A stretch of DNA of 64,000 bases from Mycolicibacter minnesotensis (lineage in GTDB: Bacteria > Actinomycetota > Actinomycetes > Mycobacteriales > Mycobacteriaceae): the NCBI RefSeq assembly GCF_010731755.1, contig NZ_AP022589.1, positions 744,001 through 808,000 of the forward strand. The letters run 5' to 3'. Of the stretch, positions 1 through 64,000 are shown one piece after another. Within the stretch, counting starts at the first letter, position 1. Each line of letters opens with the position of its first letter. A model generated the notes under the pieces. The model was not told the DNA's origin. It made no database searches and saw only the letters and a program-made list of their open reading frames with translations. Made by a program: the position numbers and the translations under genes.

Positions 1-215
1 ATCCGCAGCTGGCGGCGGTTCACGTGCACCCGGTGACGTGCTCACTGGGAGTGCCGACCCGGCACCTCGACCTGCAGTTCGTGGCGCATGCGCCGGCCGA
101 CGCCCAGATCGGGATCAGCGAGGAATCGCTGGCCCTGCGCTGGTGGCCGGTCGACGCGCTGCCACCGGACGCCGACGACGCCTTGGCGCATCTGGTGGCA
201 CAAGCAGTCGGGTAG
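1..215 (+). CDS. NUDIX hydrolase, C-terminal part (5' end outside window)
   Basis: The reading frame is open from base 3 to the TAG at 213-215 and has no start in the window, so this is the tail of a longer gene. The roughly 70 visible residues contain a HPVTCSLG...HLDLQFVA stretch followed by an acidic ESLALRWWPVDALP segment. That is how the last strands of NUDIX domains usually look: a conserved Trp-x-Pro near the end positions the product. The catalytic NUDIX box itself would lie upstream and cannot be checked. Family assignment is inference from the C-terminal pattern. Substrate is unknown. Confidence 0.6.
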   Translation, partial: PQLAAVHVHPVTCSLGVPTRHLDLQFVAHAPADAQIGISEESLALRWWPVDALPPDADDALAHLVAQAVG

Positions 216-220
216 ACCTT

Positions 221-586
221 TTACGGGGAATCGGTCACTCGCGTCCAGGGCTGACAGTTGTGCGATTCAAAGGCCTTGACCGATGCCGGAATGCTGGCAT
301 ACATCGGGCCGATCGACGTGTTCGCCGCGACCACATGATCTTTGGTCGCATCGGGTGTGCTGTAGGTGAACCACGAGCACATCGACTCCTGGGTCGGCAC
401 ATCGTTGATCCACACGCCGAAGGCCGAACCCGAACCGCCGGTGTGGTAGAGGCCCGGTGCGATATCGGCGCCTACGTGAAAGACGCCGTTGCCCGGTATC
501 GGGTCAAGCGGATCCGCAGCGGCAGGCACCGCCATGGCTACTGCTGCCACGCACACGATGCAGACCCTGGCGAACATAGCTCTCAC
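221..586 (-). CDS. Small secreted protein of unknown function
   Basis: This encodes 121 residues. The first 24 form a clear Sec signal peptide: basic start, hydrophobic core, and Ala-Ala-Ala-Asp as a likely cleavage site. The mature part is about 97 residues, with two Cys that could form a disulfide, and a GNGVFHVGADIAPGLYH segment that recurs in mycobacterial secreted proteins of unknown role. It is convergent with the NUDIX gene, with five bases between the two stop codons. No enzymatic motif is visible. The mature protein is probably released to the periplasm or the medium. Confidence 0.65.
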   Translation of the reverse strand: MRAMFARVCIVCVAAVAMAVPAAADPLDPIPGNGVFHVGADIAPGLYHTGGSGSAFGVWINDVPTQESMCSWFTYSTPDATKDHVVAANTSIGPMYASIPASVKAFESHNCQPWTRVTDSP

Positions 587-667
587 TATTCACCGTTGAC
601 TCTGCGTGTAGGGCGGAAAAGTGCGAGAAGGGTGCGCCGTGAGCGCAGAGTCAACGCACGACGCGGC

Positions 668-1741
668 TCAAACGTCGCTGGAGTAGCGGATCCCGCAGTC
701 GGGAATCGACACCCCGGGCCACACCCGGGCACCGCGCAGTAGCTCGCAGCGGGCCCCGATGTCGGCGCCGTCGCCGATCACCCCGTCCCGGATCAGCGCC
801 CGTGGACCGATCCGCGCGCCGAATCCGATGATCGAGCGTTCGATCACGCAACCGGCCTCGACCTTCACCCCGTCGAAGATCACCGCGCCGTCGAGCCGAG
901 CCCCCGGGCCGATCTCCGCGCCCCGACCGACCACGGTCCCGCCGATCAGCACCGCACCCGGCGCCACCGAAGCACCGTCGTGCACCAGTGCCTCACCCCG
1001 TTGGCCAGTCAGCGCCGGCGACGGCGCGATGCCGCGCACCAGGTCCGCCGAACCGCGCACGAAGTCCTCCGGAGTGCCCATGTCGCGCCAGTAGCTGGTG
1101 TCGACGTATCCGCAGACCTTGACACCGTCAGACAGCAGGACCGGGAACACCTCGCGTTCCACCGAGACCGGCCGTCCGCGCGGAATAGCTTCGATCACTC
1201 TGCGGGACAACACATAACAGCCGGCGTTGATCTGGTCCGTCGGCGGGTCCTCGGTCTTCTCCAGGAATGCGGTGACCCGACCGTCGCGGGTGGGGACACA
1301 ACCGAAAGCCCGCGGGTCGCCGACGCGCACCAGATGCAGAGTGGCCTCAGCGGCCTGCTCGCGGTGGTAGTCGTACAACTCGGTCAAGTCCGCTCCGGAC
1401 AAGACGTCGCCGTTGAACACCATCGCGGTGTCGTGGCGCAGCTTTCCGGCGACGTTGGCGATGCCGCCGCCGGTGCCCAGTGGCTCCTCTTCGGTCACGT
1501 AGTCGATCTGCAGGCCCAGCGCGGACCCGTCACCGAATTCCTGCGCGAACACCTCCGGTTTGTAGGACGTGCTGAGGATGACGTGCTCGATACCGGCGGC
1601 GGCGATCCGCGACAGCAGGTGCGTCAGGAACGGCAGACCCGCGGTCGGCAGCATCGGCTTGGGCGCCGACAGCGTCAGTGGACGCAGCCGAGTGCCCTTG
1701 CCGCCGACGAGGACGACCGCGTCGACTTCGCTCAGTGTCAC
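668..1741 (-). CDS. manB: Mannose-1-phosphate guanylyltransferase
   Basis: This 357-residue nucleotidyltransferase should make GDP-mannose, the donor for mannosylated lipids and lipoglycans. The N-terminal signature GGKGTRLRPL (about residues 13-22) binds the nucleotide. The sugar-nucleotide core follows, and from about residue 250 a left-handed beta-helix of hexapeptide repeats (rich in GA-I-G-A patterns) closes the protein. It corresponds to M. tuberculosis Rv3264c by sequence pattern and position. The GTG start was chosen because it overlaps the wbbL stop as GTGA, which implies translational coupling. An open frame extends upstream through wbbL but is only a shadow. A glucose-1-phosphate specificity cannot be excluded by eye. 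Confidence 0.88.
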   Translation of the reverse strand: MTLSEVDAVVLVGGKGTRLRPLTLSAPKPMLPTAGLPFLTHLLSRIAAAGIEHVILSTSYKPEVFAQEFGDGSALGLQIDYVTEEEPLGTGGGIANVAGKLRHDTAMVFNGDVLSGADLTELYDYHREQAAEATLHLVRVGDPRAFGCVPTRDGRVTAFLEKTEDPPTDQINAGCYVLSRRVIEAIPRGRPVSVEREVFPVLLSDGVKVCGYVDTSYWRDMGTPEDFVRGSADLVRGIAPSPALTGQRGEALVHDGASVAPGAVLIGGTVVGRGAEIGPGARLDGAVIFDGVKVEAGCVIERSIIGFGARIGPRALIRDGVIGDGADIGARCELLRGARVWPGVSIPDCGIRYSSDV

Positions 1742-2625
1742 GATTGCCCCTTCGTCAGTTTGCGGCGAGCATTGCGCACCGCCAGGTGTGAGCGCACCGC
1801 CAGCGCGCCCCGCATGCTCCAGCGCAACGGGGCACGCGACCAGCCGGTGTGCCGGTCGGCCAGGTAGGTGTAGGTGCTGCGGTGGTGTGCCGCCAGGTTG
1901 CGCGCCGGGTCCTTGCCGGTGGCATGCCCCTTCTGGTGCAACACCTCGGCGGAGGGCACGTAGACGTTGAGCCAGCCGGCCTTGTCCAGCCGGTCCCCCA
2001 GGTCGACGTCTTCCATATAGAGGAAGTAGCGCTCGTCGAAGCCGCCGATCGCGTCGAACGCCGCCCGGCGCACCAGCAGGCAGGCCCCCGAGAGCCAACC
2101 CACCGGGCGCTCGCTGGGCTCCAGCCGTTCCTGTCGATAGGCGCGGGTCCACGGGTTGTTGGGCCACACCGGGCCGACCACGGCGTGCATACCGCCACGG
2201 ATCAGGCTGGGCAGATGGCGGGCTGAGGGGTATACCGAGCCGTCCGGCTCCCGGATGAGCGGACCCAGCGTCGCCGCTTTCGGCCAACGGGCGGCCGCAT
2301 CCAGCAGGGCATCGATGCTGCCCGGGCCCCACTGAACGTCGGGGTTGGCCACGATGAGAAATTCGCTGCGTTCGCCGTCCTCGGCGTCCAGTTGCGCCAC
2401 GCCGGCATTGACCGCTCCGCCGTAACCCAGGTTGGCCCCGGTACGCAGCAGGTGCACGTGGGGATACCGCTGCACGGCCTCCTCCGGCGCACCATCGGTC
2501 GATCCGTTGTCGGCAATCACCACGCGAACCGGGCGATCGGTCGCCATTGGCAGCGATGCCAGGAAGCGATCGAGATGTCGTCCCGGCGAATAGGTCACCG
2601 TCACCACCGGTAGCGCCTCACTCAC
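1738..2625 (-). CDS. wbbL: Rhamnosyltransferase of the arabinogalactan linker
   Basis: A GT2-family enzyme of 295 residues, near the 301 of M. tuberculosis WbbL (Rv3265c). It transfers L-rhamnose from dTDP-Rha to the decaprenyl-PP-GlcNAc acceptor, forming the unit that joins arabinogalactan to peptidoglycan. Visible signatures are VVIADNGSTDG (nucleotide binding), ANPDV (the DxD-like metal site) and MEDVDLGDR (the catalytic ED region). The start is a GTG at 2625. Ten bases separate it from the rmlD stop, and its own stop overlaps manB. The three genes therefore form one minus-strand operon, with precursor synthesis (rmlD) placed before precursor use. Confidence 0.92.
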   Translation of the reverse strand: MSEALPVVTVTYSPGRHLDRFLASLPMATDRPVRVVIADNGSTDGAPEEAVQRYPHVHLLRTGANLGYGGAVNAGVAQLDAEDGERSEFLIVANPDVQWGPGSIDALLDAAARWPKAATLGPLIREPDGSVYPSARHLPSLIRGGMHAVVGPVWPNNPWTRAYRQERLEPSERPVGWLSGACLLVRRAAFDAIGGFDERYFLYMEDVDLGDRLDKAGWLNVYVPSAEVLHQKGHATGKDPARNLAAHHRSTYTYLADRHTGWSRAPLRWSMRGALAVRSHLAVRNARRKLTKGQS

Positions 2626-2635
2626 GGCGTAGAGG

Positions 2636-3493
2636 TTATCTGGCCAATGCCGCGGACAGTGCATCGCTCCACTGGCGCAGCGGTTGCAGGCCGGCCCGCG
2701 CCGATTCGGCTCCCGACAGGGCGGAGTAGGCGGGCCGGGCAGCCGCGCGGGGATGCGCAGCGCTGCTGACCGGGCGGACCCGGTCCGGATCGGCACCGAC
2801 CGCGGCGAAGACCGCCCGGGCTTGTTCATACCGACTCGCGGCCCCGGCGTTGGCCGCATGCACCACCCGGGCACGTGGCGGTGCGGCCGCCAGCGCCAGC
2901 AGCGCATCCACGAGGTCGCCGACGTAGGTCGGGGACCCGACCTGGTCGTCGACCATCTCCACGTCGCCGTCACCAGCGGCCTTTTTGCGCATCACCGCGA
3001 CGAAGTCGGAGCCGCCGGGGCCGCCGGTGTAGACCCAGGCGGTGCGCACGACAAGAGCATCCGGTGCGGCTGCCAGCACGGCGCTCTCCCCGGCCAGTTT
3101 CGTGCGCCCGTACACCGACAACGGCCGGGTGGCATCACCCGGTTCGTACGGTCGTGGCGGGGCCCCACCGAAGTCGCCGTCGAAGACGTAGTCGGTGGAG
3201 ATGTGGATCAGCCGCGCACCGGCACGTGCACACGCGGCCGCCAAGTGCCCCGGTCCGGCCGCATTGACGGCATGGGCGCGCTCGGCATCGGCCTCGGCCG
3301 CGTCCACCTGGGTGTAGGCCGCGCAGTTGATCAGCACGTCACCGGACCGCAGGTCGACGCGGTCCACCGCGGCGGGATCGGTGATATCGCATTGCGCCGA
3401 AGTCAGTGCCAACACGTCGCTACCTGCGTCGGCAGCGCGTTTGGCCAGGAAAGTGCCGACTTGGCCGCCGGCGCCGGTGATCACGATCCGCAT
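2636..3493 (-). CDS. rmlD: dTDP-4-dehydrorhamnose reductase
   Basis: This 285-residue short-chain dehydrogenase catalyses the last step of dTDP-L-rhamnose synthesis, essential for the mycobacterial wall linker. The N-terminal Rossmann loop GAGGQVG sits at residues 7-13. The catalytic pair is in YGRTKLAGE, and HISTDYVFDG is the RmlD substrate-binding strand. I chose the ATG at 3493, which gives MRIVITGAGGQ; the longer frame would run into the repeat array. It is the first gene of the rmlD-wbbL-manB operon, so its promoter must lie in or beside the 57-bp repeats. Confidence 0.93.
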   Translation of the reverse strand: MRIVITGAGGQVGTFLAKRAADAGSDVLALTSAQCDITDPAAVDRVDLRSGDVLINCAAYTQVDAAEADAERAHAVNAAGPGHLAAACARAGARLIHISTDYVFDGDFGGAPPRPYEPGDATRPLSVYGRTKLAGESAVLAAAPDALVVRTAWVYTGGPGGSDFVAVMRKKAAGDGDVEMVDDQVGSPTYVGDLVDALLALAAAPPRARVVHAANAGAASRYEQARAVFAAVGADPDRVRPVSSAAHPRAAARPAYSALSGAESARAGLQPLRQWSDALSAALAR

Positions 3494-3548
3494 GAGCGTG
3501 AGCTTATGCGGCGGCCCCAGCACGGCTAAACCGCCGAGCTTATGCGGC

Positions 3549-3819
3549 GGCCCCAGCTTCGCCTCTCCTCCGTCGAGGCTCGCTAGGCCGCCCCGCCCAT
3601 CCGGCGGCCCCAGCTTCGCCTCTCCCCGTCGAGGCTCGCTAGGCCGCCCCGCCCATCCGGCGGCCCCAGCTTCGCCTCTCCTCCGTCGAGGCTCGCTAGG
3701 CCGCCCCGCCCATCCGGCGGCCCCAGCTTCGCCTCTCCTCCGTCGAGGCTCGCTAGGCCGCCCCGCCCATCCGGCGGCCCCAGCTTCGCCTCTCCTCCGT
3801 CGAGGCTCGCTAGGCCGCC
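3549..3819. repeat. 57-bp tandem repeat, five units, hairpin-forming
   Basis: Copies begin at 3549, 3606, 3662, 3719 and 3776. The spacing is 57, 56, 57 and 57 bases; unit 2 lacks one base of a CTCC run. A degenerate half-copy lies at about 3509-3540. Each unit has GGCGGCC near its start and the complementary GGCCGCC near its end, with an inner GCCTC/GAGGC pair, so every copy can fold into a long stem. The array fills the space between the divergent rmlD and lcp1 starts. It resembles a mycobacterial interspersed (MIRU/VNTR-type) repeat, and copy number would be expected to vary between strains. Confidence 0.9.
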
Positions 3820-3880
3820 GAGTCTGGCACGCCGATGTCGGCTACCGGCGATACGGCAGTTACGCAAGTAATCTGAAGTG

Positions 3881-5350
3881 ATGCCTGCGCAACGTGTGAT
3901 TCGTGTGATCGCCACGGTGGCAGCCGTCGCCATCGTCCTGGGCACCGGGGTCGCCTGGAGCCAAGTCCGGTCATTCGAAGACGGCATCTTCCATGTCTCG
4001 TCGCTGGCGCTGGGCGACGGCGGGTCCGACGGCGCGGTCGACATCCTGCTGGTCGGGATGGACAGTCGCACCGACGCGCATGGAAATCCGCTGACCCCCG
4101 AAGAGCTGGCCGCACTACGCGTCGGGGACGACGAAGCCACCAACACCGACACCATCATCTTGGTCCGGATCCCCAACAACGGTAAGTCCGCCACCGCGAT
4201 CTCGATCCCCCGCGACTCCTACGTGGCGGCACCCGGGCTGGACAAGACCAAGATCAACGGCGTGTACGGGGCCACGCGGCTCGAGACTGCCGACGCGCTC
4301 GTCGAATCCGGGATGGATCCGGTGCAGGCGCAGGCCCGCGGCACCGAGGCAGGACGCGAGGCCCTGATCCAGACGGTCGCCAATCTGACCGGAGTCACCG
4401 TCGATCACTACGCCGAGATCGGGCTGCTCGGGTTCGCGCTGATCACCGATGCCCTCGGCGGCGTCGACGTCTGCCTCAAGGAACCGGTCTATGAAGAGCT
4501 CTCCGGCGCGGACTTCCCCGCCGGCTGGCAACGGCTCGGCGGCGCCCAGGCCCTCAGCTTCGTCCGGCAGCGCCATGAACTCCCCCACGGCGACCTGGAC
4601 CGAGTCCGGCGCCAGCAGACGGTCATGGCGTCGCTGGCGCACCAGGTCATCTCCGGCAAGACACTGTCAAGCCCGGGCACCCTGTCACGACTGCAGGCGG
4701 CCGTACAGCGTTCGGTGGTGCTCTCTGCCGGCTGGGACGTGATCGACTTCGTCACCAAGGCCCAAGACCTGGCGGCGGGCAAGGTGGCTTTCGCCACGAT
4801 CCCGGTGCTCGAGGAGGCTGGGTGGAGCGACGACGGCATGCAGAGCGTGGTGCGTGTCGACCCCAACCAAGTGGCCGACTGGGTGGCCGGTCTGCTGCAC
4901 GATCAGGACGAGGGCAAGACCGAGCTGCTGGCCTACAGCCCGGAGGAAACCACCGCCAGCGTGCTCAACGACACCGACATCAACGGCCTGGCCTCGGCGG
5001 TCTCCGGGGTACTCAACGCCAAGGGGTTCGGGACCGGGGCTGTCGGCAACAACGAAACCGGTCATGTGCCCACCAGTCAGGTGCAGGCTGCCTCGGCCGA
5101 GGACCCCGGCGCGCGGGCGGTGGCCAGGGATCTGGGCGGACTGCCGGTGGTGGCCAACGAGTCCGTTCCGAGCGGCACGGTGCGCGTCGTGCTGGCCAAT
5201 GACTACACCGGGCCCGGATCGGGCCTAGGCACCGGCGACCGCACCGAGGCGGCCGGTATCTCCAGCTTCGATGACGACGACGCACCTCAAATCCCGGTTG
5301 CGTCACCGATTCTGACCGCAGGTTCCAACGACCCGCAGTGCGTGAACTAA
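3881..5350 (+). CDS. lcp1: LytR-CpsA-Psr ligase attaching arabinogalactan to peptidoglycan
   Basis: This 489-residue protein has an N-terminal signal anchor (about residues 5-25), an LCP catalytic domain, and a C-terminal LytR_C domain from about residue 390. Catalytic-domain marks are LLVGMDSR, TDTIILVRIP, AISIPRDSYV and the arginine-rich SFVRQRHEL...DLDRVRRQQ. In M. tuberculosis the orthologue Rv3267 (Lcp1) transfers arabinogalactan from its polyprenyl carrier to peptidoglycan. That fits the divergent rmlD-wbbL-manB operon, which builds the same linkage. ATG 3881 directly follows an in-frame GTG; either could start. The protein ends in a Cys-containing tail (QCVN). Confidence 0.92.
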   Translation: MPAQRVIRVIATVAAVAIVLGTGVAWSQVRSFEDGIFHVSSLALGDGGSDGAVDILLVGMDSRTDAHGNPLTPEELAALRVGDDEATNTDTIILVRIPNNGKSATAISIPRDSYVAAPGLDKTKINGVYGATRLETADALVESGMDPVQAQARGTEAGREALIQTVANLTGVTVDHYAEIGLLGFALITDALGGVDVCLKEPVYEELSGADFPAGWQRLGGAQALSFVRQRHELPHGDLDRVRRQQTVMASLAHQVISGKTLSSPGTLSRLQAAVQRSVVLSAGWDVIDFVTKAQDLAAGKVAFATIPVLEEAGWSDDGMQSVVRVDPNQVADWVAGLLHDQDEGKTELLAYSPEETTASVLNDTDINGLASAVSGVLNAKGFGTGAVGNNETGHVPTSQVQAASAEDPGARAVARDLGGLPVVANESVPSGTVRVVLANDYTGPGSGLGTGDRTEAAGISSFDDDDAPQIPVASPILTAGSNDPQCVN

Positions 5351-5360
5351 CGTCGCTGCG

Positions 5361-6086
5361 GTGACCAACCTCAGCTCGGCGATCCTTGATCCGATCCTGC
5401 GCGCCGACCCGATGGGGCCACGAATCACCTACTACGACGACGCGACCGGGGAACGTATCGAGTTGTCCGCGGCGACGTTGGCGAATTGGGCCGCCAAGAC
5501 CGGCAACCTGCTGCGCGACGAACTCGGCGCCGGCCCGGGCAGCCGCATCGCGGTGTTGTTGCCGGCGCACTGGCAGACCGCGGCGGTGCTGTTCGGCGTG
5601 TGGTGGATCGGCGCCGAAGTGCTGCTGGCCGCACCGGACGGCGATGCCGACGTCGCGCTGTGCACGGCCGACCGTCTCGATCAGGCCGACGCGGCGGTGG
5701 CCGAGACCGGCGGCGAGGTGGTGGTGCTGTCGCTGGACGCGTTCGGCCGGCCCGCTCCGGACCTGCCGGTGGGCGTCACCGACTACGCGACATCGGTGCG
5801 CGTGCACGGCGACCAGATCGTCGCCGAACGGCACCCCGGCCCGGCCCTGACGGGATCCTCCGTCGACGACGTGCTGGGGCAATCCCGGAGTGTCGCGGCG
5901 GCAGCGGCGCTGACACCGTCGGACCGGGTGTGGTCCACCCAGGGCTGGGACACCCCGGCTGAGCTGATCGAGCACTTGCTGGCGGTGTTCGCCGTGGGCG
6001 CGTCCCTGGTACAGGTCGCCAACCCCGATCCCGACCTGCAGGAGCGCCGTCGGGCCAGCGAGAAGGTCACCCGAATCCTGGCCTGA
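5361..6086 (+). CDS. TIGR03089 family protein (Rv3268-like)
   Basis: A 241-residue protein starting with GTG ten bases after the lcp1 stop, so probably co-transcribed with it. It matches the actinobacterial TIGR03089 family, which looks like the N-terminal portion of an AMP-binding (acyl-CoA synthetase) enzyme. A domain opening such as ITYYDDATGERIELS and a PGSRIAVLLPAHWQTA segment are typical of that fold. The P-loop and the adenylate-forming core of true synthetases are missing, so it is unlikely to be a complete ligase. Function is unknown. Confidence 0.8.
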   Translation: MTNLSSAILDPILRADPMGPRITYYDDATGERIELSAATLANWAAKTGNLLRDELGAGPGSRIAVLLPAHWQTAAVLFGVWWIGAEVLLAAPDGDADVALCTADRLDQADAAVAETGGEVVVLSLDAFGRPAPDLPVGVTDYATSVRVHGDQIVAERHPGPALTGSSVDDVLGQSRSVAAAAALTPSDRVWSTQGWDTPAELIEHLLAVFAVGASLVQVANPDPDLQERRRASEKVTRILA

Positions 6087-6202
6087 CTCGCCCCGGCCCT
6101 CGAGCCGGAATTTCACGACGCGACACGCCCACGTCGCGTCGCCAGATTCCGACTGGGGACGCGTTCGCGTCCGATATCGGGGCCAGACCGCGCCGCCTAT
6201 TC

Positions 6203-6223
6203 ATGCATAGATGCTTATATGCT
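6203..6223. promoter_or_regulatory. Candidate metal-sensor operator upstream of pacL1-ctpC
   Basis: An inverted repeat GCATA-N8-TATGC (6205-6222) lies in an AT-rich patch about 50 bases before pacL1. It stands out from its very GC-rich surroundings and contains TATGCT, which could serve as a -10 element. ArsR/SmtB-type metal sensors bind short AT-rich inverted repeats over promoters. Which regulator would act here is unknown. The rest of the 184-base gap after 6086 shows nothing else. Confidence 0.35.
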
Positions 6224-6270
6224 GATACCCTTACCCGCAAGAATCCGCCGCGTGAAAGAGGAGAAGGCTC

Positions 6271-6552
6271 ATGGCAGTGCAGGGATTGTTGGCTAAAGCG
6301 GCATCGACGGTGTTCACCGGTCTGGTCGGAGTGAGCGCGTACGAAGTGGCCCGCCGGGCACTGGCGAAGGCTCCGCTGCACGAGGCAGCGGTCACCGCCA
6401 CCGAGTGGAGTCTGCGGGGAACCCGCCGGGCTGAAGAAGCGGCCGAGTCCGCCCGACTGAAGGTGGCCGACGTGGTCGCCGAGGCTCGTGAGCGCATCGG
6501 CGAAGAGGCGACCCCGCCGGCCGCGGCCGTCGCGCACGACCACGACCACTGA
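6271..6552 (+). CDS. pacL1: PacL1-type metal-efflux chaperone (DUF1490)
   Basis: A 93-residue protein with one N-terminal membrane segment (about residues 9-27, rich in small residues), a long charged helix, and a C-terminal histidine/aspartate tail ending HDHDH. This is the layout of PacL1 (Rv3269). In M. tuberculosis PacL1 gathers with the P-type ATPase CtpC in membrane platforms and binds zinc through a DxHDHDH-like tail. It lies immediately upstream of ctpC with 31 bases between the genes. A strong ribosome site (GAGGAGAAGG) precedes the ATG. The tail here keeps the HDHDH core. Confidence 0.88.
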   Translation: MAVQGLLAKAASTVFTGLVGVSAYEVARRALAKAPLHEAAVTATEWSLRGTRRAEEAAESARLKVADVVAEARERIGEEATPPAAAVAHDHDH

Positions 6553-6583
6553 GCGCCCGGCGCCGACGATGGGGAGTGCAGCG

Positions 6584-8788
6584 ATGACACGCAACGGCAC
6601 CGTGGCGACCGTGCCCACCGACGAAGAGCTGGCCGTCGTCTCCGACGCGGCCGGGCGGATGCGGGTGCGGGTCGGGTGGGTGCGCGGTGACTCGCGACGC
6701 GCCGTGGCCGCCGAGGAGGCCGCCGGACGCGTCAACGGCGTCCGCACCGTGCACGCCTATCCCCGCACCGGCGCTGTCGTGGTCTGGTACTCACCGAAGC
6801 GCAGCGACACCGCGGAGATCCTCGCGGCGATCGCCTCCGCGGCCACCGTCGCCGCCGAACTGATCCCGACTCGCACTCCCCGCTCGGCCGACATCCGCAA
6901 CACCGACGTGCTGCGCATGGTGATCGGCGGCGCCGCACTGGCACTGCTGGGTCTGCGCCGCTACGCCTTTGCCAGACCGCCCCTGCTGGGACCCAGCGGC
7001 CAGCTCGTCGCCACCGGTGCCACAGTGTTCATGGGCTACCCCTTCCTGAGGGGTGCGCTGCGCTCGATCCGGTCCGGCAAAGCCGGAACCGACGCGCTGG
7101 TGACCGCTGCGACGGTGGCCAGCCTCGTACTGCGTGAGAACGTGGTGGCCCTCACCGTGCTGTGGTTGCTCAATATCGGTGAGTACCTGCAGGATCTGAC
7201 GCTGCGCCGCACCCGCCGCGCCATCTCCGACCTGCTTCGGGGCAACCAGGACACGGCCTGGATCCGGCTGACCGACGGTACCGAAGTACAGGTGCCCATC
7301 GACACGGTGCAGATCGGCGACGAGGTGATCATCCACGACCACGTTGCGATCCCGGTCGACGGCGAAGTCGTCGACGGCGATGCGATCGTGGACCAGTCCG
7401 CGATCACCGGCGAGACTCTGCCGGTCACCGTGGCCACCGGCGCGGGCGTGCACGCCGGTTCCGTGGTGGTACGCGGCCGACTCGTGGTGCGGGCGACCGC
7501 GGTGGGCAATGAGACCGTGATCGGCCGGATCATCAGCCGCGTGGAGGAGGCCCAGCTCGACCGCGCCCCGATCCAGACCGTCGGCGAGAACTTCTCCCGG
7601 CGCTTCGTTCCGGCTTCGTTCCTTCTGTCGGCGGCCACCCTGGTGCTTACCGGCGATGTCCGCCGCGCGATGACGATGCTGCTGATCGCCTGCCCCTGCG
7701 CGGTGGGCCTGTCCACACCGACCGCGATCAGCGCCGCGATCGGCAATGGTGCTCGCCGCGGAATCCTGATCAAAGGTGGATCGCATCTGGAGCAGGCCGG
7801 CCGGGTCGACGCGATCGTCTTCGACAAGACCGGAACATTGACGGTGGGCCGCCCAGTGGTGACCAACATCGTTGCTATACATAAAGATTGGCAACCCGAG
7901 CAGGTGCTCGCCTACGCGGCCAGCTCAGAATTGCATTCGCGGCACCCGCTGGCCGAGGCGGTGATCCGATCCACCGAAGAACGCCGCATCATCATCCCGC
8001 CGCATGAGGAGTGCGAGGTCCTGGTCGGTCTGGGCATCCGCACCTGGGCCGATGGCCGCACATTGCTGCTGGGCAGCCCGAACCTGCTGCGCTCGGAGAA
8101 GGTCCGCATCTCGAAGAAGGCGGCGGCCTGGGTCACCAAGCTGCGCGCGCAAGCCGAGACCCCGCTACTACTGGCGGTGGACGGCGTGCTGGTCGGTTTG
8201 ATCAGCCTGCGCGACGAAGTCCGCCCGGAGGCTCGTGAGGTGGTCGAGGAGCTGCGCGCCACGGGAATTCGCCGGATCGTCATGCTCACCGGCGACCACC
8301 CCGAGACCGCGGCGGCAGTGGCAGACGAACTCGGCATCACCGAATGGCGCGCCGAGGTGCTGCCCGAGGACAAGCTGCAGGTGGTCCGCGGGCTGCAGGA
8401 CGAGGGCTATGTGGTGGGCATGGTCGGCGACGGTGTCAACGACGCGCCGGCGTTGGCAGCCGCTGACATGGGCATCGCGATGGGCCTGGCCGGCACGGAT
8501 GTGGCGGTCGAGACCGCCGATGTCGCACTGGCCAACGACGATCTGCGCCGGCTGCTCGATGTCCGGGATCTGGGCGGCCGGGCCGTCGAGGTGATCCGGC
8601 AGAACTACGGAATGTCGATCGCGGTCAATGCGATCGGCCTGCTGATCGGTGCCGGCGGTGCGCTGTCACCGGTGCTGGCGGCGATCCTGCACAACGCGTC
8701 GTCGGTGGCCGTCGTGGCCAACAGCTCGCGATTGATTCGCTACCGGCTCGAGACAGAACCGTTGGCGTCTGCCCCCGCGGTGCCGTAA
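6584..8788 (+). CDS. ctpC: P1B-type metal efflux ATPase
   Basis: This 734-residue transporter pumps zinc (and possibly manganese) out of the cytoplasm; the M. tuberculosis orthologue protects against zinc poisoning in macrophages. An N-terminal HMA-like region is followed by the actuator (SAITGET), the metal-site helix CPCAV, the phosphorylation motif DKTGTLT, the SRHPLAEA nucleotide-binding His-Pro pair and the hinge MVGDGVNDAPAL. The upstream in-frame ATG at 6569 lacks a ribosome site. The ATG at 6584 has GGGGAG seven bases before it and was chosen. It forms an operon with pacL1. Confidence 0.95.
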   Translation: MTRNGTVATVPTDEELAVVSDAAGRMRVRVGWVRGDSRRAVAAEEAAGRVNGVRTVHAYPRTGAVVVWYSPKRSDTAEILAAIASAATVAAELIPTRTPRSADIRNTDVLRMVIGGAALALLGLRRYAFARPPLLGPSGQLVATGATVFMGYPFLRGALRSIRSGKAGTDALVTAATVASLVLRENVVALTVLWLLNIGEYLQDLTLRRTRRAISDLLRGNQDTAWIRLTDGTEVQVPIDTVQIGDEVIIHDHVAIPVDGEVVDGDAIVDQSAITGETLPVTVATGAGVHAGSVVVRGRLVVRATAVGNETVIGRIISRVEEAQLDRAPIQTVGENFSRRFVPASFLLSAATLVLTGDVRRAMTMLLIACPCAVGLSTPTAISAAIGNGARRGILIKGGSHLEQAGRVDAIVFDKTGTLTVGRPVVTNIVAIHKDWQPEQVLAYAASSELHSRHPLAEAVIRSTEERRIIIPPHEECEVLVGLGIRTWADGRTLLLGSPNLLRSEKVRISKKAAAWVTKLRAQAETPLLLAVDGVLVGLISLRDEVRPEAREVVEELRATGIRRIVMLTGDHPETAAAVADELGITEWRAEVLPEDKLQVVRGLQDEGYVVGMVGDGVNDAPALAAADMGIAMGLAGTDVAVETADVALANDDLRRLLDVRDLGGRAVEVIRQNYGMSIAVNAIGLLIGAGGALSPVLAAILHNASSVAVVANSSRLIRYRLETEPLASAPAVP

Positions 8789-8798
8789 TCTGTCTCCC

Positions 8799-8849
8799 GT
8801 CCCGACTGTTCCTGTCGAGCACCACCACCAGCTCCAGGGCAGTCGGGAC
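8799..8849. terminator. Probable bidirectional terminator
   Basis: A perfect 10-bp inverted repeat, GTCCCGACTG (8799-8808) and its complement (8840-8849), with a 31-base loop, lies between the convergent ctpC and the CDF-like gene. No U-tract follows, as is usual in mycobacteria. The long loop makes the call moderate. Confidence 0.45.
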
Positions 8850-8890
8850 TTCGCGTTCCTGCGGGAGGCGCGACCGGGTTTCCCCGGTGG

Positions 8891-9622
8891 TCAGCAGCCG
8901 CAGCCCTCACCGCGCCAGGAGCGGAAGCCCTGCCACACCGAGACGCCGGCCACCCCCAGACCGATCAGCGGGTCCAGCCACCAACCACCGGCCCACTGCG
9001 TGGCCAGCGTGAGCCCGACCAACACTGCGGCGGCCTGGATCGCACACAAGTAGTTCTGCACGCCCTCACCGACGGTCGCCGCCGAGCCCAATCGGGTGCC
9101 GAGCCGCCGCTGGGCACGGCCCAGAATCGGCATCACCAGAGCGGCGGCGGCCGTCACCGCGATACCGATGGCGGTGCCCTCACTGTGCTGGTCGCCGAAG
9201 AAGTGATGTACCGACTCCGCGGCGATGTAGGGGGCGTTGATCCAGAACGAGATCGCCACCCCGATCTGGGCACGCCGCTCGGCGGTCTCGGAGAGGGTAC
9301 GAGCACCGGTGAAACGCCAGATCACCACCGCCCCGGCCAGCGCCTCGGGAATAGCACCCAGGGCCCAACCGGTCAGAGCGATCGACCCGGCTGCCAGACC
9401 CTGCCACAGGCCCACCACGCCTTCCACCGAGACCAGCACCAGACTCACCCAGGCGAGCCGACGGGCCCAGATCGCCGCCCGGCGCCAGCCCTCGTCGCGG
9501 ACCACACCAACGGTGTGGGCGTGCCCCGCGTGATCGTGGTCGTGCTGCCCGGTGGTTGCGACCGCCGCGTCGATCACCGGCTCGGTGATGCCCGTTGCAG
9601 GCCCCACGACGCGACTGTCCAC
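8891..9622 (-). CDS. CDF-like cation transporter with His-rich N-terminus (Rv3271c-like)
   Basis: A 243-residue membrane protein with about six hydrophobic segments, arranged as in cation diffusion facilitators. The N-terminal cytoplasmic region carries HDHDHAGHAH, a probable zinc-loading loop. The protein ends with EGCGC, a possible metal ligand. In M. tuberculosis the homologue Rv3271c also sits next to ctpC, so a role in metal homeostasis is likely but not proven. The GTG start (9622) lies about seven bases after TAGCAT, so the mRNA may be nearly leaderless. It is convergent with ctpC. Confidence 0.75.
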   Translation of the reverse strand: MDSRVVGPATGITEPVIDAAVATTGQHDHDHAGHAHTVGVVRDEGWRRAAIWARRLAWVSLVLVSVEGVVGLWQGLAAGSIALTGWALGAIPEALAGAVVIWRFTGARTLSETAERRAQIGVAISFWINAPYIAAESVHHFFGDQHSEGTAIGIAVTAAAALVMPILGRAQRRLGTRLGSAATVGEGVQNYLCAIQAAAVLVGLTLATQWAGGWWLDPLIGLGVAGVSVWQGFRSWRGEGCGC

Positions 9623-9684
9623 GAAAAAAATGCTACCTGCCGTTTCAGTGAGACAGCCGTCACAGCGGCGGCGGCGCCGGTCGC

Positions 9685-11667
9685 CTAACTGTCGGTGTCC
9701 ACCTTGACCACCCGGTCATTACCGCGGTCGGCGACGTAGACACCGCCATGCTTGTCGACCGCCACGTCCAACGGAGCGTTGAGACCGGTGAACGGGAGCA
9801 CCACCGGGATCGCGGCCCCGGCCGCCAGTTTCACCACCTTGTTGCGGTTGTGTTCGGTGACGTAGACGTCACCGGCCTCGTCGACCGCGATACCCCATGG
9901 GGCGACGATCCCGGCGAAGGGCAACACCACCTGTTCGCCCGAGGCAACCACTAGTTTGAGCACCCTGTTATTGCCGGTGTCGGTGACGTAGACGTTGCCG
10001 GCGGAGTCGACCGCCACCCCGTCGGGCTTGTTGAGGCCGATGAACGGCACCGTGGTCTGGATATTGGAGACGGCGTCCAGCCGCAACACCACATCGTTGC
10101 CGCGGTCGGCGACGTAGACGTTGCCCTCGGAGTCCACCGCGACACCGTCGGGGTCGTCCAGGCCGGCGAACGGCAGCACCGTGTGGGTGTCCGACTCTGC
10201 GCCGAGTTTGATCACTCGGCTGTTGACATCGGAGAAGTACACGTTGCCGATGCTGTCCACCACCAGGCCGCGCGGCTGGTACTGGTCACTGAACGGCATC
10301 ACCGTCGAAGCGGCCGAGTCGGCGGCCAAGCGCACCACCCGCCCGTGCATGCCCTCGCTGGCGACGTAGACGTTGCCATCGCCGTCCACCGCCACCCCAC
10401 CGGGTGAGAGTCGGTACTCCAGGTTGGTGAAGGGCAGCACATCCTGGGGTGGCGCGGCGACGGGCGTCGCCGACGAGGGCTGCGACACCAGATGCCCGAT
10501 GCCGGCGACGACCGTGACCACTGCAACCGCAGCGGCGGCCACCAGCACCGGTTTGCTGGGACGCCGCCAGCGCCGGGACGGGGTGGGGATGATCGGGGTA
10601 GGCGCCTGCAGGTCGCCGCGCAGCAGGGGCGACATGGGCAACGGTGCCGGGGCCGGGCCACCAAGACCGGCTTCCGCCGGCGTCCATCCCGTTCGGCTGA
10701 CACCTGCCGGCAGCGCAGCGCCGCCGCGGAACTCGGATCGGGGTTCAGGCTCCAGGCCGCCGGGCAGGTGCAGTGCCGGCTCGCCGCGCCGCAGAATGCG
10801 GGAGACCTGGTGGCGTTCGGGCTCCGTCAGCGCCTGGTAGGCCGCGGCCGCCAGCTCACCGGCGCTGCTGTAGCGCTCCTCGGGTTTCCGCGCCAGCCCG
10901 CGTGCCAGCACGGCGTCGATGGCCGCCGGAACTCGCCCGGGACGGAGCCTGCTCGGCTGCGGGAGCTCCGCCGTGCGGCGTTCCTCGATCGCCTCGTCAA
11001 CTGTCTCGGCGGCGAATGGGGGCACCCCGCTGAGCGTCTCGGCCAACACACAGGCCAGCGAATAGATGTCGGCGAGGTGCGTGACCTGCTCCCCGGAGAG
11101 ACGCTCGGGCGCCATGTAGGCGAGAGTTCCTGCAGAGGGCTTGGCCCTCGCACCGGGTTCGGCGAGCGCCGCGGCCACCCCGAAATCCATGAGGTAGGCC
11201 AGATCGTCCCCGGTGACAAGGACGTTGGCGGGTTTGACGTCGCGGTGCACCACATAGGCGTTATGTGCCGCGTCCAGCGCGGCGGCGATCTGGCGCACGA
11301 TGGCCACCGCACGTGGCGGGCTCAGCGGACCGGAATCCGCCAACACCGTCGCCAGGTCGGCGCCGTCGAGCAGACCGGTCTCCAGATACAGCACACCGTC
11401 GATCTCGCCGTAGGCACGGATCGGCACCACATGGGGTTCGGTGAGCTGACCGGCAGCCTCGGCTTCGTCTTCCAGCCGGCCGCGGAACGCCGCGTCGGCC
11501 GAGAGCACCTCGGAGATCAGGTTGAGCGCCACCATCTCGTCATGGCGAGTGTCCTCGGCCCGGTAGAGGTCGCCCACGGCATCGTGGCCGAGCAACCGCC
11601 CCAATTGGTACGGGCCGAATCGCGATCCGGTCCGCGAACCCGGTTCGGGCTTGTTCACCGACGACAC
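9685..11667 (-). CDS. pknD: PknD-type receptor with degenerate kinase domain and NHL propeller
   Basis: This 660-residue membrane protein has a Ser/Thr kinase fold (about 16-280), a proline-rich linker, one transmembrane helix (about 374-394) and an extracellular propeller built from repeats of the form P-GVAVD-GNVYV-D-NR-V. HRD (141-143), DFG (161-163) and APE (186-188) are present. The nucleotide-binding half is damaged. The middle glycine of the G-loop is Asp29 (G27-HDAV-G32), and the VALK lysine is Asn49 (codon AAC at 11523-11521). The activation loop (164-185) has lost the usual TxT. It may be a pseudokinase sensor. GTG 11667 is used; GTG 11658 has a better-spaced ribosome site. Confidence 0.88.
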   Translation of the reverse strand: MSSVNKPEPGSRTGSRFGPYQLGRLLGHDAVGDLYRAEDTRHDEMVALNLISEVLSADAAFRGRLEDEAEAAGQLTEPHVVPIRAYGEIDGVLYLETGLLDGADLATVLADSGPLSPPRAVAIVRQIAAALDAAHNAYVVHRDVKPANVLVTGDDLAYLMDFGVAAALAEPGARAKPSAGTLAYMAPERLSGEQVTHLADIYSLACVLAETLSGVPPFAAETVDEAIEERRTAELPQPSRLRPGRVPAAIDAVLARGLARKPEERYSSAGELAAAAYQALTEPERHQVSRILRRGEPALHLPGGLEPEPRSEFRGGAALPAGVSRTGWTPAEAGLGGPAPAPLPMSPLLRGDLQAPTPIIPTPSRRWRRPSKPVLVAAAAVAVVTVVAGIGHLVSQPSSATPVAAPPQDVLPFTNLEYRLSPGGVAVDGDGNVYVASEGMHGRVVRLAADSAASTVMPFSDQYQPRGLVVDSIGNVYFSDVNSRVIKLGAESDTHTVLPFAGLDDPDGVAVDSEGNVYVADRGNDVVLRLDAVSNIQTTVPFIGLNKPDGVAVDSAGNVYVTDTGNNRVLKLVVASGEQVVLPFAGIVAPWGIAVDEAGDVYVTEHNRNKVVKLAAGAAIPVVLPFTGLNAPLDVAVDKHGGVYVADRGNDRVVKVDTDS

Positions 11668-11743
11668 TCCCTTCGACCCACAGTGCCGCGCACTGCGGCG
11701 AAAGATTGGCTACCAGACTAACCGGCAACAACGCCGCAAACGG

Positions 11744-12862
11744 TCACGAGATCGCGTTCGCTGCCGCCAGGACCCGGGATGAGAAGGACGCCGGCAGCGG
11801 AATGGAGCCGTACTGATCCAGGCCATCCTGGCCAGGACCGATCGCGGCCTGCAGGAACGCCTTGACGGCCGTGCCGGTCGCGGCGTCGGGGTATTTGGAG
11901 CAGACGATCTGGTAGGTCGCCGACACGATCGGATATGCGCCGTGGTCGACGGGCCGGTACAGCGAGGTCGTGTCGAGCACCAGGTCATTGTTCGCGTTGA
12001 TGTCGGAGACGAATTTCGCCCCGGCGATCGTCTTACCGACCGATTCTGCGGAGATCGCCACCGGTGCGGATCCCGCCGAGGCGACGACCTGGGCGATGGG
12101 CAGCTGCTTGCCCACCGCAAACGACCACTCGCTGTAGGTGATGGAGCCCTCGGTGCTCTGCAGCGCTGTCGCGACACCGCTGTTGCCGGTGGCGGCCTCA
12201 CCGATACCGCCGTTGAACATATCGCCGCCCCCGGCGAACCACGCGCCGTCGGAGGCGCTGTCGAGGTACCTCTGGAAACTGGCGGTGCTGGAGGCTCGAT
12301 CGCCCCGGTAGACCACATGGATGGGCAGTGCAGGCAGGGCGACCCCGGCGTTGAGCGCCTTGATCACGGGGTTGTCCCAGCTGCCGATGCTGCCGTTGAA
12401 GATCTTCGCCAGAGTCGGCCCGTCCAGGCTGAGGTTGTTCACCCCGGCGATGCGATAGGTGACCGCGATCGGACTGAACACGACGGGCAGGTTCCAGGCC
12501 GGTGAACCGCAACGCTCCGCGGCCCGTTCCGGCTGAGTCTTGGCGGGATCCAGGGCGGCCTCGGAGCCGGCCAGATCGAGCTCATTGGCGATGAAGTCGT
12601 CGACACCGCCCGCTGAGCCGTCGGCGACGTAGTCCACGGTCTGGCCCGGGCAGGCCCGGCTGTAGGCGTAGCCGAACTGTTCGATCGCCTTCGCCTGGGC
12701 GGTCGAGCCGCCGGCGCGCAGCTCGCCCTTGCCCCCGCAATCCACCCCCGCCGACGGGTCGGCGGCGGACACCAACTGAGTGGCACTGTCGCTGCAGGCC
12801 GAGACCATCACTGCGCCGATCGTCAGTAGCGCCGCAAGCACGGTCGATCGGCCGGATTTCAC
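11744..12862 (-). CDS. pstS2: Phosphate-binding lipoprotein of the ABC importer
   Basis: A 372-residue lipoprotein with a signal peptide and lipobox V-S-A-C (Cys23). The periplasmic-binding fold includes GGSTAQAKA, the phosphate-loop segment [10 protein letters not shown], and [16 protein letters not shown], typical of mycobacterial PstS. Length matches M. tuberculosis PstS2 (370). In M. tuberculosis pstS2 is next to pknD (Rv0932c-Rv0931c), and the same order is kept here (76-base gap). This suggests that the propeller receptor and phosphate sensing belong together. No pstC/pstA/pstB genes are in the window. Which PstS paralogue this is rests on the pknD linkage. Confidence 0.85.
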
Positions 12863-12913
12863 AGGACGAGACTGTACCGCGACCGCCCGCCCGCGGGCCT
12901 GGTACCGCCGGTT

Positions 12914-14227
12914 TCAGCGCGGGCAGTCAGACGCGGTTCCGGGCCCGGTGAGGAGCATCCGTGCACCGGTCAACGCGGCCAATATCACCGCGACACAGAT
13001 CAGCCCGTCATCTTTGAGCCCCCACTTGACCGCGACCAGTGTCGCGGCCCCAGCCACCAGAAGCAGCAGGCCCGCGACGGTTCCGCGGCCCGGGGCCGCG
13101 ACGATCGGGGCGTCCCAGCCGGGCAGGGCGTTGTTCTCCAGCCCCCGCAGCACCACAAACAGCCAACCGACCGCGGTTACCACCAGGATCAGCTGCATGA
13201 CGCTGATGACGGCGAAGTGCGGCAGTCCCGGATAGCGAGCCCAGCCCATCTGGTCGAAGAGCAGGTGGACGCCCAGCAACACCGGGATGTGCCACAAATA
13301 CAGCGTCATGGCTCCGGAGTTGCCGACCGCGGCCAACCACCACACCCGTGGCCGGTGCGCCCATCGGGTGATCACCGGGGCGGCGCAAATCGCCAACGCA
13401 CTGAGCACGATCGCGTGCCCGGCCAGCAGCAGCGACGGCGGATTGGTGTTGGACAGTTGGTGATCGCCGGTGCCGACCATGCTCAGTTGGTAGGGCCCGA
13501 AGACCACCAGCGCGACATCGATCATCAGGAGCGCCGCCGCGATTGCCAGCGCCACGCGCCGGGCCAACAGCCCGCGCCGGAAAGCGACACCGAACATCGC
13601 CGGGATCAGCCATACCGCCAGGTTCAGGTAGCCAAGCGGCGCGAACGCCGGATCGTGCAGCCGTAGGACGTCGATGACCGCGATTGATCCGTAGACAGCG
13701 GTGACACCGACGAGAAGTCGGCCTGCGGTGGTGATCCGAGACAGCATCGGCATCGCGGCAAGCACCAGCACGTAGGCCCCGAGGAACCACAGCAGCTGAA
13801 TACTGATGCCGGCCACCGGTTCGTAGACGTGGCGGGGCAACAGCGGCCGCAGCACGGACAGCGCGACGGCCCAGAAACCCAGGTAGAAGAACACCGGCCG
13901 GAACAACCTTGTGCAGCGTCTCATCAGCCAGACGCCCCACTCGCCTCCCGGACGCCAGGTGCTCAGGCAGGCGGCGGCGCCGGCGAAGAAGAACAGCGGC
14001 ATGACCTGGAAGACCCAGGTCAATCCCGCCAGTGCCGGCGTGGCGGTCAGCAGGTTGTCCCAGATCAGCACTCCGTCACGGATCACGCTGGTGGCCATCA
14101 CCGTGTGGCCGGCGACCACGCCCACCAGCGCGGTGATGCGCATGACGTCCAGAGCGCGATCACGCTCGACCGGCGTCGCCGCAGCGAGCTCGGCGGGTCC
14201 CGGGAATCCCAACAAGGTGGTCATCAT
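12914..14227 (-). CDS. Acyltransferase-3 family membrane protein
   Basis: This 437-residue protein has about ten membrane helices and the hallmarks of the acyltransferase-3 family: an RALDVMRI opening, a GHT segment, and an R-x10-R pattern around MRRCTRLFRPVFFYLGFW. Relatives O-acylate cell-surface sugars or lipids using cytoplasmic acyl donors. The acceptor here is unknown. The stop of the DUF2339 gene lies three bases before its ATG, so the two are co-transcribed and possibly coupled. Confidence 0.8.
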   Translation of the reverse strand: MMTTLLGFPGPAELAAATPVERDRALDVMRITALVGVVAGHTVMATSVIRDGVLIWDNLLTATPALAGLTWVFQVMPLFFFAGAAACLSTWRPGGEWGVWLMRRCTRLFRPVFFYLGFWAVALSVLRPLLPRHVYEPVAGISIQLLWFLGAYVLVLAAMPMLSRITTAGRLLVGVTAVYGSIAVIDVLRLHDPAFAPLGYLNLAVWLIPAMFGVAFRRGLLARRVALAIAAALLMIDVALVVFGPYQLSMVGTGDHQLSNTNPPSLLLAGHAIVLSALAICAAPVITRWAHRPRVWWLAAVGNSGAMTLYLWHIPVLLGVHLLFDQMGWARYPGLPHFAVISVMQLILVVTAVGWLFVVLRGLENNALPGWDAPIVAAPGRGTVAGLLLLVAGAATLVAVKWGLKDDGLICVAVILAALTGARMLLTGPGTASDCPR

Positions 14228-14230
14228 CGG

Positions 14231-15982
14231 CTACCGCTCGTCCTGCTGCGCCAGACTGCGCGCGTACCCGGTGCCCATGCCCAGCAGCAGCAGGCCCGCG
14301 ACGATGAACGCCGCTACCCGGAACATGCCGTCCAGAGTGCCCAGGTCGAACAGGAAAAGCTTGGCGGTGGCGGCTCCGGTGAGCGCCAGACCGGCCGCGA
14401 TCGCCCACGTACGGGCACCGCGGTCGGCCAGGCGCAACGCGTGGCGCAGCAGCACGGCAGCCATCGTGATCCAGCACAGGGTGGCCGCCATGTGACCAGC
14501 CAGGAACCCGCCCCCGGTACCGCCGACAGCGACGCCGGCGGTGACGGTGAACGCGGTGACGGCATAGCCGATCAGCGCCCCACCGGCCACCGCCAAGATC
14601 GGAGCATTGGCCGGATCTGTGCTGTCGGCCAGCGCGTAGGCCCGGGCCACGGCGATCACCAGCGCGATCACCAGCAGGCTCGCAACCAGCGTTGCGACCG
14701 TGTCGGGAATCGACATCTGCGTTGGGCTGATCAGAGTGCCCGGTGCTGCATAGCCGAGGTAGACGATGCCTCCCGCGAAACCGAAACCTGCTGAGACCCA
14801 ACGGCCCACGCCACTGCGCTGCCCGGCGATCGCGACCAACAGGGCCATGCCCAGCAGCACCGGCGCCAGTACCGAGCCCTGGAACGCCGTGGTCACCGCG
14901 ATCAGTGCGGCGACCGCGGACAGCGCCGCGAAGACCTGCACGGCCACCGGCTGCAGTGCCCGGTGAGCAAGGACTATCCCGAGCATGACGACCGAAAGCG
15001 CACCCGCGAGCACGGTGGCCGGCGCCCGGCCCACCACGGCTCCCACTGCCAGCACCGGCAGTGTGCCGGCGGCCGTCAACAACGCGACTGTGCCCGGCCT
15101 GGTGCTGGTCGGAAGTACCAGCAGGCCACCGATGACGGCGAGCACTGCCGCCACCGCGCAGGCCCCGCCGAGCAGCAGCCGGTGGTCGTCACCGCTGACC
15201 GCGACCAGCGCGGTCAGCAGGGGCAACGTCGCCGCCGCGATGCGTGCCCCGAACATCGCGGTCCAGTCCTTGCCCAGCTGCACCGGCAAGGCCGTCGCCG
15301 ACAAGGCCAGCAGGAAACCGATCAGCAGCAGGTCGATGTCCCCGGTCAGGACCGGCGCCAGACCAATCAGCGGAACCAACACCAGCACCCCGAGGTGCTC
15401 AGAGTCCCAACGCCTCGACAAGACCAGTCCGGCTCCGCCGACCGCGGCCGCAACCACCAACCCGACGGCCGCCGGCACCCACTGGTAGTAGGCGGTGATC
15501 GCGACGATGTCCAGGTAGGCCGCGGCGATTCCGGTGGCCGCCAACGCGATGGCCCCGGTCCGTCCGCCAGGGCGACCGTGCAGCCGGTGTGCCGCTCCGA
15601 CCAGCAGGGCCGACAGTACGAAGCCGCCGACCACCCGGATCTGGGGACGCAGGATGCCGGCCTGGGCCGCCAGCACGAGAAGCAGGACGACGCCGACGAG
15701 TGTCACCGCGACACCCGCAACGGCAAGCAGTTTGCCGACCCACCCCGAGGCGCCCACGGGGACTTCAGGTTTGGGGACTACCTGAGTTGGTGACGGCGCC
15801 GGGCTCGGCGGCACGTACGGCGCTGCCACCGGGATCACGGGCACGGCGGCAGCCGGCGGGATGCTCGGTGCGCTGAGCTGCCGATCCAGTTCGGCGAGCT
15901 CCGTCGAGACTCGGTAGAGCTGCCAGGACAGTGCGTGGCATTCCGCGGTAAGCCGAGTAAGAACAGCACGTGGTTCGGTCAC
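14231..15982 (-). CDS. DUF2339 polytopic membrane protein
   Basis: This 583-residue protein starts with a short cytoplasmic helix (RLTAECHALSWQLYRVSTELAELDRQ, here split: RLTAECHALSWQ then LYRVSTELAELDRQ), a Pro/Ala-rich linker, then about fourteen hydrophobic helices separated by very short loops. That is the DUF2339 architecture, whose function is unknown. The frame is open further upstream, but a longer start would overlap the response-regulator gene. The GTG at 15982 gives MTEPRAVLTR, a plausible natural N-terminus. It lies between a regulatory operon and an acyltransferase. Confidence 0.78.
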   Translation of the reverse strand: MTEPRAVLTRLTAECHALSWQLYRVSTELAELDRQLSAPSIPPAAAVPVIPVAAPYVPPSPAPSPTQVVPKPEVPVGASGWVGKLLAVAGVAVTLVGVVLLLVLAAQAGILRPQIRVVGGFVLSALLVGAAHRLHGRPGGRTGAIALAATGIAAAYLDIVAITAYYQWVPAAVGLVVAAAVGGAGLVLSRRWDSEHLGVLVLVPLIGLAPVLTGDIDLLLIGFLLALSATALPVQLGKDWTAMFGARIAAATLPLLTALVAVSGDDHRLLLGGACAVAAVLAVIGGLLVLPTSTRPGTVALLTAAGTLPVLAVGAVVGRAPATVLAGALSVVMLGIVLAHRALQPVAVQVFAALSAVAALIAVTTAFQGSVLAPVLLGMALLVAIAGQRSGVGRWVSAGFGFAGGIVYLGYAAPGTLISPTQMSIPDTVATLVASLLVIALVIAVARAYALADSTDPANAPILAVAGGALIGYAVTAFTVTAGVAVGGTGGGFLAGHMAATLCWITMAAVLLRHALRLADRGARTWAIAAGLALTGAATAKLFLFDLGTLDGMFRVAAFIVAGLLLLGMGTGYARSLAQQDER

Positions 15983-16043
15983 GTCGGCAACGATGCCGCA
16001 CGGCAGGCGAAATCGGATGAGTAGGACTACTCGACTTTGCCCT

Positions 16044-16697
16044 TCAGCTGTCCAATCCGTGTTCGATGGCATACCGGGCAAGTTCAACCCGGTTGGCGAC
16101 CTGCAGCTTGCGGAACGTCGCCTGGACATGGTTTTCCACGGTGCGATGACTCAAGCTGAGCCGCTGCGCGATCTGCTTGGCGGACAGGCCCTTGGCCACG
16201 TGGCGTAACACCTCGGTCTCCCGCTCGGTCAGGGCGGGCGTGTCCGGTCCTGCCTCCGGGCTGCGTTCCAGGCGGCGATACTCGCCCAACACCAGTCCGG
16301 CCAAACCCGGGGTGAACACCGCGCGCCCGGCGGCGGTGGCGTGTACCGCCTCCGTCAGTTCCTCCCGGGAGGCGCTTTTGACCAGGTAACCGGTGGCCCC
16401 GGCCTTGACCGCCTGCAAAACGTCGTCACGTTCGTCCGAAGCCGACAACACCAACACGCGGGACTGTGGCGAGACCGCGAGGATCGCCGTTGTTGCGGTC
16501 ACCCCGTCGCCGTCGCCCATGCGCATGTCCATCAGGACCACGTCGGGCTTGACCGCCTCGGCCCGCCGACGCGCACTGTGCACACCGTCGGCGGTCGCGA
16601 CCACGGTGAACCCGGAATCGGCCAGGTCGCGAGCGACGGCGTCGCGCCAGATCGGATGGTCATCGACCACCATCACCGTCGGATGCTCAGTTCCCAC
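16044..16697 (-). CDS. NarL/FixJ-family response regulator
   Basis: A 217-residue two-domain regulator. The receiver has the acidic pair VVDDH (10-14), phospho-acceptor Asp57 (LMDMRM), a Ser switch residue and Lys (GYLVKSA). The LuxR-type helix-turn-helix contains LTERETEVLRHVAKG and SHRTVENHV near the C-terminus. The GTG at 16697 has GGGAGGG seven bases upstream. It overlaps the kinase gene by 25 bases, so the pair is translated together. An ATG at 16673 would cut off the first receiver strand and is unlikely. It is the last member of pta-ackA-kinase-regulator. Confidence 0.9.
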   Translation of the reverse strand: MGTEHPTVMVVDDHPIWRDAVARDLADSGFTVVATADGVHSARRRAEAVKPDVVLMDMRMGDGDGVTATTAILAVSPQSRVLVLSASDERDDVLQAVKAGATGYLVKSASREELTEAVHATAAGRAVFTPGLAGLVLGEYRRLERSPEAGPDTPALTERETEVLRHVAKGLSAKQIAQRLSLSHRTVENHVQATFRKLQVANRVELARYAIEHGLDS

Positions 16698-17806
16698 TCT
16701 GTTCCCTCCCCGACCTCGGTGCGCAGGACTGCGCCGCCGCCCAACGCGGCCAGCCGACCCACGATCGACTTCGATACCCCGACATGTCCCTGGCGAACGG
16801 CCTCCTCCAACCGGCCGGCGGCGATTCCCACCCCGTCATCGCGCACGCTGACTGTCACCGTTGCACCCAGGTCTTCGCAGAGCACGAAGGCCCGAGCGTG
16901 CACCCCGGCGTGGGCCCACACGTTGTCCAGCGCATTACCCACGGCCGCGTCGAGCTCGGCGGCCGTATCCGCCTGCAGCAGTACCGGAGTGCCGGGCAGG
17001 CTGAGCGAAACACGTTCGCCGGCTCGGCGGTTCAACAGCGCCCGTAGGTCCGTGGCGCCGGTGGCGTCATCCTTCGCCGCGACGTCTCCCGAACTCACCA
17101 GCCGGCGCAGTGCTCGCTCCTGTTCGCCGGCCAGCTCACCCAGCTCTGCTGCGGCGCCACCGATCTCACGTCCGCGGCGGGTGACCAACGCGAGCACCTG
17201 GATGACTCCGTCGTGCACATGCCGCGACAGCCGCTCGCGTTCTTCGGTTGCCGCCGCCAGCCGGGTCGCCCGCTGCAGCTCGTTGTGGGCTCGGCGTGCA
17301 GTCTGGGCGGCCATGCCGACCGCCAGGCCCAGTGCCAGTTCGACGATCATCGTGGCGTTGCGGCCGAAGTTCAGGCTCACGTAGCCCTTGACGAAGGCGC
17401 TGGCCGCGGTCACGAGGGCCGCGGTCGCCATCCCTCCGGTCGAGCCGAACTGCAGCGCGGCCGAGACCGTGGCATTGCTGGCCCACAAGGTCGTCGGCCA
17501 GGATTGGTTGTCGAGTTCCCACTGCCGAGAGGCCACCACATCGGTGGAGAGCATCAGGGCCACGACCACGATGATCTCGGTGATCACCCACGCCGGCCGG
17601 CGAGCGAAGCCGCGTAGATAACCGATCCCACACAGGCCGCTGAAGCCGATCAGGACCGCGAACAGCAGCCAGGCCAGTCCGGGACGGCGCATGTCGTCGT
17701 TGATCGCCAGCTGGAATCCCAGCGCATATAGACAGCTGAGTAGCCGAAAGACCTGCGCGGCCCGCCACAGTGGGGTCACCGGGTCCGGGTCGCAGGCGGT
17801 GCTCAC
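16673..17806 (-). CDS. MacS-family sensor histidine kinase
   Basis: A 377-residue kinase with about six N-terminal membrane helices (to about 170), a HisKA_3 dimerisation segment and an ATPase domain. The phospho-acceptor is His198 in SRHVHDG. The ATPase N-box ([14 protein letters not shown]) and the G-box DDGVGIA are intact. The actinobacterial MacS type carries this sort of membrane sensor with almost no extracytoplasmic loop, so the signal is likely in the membrane or cytoplasm. The GTG start overlaps the ackA stop as GTGA. This tight link to AckA suggests acetyl-phosphate or acetate overflow is relevant to the pathway. Confidence 0.87.
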
Positions 17807-18957
17807 ACGAACTGCCAGGCGGCCCGCGCTATCGCCAACTCTTCGTTGGTCGGTACCACCAGGACGGTGGTGGGTGAGGCGTCGGTGGAGATGACGCGCG
17901 CGCCCTTGCCGCTGCGGTTGCGCTGGGGATCCACCACGATGCCCAGCCCGTCCAGGCCCGCCAGCGCGTCTTCGCGCACGCTGGGCGCGTTCTCCCCCAC
18001 CCCGGCGGTGAAGGCGATCGCATCGACACGACCCAGCACCGCCAGGTAAGCGCCCACGTATTTGCGCAGCCGGTGAATGTAGACGTCGTACGCCAGGGTG
18101 GCGGCCTCAGCTCGCGAACCGCCGGCGGCGCGCTGCTCGAGCAGTTCCCGAAAGTCGTTGACCCCGCACAGCCCTTTCAGGCCGGAGCGCCGGTTCAGCA
18201 ACTCGTCGAGCTCATCGATGTCCAGTCCGGCAGTGCGGTTGAGGTGGAACAACACCCCCGGGTCGATGTCGCCGCTGCGGGTGCCCATCACCAGGCCCTC
18301 CAGCGGGGTCAGCCCCATCGATGTCTCCACGGCCACCCCGCCGCGCACGGCCGACGCCGAGGCGCCGTTGCCCAGGTGCAGCACGATGATGTTCAGCTCG
18401 CGCGGCTCTCGGCCCAGCAGCACGGCCACCTCACCCGAGACGTATTCGTGCGATGTGCCGTGGAATCCGTAGCGGCGGATGCCGTACCGGGTTGCGACGT
18501 CGTGGTCAATGGCGTAACTGGCGGCGGCGGCCGGCAGCGAGTGGAAGAACCCGGTGTCGAACACCGCCACATGCGGGACGTCCGGAAAGTCCTTGCGCGC
18601 CAACTCGATCCCGATCACATTAGCCGGGTTGTGCAGGGGCGCCAGTTCGGACAGTCGCGCCACCTCGGCCACCACCTCATCGGTGATCAGCGTGGGGGCG
18701 TAGAACAGGTTGCCACCGTGCACCACCCGGTGCCCGACGGCCCGAACGGCGGCAAGGTCGATGCCGGAGTCGGTGAGCTGCCGATGGATCAGGCGCAGCC
18801 CGGCCGCATGGTCGGCCACCGGACCGTCGGGTTCGCCGATCTGTTCCACCAGGCCGGACAGCGGCACGGTGCCCACCACCGGGTCGACCAGCTGGAACTT
18901 GATCGACGACGAGCCCGAATTGAGCACCAGCACCAACCCGGGTGCGGCCGCGGTCAT
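17803..18957 (-). CDS. ackA: Acetate kinase
   Basis: A 384-residue ASKHA-fold enzyme converting acetyl phosphate and ADP to acetate and ATP (reversible). The phosphate-1 motif [12 protein letters not shown] is at the N-terminus; the substrate strand [17 protein letters not shown] and the adenosine-site GENAP are all present. It overlaps pta by ATGA, so the phosphotransacetylase-acetate kinase pair is one translational unit. It also overlaps the downstream sensor kinase by four bases. Confidence 0.95.
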
Positions 18958-21053
18958 CGAGCCGCCTCCTGCGCTTGGATCGCGGTGATGGCCACGGTGT
19001 AGACGATGTCGTCGACCAGGGCTCCCCGGGACAGGTCGTTGACGGGTTTGGCGAGGCCCTGCAGTACCGGGCCGATCGCGACCGCGCCGGCGCTGCGCTG
19101 TACCGCCTTGTAGGTGTTGTTGCCGGTGTTGAGATCGGGAAACACCAGTACGGTGGCGCGCCCGGCGACCTTCGACTCCGGCATCTTGACCGCGGCGACT
19201 CCCTCGTCGACCGCTGCGTCGTACTGGATCGGTCCGTCGGCGAGCAGGTCGGGGCGCCGCTCGTGCACCAACTGCGTTGCGGCCCGGACTTTGTCCACAC
19301 CGGCACCCGACCCGGACTCACCGGTGGAATAGGACAGCAGCGCCACCCTGGGTTCAATGCCGAACGCGGCCGCGGTGGCGGCCGAGGAGATGGCAATGTC
19401 GGCGAGTTGCTCCACGGTGGGATCCGGTACCACCGCACAGTCTCCGTAGGCCAGCACCCGATCCGACAGGCACATCAGGAAGACACTCGACACCGTTGAT
19501 ACCCCGGGTGCGGTCCGGATGATCTCGAAAGCTGGTCTGATCGTGTGGGCCGTGGTGTGCGCGGCACCCGACACCATGCCGTCGGCGATCCCCAGGTGCA
19601 CCATCATGGTGCCGAAATAGGAGATGTCGCGCATGATCTCGCTGGCACGCTCTTCGGTCATGCCCCGGTGCGCACGCAGCCGGGTGTATTCGGCGGCGAA
19701 TCGTGCTTGCAGTTCGCTGCTCGCGGGGTCGATCACCCGTGCCGAGTCCAGGTCCACGCCCAGTTCGGCGCCGCGTCTGCGCACCGCGCCTTCCACGCCC
19801 AGCAGGGTCAGGTCGACAATGCCGCGAGACAGTAATCGTCCTGCTGCCAACAAGATTCGATCATCGCTTCCTTCCGGAAGTACGATATGACGGCGGTCGC
19901 GCCGGGCTCGTTCCAACAGCCGGTACTCGAACATCTGCGGGGTGACGACGGTCGACTGCGGAACCCGGAGCCGTTCGGCCAGTTCGACGCCGTCGACGTG
20001 AGCCGCCATCAGTGCCAGTGCGGTGTCGATCTTGCGCAGCGCATCGACGGTGATCTTCGATCCGGTATTGGACACCATTTCGGCGGTGTCGTAGGTGCGG
20101 TGGCTGGTGGCGATCAACGGCAGCGTGGGCCGCAGACCCTTGACCAATTTGTCGATGGCCGGGTGCGGCAACAGGCCGCCGTTGAGGATCATCCCGGCGA
20201 GCGAGGGAAATCCCTGCGCTTCATGGGCGTTCACCAGTGCCAGCAGCACATCGGAGCGGTCGGCGGGCACGATCACCACTTGACCTTCGATCAGCCGGTC
20301 AAGAATGTTCTCAGCGGTCATGCCGCCGACCATGACGCCGAGAACTTCGCGTCGCAGTAACTCCGGGTCGCCGCTGTAGACGGTGCCGCCCAGTGCGGCG
20401 CAGAGTTCACCCATCGTCGGAGCCGACAGCAGGGCGACCTCGGGCACTGCGAAGGTCGGGATGTCGGCGCCGGCCAAACTCACCGAGATGGCACTGGTGA
20501 TCTCGGCCAGCCGGTCCGGGTCACAACGGTTGGCGATCACCGCAGCTGTGTGTGCATGCACCGCGGCCACTTCGGCCAGGCATCGATCGGTGATCTCGGC
20601 GATCGCCTGTGGGTCGCGCTGGTGTCCGTTGACGGCGAGCACCAGGGGCGCCCCCAGGTTCACCGCGATGCGCGCATTGAAGCTCAGCTCGCTGGGGTTG
20701 ACGATGTCGGTGTAGTCGCTGCCGACCACCAGTACGGTGTCGCAACACCGGGCTACTTCGTGGAACTGCGCGACGATCTCACTGAGCGCGGCGTCCCGGT
20801 CGGCGTAGACCTGCTGGTAGGTGACGCCGCGGCAGGCGTCGTGGTGGTCGACGGTGGCGGTGGCATGCGCAAGCAGCAACTCAAGCAGCTCGTCGGGTTC
20901 GTCCAGCGATCGCACGACCGGACGGAACACACCCACGCGTGCCGATGAGGCGGCCAGCTGGTTAAGCAGGCCCAATGCCAGGACGGACTTGCCGGTGCCG
21001 CCCTCGGCGGCGGCGAGGTAGATGCTCGAGGCGCCCGCGTTGCCGTCTGACAT
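18954..21053 (-). CDS. pta: Phosphate acetyltransferase
   Basis: A 699-residue long-form Pta that interconverts acetyl-CoA and acetyl phosphate. The N-terminal P-loop-like domain (AEGGTGKS near residue 16) and central DRTGG-type domain are regulatory. The C-terminal catalytic domain carries the [10 protein letters not shown] and YSTGESGSG segments. M. tuberculosis Pta (690) has the same layout. I chose ATG 21053 rather than the upstream in-frame start, because the preceding aminotransferase stop lies at 21058. First gene of the four-gene overlapping set. Confidence 0.93.
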
Positions 21054-21057
21054 CGGT

Positions 21058-22191
21058 TCAGGCCACGGCGATCCGGTCAAGCGCCGCAGTCAGTCGCGCC
21101 ACCGTTCCCTCGACGTCAGCGAGCTTGTCCAGCCCGAACAGACCCAACCGGAACGTACTGAACGCCGCCGGCTCATCGCATTGCAGAGGCACTCCCGCGG
21201 CGGTCTGAAGTCCCTGGGCCACAAACTTCTTCCCACTACGAATGTCTGGGTCCGTGGTGTAGCTCACCACCACGCCGGGGGCCTCGAAACCGGGTGCTGC
21301 CACACTCGGGAAGCCCCGTTCAGCCAGCAGTGCCCGCACCTTGCGGCCCAGGGTGAACTGTTGTTCGCGAACCACATCGAAACCGAGTTCTCGGGTCTCG
21401 GCCATGGCGTCGCGCAGGCTGCGGATCACTCCGGTCGGCATGGTCGCGTGGTAGGCATAGCCGCCGTTCTCGTAGCTGGCCATGATGTCGCGCCACTTCT
21501 TCAGATCCAACGCGAAGCTGGTGCTCTGGGTGCGTTCCATGACCTCCACGGCGCGGCGGGACAAGCAGACCATCGCGCAGCCCGGTTCAGAGCTCCAGCC
21601 CTTCTGCGGTGCGGTGACCAACACGTCCACGCCTAGCGCCGCCATGTCCGACCAGACGACTCCCGAGGCGATGCAGTCCAAGACGAACAGGCCGCCCACC
21701 GCCGTTGTCGCCGCGCCGACGCGTGCCAAGTAGTCGTCGGGAAGCAGTATTCCGCTGGAGGTTTCGACGTGGGGCACACACACCACGGCCGGCCGGACCC
21801 GGGCGATGGCCTCCTCCACCTCGTCGACGGGTGCAGGGGCCCAGGGCGCCTGGTCGCCGTCGCCCGTCGGGCCTGCCTTGAGCACGGTGGTGCGGTCGGT
21901 GATGCGCCCAGTCTCCAGAATCTGGCTCCACCGGTAGCTGAAGAACCCGTTCCGCAGGACAAGCACCTCGGCGTCGGTGGCGAACTGTCGCGCAACCGCC
22001 TCCATGCCGCACGTCCCGTTGCCGGGCACCAGGACCGCTGCGTCGGCGTGGTACACCTCGCACAGCATGGCCGAGACATCGTTCATGACGGTCTGGAAGC
22101 AGGTGGACATGTGATTGAGCGCCCGGTCGGTGTAGACGACGGAGTACTCCAATAAGCCGTCGGGGTCGACCCCGGGCCGTAGTCCTGCCAT
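21058..22191 (-). CDS. Class V aminotransferase (alanine-glyoxylate/serine-pyruvate type)
   Basis: A 377-residue PLP enzyme of fold type I. The cofactor lysine lies in TAPQKGW, preceded by the aspartate strand LFVLDCIAS, and the phosphate loop is GNGTCGMEA. The family includes alanine-glyoxylate, serine-pyruvate and 2-aminoethylphosphonate aminotransferases; the true substrates cannot be told from sequence alone. ATG 22191 was preferred to the adjacent TTG because AGGAG stands eight bases before it. It ends five bases before the pta start and may be co-transcribed, perhaps feeding pyruvate or glyoxylate metabolism. Confidence 0.82.
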   Translation of the reverse strand: MAGLRPGVDPDGLLEYSVVYTDRALNHMSTCFQTVMNDVSAMLCEVYHADAAVLVPGNGTCGMEAVARQFATDAEVLVLRNGFFSYRWSQILETGRITDRTTVLKAGPTGDGDQAPWAPAPVDEVEEAIARVRPAVVCVPHVETSSGILLPDDYLARVGAATTAVGGLFVLDCIASGVVWSDMAALGVDVLVTAPQKGWSSEPGCAMVCLSRRAVEVMERTQSTSFALDLKKWRDIMASYENGGYAYHATMPTGVIRSLRDAMAETRELGFDVVREQQFTLGRKVRALLAERGFPSVAAPGFEAPGVVVSYTTDPDIRSGKKFVAQGLQTAAGVPLQCDEPAAFSTFRLGLFGLDKLADVEGTVARLTAALDRIAVA

Positions 22192-22256
22192 CAAGCCTCT
22201 CCTAGGTCGGACGGGCAGCGCCGATTGCCAATCTTAGGGCTGCGGGGGTTCGGGGT

Positions 22257-22424
22257 TCACCGATGCGCGTGACCGATCTCAACCGATCTGGACATCGGAA
22301 ATGTTGCGACCACCCAGGCCGAGCACAGCGTGGTGCCGTGGTCGAATTGGGCGCCGGAGAGCCCTTCGACGGTGTCGACGAACGCATGCCGGGCCGTACG
22401 AACGGGTTCGTGTCGCGTGCTCAT
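22257..22424 (-). pseudogene. Truncated remnant of a maleylpyruvate-isomerase/DinB-like protein
   Basis: The frame gives 55 residues, including RHAFVDTVEGL...FDHGTTLCSAW. This strongly resembles the first helices of the mycothiol-dependent maleylpyruvate isomerase N-terminal family, where 'TLC-x-x-W' is normally followed by 'DVLAHL'. Here the match stops just after the Trp and the frame ends soon after, so about three quarters of the gene is gone. It fills most of the 240-base gap between the aminotransferase and fadE25. A real short protein is possible but less likely. Confidence 0.45.
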
Positions 22425-22434
22425 CGCCCCGGCG

Positions 22435-23604
22435 TCAGCGCAGGAGGTGCCGGCTCATCACGACACGCTGAATCTGGTTGGTGCCCTCATAGATCTGGGT
22501 GATCTTGGCGTCACGCATCATCCGCTCCACCGGGAAATCAGTGGTGTAGCCAGCCCCGCCGAACAATTGCACCGCGTCAGTGGTGACCTCCATGGCGACA
22601 TCGGAGGCGAAACACTTCGACGCTGCGGAGATGAACCCCAGCCCGGTCTCACCACGCTCGGCACGAGCCGCCGCCGAATACACCATCAACCGGGCGGCCT
22701 CCAGCTTCATCGCCATGTCGGCCAACATGAACTGCACGCCCTGGAACGTGCTGATGTTCTTGCCGAACTGCTTGCGATCCTTGGTGTAGGCGATCGCCGC
22801 GTCCAGCGCCCCCTGAGCGATACCGACGGCCTGCGCACCGATCGTCGGACGGGTGTGGTCCAGCGTCCGCAACGCGGTCTTGAAGCCGGTGCCCGGCTCG
22901 CCGATGATCCGGTCACCGGGAATCCGGCAGTTCTCGAAGTACAACTCCGTCGTCGGTGACCCCTTGATACCGAGCTTGTGCTCTTTGGGACCGATGGTGA
23001 AGCCCTCGTCGTCGATGTGCACCATGAACGCCGAGATGCCGTTGGCATCCAGGTCCGGGTCGGTCACCGCCATCACCGTGTACCAACTGGACTTACCACC
23101 GTTGGTGATCCAGCACTTGGAGCCGTTGAGAATCCAGTCATCACCGTCGGCTTTGGCGCGGGTGCGCATCGCCGCGGCGTCACTGCCGGCCTCGCGCTCG
23201 CTCAACGCATACGACGCCATCACCTCGCCCGACGCAAGCCCGGGCAGCACCTGAGCCTTGAGCTCTTCAGACCCCGACAGGATCAATCCCATGGTGCCGA
23301 GTTTGTTCACCGCCGGGATCAGCGAGGAAGAGGCACAGACTCGGGCCACCTCCTCGATCACGATGCAGGCCGCCACCGAGTCTGCACCCTGGCCGCCGTA
23401 CGCCTCAGGCACATGCACCGCGTTGAAACCGGAGGCGTTCAGCGCCGCCAAGGCCTCGTCGGGGAACCGGGCCTGCTCGTCGACCTCCTTGGCGTGAGGA
23501 GCGATCTCCTTCTCCGCCAGCGCCCGGATGGCCGCACGCAATTCATCGTGCTCCTCGGGGAGCTTGAACAGGTCAAACGATGGATCTCCGGCCCACCCAG
23601 CCAT
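22435..23604 (-). CDS. fadE25: Acyl-CoA dehydrogenase
   Basis: A 389-residue flavoenzyme, the same length as FadE25 (Rv3274c) and in the same neighbourhood. It dehydrogenates acyl-CoA in the first step of beta-oxidation, passing electrons to electron-transfer flavoprotein. Family signatures are YALSEREAGSDAAAM near residue 135 and, toward the C-terminus, QLFGGAGYTTDFPVERMMRDAKI with IYEGTNQIQR (shown split). All blocks of the family are present with no truncation. Substrate chain length is unknown. It precedes purE by 14 bases in the opposite order of transcription. Confidence 0.92.
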   Translation of the reverse strand: MAGWAGDPSFDLFKLPEEHDELRAAIRALAEKEIAPHAKEVDEQARFPDEALAALNASGFNAVHVPEAYGGQGADSVAACIVIEEVARVCASSSLIPAVNKLGTMGLILSGSEELKAQVLPGLASGEVMASYALSEREAGSDAAAMRTRAKADGDDWILNGSKCWITNGGKSSWYTVMAVTDPDLDANGISAFMVHIDDEGFTIGPKEHKLGIKGSPTTELYFENCRIPGDRIIGEPGTGFKTALRTLDHTRPTIGAQAVGIAQGALDAAIAYTKDRKQFGKNISTFQGVQFMLADMAMKLEAARLMVYSAAARAERGETGLGFISAASKCFASDVAMEVTTDAVQLFGGAGYTTDFPVERMMRDAKITQIYEGTNQIQRVVMSRHLLR

Positions 23605-23618
23605 GACAGCCTCCTAAG

Positions 23619-24134
23619 CTACTCGCCGGTAACTTTACCTTGAAGCATCGCGTCCTTCGCAAGCACGCTCTCGGCCAGTTGCTCTTGAAAGGCCACCATG
23701 CGGGTGCGCAGCGCAACGTCGGCCGACCCCAGAATGCGCACCGCCAGCAAACCAGCGTTGCGCGCGCCGCCGATAGAGACGGTGGCTACCGGAACTCCAG
23801 CCGGCATCTGCACGATCGACAGCAAAGAATCCAGGCCGTCCAACCGGGCGAGCGGGACCGGCACACCGATCACCGGTAGCGGTGTGGCCGAAGCCACCAT
23901 CCCGGGCAGATGCGCGGCGCCGCCCGCCCCGGCGATGATCACCTCGATGCCGCGGCCGCCGGCGTCGCGCGCGTAGTCGAACATGCGCTGCGGAGTGCGG
24001 TGCGCTGAGACCACTCCGACTTCGAAGGGGACGTCGAACTCGGCCAGCGCCATGGCCGCGTCCTCCATCACCGACCAGTCGCTGTCACTGCCCATGACGA
24101 CGCCGACCCGGGGACCGGGCCTGTGTTCACTCAT
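23619..24134 (-). CDS. purE: N5-carboxyaminoimidazole ribonucleotide mutase
   Basis: A 171-residue class I PurE that moves the carboxyl group of N5-CAIR to give CAIR in purine synthesis. Diagnostic segments are GSDSDWSVM (substrate phosphate), VSAHRTP (catalytic His) and [14 protein letters not shown] 24134 lies inside the end of purK (eight-base overlap) and gives [16 protein letters not shown]; a longer frame has no family similarity. The overlap couples PurK and PurE, whose unstable intermediate is passed from one to the other. Confidence 0.95.
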
Positions 24135-25350
24135 GCGGATCCCATCCATCGCTCCATTCCCCATGCGACAACCAGTGTGCCGCGCTTTCGGCCCGCTCGC
24201 GCAGCTTCGCGACGTCCGTCGCTTCGGCCCCGAGCAGGTTGATGTGGCCGATCTTGCGGCCCGGCCGTTCACCTTTGCCGTAGAGGTGAACCCGGGCATC
24301 GGGATACCGCGCGAACAGGTGGTGCAACCGCTCGTCCATCGTCATTGTCGGGGCTGCCGCAGCGCCGAGGACGTTGGCCATCACGGTCACCGCCGCCACC
24401 GGCGTGGTGGCGCCGAGCGGATAGTCCAGCACCGCACGAAGATGCTGTTCGAACTGGCTGGTGGCCGCACCGTCCATGGTCCAGTGCCCCGAGTTGTGCG
24501 GCCGCATAGCCAACTCGTTGACCAGCAACTCTCCGTCGACGGTTTCGAAGAGCTCGACCGCCAGCACTCCGACCACGCCCAACTCGTCGGCCAGGTTCAG
24601 CGCCAACCGTTGCGCTGCCACAGCAGCTTCGTCGGAAAGATCGGGCGCCGGCGCGATCACGGTCACACAGATTCCGTCTTCCTGGACAGTCTCGACCACC
24701 GGCCACGCCGCGCCTTGACCAAACGGCGATCGGGCGACCAGCGCCGAAAGCTCCCGGCGCATCACCACCCGCTCTTCGGCCATCACCGCCACCCCGGCGG
24801 CCCGATAGTCCTCCACAGCGGCGCGGGCCGCCGTGATGTCGTCGACGAGCGACACCCCCCGCCCGTCGTAGCCGCCGCGGACCGCCTTGACCACCATGGG
24901 GCCGCCGGTCAACGCCGCGAAATCCTCGAGATCCTGCGGCGTCTCGATCGCGGCGAATCGCGGCACCGGCGCTCCCAGCTCCGCCAACTTGCGGCGCATC
25001 ACCAACTTGTCCTGCGCGTGCAGCAGTGCAGCGGGCGGAGGTGCGACGTTGATGCCCTCGGCGATCAGCTGGTCCAGCAGTTCGCCCGGGACGTGCTCGT
25101 GGTCGAAGGTGAGCACGGTGGCCCCGGCCGCGGCCCGGCGCAGGTCGTCGAGGTTGGTGTGCGAGCCCAGCACGACGTCCGGGGTGACCTGGGCAGCCGG
25201 CTCGTCCGCCGCCGCGGCCAGCACCCGCAGCCGCTGTCCCAGCGCGATCGCCGCCTGATGGGTCATTCGAGCCAGCTGGCCGCCACCCACCATGGCGACC
25301 AAGGGTGTACGCCCATCGGCAGGCGAGGTAGAGGTTGGGGGGGTCGGCAC
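24127..25350 (-). CDS. purK: N5-carboxyaminoimidazole ribonucleotide synthase
   Basis: An ATP-grasp ligase of about 407 residues that uses ATP and bicarbonate to carboxylate AIR. Features are [15 protein letters not shown] at the start of the first domain, the glycine-rich loop GGYDGRG and the metal site [16 protein letters not shown]. The frame is open upstream to 25455, but that would collide with the divergent GtrA gene. GTG 25350 is my choice; GATATT at 25360-25355 lies just before it and may be the -10 element, so the true start could be a few codons further in. Confidence 0.9.
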
Positions 25351-25421
25351 GGGCAATATCGTGTCACGCCGGCCCAACGGGGTCGCTACGCAGTCGTTAG
25401 GCACGCAAGGGCCTGAGTCCG

Positions 25422-25427
25422 TACACT
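25422..25427 (+). promoter_or_regulatory. -10 element for a leaderless GtrA mRNA
   Basis: TACACT ends eight bases before the GTG at 25436, so transcription is expected to begin at or next to the start codon. No ribosome site precedes that GTG. Leaderless messages are common in mycobacteria. Confidence 0.5.
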
Positions 25428-25435
25428 GGCAACTT

Positions 25436-26083
25436 GTGTCTTTTACCGACGCCACGATCGCCCGCCTACCGCGGGTGATCCGTCCGCTGGCCGAACGCCA
25501 TCATGAGCTGATCAAGTTCGCCATCGTCGGCGCGACCACCTTCGTCATCGACTCGGCGCTGTTCTACACGCTCAAGCTGACGATCCTGTCGCCCAAGCCC
25601 GTCACCGCCAAGGTCATCTCCGGGATCGTCGCGGTGATCGCCTCCTACATTCTCAACCGGGAGTGGAGCTTCAAGGCCCGTGGAGGCCGGGAGCGCCACC
25701 ACGAGGCGCTGCTGTTCTTCGGGGTCAGCGGTGTGGGCGTGCTGCTGTCGATGGCGCCGTTGTGGTTCTCCAGCTACGTGCTCGGGCTGCGCGTGCCCAT
25801 GGTGTCGTTGACCGTCGAGAACCTCTCGGACTTTGTCTCGGCCTACATCGTCGGCAACCTGCTGCAGATGGCGTTCCGCTTCTGGGCGTTCCGCCGCTGG
25901 GTCTTTCCCGACGAGTTCGCGCGCAGCACTGCCACCGCACTGGACGCAACGCTGGAGACCGGTGCGCTGGCCGAGGCCATCGAGGACGTCTTGGAGGGCG
26001 GCCCGGACACCGGCGTGGTGACTCTGCTCCGCCGCACACCGCACCCTCAACCGCGAGCGGACGGCCTGTCGAAGACTTCGTGA
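25436..26083 (+). CDS. GtrA-family membrane protein (Rv3277-like)
   Basis: About 215 residues with four membrane helices, matching the GtrA/PF04138 family. An AIVGATTFVIDSALFY first helix, an ILNREWSF motif between helices and a final GNLLQMAFRFWAFRRWVF (here one 18-residue stretch) are typical. Relatives help flip or deliver polyprenyl-linked sugars, such as the donors for arabinogalactan modification. The C-terminal tail is cytoplasmic and acidic. The GTG start was chosen because SFTDATIARLP follows and a -10 box sits just ahead. Its 3' end overlaps the convergent PH-domain gene by 37 bases. Confidence 0.82.
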   Translation: MSFTDATIARLPRVIRPLAERHHELIKFAIVGATTFVIDSALFYTLKLTILSPKPVTAKVISGIVAVIASYILNREWSFKARGGRERHHEALLFFGVSGVGVLLSMAPLWFSSYVLGLRVPMVSLTVENLSDFVSAYIVGNLLQMAFRFWAFRRWVFPDEFARSTATALDATLETGALAEAIEDVLEGGPDTGVVTLLRRTPHPQPRADGLSKTS

Positions 26084-26556
26084 TACAGCAGCGTGTGGAC
26101 CTGCTCCACCCGCGGGATGTCGTAGAACTCCAGTGGCTCCTGTGACGCCGACTCGATGATCAGCGTCCCAGTGCGCAGGATCCGATCGATTAACCCGTGG
26201 ACGAATTCCACACTGTTGATCCGGGACAGGGCGATGTCGAGCCCGCTGCGGGTCAACAAGCCGTGCCGAAACATCACCCGCCGGTCGGTGACGACGAAAT
26301 GCGTCGTGAGCCAGCTCAGGAACGGCCAGACCGATAGCCAGCCGACGACCACCAGCCAGATCACCCAGATCACGGCGAAGACGATGTTCTTGGCGGTCGG
26401 ATCCCAGGCCCGCGGGTTGACGAAGCCGCAGGCGAACGCGGCGAAGGCGGTGGCCAGCAACAGTGCCAGCACCGGCAGGATCAGGCGTTTGACATGCGAA
26501 TGCCGATGCAGCACCAGCTGCTCGTCGTCGGCCAGCACGTTCTCCGGGTAACCCAC
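26047..26556 (-). CDS. PH-like domain membrane protein (Rv3278c-like)
   Basis: A 169-residue protein with two membrane helices (about 24-46 and 59-82) followed by a bacterial PH (YdbS-like) domain. The domain carries THFVVTDRRVMFRHGLLTR, SRINSVEF and the strand GTLIIESAS, the usual pattern of bPH2 proteins. Such domains bind lipids or act as membrane scaffolds; the role is unknown. It lies nine bases upstream of the birA stop on the same strand and overlaps the GtrA gene tail-to-tail. Confidence 0.8.
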   Translation of the reverse strand: MGYPENVLADDEQLVLHRHSHVKRLILPVLALLLATAFAAFACGFVNPRAWDPTAKNIVFAVIWVIWLVVVGWLSVWPFLSWLTTHFVVTDRRVMFRHGLLTRSGLDIALSRINSVEFVHGLIDRILRTGTLIIESASQEPLEFYDIPRVEQVHTLLYHEVFDRPSARG

Positions 26557-26565
26557 GGCAGTCGC

Positions 26566-27366
26566 CTAGCCGTTGCGCCGCAGCCGAGTGACGTCACCGG
26601 CCGACACCGTGACCGTGGAGTCGCCGGTGTTGATGACCAGGCGGCCGGTGTCGTCGATAGCCTCGGCCAGCCCCAATACCTGGTGATCACCGGGGATGTC
26701 GGCGCGGACCTGTGCCCCCAGCGTGCAGCTGTGCCGCCGATAGTCCGACACCAACGCGTCGTCGGCCCCACCGGCCGCGCGCCACGCCGCGATCCGGTCC
26801 GCCAGGTGTCGCAGAACCGCGCCGGCCCAGATATTTCGGTCGATCACCGGGGAGCCGAGCATGGCCAAGGAGACGGCCGCCGGGTCCGGGGCCTCCTGCG
26901 CGGTCATGGTCACGTTGAGCCCGAGACCCACCACGATCCGCTGCTGCGGCGCGGCCACCTCGGCCAGGATGCCGGCCAGCTTGCCGTCGCCCGCCATGAC
27001 GTCATTGGGCCACTTCAAGCCGACCTCAATGCCCGAGACCTCGGCGATCGCGTCAGCGACGGCGACCCCGGTGGCCAATGTCAGCCAGCCCCAGCCCGCC
27101 GTCGGTACCGTGTCCGCGGCGACGCCCACGGACAACGCGAGCTGGCTGCGCACCGGGGCGCTCCAGTGGCGACCATGGCGCCCACGACCAGCTGTCTGAT
27201 GCTCCGCCAGCAGCACCGCGCCGTCGATGTCGTCGCCCTTCGCCGAGCGGGCCAACAAGTCGGCATTGGTGGAGCCGGTTTCGGCCACGACATCCACGGC
27301 ACGCCAGGCTGCGGGACCGATCAGCGCAGCGCGCAGTGCGGCGGCGTCCAGCGCGGGTCTGTCCAT
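26566..27366 (-). CDS. birA: Biotin-[acetyl-CoA-carboxylase] ligase
   Basis: A 266-residue BirA without the N-terminal repressor domain of the E. coli enzyme. It attaches biotin to AccA3, whose gene is about 7 kb away and whose target lysine is also in this window. The nucleotide/biotin loop GRGRHGR sits after AEHQTA, and KWPNDVM is the conserved catalytic segment. The ATG at 27366 gives MDRPALDAA; an earlier in-frame start reads through the promoter region. Divergent from the FdhF-like gene. Confidence 0.93.
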   Translation of the reverse strand: MDRPALDAAALRAALIGPAAWRAVDVVAETGSTNADLLARSAKGDDIDGAVLLAEHQTAGRGRHGRHWSAPVRSQLALSVGVAADTVPTAGWGWLTLATGVAVADAIAEVSGIEVGLKWPNDVMAGDGKLAGILAEVAAPQQRIVVGLGLNVTMTAQEAPDPAAVSLAMLGSPVIDRNIWAGAVLRHLADRIAAWRAAGGADDALVSDYRRHSCTLGAQVRADIPGDHQVLGLAEAIDDTGRLVINTGDSTVTVSAGDVTRLRRNG

Positions 27367-27430
27367 GGCGGTCAGCTTACGACCGGGCGGGGTTCCGTAG
27401 CGGCACCACACGTTCTAGGTTGGCATCATC

Positions 27431-29758
27431 ATGGGCCGATTTCGCGCCGACGGTGCAGACATTGACAGCGACTACGACGAGCACGGTGTGCGAATCACCC
27501 CGCGCAAGGGCGAAGCCGCCGGAGTGCGGGCGGTGCTGGTCTCGTTGCAGCGCAGCCTGAGCCAGATGGGCCTGTGGCGAACCGGTGCCGCCTGGGCCCG
27601 GCTGAATCAACGTCACGGGTTCGACTGCCCCGGTTGCGCGTGGCCGGAGGAACACGGCGGGCGCAAGATCGCCGAATTCTGCGAGAACGGCGCCAAGGCC
27701 GTCGCTGAGGAGGCCACCAGCCGCGTCATCGGGCCGGATTTTTTTGCCCGTCACTCGATCGAAGAACTGTCCAGCAAACCGGAGTACTGGCTGTCGCAAC
27801 AGGGCCGCCTCACCCAGCCGGTGGTGCTCCGTCCGGGCGACGACCACTACCGCCCCATCAGCTGGGACGACGCCTATCGACTGATCGCCACGGAGCTGCA
27901 GGCGTTGGAGAGCCCCGACCAGGCGGTGTTCTACACCTCGGGTCGCACCAGCAATGAAGCCGCCTTTGCCTACCAGCTCATGGTGCGCAGCTTCGGCACG
28001 AACAACCTCCCCGATTGCAGCAATATGTGCCACGAATCGTCGGGGCAGGCGCTCGGCGAATCGATCGGGATCGGCAAGGGCTCGGTCACCGTCGACGACA
28101 TCGAACGCGCCGACCTGATCCTGATCGCCGGCCAGAATCCCGGCACCAACCACCCGAGAATGCTGTCGGTCCTGGAGAAGGCCAAGGCCAACGGGGCACA
28201 GGTGGTGGCGATCAACCCGCTGCCCGAGGCCGGACTGATCCGCTTCAAGGATCCCCAGAAGCTCAATGGCGTGCTCGGCCACGGCGTCCCGATCGCCGAC
28301 GAGTTCGTCCAGATCCGCCTCGGCGGCGACATGGCGTTGTTCGCCGGGCTGGGCCGACTGCTGCTCGAGGCCGAGGAGCGCGCCCCCGGCACCGTCGTCG
28401 ACCATGCCTTCATCGACGCGCACTGTGCCGGGTTCGACGAGTACCGCAGCCGGACGCGCGAGGTGGACTTCGACGTGGTGTCCGCCGCGACGGGAGTCGG
28501 GCAGGCTCAGCTGCACCGTGTCGCCGAGATGCTGATGGCGTCGCAGCGCACGGTGTTGTGCTGGGCGATGGGCCTGACTCAGCACAGGCATGCCGTGGCC
28601 ACCATCGGGGAGGCCACCAACGTGCTGCTGCTGCGCGGCATGATCGGAAAGCCCGGCGCCGGGGTCTGCCCGGTGCGAGGGCACTCCAACGTTCAGGGCG
28701 ATCGAACCATGGGCATCTACGAGCAGATGCCCGAATCGTTCCTGGCCGCGCTGGATCGCCACTTCGGGATCGTGAGCCCGCGCAGGCATGGCTATCACAC
28801 TGTCGACGCCATCAGGGCGATGCGCGACGGCCGGGCCACGGTGTTCATGGCCATGGGGGGCAACTTTGCGGCCGCCTCGCCGGACACCGAGGTCACCGAG
28901 GCCGCACTCCGGCGCTGCTCACTGACAGTGCAGGTGTCGACCAAGCTCAACCGCAGCCATCTGGTCCACGGCAGCAGTGCCCTGATCCTGCCGGCCTTGG
29001 GACGCACCGACCGCGACGTCCGCAACGGACACAAACAAGTGGTCTCGGTGGAAGATTCGATGTCGATGGTGCACCTGTCACGCGGCCGCCTGCGCCCTCC
29101 CAGCGACGAGGTTCGCAGCGAGGTGCAGATCGTCTGCGAGCTGGCCCGCACCGTGTTGGGGCCGGATCATCCGGTGCCATGGGAGCGCTTTGCCTCCGAC
29201 TACGACAGCATCCGCGATGCGATCGCCGCGGTGGTCCCCGGCTGCGCCGACTACAACCGCCGGGTCCGCCAACCCGATGGCTTCCAGCTGCCCCATCCGC
29301 CGCGTGATGCCCGCGAATTCCCTACGCACACAGGCAAGGCCAACTTCGCGATCAATACCCTGGAATGGGTCCCGACGCCGCCCGGGCGGCTGGTGCTGCA
29401 GACCCTGCGCAGCCACGATCAATACAACACCACGATCTACGGGCTCGATGACCGCTACCGCGGGGTGAAGGGCGGCCGCCGGGTGGTCTTTGTCAACCCC
29501 ACCGACATCGACGCGCTGGGACTGTCCGACGGCAGCCGCGTCGACCTGGTGTCGGAGTGGCGCGACGCCGACGGCCGGCTGCAGGAGCGGCGCGCCGACG
29601 ATTTCCTGGTGGTGGCCTACGCCACACCGGTCGGCAATGCGGCCGCCTACTATCCGGAGACCAATCCGCTGGTACCGCTGGACCACACCGCGGCCAAGTC
29701 CAACACACCGGTGTCCAAGGCCGTGGTGATCCGATTGGAGCCGACGCGGGGCGGGTGA
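27431..29758 (+). CDS. FdhF/YdeP-family molybdopterin oxidoreductase
   Basis: A 775-residue enzyme of the TIGR01701 (YdeP/FdhF-like) group, related to the formate dehydrogenase alpha subunit but lacking the N-terminal iron-sulfur cluster cysteine set. It binds bis-MGD: VFYTSGRTSNEAAF, DCSNMCHESSG (about 195-205), GQNPGTNHPRML and GMIGKPGAGVCPVRGHSNVQ are characteristic. The C-terminal dinucleotide-binding domain ends TNPLVPLDHTAAKSNTP. In E. coli YdeP is linked to acid resistance; the substrate here is unknown. The start ATG is nine bases after TAGGTT, possibly near-leaderless. It sits between birA and accD5. Confidence 0.86.
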   Translation: MGRFRADGADIDSDYDEHGVRITPRKGEAAGVRAVLVSLQRSLSQMGLWRTGAAWARLNQRHGFDCPGCAWPEEHGGRKIAEFCENGAKAVAEEATSRVIGPDFFARHSIEELSSKPEYWLSQQGRLTQPVVLRPGDDHYRPISWDDAYRLIATELQALESPDQAVFYTSGRTSNEAAFAYQLMVRSFGTNNLPDCSNMCHESSGQALGESIGIGKGSVTVDDIERADLILIAGQNPGTNHPRMLSVLEKAKANGAQVVAINPLPEAGLIRFKDPQKLNGVLGHGVPIADEFVQIRLGGDMALFAGLGRLLLEAEERAPGTVVDHAFIDAHCAGFDEYRSRTREVDFDVVSAATGVGQAQLHRVAEMLMASQRTVLCWAMGLTQHRHAVATIGEATNVLLLRGMIGKPGAGVCPVRGHSNVQGDRTMGIYEQMPESFLAALDRHFGIVSPRRHGYHTVDAIRAMRDGRATVFMAMGGNFAAASPDTEVTEAALRRCSLTVQVSTKLNRSHLVHGSSALILPALGRTDRDVRNGHKQVVSVEDSMSMVHLSRGRLRPPSDEVRSEVQIVCELARTVLGPDHPVPWERFASDYDSIRDAIAAVVPGCADYNRRVRQPDGFQLPHPPRDAREFPTHTGKANFAINTLEWVPTPPGRLVLQTLRSHDQYNTTIYGLDDRYRGVKGGRRVVFVNPTDIDALGLSDGSRVDLVSEWRDADGRLQERRADDFLVVAYATPVGNAAAYYPETNPLVPLDHTAAKSNTPVSKAVVIRLEPTRGG

Positions 29759-29801
29759 CTCGCCTAACCGATCCGGTCGGCCGATCCCGCAGCACACACT
29801 T

Positions 29802-29807
29802 TAAGAT
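29802..29807 (+). promoter_or_regulatory. -10 element for a leaderless accD5 mRNA
   Basis: TAAGAT lies eight bases before the accD5 ATG, with no ribosome site between, so the message probably starts at the AUG. The same bases form half of a TAAGA-N5-TCTTA inverted repeat (29802-29816) that touches the start codon. Confidence 0.5.
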
Positions 29808-29815
29808 CGTTTCTT

Positions 29816-31468
29816 ATGACCAGTGTTACTGAGCACTCCGGTGAGGCCCACGTAGAGGCGCAAGCCGAGCATGTCGTCGACATCCACACCACCGCGGGCA
29901 AGCTCGCCGACCTCAAGCGTCGGACCGAGGAGACCCTGCACCCGGTCGGTGAGGCCGCCGTGGAGAAGGTGCACGCCAAGGGCAAGCTGACCGCGCGGGA
30001 ACGGGTCTACGCCCTGCTCGACGAGGGTTCGTTCGTCGAGCTCGACGCACTGGCCAAGCACCGCAGCACCAACTTCGGCCTGGCTGACAAGCGTCCGCTG
30101 GGCGACGGCGTGGTGACCGGATACGGCACCATCGACGGCCGCGAAGTCTGCATCTTCAGCCAGGACGCCACCGTGTTCGGCGGCAGCCTCGGCGAGGTCT
30201 ACGGCGAGAAGATCGTCAAGGTCCAGGAACTGGCCATGAAGACCGGCCGGCCGCTGATCGGCATCAACGACGGCGCCGGCGCCCGCATCCAGGAGGGTGT
30301 GGTCTCGCTGGGCCTGTACAGCAAGATCTTCTACAACAACATCCGGGCCTCCGGCGTCATCCCGCAGATCTCGCTCATCATGGGTGCGGCCGCGGGCGGT
30401 CACGTGTACTCCCCCGCCCTGACCGACTTCATCGTGATGGTCGACCAGACCAGCCAGATGTTCATCACCGGCCCCGACGTGATCAAGACCGTCACCGGCG
30501 AGGAAGTCACCCAGGAAGAGCTGGGCGGCGCGCACACCCACATGGGCAAGTCCGGCACCGCGCACTACGTCGCTTCCGGCGAGCAGGACGCACTGGACTA
30601 CGTCCGCGACCTGCTGAGCTACCTCCCCGCGAACAACTACGCCGACCCGCCGCACTTCCCGGTGCCGGCAGCCGAGGGCGCCATCGAGGACAACCTCACT
30701 GCCGAGGACCTCGAGCTCGACACGCTGATCCCGGACTCGCCGAACCAGCCGTACGACATGCACGAGGTCATCACCCGGATCCTCGATGACGACGAGTTCC
30801 TGGAAGTCCAGGCCGGCTACGCGCAGAACATCATCGTGGGATTCGGCCGGATCGAGGGCCGCACCGTCGGCATCGTGGCCAACCAGCCGACCCAGTTCGC
30901 CGGCTGCCTGGACATCAACGCCTCCGAGAAGGCCGCCCGGTTCATCCGGACCTGCGATTGCTACAACATCCCGATCGTGCTGCTGGTCGACGTGCCGGGC
31001 TTCCTGCCCGGCACCGAGCAGGAATACAACGGCATCATCCGGCGCGGCGCCAAGCTGCTCTACGCCTACGGTGAGGCCACCGTCGCCAAGATCACCGTCA
31101 TCACCCGCAAGGCCTACGGCGGCGCGTACTGCGTGATGGGGTCCAAGGAGATGGGCGCTGACGTCAACGTGGCCTGGCCGACGGCCCAGATCGCGGTGAT
31201 GGGTGCCTCGGGCGCGGTCGGGTTCGTCTACCGCCAGCAGCTCACCGAAGCCTCGAAGAACGGCGACGACGTCGACGCCCTACGCCTGCAGCTCCAGCAG
31301 GAATACGAGGACACGTTGGTCAACCCCTACGTTGCCGCCGAGCGCGGCTACGTCGATGCGGTCATCCCGCCGTCGCACACCCGCGGCTACATCGCGGCGT
31401 CGCTGCGGTTGCTGGAACGCAAGATCGTCCAGCCGCTGCCCAAGAAGCACGGGAACATCCCCCTGTGA
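29816..31468 (+). CDS. accD5: Acyl-CoA carboxylase beta subunit (propionyl/acetyl)
   Basis: A 550-residue carboxyltransferase that moves the carboxyl group from AccA3-bound biotin to propionyl- or acetyl-CoA, supplying (methyl)malonyl-CoA for methyl-branched lipids. Two crotonase-type halves are visible. The N-half oxyanion site is [11 protein letters not shown] with [12 protein letters not shown], and the C-half is [13 protein letters not shown] with [13 protein letters not shown]. The order accD5-accE5 with a GTGA overlap matches M. tuberculosis Rv3280-Rv3281. Sequence conservation is high throughout. Confidence 0.96.
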
Positions 31469-31776
31469 GCGGGGCGAGCGGAGGGAGCGCAGCGATCGAC
31501 GCGAATGACGCTGTGAGCGGCGACGAGAACGAGGCCACCGCTGCCGTGGAGGAAACTGCGCCGGCTGCCGAGCCGTTCATCAAGGTGCTGCGCGGCAACC
31601 CCACTGACGAGGAACTTGCGGCGCTGGTCGCCGTGGTGGGCAGCGCAGGCGGCTCTGGGGCCGAAGCCGGCGCCGGTGCCCGCAATATGTGGGGCCACCC
31701 GGTGGACAAGTTGCGGATTCCGGTGTTCAGCTGGCAGCTGATCACTCTGCGGGAACGCACCCATATGCGCCGGTGA
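31465..31776 (+). CDS. accE5: Acyl-CoA carboxylase epsilon subunit
   Basis: A 103-residue small subunit that stabilises the AccA3-AccD5 complex. The first half is acidic, Ala/Glu-rich and probably disordered; the second half carries the conserved [20 protein letters not shown] helix region (split: [20 protein letters not shown]) and ends in the WGHP...W basic tail. It is shorter than M. tuberculosis AccE5 (177 residues), mainly in the N-terminal extension. It overlaps accD5 by four bases. Confidence 0.9.
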
Positions 31777-31840
31777 CGAGACTGAGCGCCAGCGATGCGG
31801 AGGATATCCGGCGCCATCTGACCCCGCCGGTGACCCACCG

Positions 31841-32479
31841 ATGACGCGGCTGGTTCTCGGCTCGGCGTCCACCGGGCGCCTGGCGGTGCTGCGTGGCGCC
31901 GGACTGGACCCGTTGGTGGTGGTCTCCGGTGTCGATGAGGACGCCGTTATGGCGGGCTTGCCCGCTACCTCAGGTCCAGCTGAAGTGACCGAGGCGTTGG
32001 CGGTGGCTAAAGCCGAGCAGGTTGCCTCTGTCATCACATCCCCGGTGAGCACCGATTGCGTTGTGATCGGCTGCGATTCGATGCTGTACATGGCCGGCGA
32101 GCTCTGCGGCAAACCACCCACGGTCGACGAGGCCCGGGCCCGCTGGCGCGAGATGGCCGGCAACTCCGGCCAGCTCTACACCGGGCACAGCCTGATCCGG
32201 TTGCGTGACAACGTGATCACCCATCGCATCAGCGAATCCAGTGTCACCACAGTGCGGTTCGGCCGGCCCGACGACGATGACCTGGAGGCCTACTTGGCCA
32301 GCGGGGAGCCGCTGCGGGTCGCGGGCGGTTTCACCTTGGACGGTCTGGGCGGCTGGTTCGTCGACGGTGTCGACGGAGATCCCTCCAGCGTCATCGGGAT
32401 CAGCCTGCCGATGTTGCGCCGGCTGCTGCGCCGGGCCGACCTCTCGGTCGCCGCCCTGTGGAAGTCCAACCCCGTCTGA
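31841..32479 (+). CDS. maf: Maf-type nucleoside triphosphate pyrophosphatase
   Basis: A 212-residue house-cleaning enzyme that hydrolyses non-canonical or dTTP/UTP-type nucleotides. The N-terminal [10 protein letters not shown] loop binds the phosphates, [10 protein letters not shown] holds the catalytic Asp, and the C-terminal [23 protein letters not shown] (split: [23 protein letters not shown]) closes the site. It follows accE5 after 64 bases, as in M. tuberculosis (Rv3282). Whether it controls dTTP/UTP or modified bases cannot be told from sequence. Confidence 0.88.
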
Positions 32480-32541
32480 CCCTGACGCTGCGCACGCCGA
32501 CGAGATTTCCCGGCATAAGTGGCGCAACGGTTACCGACCGG

Positions 32542-32547
32542 TAGGCT
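32542..32547 (+). promoter_or_regulatory. -10 element for a leaderless sseA mRNA
   Basis: TAGGCT ends seven bases before the GTG at 32555, which lacks a ribosome site, so a leaderless transcript is likely. The fit to the mycobacterial TANNNT consensus is good but the hexamer is short. Confidence 0.4.
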
Positions 32548-32554
32548 CGGCATC

Positions 32555-33457
32555 GTGCCAGTGCCTGCCGATCCCACCCCCGCCCTGCAGTCCTACGCTC
32601 ACCCCGAACGCCTCGTGACAGCCGACTGGCTGGCGGGCAATCTGGGCAGGCCCGGTCTGGTCGTGGTGGAGTCCGATGAGGACGTGTTGCTCTACGACAT
32701 CGGCCACATTCCCACCGCCGTAAAGATCGACTGGGTCACCGACCTCAACGATTCCCCGGTCCGTGACTACATCACCGGCGAGCAGTTCGCCGACCTGATG
32801 AACCGCAAAGGCATCTCCCGCGACGATACGGTGGTCATCTACGGCGACAAGTCCAACTGGTGGGCCGCCTATGCGCTGTGGGTGTTCACCCTGTTCGGCC
32901 ACGAGGACGTACGGCTGCTCGACGGCGGGCGCGACCTGTGGGTGTCCTCGGGCCGCGAGACCACGCTGGACGTGCCGTCGAAGGCCACCACGGGCTACCC
33001 CGTCGTCAAACGCAACGACGCCCCCATCCGGGCCTACAAGGACGACGTGCTGGCGAGTATCGGCCAGGTGCCTTTGATCGACGTCCGCTCACCGCAGGAG
33101 TACACCGGCGAGCGCACCCACATGCCGGAATACCCGGAGGAGGGCGTGCTGCGCGGGGGCCACATTCCCACCGCGGTGTCGGTGCCGTGGAGCCGGGCGG
33201 CCGACGATGCCGGCCGGTTCCGCAAGCGTGAGGAACTCGAGGTGCTCTACGGGTTCCTCAAGCCCGGCGACAAGCCGATCGCCTACTGCCGCATCGGGGA
33301 ACGCTCCAGCCACACCTGGTTTGTGCTGACCCATCTGCTCGGCCTGGACAACGTCCGCAACTACGACGGCTCCTGGACCGAGTGGGGCAACACGGTTCGC
33401 GTGCCGATCGTCGACGGACCTGACCCCGGACAGCTCGCCGGAGCCCCGAACAGCTGA
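32555..33457 (+). CDS. sseA: Thiosulfate sulfurtransferase (tandem rhodanese)
   Basis: A 300-residue protein with two rhodanese domains; only the second is catalytic. Cys245 starts the active loop CRIGERS. The first domain has [14 protein letters not shown] at the equivalent place, with no loop Cys. CGLL-like domains of this type move sulfur from thiosulfate to an acceptor. It overlaps the SufE-like gene by one base (TGATG). The M. tuberculosis orthologue Rv3283 is linked to redox defence. The GTG start gives MPVPADPTP as in the orthologue. Confidence 0.9.
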
Positions 33458-33873
33458 TGAGCCTGCCGGAGGGACTGGCGCAGGTGGTATCCGACTTCGC
33501 CGAAGTCGAGGGCCAGGACAAGCTGCGACTGCTGATCGAATTCGCCGACGAACTGCCCGCACTGCCTGACGACCTGGCCGAATCGGCCATGGAACCGGTA
33601 CCAGAGTGCCAGTCTCCGTTGTTCCTGCATGTCGACGCCGCCGACCGCCAGCGGGTGCGGCTGTACTTCAGCGCGCCGGTAGAGGCACCGACGACGCGAG
33701 GCTTCGCGTCGATCTGGGCCGCCGGCCTCGACGGCCAGCCCGCCGACGTCATCCTGGGCGTACCGGAGGATTTCGCCTCCACGCTGGGGCTGGCGGCCCT
33801 GATCAGCCCGCTGCGGCTACGCGGAATGTCGGCCATGTTGACCCGCATCAAGCGGCATTTACGCGCCGCCTAA
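33457..33873 (+). CDS. SufE-like sulfur acceptor protein
   Basis: A 138-residue SufE-fold protein (Rv3284-like). The single conserved cysteine, Cys51 in [10 protein letters not shown], is the sulfur-accepting residue of the family, followed by the hydrophobic groove strand and the [14 protein letters not shown]-type helix (here [11 protein letters not shown]). Start overlaps the sseA stop, so the sulfurtransferase and a possible acceptor are made together. It is likely to take persulfide sulfur from a rhodanese or cysteine desulfurase. Its real partner is unknown. Confidence 0.87.
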
Positions 33874-33925
33874 GGGGCACCTGGAACAGGTTCAGCGGTC
33901 GCGCTTTACACTGCCTGAAGCTAGA

Positions 33926-35762
<1,837 letters not shown>

Positions 35763-36164
35763 CCGGCCATAGAGCCCGTCGAGATCAACGCCGGCCCGTG
35801 GTATCTGCGGATGCCACGGGCCGACGATCGGGTCGATGACCGCCCCAGCCTGGCCGACCTCGGTGAGTCCGATCCGGACTACGTCGCCAGGGCGGCAACC
35901 GGTTGGGCCGAGGACACGCGCTATCTGTGGGCGGTCTGCGAGCCTACGACCGGTGAACTACTAGCCGAAGTGGCACTGAATCCAGGTTCGGGTGAGATCG
36001 GCATTCGTCACCGGCCAGGTCACGACCAGGCAGGCCAAACCGGGGCGCAAGCAGTGTTTCGATTCGCCGCCGCAGCGTTAGGTCTGGCCCCGGCGACGGC
36101 CCTCGCGGATAGTCCGGCGGCGGCCGACGAAAAGCCAGACGACGCCGCCGACCGCCAGGGCTAG
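35763..36164 (+). pseudogene. Relic of a GNAT-type acetyltransferase
   Basis: Directly after the accA3 TAA the same frame stays open for 133 codons. Its first part, EINAGPWYLR...RADDRVDD then YVARAATGW, resembles the N-terminal half of a GNAT (RimL-like) protein, but there is no start codon before ATG 35811, which falls inside the first strand. The acetyl-CoA binding second half is missing, and the last about 29 codons read through the antisense gene at 36078. It looks like a decayed gene that lost its start and its C-terminal domain. A short protein from ATG 35811 cannot be excluded. Confidence 0.45.
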
Positions 36165-36353
36165 GACCGAAATCCCAAAGCCCAGCGTCCAGCCGGCATC
36201 GTGCTGCGCCGCGGCACTCATGAAGCCCACCAACGCCAAGGTCGCCATCACCAGCATGGCCAACCCCGGCAGTTCCCGGCGGTCCTTGAACACCAATCCG
36301 GCGCGCGGTTGGGTCGTTCGCCTGCGATCGATTCCCTCATCGGTATCGCTCAT
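36078..36353 (-). CDS. Two-helix membrane protein, probable SigF target
   Basis: A 91-residue protein: acidic/basic N-terminus (MSDTDEGIDRRR), two membrane helices (about 38-57 and 64-83) and a basic cytoplasmic tail (GRRRTIREGRRRG). No family is recognised. The ATG at 36353 was chosen because a clean SigF-type promoter begins 12 bases upstream, which the longer frame would overlap. It is the first gene of the block inserted between accA3 and sigF. Confidence 0.65.
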   Translation of the reverse strand: MSDTDEGIDRRRTTQPRAGLVFKDRRELPGLAMLVMATLALVGFMSAAAQHDAGWTLGFGISVLALAVGGVVWLFVGRRRTIREGRRRGQT

Positions 36354-36364
36354 GGGAGTTCGGG

Positions 36365-36390
36365 TACCCGCGACGCTGTTTCGCAAAACC
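36365..36390 (-). promoter_or_regulatory. SigF-type promoter (perfect)
   Basis: Read on the minus strand: GGTTT, 16 bases, GGGTA (-35 at 36390-36386, -10 at 36369-36365). It lies in the 46-base gap before the membrane-protein ATG at 36353. Both elements match the mycobacterial SigF consensus. Confidence 0.75.
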
Positions 36391-36399
36391 CCAGCATCG

Positions 36400-37389
36400 C
36401 TATGCCGCTGCGTCTCGCAGCGCCGCCAACAGCGGCTCCGCAGCCTCCTTGAGGAACGCCTCCTGCGTATCTCCCCCGATCTGAATCAGGGCGATGTCGG
36501 TGAATCCCGCATCGCGGTAGGCGCCCACCGCATTGACGATCGCACTCAGATCCGGGCCACAGGCTATGGCGTCGGCGACGTCGCGTGGCTGCACGAAGCG
36601 GGTGGCAGCCGCGAATGCAGTCGGTGTCGGCAACTCGGCGTTGACCGACCAGCCGCCGCCGAACCAGCGGAACTGTCGGTGGGCGCGTTGGATCGCCGTG
36701 TCACGGTCGGGGTCCCAACTCACCGGTAGCTGTCCGATGACGCGGCCTCCCTCGGCCAACCCTGCCGCCCGGCGGGCGGCGTGCCACGACTGAACCAGGT
36801 CGCGGTCGGGCTGGACCGCGATCAGATGGTCCGTGGCGGCGGCAAATCTGTCGACCCCCTCGTCCCCCGACATGGCCACGGCCAGCGCGACCGGTATGTC
36901 GGGGAGGTCCCACAGCCGTGCCTGGTCGACCTGAAAGTACTCGCCGTCGTGGTCGACCGTCTCACCCATCAACAGCTCCCGGATGATCTTGATGGCCTCA
37001 CTGAGCATGGCTTGCCGGCGTCGGGCATTCGGCCAACCCGCACCTGTGACGATGTGCTCGTTGAGGTTCTCCCCACTGCCCAGCCCCAAGGTGAATCGCC
37101 CCTCGGCAAGAATCTGCAGGGTCGCCGCCTGCTGCGCCACCACCGCGGGGTGGTAGCGCATGGTCGGGCAGGTCACGTAGCTGTACAGGTCGATGTCGGC
37201 AGTGGCGTACGCAACCGCGCCCAGCACCGTAGCCGCGTGGGGTGCGTGGCCCTGCGAGGTCAACCACGGCGAGAAGTGATCGCTACACACCGCAAAGTCG
37301 AAGCCGCGCTCCTCGGCGGCAATGGCGTGGCGGACAAGTTCGGTGGGCCCACTCTGTTCGGTCATGAGGGTGTAGCCAAAGCGTGTCAT
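36400..37389 (-). CDS. F420-dependent LLM-class oxidoreductase (G6PDH-like)
   Basis: A 329-residue TIM-barrel enzyme of the luciferase-like monooxygenase group, in the TIGR03557 (F420, glucose-6-phosphate dehydrogenase-like) branch. Marks: ERGFDFAVCSDHFSPW, TCPTMRYHPAVVAQQAATL and the GLGSGENLNEHIVTGAGWPN loop (split in two: GLGSGENLNEH, IVTGAGWPN). Coenzyme F420 use is inferred from the family; the substrate is unknown. ATG 37389 begins MTRFGYTLM. The frame runs far upstream only as shadow. A SigF-type promoter precedes it and another points away to the next gene. Confidence 0.84.
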   Translation of the reverse strand: MTRFGYTLMTEQSGPTELVRHAIAAEERGFDFAVCSDHFSPWLTSQGHAPHAATVLGAVAYATADIDLYSYVTCPTMRYHPAVVAQQAATLQILAEGRFTLGLGSGENLNEHIVTGAGWPNARRRQAMLSEAIKIIRELLMGETVDHDGEYFQVDQARLWDLPDIPVALAVAMSGDEGVDRFAAATDHLIAVQPDRDLVQSWHAARRAAGLAEGGRVIGQLPVSWDPDRDTAIQRAHRQFRWFGGGWSVNAELPTPTAFAAATRFVQPRDVADAIACGPDLSAIVNAVGAYRDAGFTDIALIQIGGDTQEAFLKEAAEPLLAALRDAAA

Positions 37390-37400
37390 GGCAGCGTGGG

Positions 37401-37424
37401 TACCCATCGGTCCATCGGCGAAAC
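37401..37424 (-). promoter_or_regulatory. SigF-type promoter for the LLM oxidoreductase
   Basis: Minus strand: GTTT (37424-37421), 15 bases, GGGTA (37405-37401), starting 12 bases upstream of the ATG. The base before GTTT is C rather than G. Confidence 0.65.
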
Positions 37425-37435
37425 GATGCGCCACC

Positions 37436-37461
37436 GTTTGGCGCGGGCCCCGCGCGGGGTA
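37436..37461 (+). promoter_or_regulatory. SigF-type promoter for the haem-oxygenase-like gene
   Basis: GTTT (37436-37439), 17 bases, GGGTA (37457-37461), nine bases before the GTG at 37471. It faces away from the promoter of the divergent LLM gene, so one 80-base gap carries two SigF-like promoters. Confidence 0.65.
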
Positions 37462-37470
37462 ACCGCAGAC

Positions 37471-38478
37471 GTGACCATCGCAGCGATCACCACCGAACCC
37501 CGCCTGCCCGTCGCCTGCGGCCCGTTGTCGGCGGCGGTCTGCGGGTTGCTGACCCTGCCCCCCGGAGCAGCCCCCGAGACCCTGCCTCCGATCGCCGGTG
37601 CCGACCCCTACGGTCGCGACCTGCAATTGGCGCTGTACGTCTGCTACGAGCTGCACTACCGCGGTTTCGCCGGGGTGGATCCGGACTGGGAATGGGACGT
37701 CGCACTGTTGGCGCTGCGCGCGCACCTGGAGAGGGCATTCCTCGACCGCGTCCGCCAGGACGTCGGGGAAACACCGCCGTCGTGGTCGGCGAACGACGAA
37801 ATGAACGCTGCAGCCACCGAGCCGGTGCAAGGCACGGGGCCCTCGTGGCACCTGCGGGATCACGGCACCTGGGGCCAGGCCCGCGAGTACTTCGTCCACA
37901 GGTCGCTGTATCACCTCAAAGAGGGCGACCCGCACGCCTGGATCATCCCGCGCCTGACCGGCCAGGCCAAGGCCTCCTTTGTCGCGGTCGAGTTCGATGA
38001 GTATGGCGCCGGACGGGGGCCGAAGGCGCACCAGCAACTGTTCGCCGACCTGCTCACCGCCGCCGGCCTGGATGCCGACTACCTCGCGTACCTGGACATC
38101 GTTCCGGCCGAGTCGCTGGCAGTGGTCAACCTGATGTCGCTGTTCGGACTGCACCGCCGCTGGCGGGGCGCGGCCGCCGGGCACTTCGCCGCCACCGAGA
38201 TCACTTCCCCGCCCGGCTCCAGCCGACTGGTCACCGCGCTGCGGCGGATGGGCGCGCCGGATCCATGTGTCACCTTCTATGCCGAGCACGTCGAGGCCGA
38301 CGCGGTGCATGAACAGGTGGTGCGCACCGACGTCATCGGCGACCTACTGCACCACTGTCCGCATTTGGAGACCGATGTCGTGTTCGGTATGCGTGCTCAC
38401 GCCGCGGTGGAGAATCGGCTTGCCGAACTGATGACATCCGCCTGGTCGGCGGGCCGCTCGTCGTTAGTCCCGCTGTGA
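37471..38478 (+). CDS. Iron-containing haem-oxygenase-like redox enzyme
   Basis: A 335-residue all-helical protein of the haem-oxygenase-like family (iron-containing redox enzyme, PF14518-type). Possible metal ligands appear in YFVHRSLYHLKEGDPHAW and VAVEFDEYG, where Glu and His recur at helix spacings typical of the non-haem di-iron fold. Such proteins cleave or oxidise small amines and haem-like ligands; the substrate is unknown. The GTG start gives MTIAAITTEP. It is the second member of a divergent SigF pair. The frame extends further upstream, but that part is shadow. Confidence 0.78.
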   Translation: MTIAAITTEPRLPVACGPLSAAVCGLLTLPPGAAPETLPPIAGADPYGRDLQLALYVCYELHYRGFAGVDPDWEWDVALLALRAHLERAFLDRVRQDVGETPPSWSANDEMNAAATEPVQGTGPSWHLRDHGTWGQAREYFVHRSLYHLKEGDPHAWIIPRLTGQAKASFVAVEFDEYGAGRGPKAHQQLFADLLTAAGLDADYLAYLDIVPAESLAVVNLMSLFGLHRRWRGAAAGHFAATEITSPPGSSRLVTALRRMGAPDPCVTFYAEHVEADAVHEQVVRTDVIGDLLHHCPHLETDVVFGMRAHAAVENRLAELMTSAWSAGRSSLVPL

Positions 38479-38667
38479 GACTTAAGGTTTCGCTGGGATT
38501 TTCCCCAATTGTCGGCGATTCCTTTGCCAAGGCCAGCGCCGTTGGGTAACGTCTGCATCGTCCGGTTGAGCTCACAGCCGCAGCAGAACATCACCGGGTC
38601 ACAGTGACCGGAAAAGATGCACTGATGTCATCCAGCAGTACGATTCGTCGCCTGATGGAGTGAGAAT

Positions 38668-39105
38668 ATGACGAGTAGCAGAATCGCCGAGATCGCTTTC
38701 GCCACACCTGCAACCGAAGCCACCCAGGCTTGGCGCAGCCATACCGCCAAGTTCACCGTCCACTGGGGGCGGGCCGGAGCGGTGGTCTCGGTCGATGGAG
38801 AGATAGACGCCGCCAACGCGAGCGCATTCGCCGACTATGCCAAACAGTGCGCCGACTGCTGCGAGTGGCTGGTGGTAGATTTGTCGCAGCTGACTTTCAT
38901 TGGTACCGAAGGGTTTTCTGCCCTCCAATCGGTCAGCGCGCAGTGCGCCAGTACACAGACGCAGCTCAAGGTGGTTCCCAGTAGCGCACTACGAACCCTG
39001 CTGCGGATCTGCGACCCGCAGTCGCGGCTTCCGCTGGTGGGATCACTGTCGGATGCCCTAGCTGACGTGCAGCGGATCAGCCGGCCGCTTCGCCTGGTGC
39101 CCTGA
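38668..39105 (+). CDS. STAS-domain anti-sigma factor antagonist, paralogue 1
   Basis: A 145-residue protein with a STAS fold from about residue 28. It aligns with SpoIIAA/RsbV in VVDLSQLTFIG-TEGFSAL. The usual phospho-acceptor motif Asp-Ser-(Ser/Thr)-Gly is here Gly-Thr-Glu-Gly: the Asp is Gly, the acceptor Ser is Thr, and the following residue is Glu. Ser-to-Thr may still be phosphorylated; loss of the Asp would weaken it. About half the residues match the second STAS gene at 45441. It lies in the island with sigF and two RsbW-like proteins, so binding an anti-sigma factor is a fair inference. Confidence 0.8.
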   Translation: MTSSRIAEIAFATPATEATQAWRSHTAKFTVHWGRAGAVVSVDGEIDAANASAFADYAKQCADCCEWLVVDLSQLTFIGTEGFSALQSVSAQCASTQTQLKVVPSSALRTLLRICDPQSRLPLVGSLSDALADVQRISRPLRLVP

Positions 39106-39201
39106 GTCCGGCTGCGACCGCCCGGGTAGCGAACATCCACTAAGTCACCTCGATCAGACGCTGATCGCGGCTGTTGACTTGTCGGCCATGAGCATTGCTC
39201 G

Positions 39202-39544
39202 CTAGCGTCCCCGGACCCGGCGGTTGTACTTCTTGATAGCTGTCACCAGTTCGGCTTTGCGCATCGAGCGCCCGTGGATGTCGAGCCGGCGCGCAATATC
39301 CAGCAGGTGCTGTTTACTGGCGTTGGCGTCGACCCCTTCCGCGGAGGGGCCGGTGTTGTTCGGGCCGCCGCCCGCCGCGCTTATCCGACGGGCCGCGCTT
39401 GGCCTTCGCCTCCCAGTGGTCGCCGACTTTCTCGAAACTGTGCTTCAGCGCGGCGTAGGCCACCTGAGCTTTGGCGCTGGAACGTTGCAGCGTGGTGGGC
39501 AGCTCGGTCCACTTGGGGGTGCCGCTCTTCGACATCTTGGGCAT
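39202..39544 (-). pseudogene. ChaB/Rho-N protein with frameshift and internal loss
   Basis: The frame from ATG 39544 encodes MPKMSKSGTPKWTELP and KHSFEKVGDHWEAKAKRGPSD, the ChaB-type domain seen in mycobacteria (second item split: KHSFEKVGDHW, EAKAKRGPSD). Two faults are visible. The segment after LQRSSAKAQ is about 23 residues shorter than in its relatives. A one-base shift in a GC run near 39370-39400 then puts the rest, GVDANASKQHLLDIARRL...AELVTAIKKYNRR, in another frame. The total of 343 bases is not a multiple of three. A sequencing error could explain the shift but not the deletion. Neighbouring mycobacterial chaB genes are often SigF-controlled. Confidence 0.6.
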
Positions 39545-39579
39545 GAGGCCTCCTCGTGAACATCTCGATCGCGTCTGGA

Positions 39580-39605
39580 TACCCGTCCGGAATACCGGCC
39601 AATCC
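39580..39605 (-). promoter_or_regulatory. SigF-like promoter upstream of the ChaB relic
   Basis: Minus strand: GGATT (39605-39601), 16 bases, GGGTA (39584-39580). The -35 has one mismatch to GGTTT. Confidence 0.5.
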
Positions 39606-39648
39606 GTTGCGACCCGTGGTTCGTCGATCCGGCTTTTTCCACTTGCCA

Positions 39649-39674
39649 GGTTTCGACTGCGTGCAAAGCGGGAA
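39649..39674 (+). promoter_or_regulatory. SigF-like promoter upstream of the small membrane-protein pair
   Basis: GGTTT (39649-39653), 16 bases, GGGAA (39670-39674); the -10 has A instead of T. It lies 31 bases before the ATG at 39706. Confidence 0.5.
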
Positions 39675-39705
39675 TGAATGCGTTCACAACAAGAATGGAG
39701 GACGC

Positions 39706-39939
39706 ATGCGGATCGGTGGATTGGCCGGGCCCATTGTGCTGCTCTGGTTGGTGATCGGCATTTTCGCCGCGTGGCAGCGCGACTATTTCCACGGAAGCCA
39801 GACCAGCTGCGCCAGTGCCGGAACCATCGCCGTGACCGTTCTGGCCGGCCCGCTGAACTATGCCGGCGTCAAACCCGTCGTATCGGATTGCCATATACCG
39901 CAGCCGTCATCATTGGATGCGGTCGGTTTCATTGTGTGA
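39706..39939 (+). CDS. Small membrane or secreted protein
   Basis: A 77-residue protein with one N-terminal hydrophobic segment (GLAGPIVLLWLVIGIFAAW, about residues 4-22), followed by a Trp-Gln-Arg-Asp stretch and two Cys about 22 residues apart. The ribosome site AATGGAGGACGC precedes the ATG. It reads as a signal-anchored small protein of unknown function and is followed 15 bases later by a DUF6131 gene. The longer frame upstream lacks a ribosome site. Confidence 0.62.
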   Translation: MRIGGLAGPIVLLWLVIGIFAAWQRDYFHGSQTSCASAGTIAVTVLAGPLNYAGVKPVVSDCHIPQPSSLDAVGFIV

Positions 39940-39954
39940 GAGAAGGGATTGCAA

Positions 39955-40110
39955 ATGATTGGCCTCGGGGTAATTCTGCTGATTCTGGCGCTCGTCTTCA
40001 AGATCAATGTCCTCTGGACGGTCGGCGTCATTCTGCTGGTGGTCGGTGCTGCATTGTGGATTCTGGGTGCGATCGGGCGTCCGGTCGCGGGCCGACGCTA
40101 CTGGTACTGA
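39955..40110 (+). CDS. DUF6131 small membrane protein, paralogue 1
   Basis: Only 51 residues, two membrane helices joined by a short turn (around FKINVLWTVG), a small Gly-rich second helix and the end GRPVAGRRYWY. This matches the mycobacterial DUF6131 family, and a second copy with the same length and the same RRYWY end is at 46697. Ribosome site GAAGGGATT lies before the ATG. It is probably transcribed with the 77-residue gene, so is also likely a SigF target. Function is unknown. Confidence 0.72.
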   Translation: MIGLGVILLILALVFKINVLWTVGVILLVVGAALWILGAIGRPVAGRRYWY

Positions 40111-40201
40111 TCGGCTAAGGCGCGCCGTCGCTGAAGTCTTGACCTAGGCCTGGGACGGCCTGTTCTGGGACCGCTCACCTTGGAGGACAGGGGCAGATGC
40201 G

Positions 40202-41155
40202 ATGGCCGTCCCCACCGGCGACGATCGGGACCCGTTCACGCATATCGCCCTGACGTACGGATCACCGCAGGAATACCTGGATCATCTGGTGCCGTTCGTC
40301 GGCGATGGCGTGAATGACGGCTTTCCGGTCTTGGTCGCGGTCCCGGGCCCCAACCTGTCACTGCTGCGTGACCGCCTGCCCGCGGGCACCGTCGACGCGG
40401 TGAAGCTGGTCGACATGAGCCTGGTCGGACGCAACCCCGGCCACATCCTGGGCGCGGTGTTCGGCACCTTTGCCGCGCGGCACCCGTCGGGCCCGGTGCG
40501 AATGGTCGGCGAGCAAGTCTGGATTGGCCGATCACCGTTGGAGTATTCGGCCTGCCTGCAGCATGAGGCACTGGTCAATGAGGCATTCGCGGGCCGCGAC
40601 ATCGCATTGGTCTGCCCCTACGACGCAACGCATTTGGACTCAGAGACCCTTGCGGACGCAGCGCTCACCCATCCACGAGTGAGCCGGAGCGGACGTCCGG
40701 ATCAGGCCAGCGCCAGCTTCGCTCCAGAAGCCGCCTGGGCACGCTGCAACGAGCCGTTGCCCGGCAACCCCACCGCGGCCAGCTATGCATTGCACCGCCT
40801 CGCAGATCTGGCCGGCGCCCGACAATTCTGCGCCAAGTACGCGCGGTGGTTCGGCTTCTCCGCCGACGGCATCGCAGATCTGCAGCTGATCGTCAATGAG
40901 CTGGCCTCTAACAGCCTGCAGCACGGACGACGGCCGAGCACCCTGTTGTTGTGGGAATCCGCGGGTTACCTGGTCTGCCAGGTACGCGACGCCGGCCAGC
41001 TGACCGACCGACTTGCCGGACGGCGGCCGATCGTGGATGACGTCGATGACGGTCGCGGCCTGTACGTGGTCAATGCCACCGCTGACTTGGTGCGCATCCA
41101 CACCGGGCCATCGGGGACCACGGTGCAGGCACATCTTCGGATGCGCCGGGGCTGA
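40202..41155 (+). CDS. MEDS-domain sensor fused to RsbW-like ATPase
   Basis: A 317-residue protein. Residues about 12-175 match MEDS (methanogen/methylotroph sensory, DcmR-type), a small-ligand sensor. Residues about 195-315 match the RsbW-type ATPase: N-box LQLIVNELASNSLQHG keeps the Glu-x3-Asn pair and VDDGRGLYVV is the G-box. Nothing suggests a His phospho-acceptor, so it is a Ser/Thr kinase or anti-sigma-type switch rather than a histidine kinase. It could act on the STAS proteins or SigF-like partners. GGAGGACAGGGGC precedes the ATG. Its partner is not known. Confidence 0.78.
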   Translation: MAVPTGDDRDPFTHIALTYGSPQEYLDHLVPFVGDGVNDGFPVLVAVPGPNLSLLRDRLPAGTVDAVKLVDMSLVGRNPGHILGAVFGTFAARHPSGPVRMVGEQVWIGRSPLEYSACLQHEALVNEAFAGRDIALVCPYDATHLDSETLADAALTHPRVSRSGRPDQASASFAPEAAWARCNEPLPGNPTAASYALHRLADLAGARQFCAKYARWFGFSADGIADLQLIVNELASNSLQHGRRPSTLLLWESAGYLVCQVRDAGQLTDRLAGRRPIVDDVDDGRGLYVVNATADLVRIHTGPSGTTVQAHLRMRRG

Positions 41156-41168
41156 CCGCGGGAGGGAG

Positions 41169-41217
41169 GGCGAGGCAACGCTGCGGGGAGAGCAGTGAAC
41201 CGCAGCGTTACCTCGCC
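41169..41217. terminator. Strong hairpin after the MEDS-ATPase gene
   Basis: Two 18-base arms (41169-41186 and 41200-41217) pair with one mismatch around a 13-base loop, 14 bases after the stop codon. The rest of 41156-41408 shows no convincing gene on either strand. Confidence 0.7.
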
Positions 41218-41408
41218 GAACCCCATGGTGACGTCGCGCTGCACACTCCTTGTCCGCCACGCCCGTGGCGATACGCGCGTCACCGATCGTCGTTGTCCGT
41301 AGTGCTGGAACATCACCTCCTCTGAGTGGCACGTGCTCGATCAGATCCGCCGCGGGAGCCACGGCGGACACCACGTAGTAGGCGAGGCCGGCTATGGGCC
41401 CCGGCCGA

Positions 41409-41831
41409 TCAGGCGTTGATGACCCGCTCTCCGTGGCCGCTGGCGACCTTGATCCGGCGCGGCTTCGCCTTCTCGGCTACCGGGATGGTGAGGCGCAGCA
41501 CCCCATCGTGGTAACTGGCCTGGATCTGCTCGGCATCGAGGGTGTCGCCGAGGAACAGTTGCCGGCTGAACACTCCGCGCGGCCGCTCCGCTGACACCAT
41601 CTCGCGGCTCTGGTCCAGCGCCGGACGCCGGGCATGCACAGTCAGGACGTTGCGCTCCACGTCGAGGTCCAAGGAATCCTCGGCGACGCCCGGGAGGTCG
41701 AACTCGACGATGAACTGGTCACCGTCACGCCAAGCATCCATCGGCATGAGCGCCGGTCGCGCCGCGGTCCCCGACACCTGCTGGGTCCAACGGTCGAGAT
41801 CACGGAACGGGTCGGTACGCATCAACATCAT
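41409..41831 (-). CDS. Hsp20/alpha-crystallin small heat-shock protein
   Basis: A 140-residue chaperone that holds unfolding proteins. The alpha-crystallin core runs from [20 protein letters not shown] through [10 protein letters not shown] to the [16 protein letters not shown] tail (I-x-I/V motif). ATG 41831 follows AGGAGGTG; a second ATG is three bases on. It is divergent from the MerR-like gene, and a 22-base inverted repeat lies in the shared upstream region. This arrangement suggests autoregulated heat or stress induction by that regulator. It is one of several hsp20 paralogues expected in mycobacteria. Confidence 0.88.
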
Positions 41832-41858
41832 CTCCACCTCCTGATTATCCGGCAGATC

Positions 41859-41880
41859 ATCTATGCCTGCCGACATAGAT
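41859..41880. promoter_or_regulatory. Inverted repeat operator, hsp20-merR
   Basis: ATCTATG-N8-CATAGAT is a perfect 7-8-7 inverted repeat 28 bases upstream of the hsp20 ATG. MerR-type dimers bind such sites in the spacer of the promoter. A TATATA box lies beside it (41884-41890 region). Confidence 0.6.
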
Positions 41881-41955
41881 TTTTATATAGCACCGGTGGT
41901 AGGTTGATGCAACAGCTGGCGGCAACGAATTCTCGACGAGTGAAGGCGACGTGCG

Positions 41956-42327
41956 GTGACACCAGACAGCAACGCCCGATCCGGGCTCGGGGTATACGGG
42001 ATCTCGGTGGCTGCCGAACTGTCCGGACTCGGCCAGCAGACACTGCGTCTCTACGAGAGCCGCGGATTACTGACCCCGGCGCGCACTCCAGGCGGAACGC
42101 GCCGCTACAGCGATGACGACATTGCTCGACTTAGACGCATCACGGAGCTGGTCGGCATCGGTATCAACGTGGCAGGCATCGGTCAGATACTCGGCCTGGA
42201 AGCGGACAATGCCCGATTGGTCTCCGACAACACCCGGCTGCGATCGGACAACTCCCAGCTGAAGACGGATTACGCCCTGCTGGCTGGTACCCGAAGCAGC
42301 GCACACCAGCCCCTGTCGCGCGGCTAG
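41956..42327 (+). CDS. MerR/HspR-like repressor or activator
   Basis: A 123-residue MerR-type regulator. The helix-turn-helix starts VYGISVAAELSG, continues GQQTLRLYESRGLLTP and RTPGGTRRYSDDDIARL, closely like HspR. A short coiled coil follows, made of repeated 'NARLVSDNTRLRSDNSQL' units with seven-residue spacing (about 82-105). No metal or effector domain is visible. It begins with GTG. Its stop shares the palindrome CTAG (42324-42327) with the convergent CDGSH gene. HspR represses hsp70 operons; by analogy this one may control the divergent hsp20. Confidence 0.82.
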   Translation: MTPDSNARSGLGVYGISVAAELSGLGQQTLRLYESRGLLTPARTPGGTRRYSDDDIARLRRITELVGIGINVAGIGQILGLEADNARLVSDNTRLRSDNSQLKTDYALLAGTRSSAHQPLSRG

Positions 42328-42551
42328 CCCGAGTCAGCGGCGTCCACCGGGACCTGTCGGGACGAGCCACTGCGCCGCCGGTGGCTGGTGTCGCACAACG
42401 GATAGTTGCGACTGCGCCCACACGTGCAGATGGCGACCATGAAGCGATCGGATTCGACGACGCCGTGTGGTGTCTCGATACGCACCGGCCCTGCGACCAG
42501 CATCGGGCCGTTGCGCACGATCTGCACCACCCGAGGCTCTGGCGCGGTCAT
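42324..42551 (-). CDS. CDGSH iron-sulfur domain protein
   Basis: A 75-residue protein with an exact CDGSH-type motif: CxCxxSxxxPxCDxxH in CTCGRSRNYPLCDTSH (about 43-58). It would coordinate a [2Fe-2S] cluster with three Cys and one His. ATG overlaps the methyltransferase stop (ATGA), so it is co-translated with it. Role in electron transfer or redox sensing is not known for the mycobacterial members. Confidence 0.84.
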   Translation of the reverse strand: MTAPEPRVVQIVRNGPMLVAGPVRIETPHGVVESDRFMVAICTCGRSRNYPLCDTSHRRRSGSSRQVPVDAADSG

Positions 42552-43243
42552 GGCTTGTCCGCCCTGATCACCACCAGCTGTTCCACCCGACAGCCGTAGG
42601 GCACCTGGCCGGTCGATTCCAGCCAGCCGGCGTGCGCCGAGAGAACCGGACCGAAGGGGATGTGTCGAACGGCAGCGACCTGGGCGGTCAGCCCCACGGC
42701 CCGCAGCGCAACGAGGGACTGCCCGACGCCGGCGAGAGCGGACTGCACCAGTAGCAGGGAGCCCCCTTTGCCCAACAGCGCTGCCGCAGAGTGGCACAGC
42801 GGATCCAGCACGAGCCGGCCGTCCGCTCCGCCATTCCAGGACCATTCCGGACCGCCCGCGGACCGGACGGGCCCACCGTGGCGTGGCGAAGGCACATAAG
42901 GCGGATTAGCTACCACCAGGTCGAAAGGCGCGTACCGCAGTGCGTCGTCCCATGGGCCCTGCCGGACTGCGATGTCCACGCCGGCCGCACGGGCGTTGTC
43001 GCGAGCACACCGCACGGCTCGCGAGCAGATGTCGAACGCGGTGACGCGGTCGGCTCCCAGCTCGGCCGCCGCGATAGCCGCGACGCCGCTGCCGGTGCAT
43101 AGGTCCAACACGCTGGCGCGGTGAGCCAAACAGGTGCGTTCGATGGTCTCGATGAGCAGCTGGGAATCTGCTTGCGGAACATAGACACCGTCTACGCGCG
43201 GCGGCCGGTGACGTCGGGCCGCGGGCAGGCCAACGATGGTCAT
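42548..43243 (-). CDS. HemK2-like class I methyltransferase
   Basis: A 231-residue SAM-dependent methyltransferase. The SAM-binding strand is LDLCTGSGVAAIAAAELGA; the catalytic NPPY (VVANPPYVPSP) marks the N6-adenine/N5-glutamine class (HemK2/MTQ2-like). ATG 43243 is preferred over GTG 43315 because a SigF-type promoter (43290-43313) lies between them and its -35 overlaps the longer start. The substrate may be a protein glutamine or a small molecule. It forms a unit with the CDGSH gene. Confidence 0.74.
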   Translation of the reverse strand: MTIVGLPAARRHRPPRVDGVYVPQADSQLLIETIERTCLAHRASVLDLCTGSGVAAIAAAELGADRVTAFDICSRAVRCARDNARAAGVDIAVRQGPWDDALRYAPFDLVVANPPYVPSPRHGGPVRSAGGPEWSWNGGADGRLVLDPLCHSAAALLGKGGSLLLVQSALAGVGQSLVALRAVGLTAQVAAVRHIPFGPVLSAHAGWLESTGQVPYGCRVEQLVVIRADKP

Positions 43244-43289
43244 GGGCGGCTGCCCGTCAGTTCTGCGGAGGATGTCACGCAGCACCGAG

Positions 43290-43313
43290 TACCCGCGCCC
43301 GGCAGTGTCAAAC
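43290..43313 (-). promoter_or_regulatory. SigF-type promoter for methyltransferase-CDGSH
   Basis: Minus strand: GTTT (43313-43310), 15 bases, GGGTA (43294-43290). It lies 46 bases upstream of ATG 43243. Confidence 0.65.
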
Positions 43314-43365
43314 ACTGCGCCCCAAGCGATCTCCGCCCGATCCTGCGAAGCGAGCCCGCAACGCC

Positions 43366-43396
43366 GCTGGGCCCGATCCGTTGGATCGGGCCCAGC
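43366..43396. terminator. Hairpin terminator downstream of the MPT63 homologue
   Basis: A perfect 14-bp stem GCTGGGCCCGATCC (43366-43379) with a GTT loop and its complement (43383-43396), 13 bases past the stop of the MPT63 homologue. No U-tract. Confidence 0.75.
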
Positions 43397-43409
43397 TCAG
43401 CCGCAGAGG

Positions 43410-43889
43410 TCAGGTGTTGCTCGTCCAGACCAGTACATCCTGGACTCCGTCGTTGTAGACCACACCGTCCGGTGCAGGGCCCGTCACGTCGAAGTAGATC
43501 TTGCCGTTCGCGGCCGTACCCTGGGCGATCGGTGCCGGACTGATGCCGTCAGGCGTCGGAACCGTGTTGACCACCCGATATGTGTCACTGTTGGCCGCCC
43601 TGGCGTTGAAATCAGCGACCACCGGCGTCACGGTGCCACTGTCGGCGCGAGCGGTCACGTCGGCCTGATACAGCTTGCCGCGCGGTTGATAACCCGGGAT
43701 GGTGACGTTGGCCGGGCCCAGATTGCTGACCGTGTACGACGTCACCATCGCGCCGTCGTTGAGCTGTGACGGCGTTCCGAACGGCTGAATCGCCGGCTCG
43801 GCGGCCGCGGTGCCGGCGGCAAATACACTCAGCGCAGCGATTCCGGCCGCACCAGCGGCTGCTTTGACCGCAGTTGTGGAGAGCTTCAT
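43410..43889 (-). CDS. mpt63: Secreted immunogenic protein MPT63 homologue
   Basis: A 159-residue secreted protein, identical in length to M. tuberculosis MPT63. The signal peptide runs to about residue 30 (AAGTAAAEP). The mature beta-sandwich keeps VTIPGYQPRGKL, VTPVVADFNARA and GKIYFDVTGPAPDGV, the segments that define the MPT63/MPB63 family. ATG 43889 follows GGAGGAG. The long N-terminal extension possible from 44009 has no signal and overlaps the SigF promoter. Function is unknown; the fold resembles immunoglobulin and arrestin modules. Confidence 0.88.
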   Translation of the reverse strand: MKLSTTAVKAAAGAAGIAALSVFAAGTAAAEPAIQPFGTPSQLNDGAMVTSYTVSNLGPANVTIPGYQPRGKLYQADVTARADSGTVTPVVADFNARAANSDTYRVVNTVPTPDGISPAPIAQGTAANGKIYFDVTGPAPDGVVYNDGVQDVLVWTSNT

Positions 43890-43966
43890 TTCTGACTCCT
43901 CCGATTCCTTTCGATTTTTGGCGGCAGTCCGCTTTTCTGGAACCTGGCCGCGCGTCTCACAGCGCT

Positions 43967-43992
43967 TACCCCGTGCGACCGACGGCGAAACC
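43967..43992 (-). promoter_or_regulatory. SigF-type promoter for the MPT63 homologue (perfect)
   Basis: Minus strand: GGTTT (43992-43988), 16 bases, GGGTA (43971-43967), 77 bases upstream of the ATG. Both hexamers match. Confidence 0.75.
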
Positions 43993-44167
43993 TGGTGGTG
44001 CTTGCGCACAGTGGGGAAATTGTGGATAGTTACGCCAACCTCGGGCGTTCAGCAGACAGCGCCGGTACGGATCGACCTTGCATCCATTCCTGCGTTTCAG
44101 ACCGCGGATCGCCCACCGGCCAAGGGATCAACTCATACTGTGCGGGGTGCGAGAAGGCGGGTTTGCG

Positions 44168-44836
44168 GTGATCGGGGATGTCAACGCTGAATGTGCGGGA
44201 CCCGCGGGCGGTGAAGCCGAGGTGCACAACGGACTCGACTTGGTGGTCGGTCACGGCGAACCTCAGCGAGTCGGCAGGTTCCGGTACTGGCTCGGCGAAC
44301 AGCGCTGGGAATGGTCGGACACGGTGGCCCGAATGCATGGCTACGAGCCGGGTACCGTTGCACCGAGCACCGAGCTGCTGCTGCAGCACAAGCATCCCGA
44401 AGACCGCCCGCAGGTGGCCGAAGCCCTGGAGCGCGTGCTGCGGGGCGAGCCGTTCAGCAGTCGACACCGGATCATCGACACCGGGGGGCTAGAGCACTGG
44501 GTGATCGTCGTCGGCGACCGAATGCTCGATGACGCCGGAGTGGTCACCGGAACGGCCGGCTTCTACGTCGATGTCACCGATGTGGTGCAGGCCGATGTCA
44601 GCGCAGCGGTATCCGAAGTCGCCGAATCTCGCGCGGTGATCGAACAGGCCAAGGGAGTCCTGATGGTCGGCTACGGCATCTCCGCCGAACGGGCGTTCGA
44701 CATCCTGGTGTGGCGTTCGCAGGAGACCAACGTCAAGGTACGCGACTTGGCCACTCGATTCGTGGCTGCCTTCACCGGCAGACTCCCCGCCGAAGTGCTC
44801 TCCGACCTCGACCACACCCTGCTGACCGTGACCTGA
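44168..44836 (+). CDS. PAS-ANTAR signalling protein (RNA-binding antiterminator type)
   Basis: A 222-residue protein with a PAS fold in the first two thirds (FRYWLGEQRWEWSD, HKHPEDRPQVAEAL, WVIVVGDRMLDDAG) and an ANTAR RNA-binding domain at the end (ESRAVIEQAKGVLMVGYG, ERAFDILVWRSQETNVKVRDLA). ANTAR proteins bind paired hexaloop hairpins and prevent transcription termination. The PAS input could sense haem, flavin or redox state. GTG 44168 is used with AAGGCGG ahead; a GTG at about 44147 is possible. Candidate target hairpins were not identified. Confidence 0.83.
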   Translation: MIGDVNAECAGPAGGEAEVHNGLDLVVGHGEPQRVGRFRYWLGEQRWEWSDTVARMHGYEPGTVAPSTELLLQHKHPEDRPQVAEALERVLRGEPFSSRHRIIDTGGLEHWVIVVGDRMLDDAGVVTGTAGFYVDVTDVVQADVSAAVSEVAESRAVIEQAKGVLMVGYGISAERAFDILVWRSQETNVKVRDLATRFVAAFTGRLPAEVLSDLDHTLLTVT

Positions 44837-45440
44837 GCCCAGCGCCGGCCGCACTGGTGAGGTCACCGCCCCGCGTGGGTAACCACCGAGCCGAAGGCGG
44901 TGAACACGCGCGCGGAGACAACGCGAACCGGCTGGCGCAGCACCGGATCGGCTGACCGCATCCCCCCACCATGTCGCTACGACTGGTCGCAGCCCTATCT
45001 TCGCTCCGCCCCCGCGACCCGAATGAGGCGAATCCATAGTTCCGCGATCAGGCATTGCACGGCAGCCGATGGGCGCGAAAGTGCCATACAGCGTCTAATT
45101 CAAAGAAATACTCAAATTTATTTCAGTAGTTACACATTCACGCAGGTAGATGAACTACCAGCGCCGCCTCGCCGTCATGCCACACCGGAGCAAAGCCATC
45201 AACAAAGAAGTTAATATGTTGCACCGCAATCGAATTCAATCGGGCGGCGCGGCTCCGTTACCGAATCGTTGCAGAATCGCGGCGAACGGCGTACGTTCGT
45301 CACTAGGTTGAGTTAACAGCCACCCGGAAGACGCGTCACCCACGCTAGCCAGGGAGGCATTCTCCCTGCATCTCATCCGTGAAGGTGAAACTCGCATCGA
45401 CGCGATCCACAGTACGAGTTTCGACTGATGGAGCACTGCA
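44837..45440. other. 600-base gap with an AT-rich block; no gene supported
   Basis: No reading frame in this stretch has a ribosome site, recognisable domain or consistent codon pattern. About 45085-45235 is clearly lower in GC than the rest, with runs such as CAAATTTATTTCAG, and holds GTAGTT...AACTAC arms of 6 bp around a 21-base loop (45128-45160 region). It probably contains regulatory DNA for the STAS gene at 45441. A frame at 44900-45214 looks like chance. Confidence 0.5.
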
Positions 45441-45875
45441 ATGCCCGCTTTGAATACCGCCGGATCAGCGCGTTCGGCCTCTCGATCACATGCCCCTTCC
45501 CCGTCCGATACCTGGACGAGCCACACCGCGCGGGGCGCCATCCACTGGGGGCGCAGCGGTGCGGTGGTCAGCGTGGAGGGCGAACTGGACGCCTCCAACG
45601 CCAGCCACTTGGCAGACTACGTGCAGCGTTGCGCGTGCCACTGCGCTTGGCTGATCCTCGACCTCGACGCCCTGAAGTTCATTGGCACCGCTGGTTTTTC
45701 GACTTTGAAGACGATCGCCGACCGGTGCGCCGAAGCCCAGCTCTATTACACGATGGTTCCCGGCACCGAGGTTGAGCGACTGCTGCGCATCTGCGATCCC
45801 GACCACGCGTTGCCGACAACGCCGTCGAGGGCCGACGCACTGGCCGGTGCGCAGGTCTTCCAGCAGGTCCGCTGA
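45441..45875 (+). CDS. STAS-domain anti-sigma factor antagonist, paralogue 2
   Basis: A 144-residue STAS protein, about half identical to the one at 38668. Its core reads VVSVEGELDASNAS and LDLDALKFIG-TAGFSTL. The acceptor motif is Gly-Thr-Ala-Gly, so it keeps Thr, lacks the Asp and has Ala where the first paralogue has Glu. The pre-gene leader (CAGTACGA...CTGATGGAG) is also shared, so promoter and gene were probably duplicated together. The N-terminal 25 residues are Ser/Ala-rich and not STAS. Confidence 0.8.
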   Translation: MPALNTAGSARSASRSHAPSPSDTWTSHTARGAIHWGRSGAVVSVEGELDASNASHLADYVQRCACHCAWLILDLDALKFIGTAGFSTLKTIADRCAEAQLYYTMVPGTEVERLLRICDPDHALPTTPSRADALAGAQVFQQVR

Positions 45876-45896
45876 CCCACACACACCAGCCAGCAG

Positions 45897-46598
45897 CTAG
45901 CCGACCCGGCCCTGCAGCTGGCGGGCCGCAAAGTCGGCGCCCTGCTGAACCATCGTCGGGTCTTCGTCGGCGTAGCTGTCATGGGCGGCAAAGTTCATGC
46001 CGTCGGAACAGACGGCGTCCTCTGCAGCACACACCGGCAGCGTCTTCGTCTGGTACAGCGGACCGATCACGATCGTGGGCTCGTTGAGGAAGTTCATCGC
46101 CCGCTCATTGGGCATCGCGAACAGCACTACCGCAGCCACATGGTCGGCGACCTCGGGGTCCAGCGGCTTAGGCACAGTCGCTGGGTCGACGCCGTCGGGA
46201 ACCTGGGCCGAAGTGACAAAGCCCATGACCGCGGCACCTTGGGAGTAACCCCCGAGCACCATCTTGGTGCTCGGACAGGTAGTGGCTCTCGAGACCACAT
46301 GCGCTCCCGCGTCCCGAATACCGTCGACCCCGGTGTCCCACTGGTCGCTCGCCGGGTAGTCCACCGCATACACCGCCGGACCGGTTCCGATGCGCGTGGT
46401 GAGCGCATTGAGGAAAGCCTGGCCGGTCGGACCCAGGCCCGGAGGCTCACCGGTGCCCCGGGCAAACACCAACTCGGTATCGGGACAGGGCTCAGCTTCG
46501 GCAGCCGGAATGATCGGACCCACCAGGGTCGCGGCACCCGTGGCGACTGCGGTAACGGCTAGGGGACCAAGAGAATTGATGATGTCACGGACAAACAT
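45897..46598 (-). CDS. Secreted cutinase-like serine esterase 1
   Basis: A 233-residue alpha/beta hydrolase with a signal peptide to about residue 35. The nucleophile is Ser119 in GYSQG, with likely Asp194 and His206. Cys38-Cys108 and Cys190-Cys197 fit the two disulfides of mycobacterial cutinases (CPDTELVFARGTGE, LPVCAAEDAVCSDG). The family hydrolyses short-chain esters and phospholipids at the cell surface. A SigF-like promoter precedes it. A second cutinase lies 0.9 kb away on the other strand. Confidence 0.9.
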   Translation of the reverse strand: MFVRDIINSLGPLAVTAVATGAATLVGPIIPAAEAEPCPDTELVFARGTGEPPGLGPTGQAFLNALTTRIGTGPAVYAVDYPASDQWDTGVDGIRDAGAHVVSRATTCPSTKMVLGGYSQGAAVMGFVTSAQVPDGVDPATVPKPLDPEVADHVAAVVLFAMPNERAMNFLNEPTIVIGPLYQTKTLPVCAAEDAVCSDGMNFAAHDSYADEDPTMVQQGADFAARQLQGRVG

Positions 46599-46609
46599 GT
46601 CCGTTAAGG

Positions 46610-46635
46610 TGCCCGCGCCGACGGCGGCTCAAACC
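46610..46635 (-). promoter_or_regulatory. SigF-like promoter for cutinase 1
   Basis: Minus strand: GGTTT (46635-46631), 16 bases, GGGCA (46614-46610). The -10 has C instead of T at position four. Confidence 0.5.
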
Positions 46636-46696
46636 GCCTTCTTCGATTGTCTTGCGGAACGTTTGCAGGCCGGGACCCGGACCACGGCGTCCGAGC

Positions 46697-46852
46697 TCAG
46701 TACCAGTAGCGTCTGCCTCCCACCGGCCGGCCGAGAGCGCCCAACAGCCAGAACACCGCGCCGACCACCAGCAAGACTATGCCAACCGCCCACAGGACGT
46801 AGATGTTGAAGACCATGCCCACTATCAGCAGCACAAGTCCGACGCCGATCAT
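46697..46852 (-). CDS. DUF6131 small membrane protein, paralogue 2
   Basis: 51 residues with the same two-helix layout as the protein at 39955 and the same end (GRPVGGRRYWY). The first helix (GVGLVLLIVGMVFNIYVLW) and the second (GIVLLVVGAVFWLLGALG) fill most of the chain. It is too short for automated calls but both copies share length, ends and a SigF-like promoter, so it is a real gene. Its function is unknown; by its small size it may be a membrane stress peptide. Confidence 0.75.
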   Translation of the reverse strand: MIGVGLVLLIVGMVFNIYVLWAVGIVLLVVGAVFWLLGALGRPVGGRRYWY

Positions 46853-46930
46853 GAGCCACACCCCAGGATCGCGTCGGCGTCGGCGGCCGCCGACGTGTCA
46901 TCACACAGCATTTGTTCCATCACAGCGTGA

Positions 46931-46956
46931 TACCCGAGAGACCGGGGGGCAAAACC
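46931..46956 (-). promoter_or_regulatory. SigF-type promoter for DUF6131 paralogue 2 (perfect)
   Basis: Minus strand: GGTTT (46956-46952), 16 bases, GGGTA (46935-46931), followed by TC. About 78 bases ahead of the start at 46852. Confidence 0.75.
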
Positions 46957-47016
46957 TATCTCAGTTCGGCCGCTCAGGCACCACGCCCATCCGGGAGCCG
47001 ATCCGTGAAGCCAGAC

Positions 47017-47142
47017 TTACTCAGGCCGAAAAGCGATCGCCAGTGCCAGCAGATCGACCGCCAGCAGCGCCCACCCCGCAGCCGGTACCAGCCATCCACG
47101 CCGTCTGCCCGCTGTGAAGAACGAGGCCAGGATAGTCAGCAC
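47017..47142 (-). CDS. 41-residue membrane protein
   Basis: GTG 47142 follows GGGAGAG and begins a 41-residue chain: MLTILASFFTAGRRRGWLVP and AAGWALLAVDLLALAIAFRPE (split). Its pattern (LT-x-L-x2-FF-x3-R-x-G-x-LV...GW-x-LLA-x-DLL) repeats the C-terminal part of the 130-residue protein at 53038. The second helix is strongly hydrophobic. It may be a duplicate that lost its first part or an independent small protein. No SigF box was found in front of it. Confidence 0.5.
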   Translation of the reverse strand: MLTILASFFTAGRRRGWLVPAAGWALLAVDLLALAIAFRPE

Positions 47143-47398
47143 AGCATGAACTCTCCCTTCGGTGCAGCGGACCGTTTCCGTAGGTGTCGACCGCTCAGTT
47201 CTTGCCGCCGGTCCTAGCGATCGTCCCGGCCAGGTGCACGGGCTGCGTTGCCTCCGACACTGCAGAAGCAGCGCCGTGGCGCACGTCGGTAGAAGACGCG
47301 GCCAAAGACGTTGCAATCATCAGCTTCTCACCGTTTTTCGGCGATCCGCCACGACGGCACCGAACTAGTCTTTCCCTTTTTCCCTGGGCTGAAACCAC

Positions 47399-47424
47399 GG
47401 TTTGCCAGCGGACTGCAACGGGTA
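47399..47424 (+). promoter_or_regulatory. SigF-type promoter for cutinase 2 (perfect)
   Basis: GGTTT (47399-47403), 16 bases, GGGTA (47420-47424), then TC. The ATG is 18 bases downstream. Confidence 0.78.
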
Positions 47425-47441
47425 TCAATCGTCTCGTTGTG

Positions 47442-48116
47442 ATGAGTCAGATCCTTACCGTGGTGGCCGTGTCGGGCGGCGCGCTGTTGTTCACGTCGGC
47501 GAGTGGCGACGCGGTCGCCGCTGGGTGCGCCGACATCGCGGTGGTGTTTGCGCGCGGCACCGGGGAAGCCCCCGGCGTCGGTTGGATGGGCCAGCAGTTC
47601 ATCGACGCGCTGCGATGGCGCACCTGGGGGCGCGCACTGGATGTCTACCCAGTGGACTTTCCCGCCGTGCCCGAGTTCGAGCCCTCGGCCGCCGGTATCG
47701 CCAACGCCGCCGCTCACCTCCGCGATCTCTACACCAGGTGTCCCGGTACCCAGCTCATCGTCGGCGGGTACTCGCGTGGTGCGGCACTGATCGGATATGT
47801 GACCGATCCGGCATCGGCCGGCAAGTTCGGAGCCTCCCTGCCTCCCGAGGCTGCCAGTCACGTCGCCGCCGTGGCCTTACTGGGCAGACCGTCCGCAGCG
47901 TTCTTGTACTCAATCGGGGCCCCACCGCTGTCCATCGGACCGAGCTACGCCGCCAAGACCATCGACTTGTGCGCGCTCGGCGATCCTGTCTGCTCGGCGG
48001 GCGACAATGGAGCCGCGCATACCGCGTACGCCGCAAATGGCATGACCGCTGAGGCCGCAGACTTTGCCGTCGACCACCTGAGGCCACTTGAAGCCGTTCC
48101 GGGGCAGCCGCTCTAG
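47442..48116 (+). CDS. Secreted cutinase-like serine esterase 2
   Basis: A 224-residue protein with a signal peptide to about residue 27 (GDAVAAG). Nucleophile Ser111 is in GYSRG rather than the usual GYSQG; Asp181 (ALGDPVC) and His193 (AAHTAY) complete the triad. Disulfide candidates are Cys29-Cys100 and Cys177-Cys184. About 30-35% of positions match the neighbouring cutinase by eye, so the two are distant paralogues. It starts right after a perfect SigF promoter. An in-frame GTG just ahead of the ATG may be the real start. Confidence 0.86.
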   Translation: MSQILTVVAVSGGALLFTSASGDAVAAGCADIAVVFARGTGEAPGVGWMGQQFIDALRWRTWGRALDVYPVDFPAVPEFEPSAAGIANAAAHLRDLYTRCPGTQLIVGGYSRGAALIGYVTDPASAGKFGASLPPEAASHVAAVALLGRPSAAFLYSIGAPPLSIGPSYAAKTIDLCALGDPVCSAGDNGAAHTAYAANGMTAEAADFAVDHLRPLEAVPGQPL

Positions 48117-48178
48117 CGTGTGGTGGCTGTCCGCCACATTTTCCGGAGAGTACAGGCACTGCCGCGCCACACTGACAC

Positions 48179-48202
48179 GTTTCGGTCCTTCCCCGCGGGG
48201 TA
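48179..48202 (+). promoter_or_regulatory. SigF-type promoter for the FAD-Rieske gene
   Basis: GTTT (48179-48182), 15 bases, GGGTA (48198-48202), 12 bases before the ATG at 48214. Base before GTTT is C. Confidence 0.65.
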
Positions 48203-48213
48203 CAGATTCGAGT

Positions 48214-49719
48214 ATGACGTCGCTATGGCTCGCCAACAGGATTGAAACGTCGCCGGATTCGGGCAGAGCTGAGGATCTGCCCGAGCATGCCGACGTGGTG
48301 GTGGCGGGCGCCGGCATTACCGGCCTGATGACCGCGCTGCTGCTGGCGCGAGCGGGCCGCCAGGTGCTGGTGTTGGAAGCCCGCACGGTTGGCGCCTGCG
48401 CGACCGGAAACACCACCGCCAAGATCAGCCTGCTGCAAGCCACCCAGCTCTCGAAGATCTTGGCCAAGCAGGGCAAGGACCTGGCGGCCGGATACCTGGC
48501 CGGCAATCGCGCCGGACAAGACTGGCTGCTGGCGTTCTGCGCCGCCTCCGGGGTGCCGGTCCAGCGCGAAGACGCTTACAGCTTCGCCCAGTCCGAGCAC
48601 GGGGTGGCCGCAGCCCGCGCCGAGTTCGAAGCCTGCCGTGCGCTTGGGCTGCAAGCTACGTGGGAAGCACACGCCGACACGCCATTTGATTACCACGGCG
48701 GGGTCCGGCTTGAAGAACAAGCGCAGTTCGATCCGATGCTCTTTCTCGACGCGCTCCGCGCCGAGCTATGCGCGAGCGGCGGACAACTGCTGGAACACAC
48801 ACGCGTGCAGCATGTTTCCAGCAGGCACCGCATCCTTCGCCTACGCCTCGACACGCCCCGTGGGCATGCCGAACTGCGGGCCGCTCAGCTGGTGCTGGCC
48901 ACCGGAGTCCCGGTACTGGACCGTGGTGGATACTTCGCCCGAGTCAAACCCAGCCGCTCATACTGCATGGCATTCGAGGTACCCGGCGACATCACCCGGC
49001 CGATGATGATCTCCACCGATTCACCGACCCGGTCATTGCGCTACGCCCCGGCCAACGGATCGCGGCTACTGCTGGTCGGTGGGGCCGGGCACACCGTAGG
49101 CCGCGAGAAGCACCCGGGCGAAGCACTGGCAGAACTGGAGTCGTGGACCGTCAGGCACTACCCGGGAGCGGTCCGAACGCACCTGTGGTCGGCGCAGGAC
49201 TATGCCTCTGTAGACGAGCTTCCCTACGTGGGAACTCTCCTTCCTGATAGCGAGACCATCTATGTGGCAACTGGTTTCAACAAATGGGGTATGACGAATG
49301 GGGCGGCCGCGGCACTGGCGTTGTCGGGCCGTATCCTCGGTGCGCGACCAGATTGGGACCGAGCGTTTACGACCTGGCGAACCGGCGAGCTGCGCGGCCT
49401 GCCCGCGGCCATGGCCGCCAATCTGGCGGTCGGATTCCACCTGGCGAAAGGCTGGATCACCCCGACAGCCCGCCTGGGCCGGGGCCGCTACGGAAATGAT
49501 GGCGGCGTGGTCAGCGGACCACCCTGGCACCTACAGGCTCAGTGCCAGGTGGACGGGGTCGAGCACCGGCTCTCCCCGGTCTGCCCCCACCTTGGCGGCA
49601 TCGTCACCTGGAATGAGGTCGACCGGGCCTGGGAATGCCCGCTGCACGGTTCGCGCTTCGCTCCCGACGGCAGCGTGTTGGAAGGTCCGGCCACCCGCGG
49701 CCTGACCGCCGACAACTGA
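48214..49719 (+). CDS. FAD-dependent oxidoreductase with C-terminal Rieske domain
   Basis: A 501-residue DadA-type flavoprotein. The dinucleotide motif is VVAGAGITGLMTALLLARAG (about residue 31); the FAD-loop signatures GNTTAKISLLQ and the late GGAGHTVGREK follow. At the C-terminus a Rieske centre CPHLGG...CPLHGS binds a [2Fe-2S] cluster, so electrons probably pass from FAD to the cluster or the reverse. Similar fusions occur in Actinobacteria; the substrate is unknown (glycine- or amine-like compounds are suggested by the fold). Its stop lies four bases from the convergent sigF stop. Confidence 0.85.
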   Translation: MTSLWLANRIETSPDSGRAEDLPEHADVVVAGAGITGLMTALLLARAGRQVLVLEARTVGACATGNTTAKISLLQATQLSKILAKQGKDLAAGYLAGNRAGQDWLLAFCAASGVPVQREDAYSFAQSEHGVAAARAEFEACRALGLQATWEAHADTPFDYHGGVRLEEQAQFDPMLFLDALRAELCASGGQLLEHTRVQHVSSRHRILRLRLDTPRGHAELRAAQLVLATGVPVLDRGGYFARVKPSRSYCMAFEVPGDITRPMMISTDSPTRSLRYAPANGSRLLLVGGAGHTVGREKHPGEALAELESWTVRHYPGAVRTHLWSAQDYASVDELPYVGTLLPDSETIYVATGFNKWGMTNGAAAALALSGRILGARPDWDRAFTTWRTGELRGLPAAMAANLAVGFHLAKGWITPTARLGRGRYGNDGGVVSGPPWHLQAQCQVDGVEHRLSPVCPHLGGIVTWNEVDRAWECPLHGSRFAPDGSVLEGPATRGLTADN

Positions 49720-49723
49720 GTGG

Positions 49724-50515
49724 CTACTGCAACTGATCGCGAAGCTTGCCTAGAGATCTGGCCAGCAGTCGGGACACGTGCATCTGTGAGATTCCGACCC
49801 GGTCGGCGATCTGCGTCTGAGTCATCGACTCGAAAAACCGCAATACCAGCACCGTGCGTTCACGCTCCGGCAGTGCCTCCAGCAGCGGCCGCAACGCCTC
49901 GCGGTCCTCGATCCGGTCCATCCGGGCGTCGACATCGCCGAGTGTGTCAGCAATCGAGCGGGCGTCGTCTTCATCCGAGCCTCCGCCGCCGCCGTCGATC
50001 GACAGCGTGTTGTAGGAACTCCCCGCTACGAGCCCTTCGACCACCTCGTCTCGGCTCAACTCGAGTTCAGTGGCGAGCTCGGAGGCGGTGGGCGCCCGCC
50101 CCAGGCGCTGCGAGAGTTCAGCGGTAGCGACACCCAGGCGCAGGTGCAGCTCTTTGAGCCGTCGGGGCACCTTGACCGACCAGCTGTTGTCGCGGAAGTG
50201 GCGGCGGACCTCGCCCATGATCGTCGGGACCGCGAATGAGACGAAGTCGGAGCCGGTTTCGACGTCAAAACGTGTGACGGCGTTGACCAGGCCCACGCGC
50301 GCCACCTGGACCAGATCGTCACGCTGCTCTCCGCGCCCCTCGAACCGGCGCGCGATGTGGTCGGCCAGCGGGAGACACCGCTCCACGATCTTGTCCTTGC
50401 GGTTTCGGAAGTCGGCCGAATCGATGTCGTACTCGGCGAGCTCACGAAACATATCGCCGACGTCGGCGTACTCCGATCCGGACTGTGAGCCGCTGCGCGC
50501 GGCGCGCGGGCTCAC
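49724..50515 (-). CDS. sigF: Stress sigma factor SigF
   Basis: A 263-residue group-3 sigma factor (M. tuberculosis SigF: 261). Region 2 has LVQVARVGLVNAVTRFD and FVSFAVPTIMGEVRRHFRD; region 4 contains RTVLVLRFFESMTQTQIADRVG with ISQMHVSRLL. It directs transcription from GTTT/GGGTA promoters, many of which lie in this window. GTG overlaps the rsbW stop (GTGA), coupling synthesis of sigma factor and its antagonist. A long glycine/aspartate-rich insert between regions 3 and 4 (SIDGGGGGSDEDD) is visible. Confidence 0.96.
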   Translation of the reverse strand: MSPRAARSGSQSGSEYADVGDMFRELAEYDIDSADFRNRKDKIVERCLPLADHIARRFEGRGEQRDDLVQVARVGLVNAVTRFDVETGSDFVSFAVPTIMGEVRRHFRDNSWSVKVPRRLKELHLRLGVATAELSQRLGRAPTASELATELELSRDEVVEGLVAGSSYNTLSIDGGGGGSDEDDARSIADTLGDVDARMDRIEDREALRPLLEALPERERTVLVLRFFESMTQTQIADRVGISQMHVSRLLARSLGKLRDQLQ

Positions 50516-50949
50516 CGCCCGGAGTCCGCCCGGCGGGTTGTCAACGTGACACCGAATACCTCACCCGGACTGTCGGTTTCCTGCCCCTCACGGAACGCCT
50601 GCACGTCATCGACCAGCGCAGTGAGCACGTGCCAGCTGAAGCTGCCCGGAACCAGCACACCAGCCGCGGTACCGGCTGCCGACGCCTGGATCGTCACGTG
50701 GTCGTCGTGCGGATCGATGACGACCGTCAGCATCGCGCCCGGTGCGGCGGCGCGAATCAGCTGTGTGCACAGTTCGTCGATCGCCAGCCGCAGGTCCGCG
50801 ACGGTGTCGACATCCAGATCCTCATACGTGGCCACAGCACCCACCAGCATGCGGATCACCGCGAGGCTTTCCAGTCTGGGCGTCACCCGCAGTTCGACGG
50901 CCCGTTCGCTGCAGGCGCGCTGCGCCCGATCACTGTCAATATCGGTCAT
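50512..50949 (-). CDS. rsbW: Anti-sigma factor RsbW/UsfX (SigF antagonist)
   Basis: A 145-residue HATPase-type anti-sigma factor, the same length as M. tuberculosis UsfX. The N-box is LRLAIDELCTQLIR, where the usual second Asn is absent in this branch, and the G-box region is SFSWHVLTALVDDV. It binds SigF and blocks it; release is expected via STAS antagonists such as the two encoded in this region. GGGAGGC precedes the ATG. It forms an overlapping operon with sigF and sits behind a candidate SigF promoter. Confidence 0.93.
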   Translation of the reverse strand: MTDIDSDRAQRACSERAVELRVTPRLESLAVIRMLVGAVATYEDLDVDTVADLRLAIDELCTQLIRAAAPGAMLTVVIDPHDDHVTIQASAAGTAAGVLVPGSFSWHVLTALVDDVQAFREGQETDSPGEVFGVTLTTRRADSGR

Positions 50950-51101
50950 GAAGCCTCCCGGCGAAATCGGACCGAGACTACTGCTGCGCGTCACTCGACT
51001 GCCCACCACCCTCGGATCCAGGCATCCTGACGCATTCCGCCCTCAGCCGACGACGTCACCATGGCACGCCGGCTGCCTCGAGATCAGTCATGGCACGTCT
51101 G

Positions 51102-51127
51102 TACCCACTCACCGGTGAACTCAATCA
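51102..51127 (-). promoter_or_regulatory. SigF-like autoregulatory promoter for rsbW-sigF
   Basis: Minus strand: TGATT (51127-51123), 16 bases, GGGTA (51106-51102). The -10 is exact, the -35 is weak (three of five). The position, about 150 bases upstream of rsbW, fits the known self-activation of the operon. Confidence 0.5.
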
Positions 51128-51153
51128 CCGGATTGGTACCTGAGTCACAGCAC

Positions 51154-51179
51154 GGCCCGGCCGGAAGTCCGGCCGGGCC
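51154..51179. terminator. GC hairpin downstream of usfY
   Basis: A perfect 12-bp inverted repeat GGCCCGGCCGGA (51154-51165) with its complement 51168-51179, loop of about two to four bases, 17 bases past the usfY stop. It separates usfY from the rsbW-sigF promoter. Confidence 0.7.
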
Positions 51180-51195
51180 GGCGTGACCCCTCGGG

Positions 51196-51507
51196 TTAGT
51201 TCGTCGAAGATTTCTGCCGCGCATCAGCGTGCGCCTGCTGCCACTGATAGTCCACCCTGCCGATCCGGCGATGCTCAAGCAGCAGCCATACCGTGCCGAC
51301 TGCGGCAGCGAGCACCCCAACGACCGCGACTTCCAGCCCCTGGCGGTCATGACCGGTCCCGAACGCGGCGAGGCAGCCGATCCCGGCCACCATGCCTACC
51401 ACCAACAGGGAATAGCCCGGCCACCCCAGGACATCGATCATGGCGCGGCCTGCGTGCGGCAACGTCGTCCGAACGTGGTCGCTCGGGTCATGAAACGTGT
51501 CACCCAC
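51196..51507 (-). CDS. usfY: UsfY-like membrane protein
   Basis: A 103-residue protein with two membrane helices (about 28-48 and 56-76), matching UsfY of the M. tuberculosis sigF cluster in its opening GDTFHDPSDHVRTTLPHAG and ALWLL-like end. Function is unknown. It begins with GTG preceded by GGAAGGAGGTG. It lies upstream of rsbW in the same direction, but a hairpin (51154-51179) separates it, so it is probably a separate transcript. No SigF box was found immediately before it. Confidence 0.85.
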   Translation of the reverse strand: MGDTFHDPSDHVRTTLPHAGRAMIDVLGWPGYSLLVVGMVAGIGCLAAFGTGHDRQGLEVAVVGVLAAAVGTVWLLLEHRRIGRVDYQWQQAHADARQKSSTN

Positions 51508-51621
51508 GGCACCCCACCTCCTTCCGCACGCGACGGCAATTTTGGAACCTACGACCCATCGTATGCCGATATGTCGGCCCGGCGCCGGTTTGGCGGATAT
51601 TCGCAGGGCCTCACCGCGAAG

Positions 51622-52011
51622 TCACCCCATGCCCATGATCGGTACCGCAGTCACCAACACGACGACCAGCATCAACGTCAACAAGAACCATCCGGCGCCC
51701 TGCCAGCCCCACCAGGTGCCCCGCCCGCGCCATACCCGATAGGTGCGCGAGAACGCCCACAGTCCGCCACCGGCCAAGATCGCCGGACCCCCGACGGCCA
51801 GCACGGCCCGGTACGGCCTCCCGCACGCCACCGTGGCCGACAGCGGGTCGCAGGAGCTCACCCACAACACCGCCACTACGACGAACACCAATGCCGCGAC
51901 GGCGGTGGTACCGGTGAAGCGGACAGCCGCTCGCACCTCTTCGTCTTCCTGCCCCAGCCGGTCGCCATCGGGAGTGACGCCCGACCGCCTCCGCGGTTCC
52001 ACATGTTCCAC
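51622..52011 (-). CDS. Polytopic membrane protein of unknown function
   Basis: About 129 residues with three or four hydrophobic helices: TTAVAALVFVVVAVLWV, LAVGGPAILAGGGLWAF, and GWFLLTLMLVVVLVTAVPI. The N-terminal 15 residues after GTG are charged (VEHVEPRRRSG) and may be cytoplasmic. A TTG at 52038 would add nine residues; the start is uncertain. A Cys (SSCDPLS) sits between the first helices. No family was recognised. It points away from the 36-residue gene. Confidence 0.58.
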   Translation of the reverse strand: MEHVEPRRRSGVTPDGDRLGQEDEEVRAAVRFTGTTAVAALVFVVVAVLWVSSCDPLSATVACGRPYRAVLAVGGPAILAGGGLWAFSRTYRVWRGRGTWWGWQGAGWFLLTLMLVVVLVTAVPIMGMG

Positions 52012-52061
52012 CGTCCGCGCTGATGAAGTCTGCGTCAAGGCGATTCGACGCCGGGATCAAC

Positions 52062-52086
52062 GTTTGGGCGCTCGACGGTCCGGGAA
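52062..52086 (+). promoter_or_regulatory. SigF-like promoter for the 36-residue gene
   Basis: GTTT (52062-52065), 16 bases, GGGAA (52082-52086), about 62 bases before the ATG; -10 has A instead of T. Confidence 0.45.
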
Positions 52087-52147
52087 GCCTTGCCGTTGTG
52101 ACGGCTCTCGACCTCACGGGTCTGTCACATCCACGAAGGGAGGACCG

Positions 52148-52258
52148 ATGTCCGACGAGGGCGAGGCGGAGCGCGACGCCGCCAAGCATCAGGCCGAGGC
52201 CGAATCGGCCCGGGCGGCCGCCAAGGCGGCCGAGGCGCGCGAGCAGTCTCACCAGTAG
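52148..52258 (+). CDS. 36-residue charged helical peptide
   Basis: ATG follows GGGAGGACCG, a good ribosome site. The peptide is rich in Ala, Glu and Arg, with repeats of the type E-A-E-S-A-R-A-A-A-K-A-A-E-A-R that would form one amphipathic helix; no hydrophobic segment. Size and composition resemble small stress peptides of other bacteria. It is too short for domain calls. Ends 100 bases before the GlnR-like gene, which has its own candidate promoter. Confidence 0.5.
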   Translation: MSDEGEAERDAAKHQAEAESARAAAKAAEAREQSHQ

Positions 52259-52286
52259 CCCGCGGGCCTGTCGCTACCGTGCACCC

Positions 52287-52311
52287 GGTTACATCCGGAG
52301 CACATCGGGTA
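52287..52311 (+). promoter_or_regulatory. SigF-like promoter for the GlnR-like regulator
   Basis: GGTTA (52287-52291), 15 bases, GGGTA (52307-52311), about 46 bases before the ATG. One -35 mismatch. Confidence 0.55.
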
Positions 52312-52357
52312 CTAAAAGTGTTGAGAGGGAAACGTATCCACGGTTTGGAGCCAGGCG

Positions 52358-53032
52358 ATGGAGATCCTGTTACTGACCGACAGCGGCGAGTTCGCCAGAT
52401 CGCTGTCTGGTCTGCGCGCATTCAGACATTCGATCGCCCGCGGTACGTTGGCCATCAATACGCGCGCCGACTGCCAGGTAGCCGAGGCTGTTCTGGTGGA
52501 TGGCACCTGCGACGAGTCCACTGCGCGCGAGAGTTGCCGCAGGCTCGGCGCCTGGGCTCCCTCGGCCGTCGTGCTGGCCGTCGTGGCCGCCGAAGAATTT
52601 GCCGCGGTCGGCCTCGGCTGGCATGTCGATGACGTCCTTGTCGCAACCGCCGGCCCAGCCGAGGCGAATGCCAGACTGGAGTTGGCCCTGGCACGCCGGC
52701 GCGAATTCGATCCCAACACAGTGCAGTTCGGCGCTCTGGTGATTCGCCCTGACAGCTTCACCGCGTCGCTGTCGGATCGAGATCTTGATCTGACCCTCAC
52801 CGAGTTCAAGCTTCTTCACCACCTGGTGCGCCATGCAGGCCAGGCGTGCAGCCGGACACGGCTGCTTCAGGAGCTCTGGGCCGGTAAAGGCAACCGACGC
52901 AAGGTCGACGTCCACGTGCAGCGGTTACGCGCCAAACTCGGCAGCGAGTACGAGTCGATGGTCGATACCGTTCGCGGGGTCGGCTACATGGCTCCGCGGC
53001 CGCCGCAGACGCAGTGGGCCATCGCCAACTGA
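52358..53032 (+). CDS. GlnR-like orphan response regulator
   Basis: A 224-residue regulator. The receiver resembles actinobacterial GlnR in its opening EILLLTDSGEF and its LVDGTCDE loop but lacks the Asp-Asp pair that chelates Mg, so phosphorylation is unlikely. The winged-helix domain has LTLTEFKLLHHLVRHAGQ and KVDVHVQRLRAKLG, like GlnR and Rv0818. GlnR controls nitrogen genes; this may be a diverged paralogue with other targets. No sensor kinase is next to it. GGAGCCAGGCG precedes the ATG. Confidence 0.8.
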   Translation: MEILLLTDSGEFARSLSGLRAFRHSIARGTLAINTRADCQVAEAVLVDGTCDESTARESCRRLGAWAPSAVVLAVVAAEEFAAVGLGWHVDDVLVATAGPAEANARLELALARRREFDPNTVQFGALVIRPDSFTASLSDRDLDLTLTEFKLLHHLVRHAGQACSRTRLLQELWAGKGNRRKVDVHVQRLRAKLGSEYESMVDTVRGVGYMAPRPPQTQWAIAN

Positions 53033-53037
53033 CCGGG

Positions 53038-53430
53038 TCACAACACCACGAACACGATCAACAGCAGATCGGCTGCGAGCAATATCCAGCCACCGATCCA
53101 CACCAGGAATCCGAGACGGTGTGTGGCGAAGAAGAAGGCCAGAAGAAACGTCAGCGCGGCGATCACCGGCGCAGCGTGGAACAGCAGGCCGAACGACGTC
53201 CCGCCCATTCCGGGGCCCAGGCAAGACGACCTTGCGCATGCGCTGGCACCCGAGGCCCGGGCCAGCGCGAACGTCATCGTCAGCACTGCTGCCGGAGCTG
53301 TCAGCAGCGACAATGTCCAGTTGATCCACGTCCAATCACGAGCCGGTTTCTCCAGGACGGCCGGCACTGCGGCGCCCGGCCCCGCGTCGGAGAAGATCGG
53401 CCCCATTGTGCGCACGCCGTGATTCACCAT
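53038..53430 (-). CDS. Three-helix membrane protein, probable SigF target
   Basis: About 130 residues with three membrane helices: INWTLSLLTAPAAVLTMTFAL, FHAAPVIAALTFLLAFFFA and FLVWIGGWILLAADLLLIVF (first two shown near 19-21 residues; the third 20). The C-terminal helix pair repeats in the 41-residue protein at 47017. Start at ATG 53430 with a candidate SigF promoter ten bases ahead, or a few codons later. Function is unknown. It is tail-to-tail with the GlnR-like gene (five-base gap). Confidence 0.6.
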   Translation of the reverse strand: MVNHGVRTMGPIFSDAGPGAAVPAVLEKPARDWTWINWTLSLLTAPAAVLTMTFALARASGASACARSSCLGPGMGGTSFGLLFHAAPVIAALTFLLAFFFATHRLGFLVWIGGWILLAADLLLIVFVVL

Positions 53431-53439
53431 GACCCTCAA

Positions 53440-53466
53440 TTCCCCCGGGAAGCAGGCCGCCAAACC
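53440..53466 (-). promoter_or_regulatory. SigF-like promoter before the three-helix protein
   Basis: Minus strand: GGTTT (53466-53462), 17 bases, GGGAA (53444-53440). The -10 has A for T and lies nine bases from the ATG, so the transcript may be nearly leaderless. Confidence 0.45.
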
Positions 53467-53520
53467 CGCAGCCGGCGGCCACCGCCCCCACGCCGGCGGC
53501 GAAATTGGCACCATGGCTAG

Positions 53521-57980
<4,460 letters not shown>

Positions 57981-57981
<1 letters not shown>

Positions 57982-58730
57982 TGCCCGAGGGCGACACCGT
58001 CTTTCGCACCGCGGCGGCGCTCACCACGGCGCTCACAGGCAAGACGCTAACTCGTTGTGACATCCGGGTACCCCGCTACGCCGAGGTCGATCTGACCGGA
58101 CAGCGGGTGGACGAGGCGATCAGTCGGGGCAAACATCTGTTCATTCGCGTCGGGCCCACCAGCATCCACTCGCATCTGAAGATGGAGGGCAGCTGGCGCA
58201 TCGGCCGCCGTCCGGTCGATCATCGGGCACGTATCATCTTGGAGGCCAGTCAGATTCGTGCTACCGGCGTCGACCTCGGCACGTTGGAGGTGCTGGATCG
58301 TCGACTCGACAGCGTGCCGGTGGCGCACCTGGGACCCGACCTTCTCGGCGAAGACTGGGATCCCGAGGCGGCAGCGGCCCGCCTGACCACCGATCCGCAG
58401 CGCCCCTTGGCCTCAGCCCTGTTGGACCAGACGGTGATGGCCGGGATCGGCAACGTCTACTGCAATGAACTGTGCTTCGTCATGGGCCGGCTACCGGGCA
58501 GTCCCGTCGTCGACCTCAGCGATCCTTCTCGACTGGTGTCGCGGGCGCGGGAGATGCTGTGGGCCAATCGCTTGCGCGGGAATCGCTGCACCACCGGCGA
58601 CACCAGGCCCGGCCGTCAGCTGTGGGTGTACGGCCGGGCCGGCCTGCCGTGCCGGCGGTGCGGTACCGCGATCAGCGACGACCGCGCCGGCGACCGGATC
58701 CGGTTCTGGTGCTCAACCTGCCAGCGCTGA
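57981..58730 (+). CDS. nei2: Endonuclease VIII-type DNA glycosylase
   Basis: A 249-residue Fpg/Nei-family glycosylase/AP lyase that removes oxidised bases. After Met loss the N-terminal Pro-Glu (PEGDTV) supplies the catalytic amine and acid. The helix-two-turn-helix region is [20 protein letters not shown] (20 residues), and the C-terminal zinc finger has CRRCG...WCSTC. The Nei2 assignment follows the lhr overlap, as in M. tuberculosis Rv3296-Rv3297. Codon use is ordinary. Confidence 0.93.
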
Positions 58731-58758
58731 ACCGAATCCCGTCACCGTCGCGCGAGGC

Positions 58759-59133
58759 TCACGGCCACCCGCCGCAGCCGACCCCGGGAACGCAGCCTCC
58801 ACCGCCGCCGGGACCGCCCCAACCGGTGGGCCCGCCGGGAATGCTGCCACTGCCGCCGCCGGGGCCACCGCTACCGGTCGGGCCACCGGGAATCGCCCCG
58901 CCACCCCCACCGGGGCCACCGCCACCGGTCGGGCCACCGGGTTCACCCGGCTCACCGGGACCGGGCTCACCGGGCACCGGCTCGGGGGCGACCTCGGTCG
59001 TGGTGGTGCTTGTCGTTGTCGTGGTGGTGCTTGTGGTGCTCGGCGCCTCTTCTTTGGTGCCGCTGCAGCCGGCGGCCATCAGCGCCATTGCGCTGCCGAT
59101 CACCGCGATCGTCATCTTGCCGTGTGCCTGCAT
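58759..59133 (-). CDS. Gly/Pro-rich lipoprotein
   Basis: A 124-residue protein with a signal peptide and lipobox MAAGC (Cys23), then a Thr/Ser-rich spacer (TTSTTTTTTSTTTT) and a tail of Gly-Pro repeats (GGPTG-GGPGGG units). It would be tethered to the membrane and project flexibly into the envelope. The repeats are low complexity at protein and DNA level (58795-58960 region), so length may vary between strains. No catalytic motif is visible. A start at the seventh codon (ATG) is possible. Confidence 0.72.
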   Translation of the reverse strand: MQAHGKMTIAVIGSAMALMAAGCSGTKEEAPSTTSTTTTTTSTTTTEVAPEPVPGEPGPGEPGEPGGPTGGGGPGGGGGAIPGGPTGSGGPGGGSGSIPGGPTGWGGPGGGGGCVPGVGCGGWP

Positions 59134-59138
59134 GAGTA

Positions 59139-60086
59139 TCAGACTCCCCTCTGCTCTGGGTCGTGGTTTCCTGTACCCCGGACGGACGACGCCGAAACCC
59201 GCGCCGGCGGCTGCCCGTCGGTGTCGAGATCGCGGGCGCTGGCGAAACTGCGTAGCCGGCCGGAAAACGGATCGTCGAACTCCAGCAGGTGAGCCAGCAG
59301 CTGCAGCGGCCGGGAGAAGTCGTCGGGGACGACGTCGAGGACCTGCGGATAGAGCGGGTCGCCGTCGATCGGCAAGCCGAGGGCAGCCAGGTGCACCCGC
59401 AACTGATGGGTGCGCCCGGTGCGCGGGATCAGCCGGTACCGGCCCTCGCCGAGGGACTCCACCAGCGTCTCGGCGTTCGGCTCGCCCGCCTCTTCACACG
59501 CCTGCAGGCAGCCGCGCCGTTTGACGATCCGGCTGCGTATCAGCCGGGGAAAATCACCGGTGGGCTGCGCCGAGGACCGTGCCAGGTACTGCTTGCGCAC
59601 CAAACCCCGGGCGAACAGGGTCTGATAGGCCCCGCGCAGCTCTCGGCGCGTGGTGAACAGCAGTACTCCGGCGGTCAGTCGATCCAAGCGGTGCGCCGGA
59701 CTGAGTTCGGGCAGGTCCAACTCGCGCCGCAGCCGCACCAGTGCGGTCTGAGCCACGTGACTGCCTCGTGGCATGGTCGCCAGGAAATGCGGCTTGTCGA
59801 CCACCACCAGGTCCGCATCGCGATACAGCACGGGAATGTCGTAAGGCACCGGGACCTCGTCGGGCAGGTCCCGGTACATAAAGACAGGGGTCCCGGCCGG
59901 CAGCGACGTGGTGTCATCGACGACCGCCCCGGTCGCAGTCACCACCTCGCCGGCAGCCACCTTCGCCGCAACGGCAGCACCGAAGCGGACCCGCAGCTCG
60001 GCCGCAACCGGGCCACCCCGCAGTCGAAGCCGAGCCGGCCCCAGTCCATCGCGGACCGGCAGGGGTGCGGGGCGTCGGCGAGTCAT
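59139..60086 (-). CDS. RluA-family pseudouridine synthase (Rv3300c-like)
   Basis: A 315-residue enzyme converting specific uridines of rRNA or tRNA to pseudouridine. The catalytic Asp135 lies in HRLDRLTAGVLLF, and RTGRTHQLRVHL is the second conserved segment. Typical RluA members target 23S rRNA or tRNA. The S4 domain of some members is not recognisable; the N-terminal LRVRFGAAVAAKV region may be a degenerate version. ATG overlaps the nhaA stop by four bases. Confidence 0.87.
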   Translation of the reverse strand: MTRRRPAPLPVRDGLGPARLRLRGGPVAAELRVRFGAAVAAKVAAGEVVTATGAVVDDTTSLPAGTPVFMYRDLPDEVPVPYDIPVLYRDADLVVVDKPHFLATMPRGSHVAQTALVRLRRELDLPELSPAHRLDRLTAGVLLFTTRRELRGAYQTLFARGLVRKQYLARSSAQPTGDFPRLIRSRIVKRRGCLQACEEAGEPNAETLVESLGEGRYRLIPRTGRTHQLRVHLAALGLPIDGDPLYPQVLDVVPDDFSRPLQLLAHLLEFDDPFSGRLRSFASARDLDTDGQPPARVSASSVRGTGNHDPEQRGV

Positions 60087-61348
60087 CGCGCCGAGCCATG
60101 CAGGTCACGGGCGTAGCTGCGATCGCGAAGGGTCAACAGTATTGCCGCCAGCGAGGCCGCAATCAGGGTGCCGATCAGCACGCCCACCTTGACATGTTCC
60201 TGGCGAGTGGGATCGGCGAAGGCGAGGTCGCCGATGAGCAGTGCGATGGTGAATCCGATGCCGCCGAGCAGAGCCAGCGCCACCACGTCGATCCACTTCA
60301 GGGAGGCGTCGAGCTCGGCTCGGGTCAGCGCTGCGGTCAGCGCGGCCGCCCCCGTGATGCCGACGACTTTGCCGACGACCAGGCCCGCGATGATACCGAG
60401 AGCGATCGGATCACGTAGGGCCGTGGTCAACCCGGTCAGCCCGCCGAGGGTCACCCCGGCTGCGAAGAACGCGAACACCGGGACGGCCACGCCCGCCGAC
60501 AGCGGGCGGATCAGGTGTTCGAGTTCCTTGGCCTCCAGCCGGCGCCGCTGCCTCGAACCGCCGTTGCGTGGCGCACGCACCGGGACCGTCAAGCCCAGCA
60601 AGACCCCGGCGATGGTGGCGTGCACACCGGATTCGTGGACGAAATACCAGGTGGCCGCAGCCAGCGGGAGCAGAACCGCGAAGTGGCCGAGCCGGCGTGC
60701 GGCCACCGCGAACAACGCCAACGGGACACCGGCGAGACCGAGTGCGACGAGGTCGAGGTGGCCGGTATAGAACACCGCGATCACCGTCACCGCCAAGAGA
60801 TCATCGACCACGGCCAGGGTCAGCAGGAAAGTGCGCAGCGCCGAGGGCAGGTGTGAGGAGATCACGGCCAGAACGGCCAGCGCGAACGCGATATCGGTGG
60901 CCGTGGGAATGGCCCATCCCCGGAGCGCCCCGTCCCCGGTATGAACGTTGACCGCGACGTACACCGCCGCGGGCGCCACCATTCCGCCGACGGCGGCGAC
61001 AACGGGAAGCACTGCGCGACGCGGGTCACGCAGGTCACCGGCCAGCACCTCGTACTTGAGCTCCAGTCCGACCACGAAGAAGAAGACCGCCAGCAGTGCG
61101 TCGGCGGCCCAGGACGACAGGGGCAGATTCAATCCCCAGGCAGCAGGTCCGACGGCGATGGCTCCCAGCCGGAAATAGGCCTGCGACCACGGCGAATTGG
61201 CCCACAAGACAGCGACGGTCGCGGCGACCAGCAGCAGCGCGCCGCCGACGGTCTCCTTGCGGAGCACATCGGCGAGTCGAGGGGCCTCAGTCGAAGACGC
61301 GCCTCCGAACAGTGGGGAGCGCCCAGGTTTCACCGGATCGGGCAGCAC
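60083..61348 (-). CDS. nhaA: NhaA-type Na+/H+ antiporter
   Basis: A 421-residue antiporter with about twelve membrane helices. The ion-binding Asp pair is in LAVVDDLLAV, and AVFFFVVGLELK and GWAIPTATDIAFAL are family blocks. It exchanges external protons for internal sodium. The last segment is short compared with E. coli NhaA but complete. The GTG start lies directly after the glpD2 stop (TGA then GTG), so the genes are co-transcribed. Rv-number correspondence was not assigned. Confidence 0.88.
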   Translation of the reverse strand: MLPDPVKPGRSPLFGGASSTEAPRLADVLRKETVGGALLLVAATVAVLWANSPWSQAYFRLGAIAVGPAAWGLNLPLSSWAADALLAVFFFVVGLELKYEVLAGDLRDPRRAVLPVVAAVGGMVAPAAVYVAVNVHTGDGALRGWAIPTATDIAFALAVLAVISSHLPSALRTFLLTLAVVDDLLAVTVIAVFYTGHLDLVALGLAGVPLALFAVAARRLGHFAVLLPLAAATWYFVHESGVHATIAGVLLGLTVPVRAPRNGGSRQRRRLEAKELEHLIRPLSAGVAVPVFAFFAAGVTLGGLTGLTTALRDPIALGIIAGLVVGKVVGITGAAALTAALTRAELDASLKWIDVVALALLGGIGFTIALLIGDLAFADPTRQEHVKVGVLIGTLIAASLAAILLTLRDRSYARDLHGSAR

Positions 61349-63061
61349 TCAGGTCAGCGGAATCGGCTCGAGTATTTCCGCCCGCGCTTCGGGGGCGCTG
61401 GCACGCAGCGCGTCGGCCGACGGATCGTCGGGCTGTTCCTGCGAGAGGATCTCGGCCTCCACCCGAGCGAGGTAGTTGGCCACCTCGCGATCGACGTAGG
61501 CCTCGTCCCAACCGAGGACCGTAGCCATCACCTCGGCGACCTCGCGGGCGCAGTTCACCCCGCGGTGGGCGTACTCGATGGAGATCCGGGTCCGCCGGGC
61601 CAACACATCTTCGAGATGCAGGGCACCCTCGGCGAAGGCAGCATAAGCGACTTCGACCCGCAGGTAGGTCGGCGCCTCGGCGATCGGATCCAGCAGATCC
61701 GGCGCCTCGTCGGCCAACGCCAACACGTCGTGGATCAGCGAGCCGTAACGGTCCAGCAGGTGCCGCACCCGGTAGGGGTGTAGGCCCTGTTCGGCCCCCA
61801 CGTGCTCGGCCTGGTTGATCAACGCGAAGTAACCGTCGGCCCCCACCAAGGGGACTTTTTCGGTGATCGAGGGCGCCACTCGCGTCGGGATGTACTCGGC
61901 GGCGGCGTCGATCGCGTCGGCGCCCATCACCCGGTAGGTGGTGTATTTGCCGCCGGCGATGGCCACCAGCCCCGGCGCGGGTACGGCCACCGCATGTTCC
62001 CGCGACAGCTTGGAGGTGTCGTCGTTCTCCCCCGCCAACAGCGGCCGCAATCCGGCGTACACACCCTCGATATCGGCGTGCGTCAGCGGGGTCGCCAGCG
62101 CGGTGTTGACGTGGGTCAGGATGTAGTCGATGTCGGCCTTGGTGGCCGCCGGGTGCGCCAGATCCAGGTTCCAGTCGGTGTCGGTGGTGCCGATGATCCA
62201 GTGCGTGCCCCAAGGGATGACGAACAACACCGACTTCTCGGTTCGCAGGATGATCGCGGCTTCCGACACGATCCGGTCCCGGGGCACCACGATGTGGACG
62301 CCCTTGGACGCGCGGACATGGAACCGGCCGCGCTGGCGCGAGAGCGCCTGGATCTCATCGGTCCACACCCCGGTGGCATTGACCACCACGTGGCCGTGAA
62401 CTTCGGTGATCGCGCCGTCTTCGGAATCGCGGACCCGCACCCCGGTCACCCGGTCGCCTTCGCGCAGCAGCGCGACGACTTGGCTTGAGGTACGGATGAC
62501 CGCCCCGTAGTGCGCCGCGGTGCGCGCGACGGTCAGGGTGTGACGGGCGTCGTCCACAACGGTGTCGTAGTAACGGATGCCACCGATCAGAGCGCTGCGC
62601 TTGAGTCCCGGACACAGCCGCAACGCGCCGGCCCGAGTCAGATGCCGTTGCGCGGGAACGGACTTCGCCCCACCCAGTTGGTCATACAAGAAGATTCCGC
62701 TGGCCACATACGGCCGCTCCCACCACCGCCGGGTCAGTGGATACAGGAACGGCAGGGGTTTGACCAGGTGCGGGGCCAGCGTGGTCAGCGACAGCTCGCG
62801 TTCGTGCAGCGCCTCGCGTACCAGGCCGAACTCCAGCTGCTCGAGGTAGCGCAAGCCTCCGTGGAACATCTTCGAGCTACGGCTCGAGGTCCCGGCGGCG
62901 AAGTCGCGCGCCTCGATCAGCGCCACCTTGAGGCCGCGCGTGGCGGCGTCGAGAGCGCAACCGGCGCCCACCACTCCTGCCCCGATCACGACTACGTCGA
63001 ACTGCTCACTGCCCAGTTGTTCCCAGGCTCGTGCTCGTTGGTCCGGTCCCAGCGTGCTCAC
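61349..63061 (-). CDS. glpD2: Glycerol-3-phosphate dehydrogenase
   Basis: A 570-residue FAD enzyme oxidising glycerol-3-phosphate to dihydroxyacetone phosphate and passing electrons to menaquinone. The dinucleotide loop is VVVIGAGVVGAGCALDAATR at the N-terminus. FAD-domain segments GTSSRSSKMFHGGLRYLEQ and the late GGKYTTYRVMGADAIDAAAE are typical. The orthologue in M. tuberculosis is Rv3302c (585 residues). It lies upstream of nhaA and downstream of lpdA on the same strand. Confidence 0.94.
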   Translation of the reverse strand: MSTLGPDQRARAWEQLGSEQFDVVVIGAGVVGAGCALDAATRGLKVALIEARDFAAGTSSRSSKMFHGGLRYLEQLEFGLVREALHERELSLTTLAPHLVKPLPFLYPLTRRWWERPYVASGIFLYDQLGGAKSVPAQRHLTRAGALRLCPGLKRSALIGGIRYYDTVVDDARHTLTVARTAAHYGAVIRTSSQVVALLREGDRVTGVRVRDSEDGAITEVHGHVVVNATGVWTDEIQALSRQRGRFHVRASKGVHIVVPRDRIVSEAAIILRTEKSVLFVIPWGTHWIIGTTDTDWNLDLAHPAATKADIDYILTHVNTALATPLTHADIEGVYAGLRPLLAGENDDTSKLSREHAVAVPAPGLVAIAGGKYTTYRVMGADAIDAAAEYIPTRVAPSITEKVPLVGADGYFALINQAEHVGAEQGLHPYRVRHLLDRYGSLIHDVLALADEAPDLLDPIAEAPTYLRVEVAYAAFAEGALHLEDVLARRTRISIEYAHRGVNCAREVAEVMATVLGWDEAYVDREVANYLARVEAEILSQEQPDDPSADALRASAPEARAEILEPIPLT

Positions 63062-63124
63062 GTGTGTCAGGCTACGTGGCTTTCAGGCCCGACCGGGTGT
63101 GACGCGCGCTTCACGTAGGGCGGC

Positions 63125-64000
63125 TCAGTCCAGGTCGTCGTGCGTCATCAGTCGACGGGCCGCCTCGGTGAGCGATCCGGACAAGGAGGGATACACGGCC
63201 AGCGTCTGCGCCAGGTCAGCCACGGTGATCCGGTTCTGCACCGCCAGTGCGATCGGCAGGATCAACTCCGAAGCGATCGGGGCCACCACTACCCCGCCGA
63301 TCACCGTTCCGGTCGCCGGCCTGCAGAAAAGCTTGAGAAACCCGTAACGCATCCGGCTCATCTTGGCCCGGGCATTGGTCTGCAACGGCAGCATGACGGT
63401 GCGGGCCGGGACGGTGCCGTCATCGATCTGGGACTGCGGAACGCCCACCGCGGCGATCTCGGGGCGGGTGAACACCGCTGCTGCCACCGTGCGCAGTCGA
63501 ATCGGAGCCACCGCGTCGCCCAGGGCGTGATACATCGCGATCCGGCCCTGCATGGCTGCCACCGACGCCAGCGGCAGCAGGCCCGTGCAGTCACCGGCCG
63601 CGTAGATCCCGGGTACCGAAGTCCGCGACACCCGGTCCACTTGCAGATAGCTGCCCGGCCCCAGCTCGATCCCCACCCGCTCCAGGCCCAGCCCGGCGGT
63701 GTTGGGCACCGAACCCACCGTCATCAGGGCGTGGCTTCCCCACACGGTGCGACCGTCGGCCATGGTGATCAGCACCCCGTCCTGGTGGCGGGTGACCGAC
63801 TTGGCTCGCGCGTTCTTGACCAGGGTGACGCCGCGCTCGGCGAACACGGTCTCCAGCACCCGGGCGGCGTCGGGATCCTCGTGCGGCAGCACCCGATCGC
63901 GGCTGGCGACAACGGTCACCTTGACGCCGAGTTCGGTGTAGGCGTTGGCGAACTCCGCGCCGGTGACACCGGAACCCACCACCACCAGGTGCTCCGGCAA
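63125..64000 (-). CDS. lpdA: NAD(P)H-quinone reductase, C-terminal part (5' end outside window)
   Basis: The final 291 residues of a flavoprotein disulfide-reductase-like enzyme. The NAD-binding motif VVVGSGVTGAEFANAY, YAAGDCTGLLPLASVAA and the C-terminal interface domain (VFTRPEIAAVGVPQSQ) are present. The dithiol active site, which is lost in M. tuberculosis LpdA (Rv3303c), would lie upstream and cannot be seen. The orthologue reduces quinones and protects against oxidative stress. Position after glpD2 matches M. tuberculosis. Confidence 0.92.
   Translation of the reverse strand: MPEHLVVVGSGVTGAEFANAYTELGVKVTVVASRDRVLPHEDPDAARVLETVFAERGVTLVKNARAKSVTRHQDGVLITMADGRTVWGSHALMTVGSVPNTAGLGLERVGIELGPGSYLQVDRVSRTSVPGIYAAGDCTGLLPLASVAAMQGRIAMYHALGDAVAPIRLRTVAAAVFTRPEIAAVGVPQSQIDDGTVPARTVMLPLQTNARAKMSRMRYGFLKLFCRPATGTVIGGVVVAPIASELILPIALAVQNRITVADLAQTLAVYPSLSGSLTEAARRLMTHDDLD

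What the first reader, a model, noticed from the sequence alone, without database searches (positions are those of the whole stretch)
35763..53520. A SigF regulon gathered around sigF
Fifteen sites resembling the SigF promoter (GTTT or GGTTT, 15-17 bases, GGGTA) lie in front of genes over about 17 kb: 36365-36390, 37401-37424, 37436-37461, 39580-39605, 39649-39674, 43290-43313, 43967-43992, 46610-46635, 46931-46956, 47399-47424, 48179-48202, 51102-51127, 52062-52086, 52287-52311 and 53440-53466. Nine have exact GTTT and GGGTA elements and the others have one or two mismatches. They precede lipases, redox enzymes, an MPT63 homologue and small membrane proteins. The established part is the SigF consensus; that all are used is inference. 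A sigma factor surrounded by its own targets is not the arrangement in M. tuberculosis, where accA3 is next to sigF.
Basis: partly seen in the sequence, partly recalled or inferred. Interest (0 to 1): 0.85.

Follow-up and report, generated by a model that had tools for sequence, protein, structure and literature searches.

The report
Stress-sigma-factor gene amid its targets
In this mycobacterium and its close relatives, many genes that look switched on by the stress regulator SigF sit together in one block around the sigF gene, although several of them lie scattered in other mycobacteria; their on-switch sequences are conserved between species, but whether the switches are used was not measured here.

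Summary
Exact boxes (GTTT-N15-17-GGGTA) number 28 in the 4.22-Mb genome; 8 lie in the 17.8-kb accA3–lhr interval (0.12 expected). A 300-kb sample of the same genome has none. Each of the 15 listed sites has a counterpart before the orthologous gene in at least some other Mycolicibacter genomes. Over 14 sites, box bases are 86% identical, spacers 51%. So this is very probably a real cluster of SigF promoters, including one before rsbW–sigF; use was not measured.

The kind is not new: M. smegmatis has a published run of SigF-dependent genes beside sigF. What differs: in Mycolicibacter the block lies mainly between sigF and accA3 (9.5–58 kb in nine genomes) and holds homologues of some genes that carry SigF boxes at scattered loci in M. 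litorale. Outside the block 8 of 20 exact boxes sit within 150 bp of a gene start, so roughly half of the plausible exact SigF promoters occupy 0.42% of the chromosome. How and why they gathered is open. Verdict: new variant of a known kind, worth an expression test.

The parts
33948..35762 (+). accA3, left border of the island; no SigF box upstream
36078..36296 (-). small membrane protein (start uncertain), SigF target
   Evidence: box 36365-36389; exact N16 in 7 of 8 genomes, this one included
36365..36389 (-). SigF box, exact, N16
36400..37389 (-). luciferase-like (LLM) oxidoreductase; F420 dependence recalled, not tested
   Evidence: PF00296 E 1e-44; ATG 11 bp after the box
37401..37424 (-). 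SigF box, exact, N15
   Evidence: exact in 8 of 8 genomes
37436..37461 (+). SigF box, exact, N17
   Evidence: exact in 7 of 8 genomes, one mismatch in the eighth
37462..38478 (+). iron-containing redox enzyme (Haem_oxygenas_2); start codon not fixed
   Evidence: PF14518 E 4.6e-58
38668..39105 (+). STAS protein, RsfA-like; no SigF box
   Evidence: PF01740; aligned with STAS genes next to sigF in five other mycobacteria
39314..39544 (-). ChaB-like remnant, broken relative to relatives
   Evidence: PF06150 below cut-off; search reports one stop inside the match
39580..39604 (-). SigF box, GATT-N16-GGGTA, before the chaB-like gene
   Evidence: GATT or GGTT-N16-GGGTA in 7 of 8 genomes
39650..39674 (+). 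SigF box, GTTT-N16-GGGAA
   Evidence: same in 9 of 9 genomes
39706..39939 (+). small protein, cluster cl14 (start uncertain)
   Evidence: homologue with SigF box in M. litorale (L159)
40202..41155 (+). MEDS sensor + HATPase_c_2 (RsbW-like); no conserved SigF box
   Evidence: PF14417, PF13581
41409..41876 (-). Hsp20; no SigF box
   Evidence: PF00011
41956..42327 (+). MerR-family regulator; no SigF box
   Evidence: PF13411
42548..43243 (-). methyltransferase, SigF target (start inferred from relatives)
   Evidence: PF05175; exact box upstream in 6 of 8 genomes
43290..43313 (-). SigF box, exact, N15
43410..43889 (-). MPT63/DUF1942 secreted protein, SigF target
   Evidence: PF09167 E 3.7e-54
43967..43991 (-). 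SigF box, exact, N16
   Evidence: exact in 7 of 7 genomes
44168..44836 (+). PAS-ANTAR regulator; no SigF box
   Evidence: PF08447, PF03861
45441..45875 (+). second RsfA-like STAS protein (start uncertain); no SigF box
   Evidence: PF01740
45897..46598 (-). cutinase 1, SigF target
   Evidence: PF01083
46610..46634 (-). SigF box, GTTT-N16-GGGCA
   Evidence: same in the 7 genomes whose hit is 75% identical or more; the other 2 hits (41-44%) are taken as the paralogue cutinase 2
46697..46861 (-). small membrane protein DUF6131, SigF target
   Evidence: PF19626
46931..46955 (-). SigF box, exact, N16
   Evidence: exact box before this gene in 4 of 9 genomes
47400..47424 (+). SigF box, exact, N16
   Evidence: exact in 9 of 9 genomes
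47439..48116 (+). cutinase 2, SigF target
   Evidence: PF01083
48179..48202 (+). SigF box, exact, N15
   Evidence: exact in 5 of 5 genomes that have the gene
48223..49719 (+). FAD oxidoreductase with Rieske domain, SigF target (start uncertain)
   Evidence: PF01266, PF00355
49724..50515 (-). sigF
   Evidence: Sigma70 regions 2, 3, 4; 97% to M. arupensis
50512..50979 (-). rsbW/usfX anti-sigma factor, overlaps the sigF start (own start uncertain)
   Evidence: PF13581; hit in 80 of 80 loci
51102..51126 (-). SigF box before rsbW-sigF, GATT-N16-GGGTA (autoregulation inferred)
   Evidence: GATT or GGTT-N16-GGGTA in 9 of 9 genomes
52062..52086 (+). SigF box, GTTT-N16-GGGAA, before a CsbD gene cut to 36 aa here (52148-52258)
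   Evidence: GTTT...GGGAA, N16 or N17, before the CsbD gene in the 7 relatives that have it
52287..52311 (+). SigF box, GGTT-N16-GGGTA
   Evidence: GGTT or GATT-N16-GGGTA in 8 of 8 genomes
52358..53032 (+). GlnR-like OmpR-family regulator, SigF target
   Evidence: PF21695, PF00486
53038..53430 (-). small membrane protein, SigF target
53440..53465 (-). SigF box, one mismatch (N17 GGGAA or N16 GGGGA)
   Evidence: exact box before the orthologue in G075, G076, G077, G078; none at the weaker hits (42-50%) in four other genomes
53521..57981 (+). lhr-type helicase (name recalled), right border; no conserved SigF box

Best explanation
The accA3-lhr interval of this Mycolicibacter genome is a SigF regulon island. 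SigF, held by RsbW until stress frees it, recognises about 14-15 promoters (GTTT-N15-17-GGGTA and near variants) before separate genes on both strands: redox enzymes, an MPT63-type secreted protein, two cutinases, a methyltransferase, small membrane proteins, a GlnR-like regulator, and rsbW-sigF itself, which gives autoregulation. Two RsfA-like STAS proteins and a MEDS-HATPase protein in the island, without conserved SigF boxes, are likely inputs to the switch. The island is a shortened, collinear form of a longer one (25-65 kb in six of the other eight genomes read) found in Mycolicibacter; part of its content corresponds to genes that stand alone at distant loci, under their own SigF boxes, in other mycobacteria. 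Shown: box enrichment, position before genes, conservation, collinearity, scattered homologues. Inferred: promoter use, autoregulation, roles of STAS and MEDS proteins, direction of the change, and whether genes moved or were replaced by newly acquired copies.
For: Enrichment: 8 of 28 exact boxes in 0.42% of the genome; a second complete Mycolicibacter genome, G071, 11 of 28 in 36.9 kb. Nine islands: 95 exact boxes in 347.5 kb against 1, 2, 3, 3 and 6 for five scrambled patterns. Of 95 boxes, 92 had a called downstream gene and 74 of these lie 10-150 bp before its start. Footprint over 14 sites: box columns 710/828 identical, spacer 752/1466, flank 1754/3265; each of the 15 sites has counterparts. 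One SigF-type protein reaches E 1e-40 in this genome. Scattered homologues: in M. litorale F4, SigF-boxed loci at 1.79, 1.85, 3.92 and 5.51 Mb carry homologues of ChaB, cl14+DUF6131, hemerythrin 1, and LLM+Mn-catalase+hemerythrin 2. Best LLM hit lies in the island in 5 of 5 Mycolicibacter genomes and far from sigF in G029, G062, G067. By description, MPT63, Mn-catalase and a hemerythrin are SigF-dependent at scattered M. smegmatis loci. Gene order is collinear in the three genomes printed; the tree separates Mycolicibacter from five other mycobacteria.
Against: No transcript data for Mycolicibacter. SigF boxes also cluster by sigF, more weakly, in other mycobacteria (6 of 61 in G029, 5 of 48 in G062). 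Box conservation before the methyltransferase, DUF6131 and rightmost membrane-protein genes is patchy. Eight island genes have no conserved box. G083 has only 4 exact boxes in 12.4 kb. The LLM gene of the islands (70-74% to M. litorale) is no closer to it than copies in other genera (up to 76%) while other mycobacteria have 78-88%, so replacement from outside is not excluded. MPT63 has paralogues elsewhere in Mycolicibacter and only 51% best identity outside the clade, so its move is not shown. Polarity rests on one family in draft genomes.
Confidence: 0.85

Rival explanations
1. The boxes are real SigF promoters, but their closeness to sigF has no function: accA3-lhr is a stretch that tolerates insertions and rearrangements, and dispensable stress genes pile up there.
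For: Interval length varies from 12 to 65 kb; in G077 recombinase pairs, an rve integrase, an MMPL and an AMP-binding gene lie in it; genes without SigF boxes also reside there; other mycobacteria hold extra genes on the lhr side.
Against: Boxes (up to one mismatch) are 7 times denser than in the genome sample; some of the genes carry SigF boxes at scattered sites in M. litorale; gene order is kept.
Confidence: 0.4
2. The island, or much of it, came by horizontal transfer from outside the mycobacteria.
For: 62 of 69 other loci have accA3 within 0.9-8.9 kb of sigF, so the long block is special to this clade. Island LLM proteins are no closer to the M. litorale copy (70-74%) than those of other genera (up to 76%), whereas other mycobacteria show 78-88%.
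Against: Island G+C 0.65-0.685 is ordinary next to 0.676 for the window; Mn-catalase and ChaB are 77% identical to M. litorale, though other genera were not searched for these.
Confidence: 0.1
3. The boxes are read by another sigma factor, or by several.
For: Promoter use was not measured; one-mismatch boxes are not enriched genome-wide.
Against: The consensus is that published for mycobacterial SigF and the genome has one SigF-type protein at E 1e-40.
Confidence: 0.05
4. Chance or base composition.
For: One-mismatch N16 matches genome-wide are no more than the reversed control; the 20 exact boxes outside the island are not far above the control's 14.
Against: Exact-box enrichment in the island, 0 in a 300-kb sample, and conservation of the elements over the spacer.
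Confidence: 0.01

Closest known systems
M. smegmatis sigF-adjacent stress cluster, MSMEG_1766-1804
   Same: Run of SigF-dependent genes, most listed with GTTT/GGGTA-like boxes, beside rsbW-sigF; it includes a methylase and ChaB, and RsfA and RsbW3 lie in it. Called a stress response gene cluster in PMC5445863.
   Different: By locus numbers it precedes rsbW-sigF, on the side away from the acetyl-/propionyl-CoA carboxylase gene MSMEG_1807 (accA3 by recall); here the block lies mainly between sigF and accA3. MPT63, Mn-catalase and hemerythrin genes, scattered there, have namesakes inside Mycolicibacter islands (the last two only in relatives).
M. tuberculosis sigF locus (usfX-sigF)
   Same: rsbW/usfX-sigF pair with a SigF-dependent promoter (PMC7693655 passages).
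   Different: accA3 adjacent to sigF (recalled; fits 62 of 69 relatives); no long block between.
B. subtilis-type SigB/SigF partner-switch loci (recalled)
   Same: Sigma factor with an anti-sigma kinase-fold protein and STAS antagonists in one locus.
   Different: There the locus holds mainly the switch proteins (recalled); here it also holds about a dozen separately promoted target genes.

Membership tests
Mycobacterial SigF promoters | GTTT-like -35, 15-17 bp, GGGTA-like -10, shortly before a start codon | tested here: met
Mycobacterial SigF promoters | elements conserved between species beyond spacer and flank | tested here: met
   0.857 against 0.513 and 0.537 over 14 sites; weak for the methyltransferase, DUF6131 and tm53038 sites
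Mycobacterial SigF regulon | transcription lost in a sigF mutant | not testable with these tools
   no expression data for this genus
Mycobacterial SigF regulon | gene families shared with the M. smegmatis SigF regulon | tested here: inconclusive
   match by description only: MPT63, methylase, ChaB, FAD oxidoreductase, cutinase here; Zn-dehydrogenase, Mn-catalase, hemerythrin in relatives' islands. M. smegmatis sequence was not compared; homology was tested against M. litorale
SigF partner-switching locus | sigF preceded by and overlapping an RsbW-type gene | tested here: met
   50512-50979 and 49724-50515
SigF partner-switching locus | RsfA-like STAS antagonist | tested here: met
   two copies align with the STAS gene next to sigF in five other mycobacteria; function not tested, and the name RsfA is by position and similarity
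M. smegmatis-type sigF-adjacent cluster | targets on the side of rsbW away from accA3 | tested here: not met
   11 of the 15 boxes lie between accA3 and sigF; 51102, 52062, 52287 and 53440 lie on the lhr side
Horizontally acquired genomic island | atypical base composition, tRNA or integrase at the border | tested here: not met
   G+C 0.656; no tRNA in the window; no integrase among the island proteins scanned; integrases seen only in the extra DNA of G077. Origin of single genes stays open

The most novel reading that the evidence does not exclude
In the ancestor of Mycolicibacter a scattered stress regulon was physically collected around its own sigma factor and then kept in order across species while pieces were lost, because closeness to sigF, or inheritance as one block, is selected. 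About half of the plausible exact SigF promoters in this genome are in 0.42% of it.
Probability: 0.35. Interest if true: 0.7.

Novelty: new variant of a known kind. Interest (0 to 1): 0.5.

Why it matters
Large regulons are usually scattered (general knowledge), and whether target genes gain from lying near the gene of their regulator is an old question with few natural test cases. Here one clade has SigF-boxed genes gathered of which several stand apart in related clades, with islands of different length in sister species, so the effect of distance could be compared directly. It also gives a ready list of candidate SigF targets in a little-studied group of mycobacteria.

Tried and rejected
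Chance boxes: rejected by genome and scrambled controls. The control TTTG...GGGTA (37 hits in the islands) was set aside because it overlaps true boxes beginning GTTTG. The exact box at 59174 was rejected as coding. The 52062 site at first looked spurious because no intact gene follows, but it is the box of a CsbD gene truncated in this species. My gene caller missed the LLM gene in this genome and started the overlapping + frame too early; distances for those two boxes come and the ORF list. Of the 20 exact boxes outside the island, 9 fall inside called genes and 8 lie within 150 bp of a start (one box is in both groups); conservation of those was not tested. The arrangement in M. talmoniae (L068) could not be settled because accA3 is on another contig. 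An M. smegmatis sequence was not in hand, so its table was compared by description only.

Literature: Mycolicibacter + SigF gave 6 papers, seen as a listing, none with a title on the sigF locus; the other searches were made; among the titles listed I saw none on this island, but the library lacks most subscription papers. What I saw of papers: PMC4694148 passages and part 1 of 2 of section 9; PMC7693655, PMC10950880, PMC4596819 and PMC11303327 passages; PMC5445863 passages and section 2.7; all others listing only, or recalled.


Full report
WHERE IT IS. The window is bases 744001-808000 of a 4,224,047-base single-contig genome. Its SigF is 97% identical to that of Mycolicibacter arupensis DSM 44942 and 88-95% to ten other loci that I group as Mycolicibacter (L002-L011; one of them is filed as Mycobacterium sp. 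UM_WGJ).

THE BOXES ARE THERE AND CONCENTRATED. All 15 sites are present: 8 exact, 7 with one mismatch. GTTTN{15,17}GGGTA occurs 28 times in the genome, 8 of them in this 17.8 kb; the reversed pattern occurs 14 times genome-wide. Expected 0.12, P 2.8e-13. Fifteen 20-kb samples hold none, against 2, 2, 0, 0, 3 and 7 for six scrambled patterns. With one mismatch allowed the island has 19, the rest of the window 2, the samples 46 in 300 kb. Against this, one-mismatch N16 sites genome-wide (236) do not exceed the control (298), so single imperfect sites need other support.

THEY STAND BEFORE GENES AND ARE CONSERVED. I read the accA3-lhr interval in nine Mycolicibacter genomes (12.4-64.7 kb; in G082 the tile ended before lhr). 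They hold 95 exact boxes in 347,512 bp; five scrambled patterns give 1, 2, 3, 3 and 6, and a sixth, not independent, gives 37. For 92 boxes a downstream gene was called; 74 lie 10-150 bp before its start, 11 closer or overlapping, 7 farther; 3 boxes had no called gene. Spacer length is kept per gene for several: N15 for the LLM gene, N16 for MPT63 and cutinase 2, N15 for the FAD-Rieske gene, N17 for the iron-redox enzyme in 7 of 8. Aligning upstream regions of 14 of the 15 sites, box columns are 710/828 identical to this genome, spacers 752/1466, flanks 1754/3265; the methyltransferase (18/63), DUF6131 (11/45) and rightmost membrane-protein (28/45) sites are weak in that test, although exact boxes precede the methyltransferase in 6 of 8 genomes. 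The fifteenth site (52062) is the box of a CsbD gene, with a like box in the 7 relatives that have the gene, whose coding part is cut to 36 aa here. The box before rsbW-sigF is GATT or GGTT-N16-GGGTA in 9 of 9. accA3, lhr, both STAS genes, MEDS-HATPase, hsp20, merR, PAS-ANTAR and two small genes have no conserved box.

WHAT THE GENES ARE. Targets by Pfam: luciferase-like oxidoreductase, iron-containing redox enzyme, methyltransferase, DUF1942 (MPT63), two cutinases, FAD oxidoreductase with Rieske domain, DUF6131, GlnR-like regulator, a broken ChaB-like gene, and small proteins without Pfam match. Longer islands of relatives add SigF-boxed TPP enzyme, two hemerythrins, DJ-1/PfpI, Zn-dehydrogenase, Mn-catalase and glycosyltransferase. 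Regulators include two RsfA-like STAS proteins and a MEDS-HATPase protein here, and MEDS-STAS, GAF-ANTAR, CheB and CheR-PAS proteins in relatives.

HOW IT PROBABLY WORKS. From M. smegmatis (PMC7693655 passages): RsbW1 holds SigF; RsfA and RsfB free it; RsfA is redox-controlled, RsfB is controlled by phosphorylation; RsbW3, itself SigF-dependent, is proposed to boost the response. By analogy, stress frees SigF here, which fires the island promoters and its own. Which STAS protein acts, and whether MEDS-HATPase behaves like RsbW3, is inference; unlike rsbW3 it has no conserved SigF box.

HOW IT COMPARES. In 62 of 69 non-Mycolicibacter loci accA3 lies 0.9-8.9 kb from sigF; the other 7 show no accA3 in the stretch held, several being short contigs. 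In nine Mycolicibacter genomes the distance is 9.5-58.3 kb; part of the 58 kb in G077 is a mobile insertion. In G029, G062 and G065 the boxes near sigF lie on the other side, toward lhr. Box shares near sigF: G000 8 of 28, G071 11 of 28; G029 6 of 61, G062 5 of 48, G065 3 of 42, G067 1 of 42.

SCATTERED HOMOLOGUES. I fetched 35 stretches covering 37 of the 39 exact boxes of G065 (M. litorale F4 by coordinates and contig length) away from sigF; the two dropped are copies of one repeated sequence. Five of the 35 stretches carry a SigF-boxed homologue of an island gene: ChaB 77%, cl14 67% with DUF6131 75%, hemerythrin 1 59%, a 40% cutinase, and LLM 73% with Mn-catalase 77% and hemerythrin 2 66%; the rest gave no match, or weaker or unboxed ones. 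The LLM gene's best hit is in the island in 5 of 5 Mycolicibacter genomes and far from sigF in G029, G062 and G067. ChaB is in the island in 4 of 4 plus the broken piece here, elsewhere in G029 and G062, absent in G067. The best MPT63 match is in the island in all five, but paralogues (42-48%) lie elsewhere and the best match outside the clade is 51%, so a move is not shown for MPT63.

DIRECTION. In other genera, 14 sampled genomes have both SigF and the LLM gene; in 4 they share a contig, 75-195 kb apart, in 10 they lie on different contigs. So the gathered state looks derived, but draft contigs limit this. A result that cuts the other way: island LLM proteins are 70-74% identical to that of M. 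litorale, copies in other genera up to 76%, other mycobacteria 78-88%; the island copy may therefore be a replacement and not the moved resident gene. Gene order in this genome is a subset, in nearly the same order, of that in G078 and G071. A tree of AccA3, SigF, RsbW and Lhr separates Mycolicibacter from five other mycobacteria and places the short forms (this genome with G075; G083) in two lineages, consistent with losses from a longer island (some inner supports low).

WHAT IS KNOWN. In M. smegmatis 27 genes between MSMEG_1766 and 1804 are listed as reduced in both growth phases in a sigF deletion, most with a box given (PMC4694148 Table 1); PMC5445863 calls MSMEG_1750-1804 a stress response gene cluster and PMC11303327 reports 1766-1806 as its largest cluster of up-regulated genes in another mutant. 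In the same table MPT63 (5617), hemerythrin (6212), Mn-catalase (6213), FAD oxidoreductase (0670) and S-(hydroxymethyl)glutathione dehydrogenase (0671) are SigF-dependent at scattered loci. So the kind is known; the placement and the degree of gathering in Mycolicibacter are what I did not find described.

VERDICT.

Noticed in passing
window 52287-53032: A GlnR-like OmpR-family regulator next to lhr has a SigF-type box conserved in 8 of 8 Mycolicibacter genomes, hinting at a link between SigF and a second regulator.
   Followed up: partly
window 39314-39604 and 52062-52258: chaB-like and csbD genes are decayed in this genome while their SigF boxes persist; relatives have longer copies.
   Followed up: partly
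window 59174-59198: Exact SigF-type box inside a called coding gene; probably chance.
   Followed up: yes
L087-L089 (G077, next to accA3): About 36 kb of extra DNA between accA3 and the first SigF box with two copies of a recombinase pair (three of the four proteins scanned, all Phage_integrase), an rve integrase, an MMPL transporter and an AMP-binding enzyme: a mobile insertion in the island region.
   Followed up: partly
L181 (M. litorale F4, 5.51 Mb): A second small SigF-box cluster: hemerythrin, Mn-catalase and LLM gene with three exact boxes within 2.7 kb; a like triplet of boxes lies near 5.51 Mb in G029.
   Followed up: partly
G010, G040, G059 (another genus): The LLM gene lies 75-87 kb from a SigF homologue in three genomes of one genus, a possible looser neighbourhood.
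   Followed up: no
window 38668-39105 and 45441-45875: Two RsfA-like STAS paralogues with Thr (Ile in one relative) where partner-switch STAS proteins often have a phosphorylated Ser (recalled), in line with the redox control reported for RsfA.
   Followed up: partly
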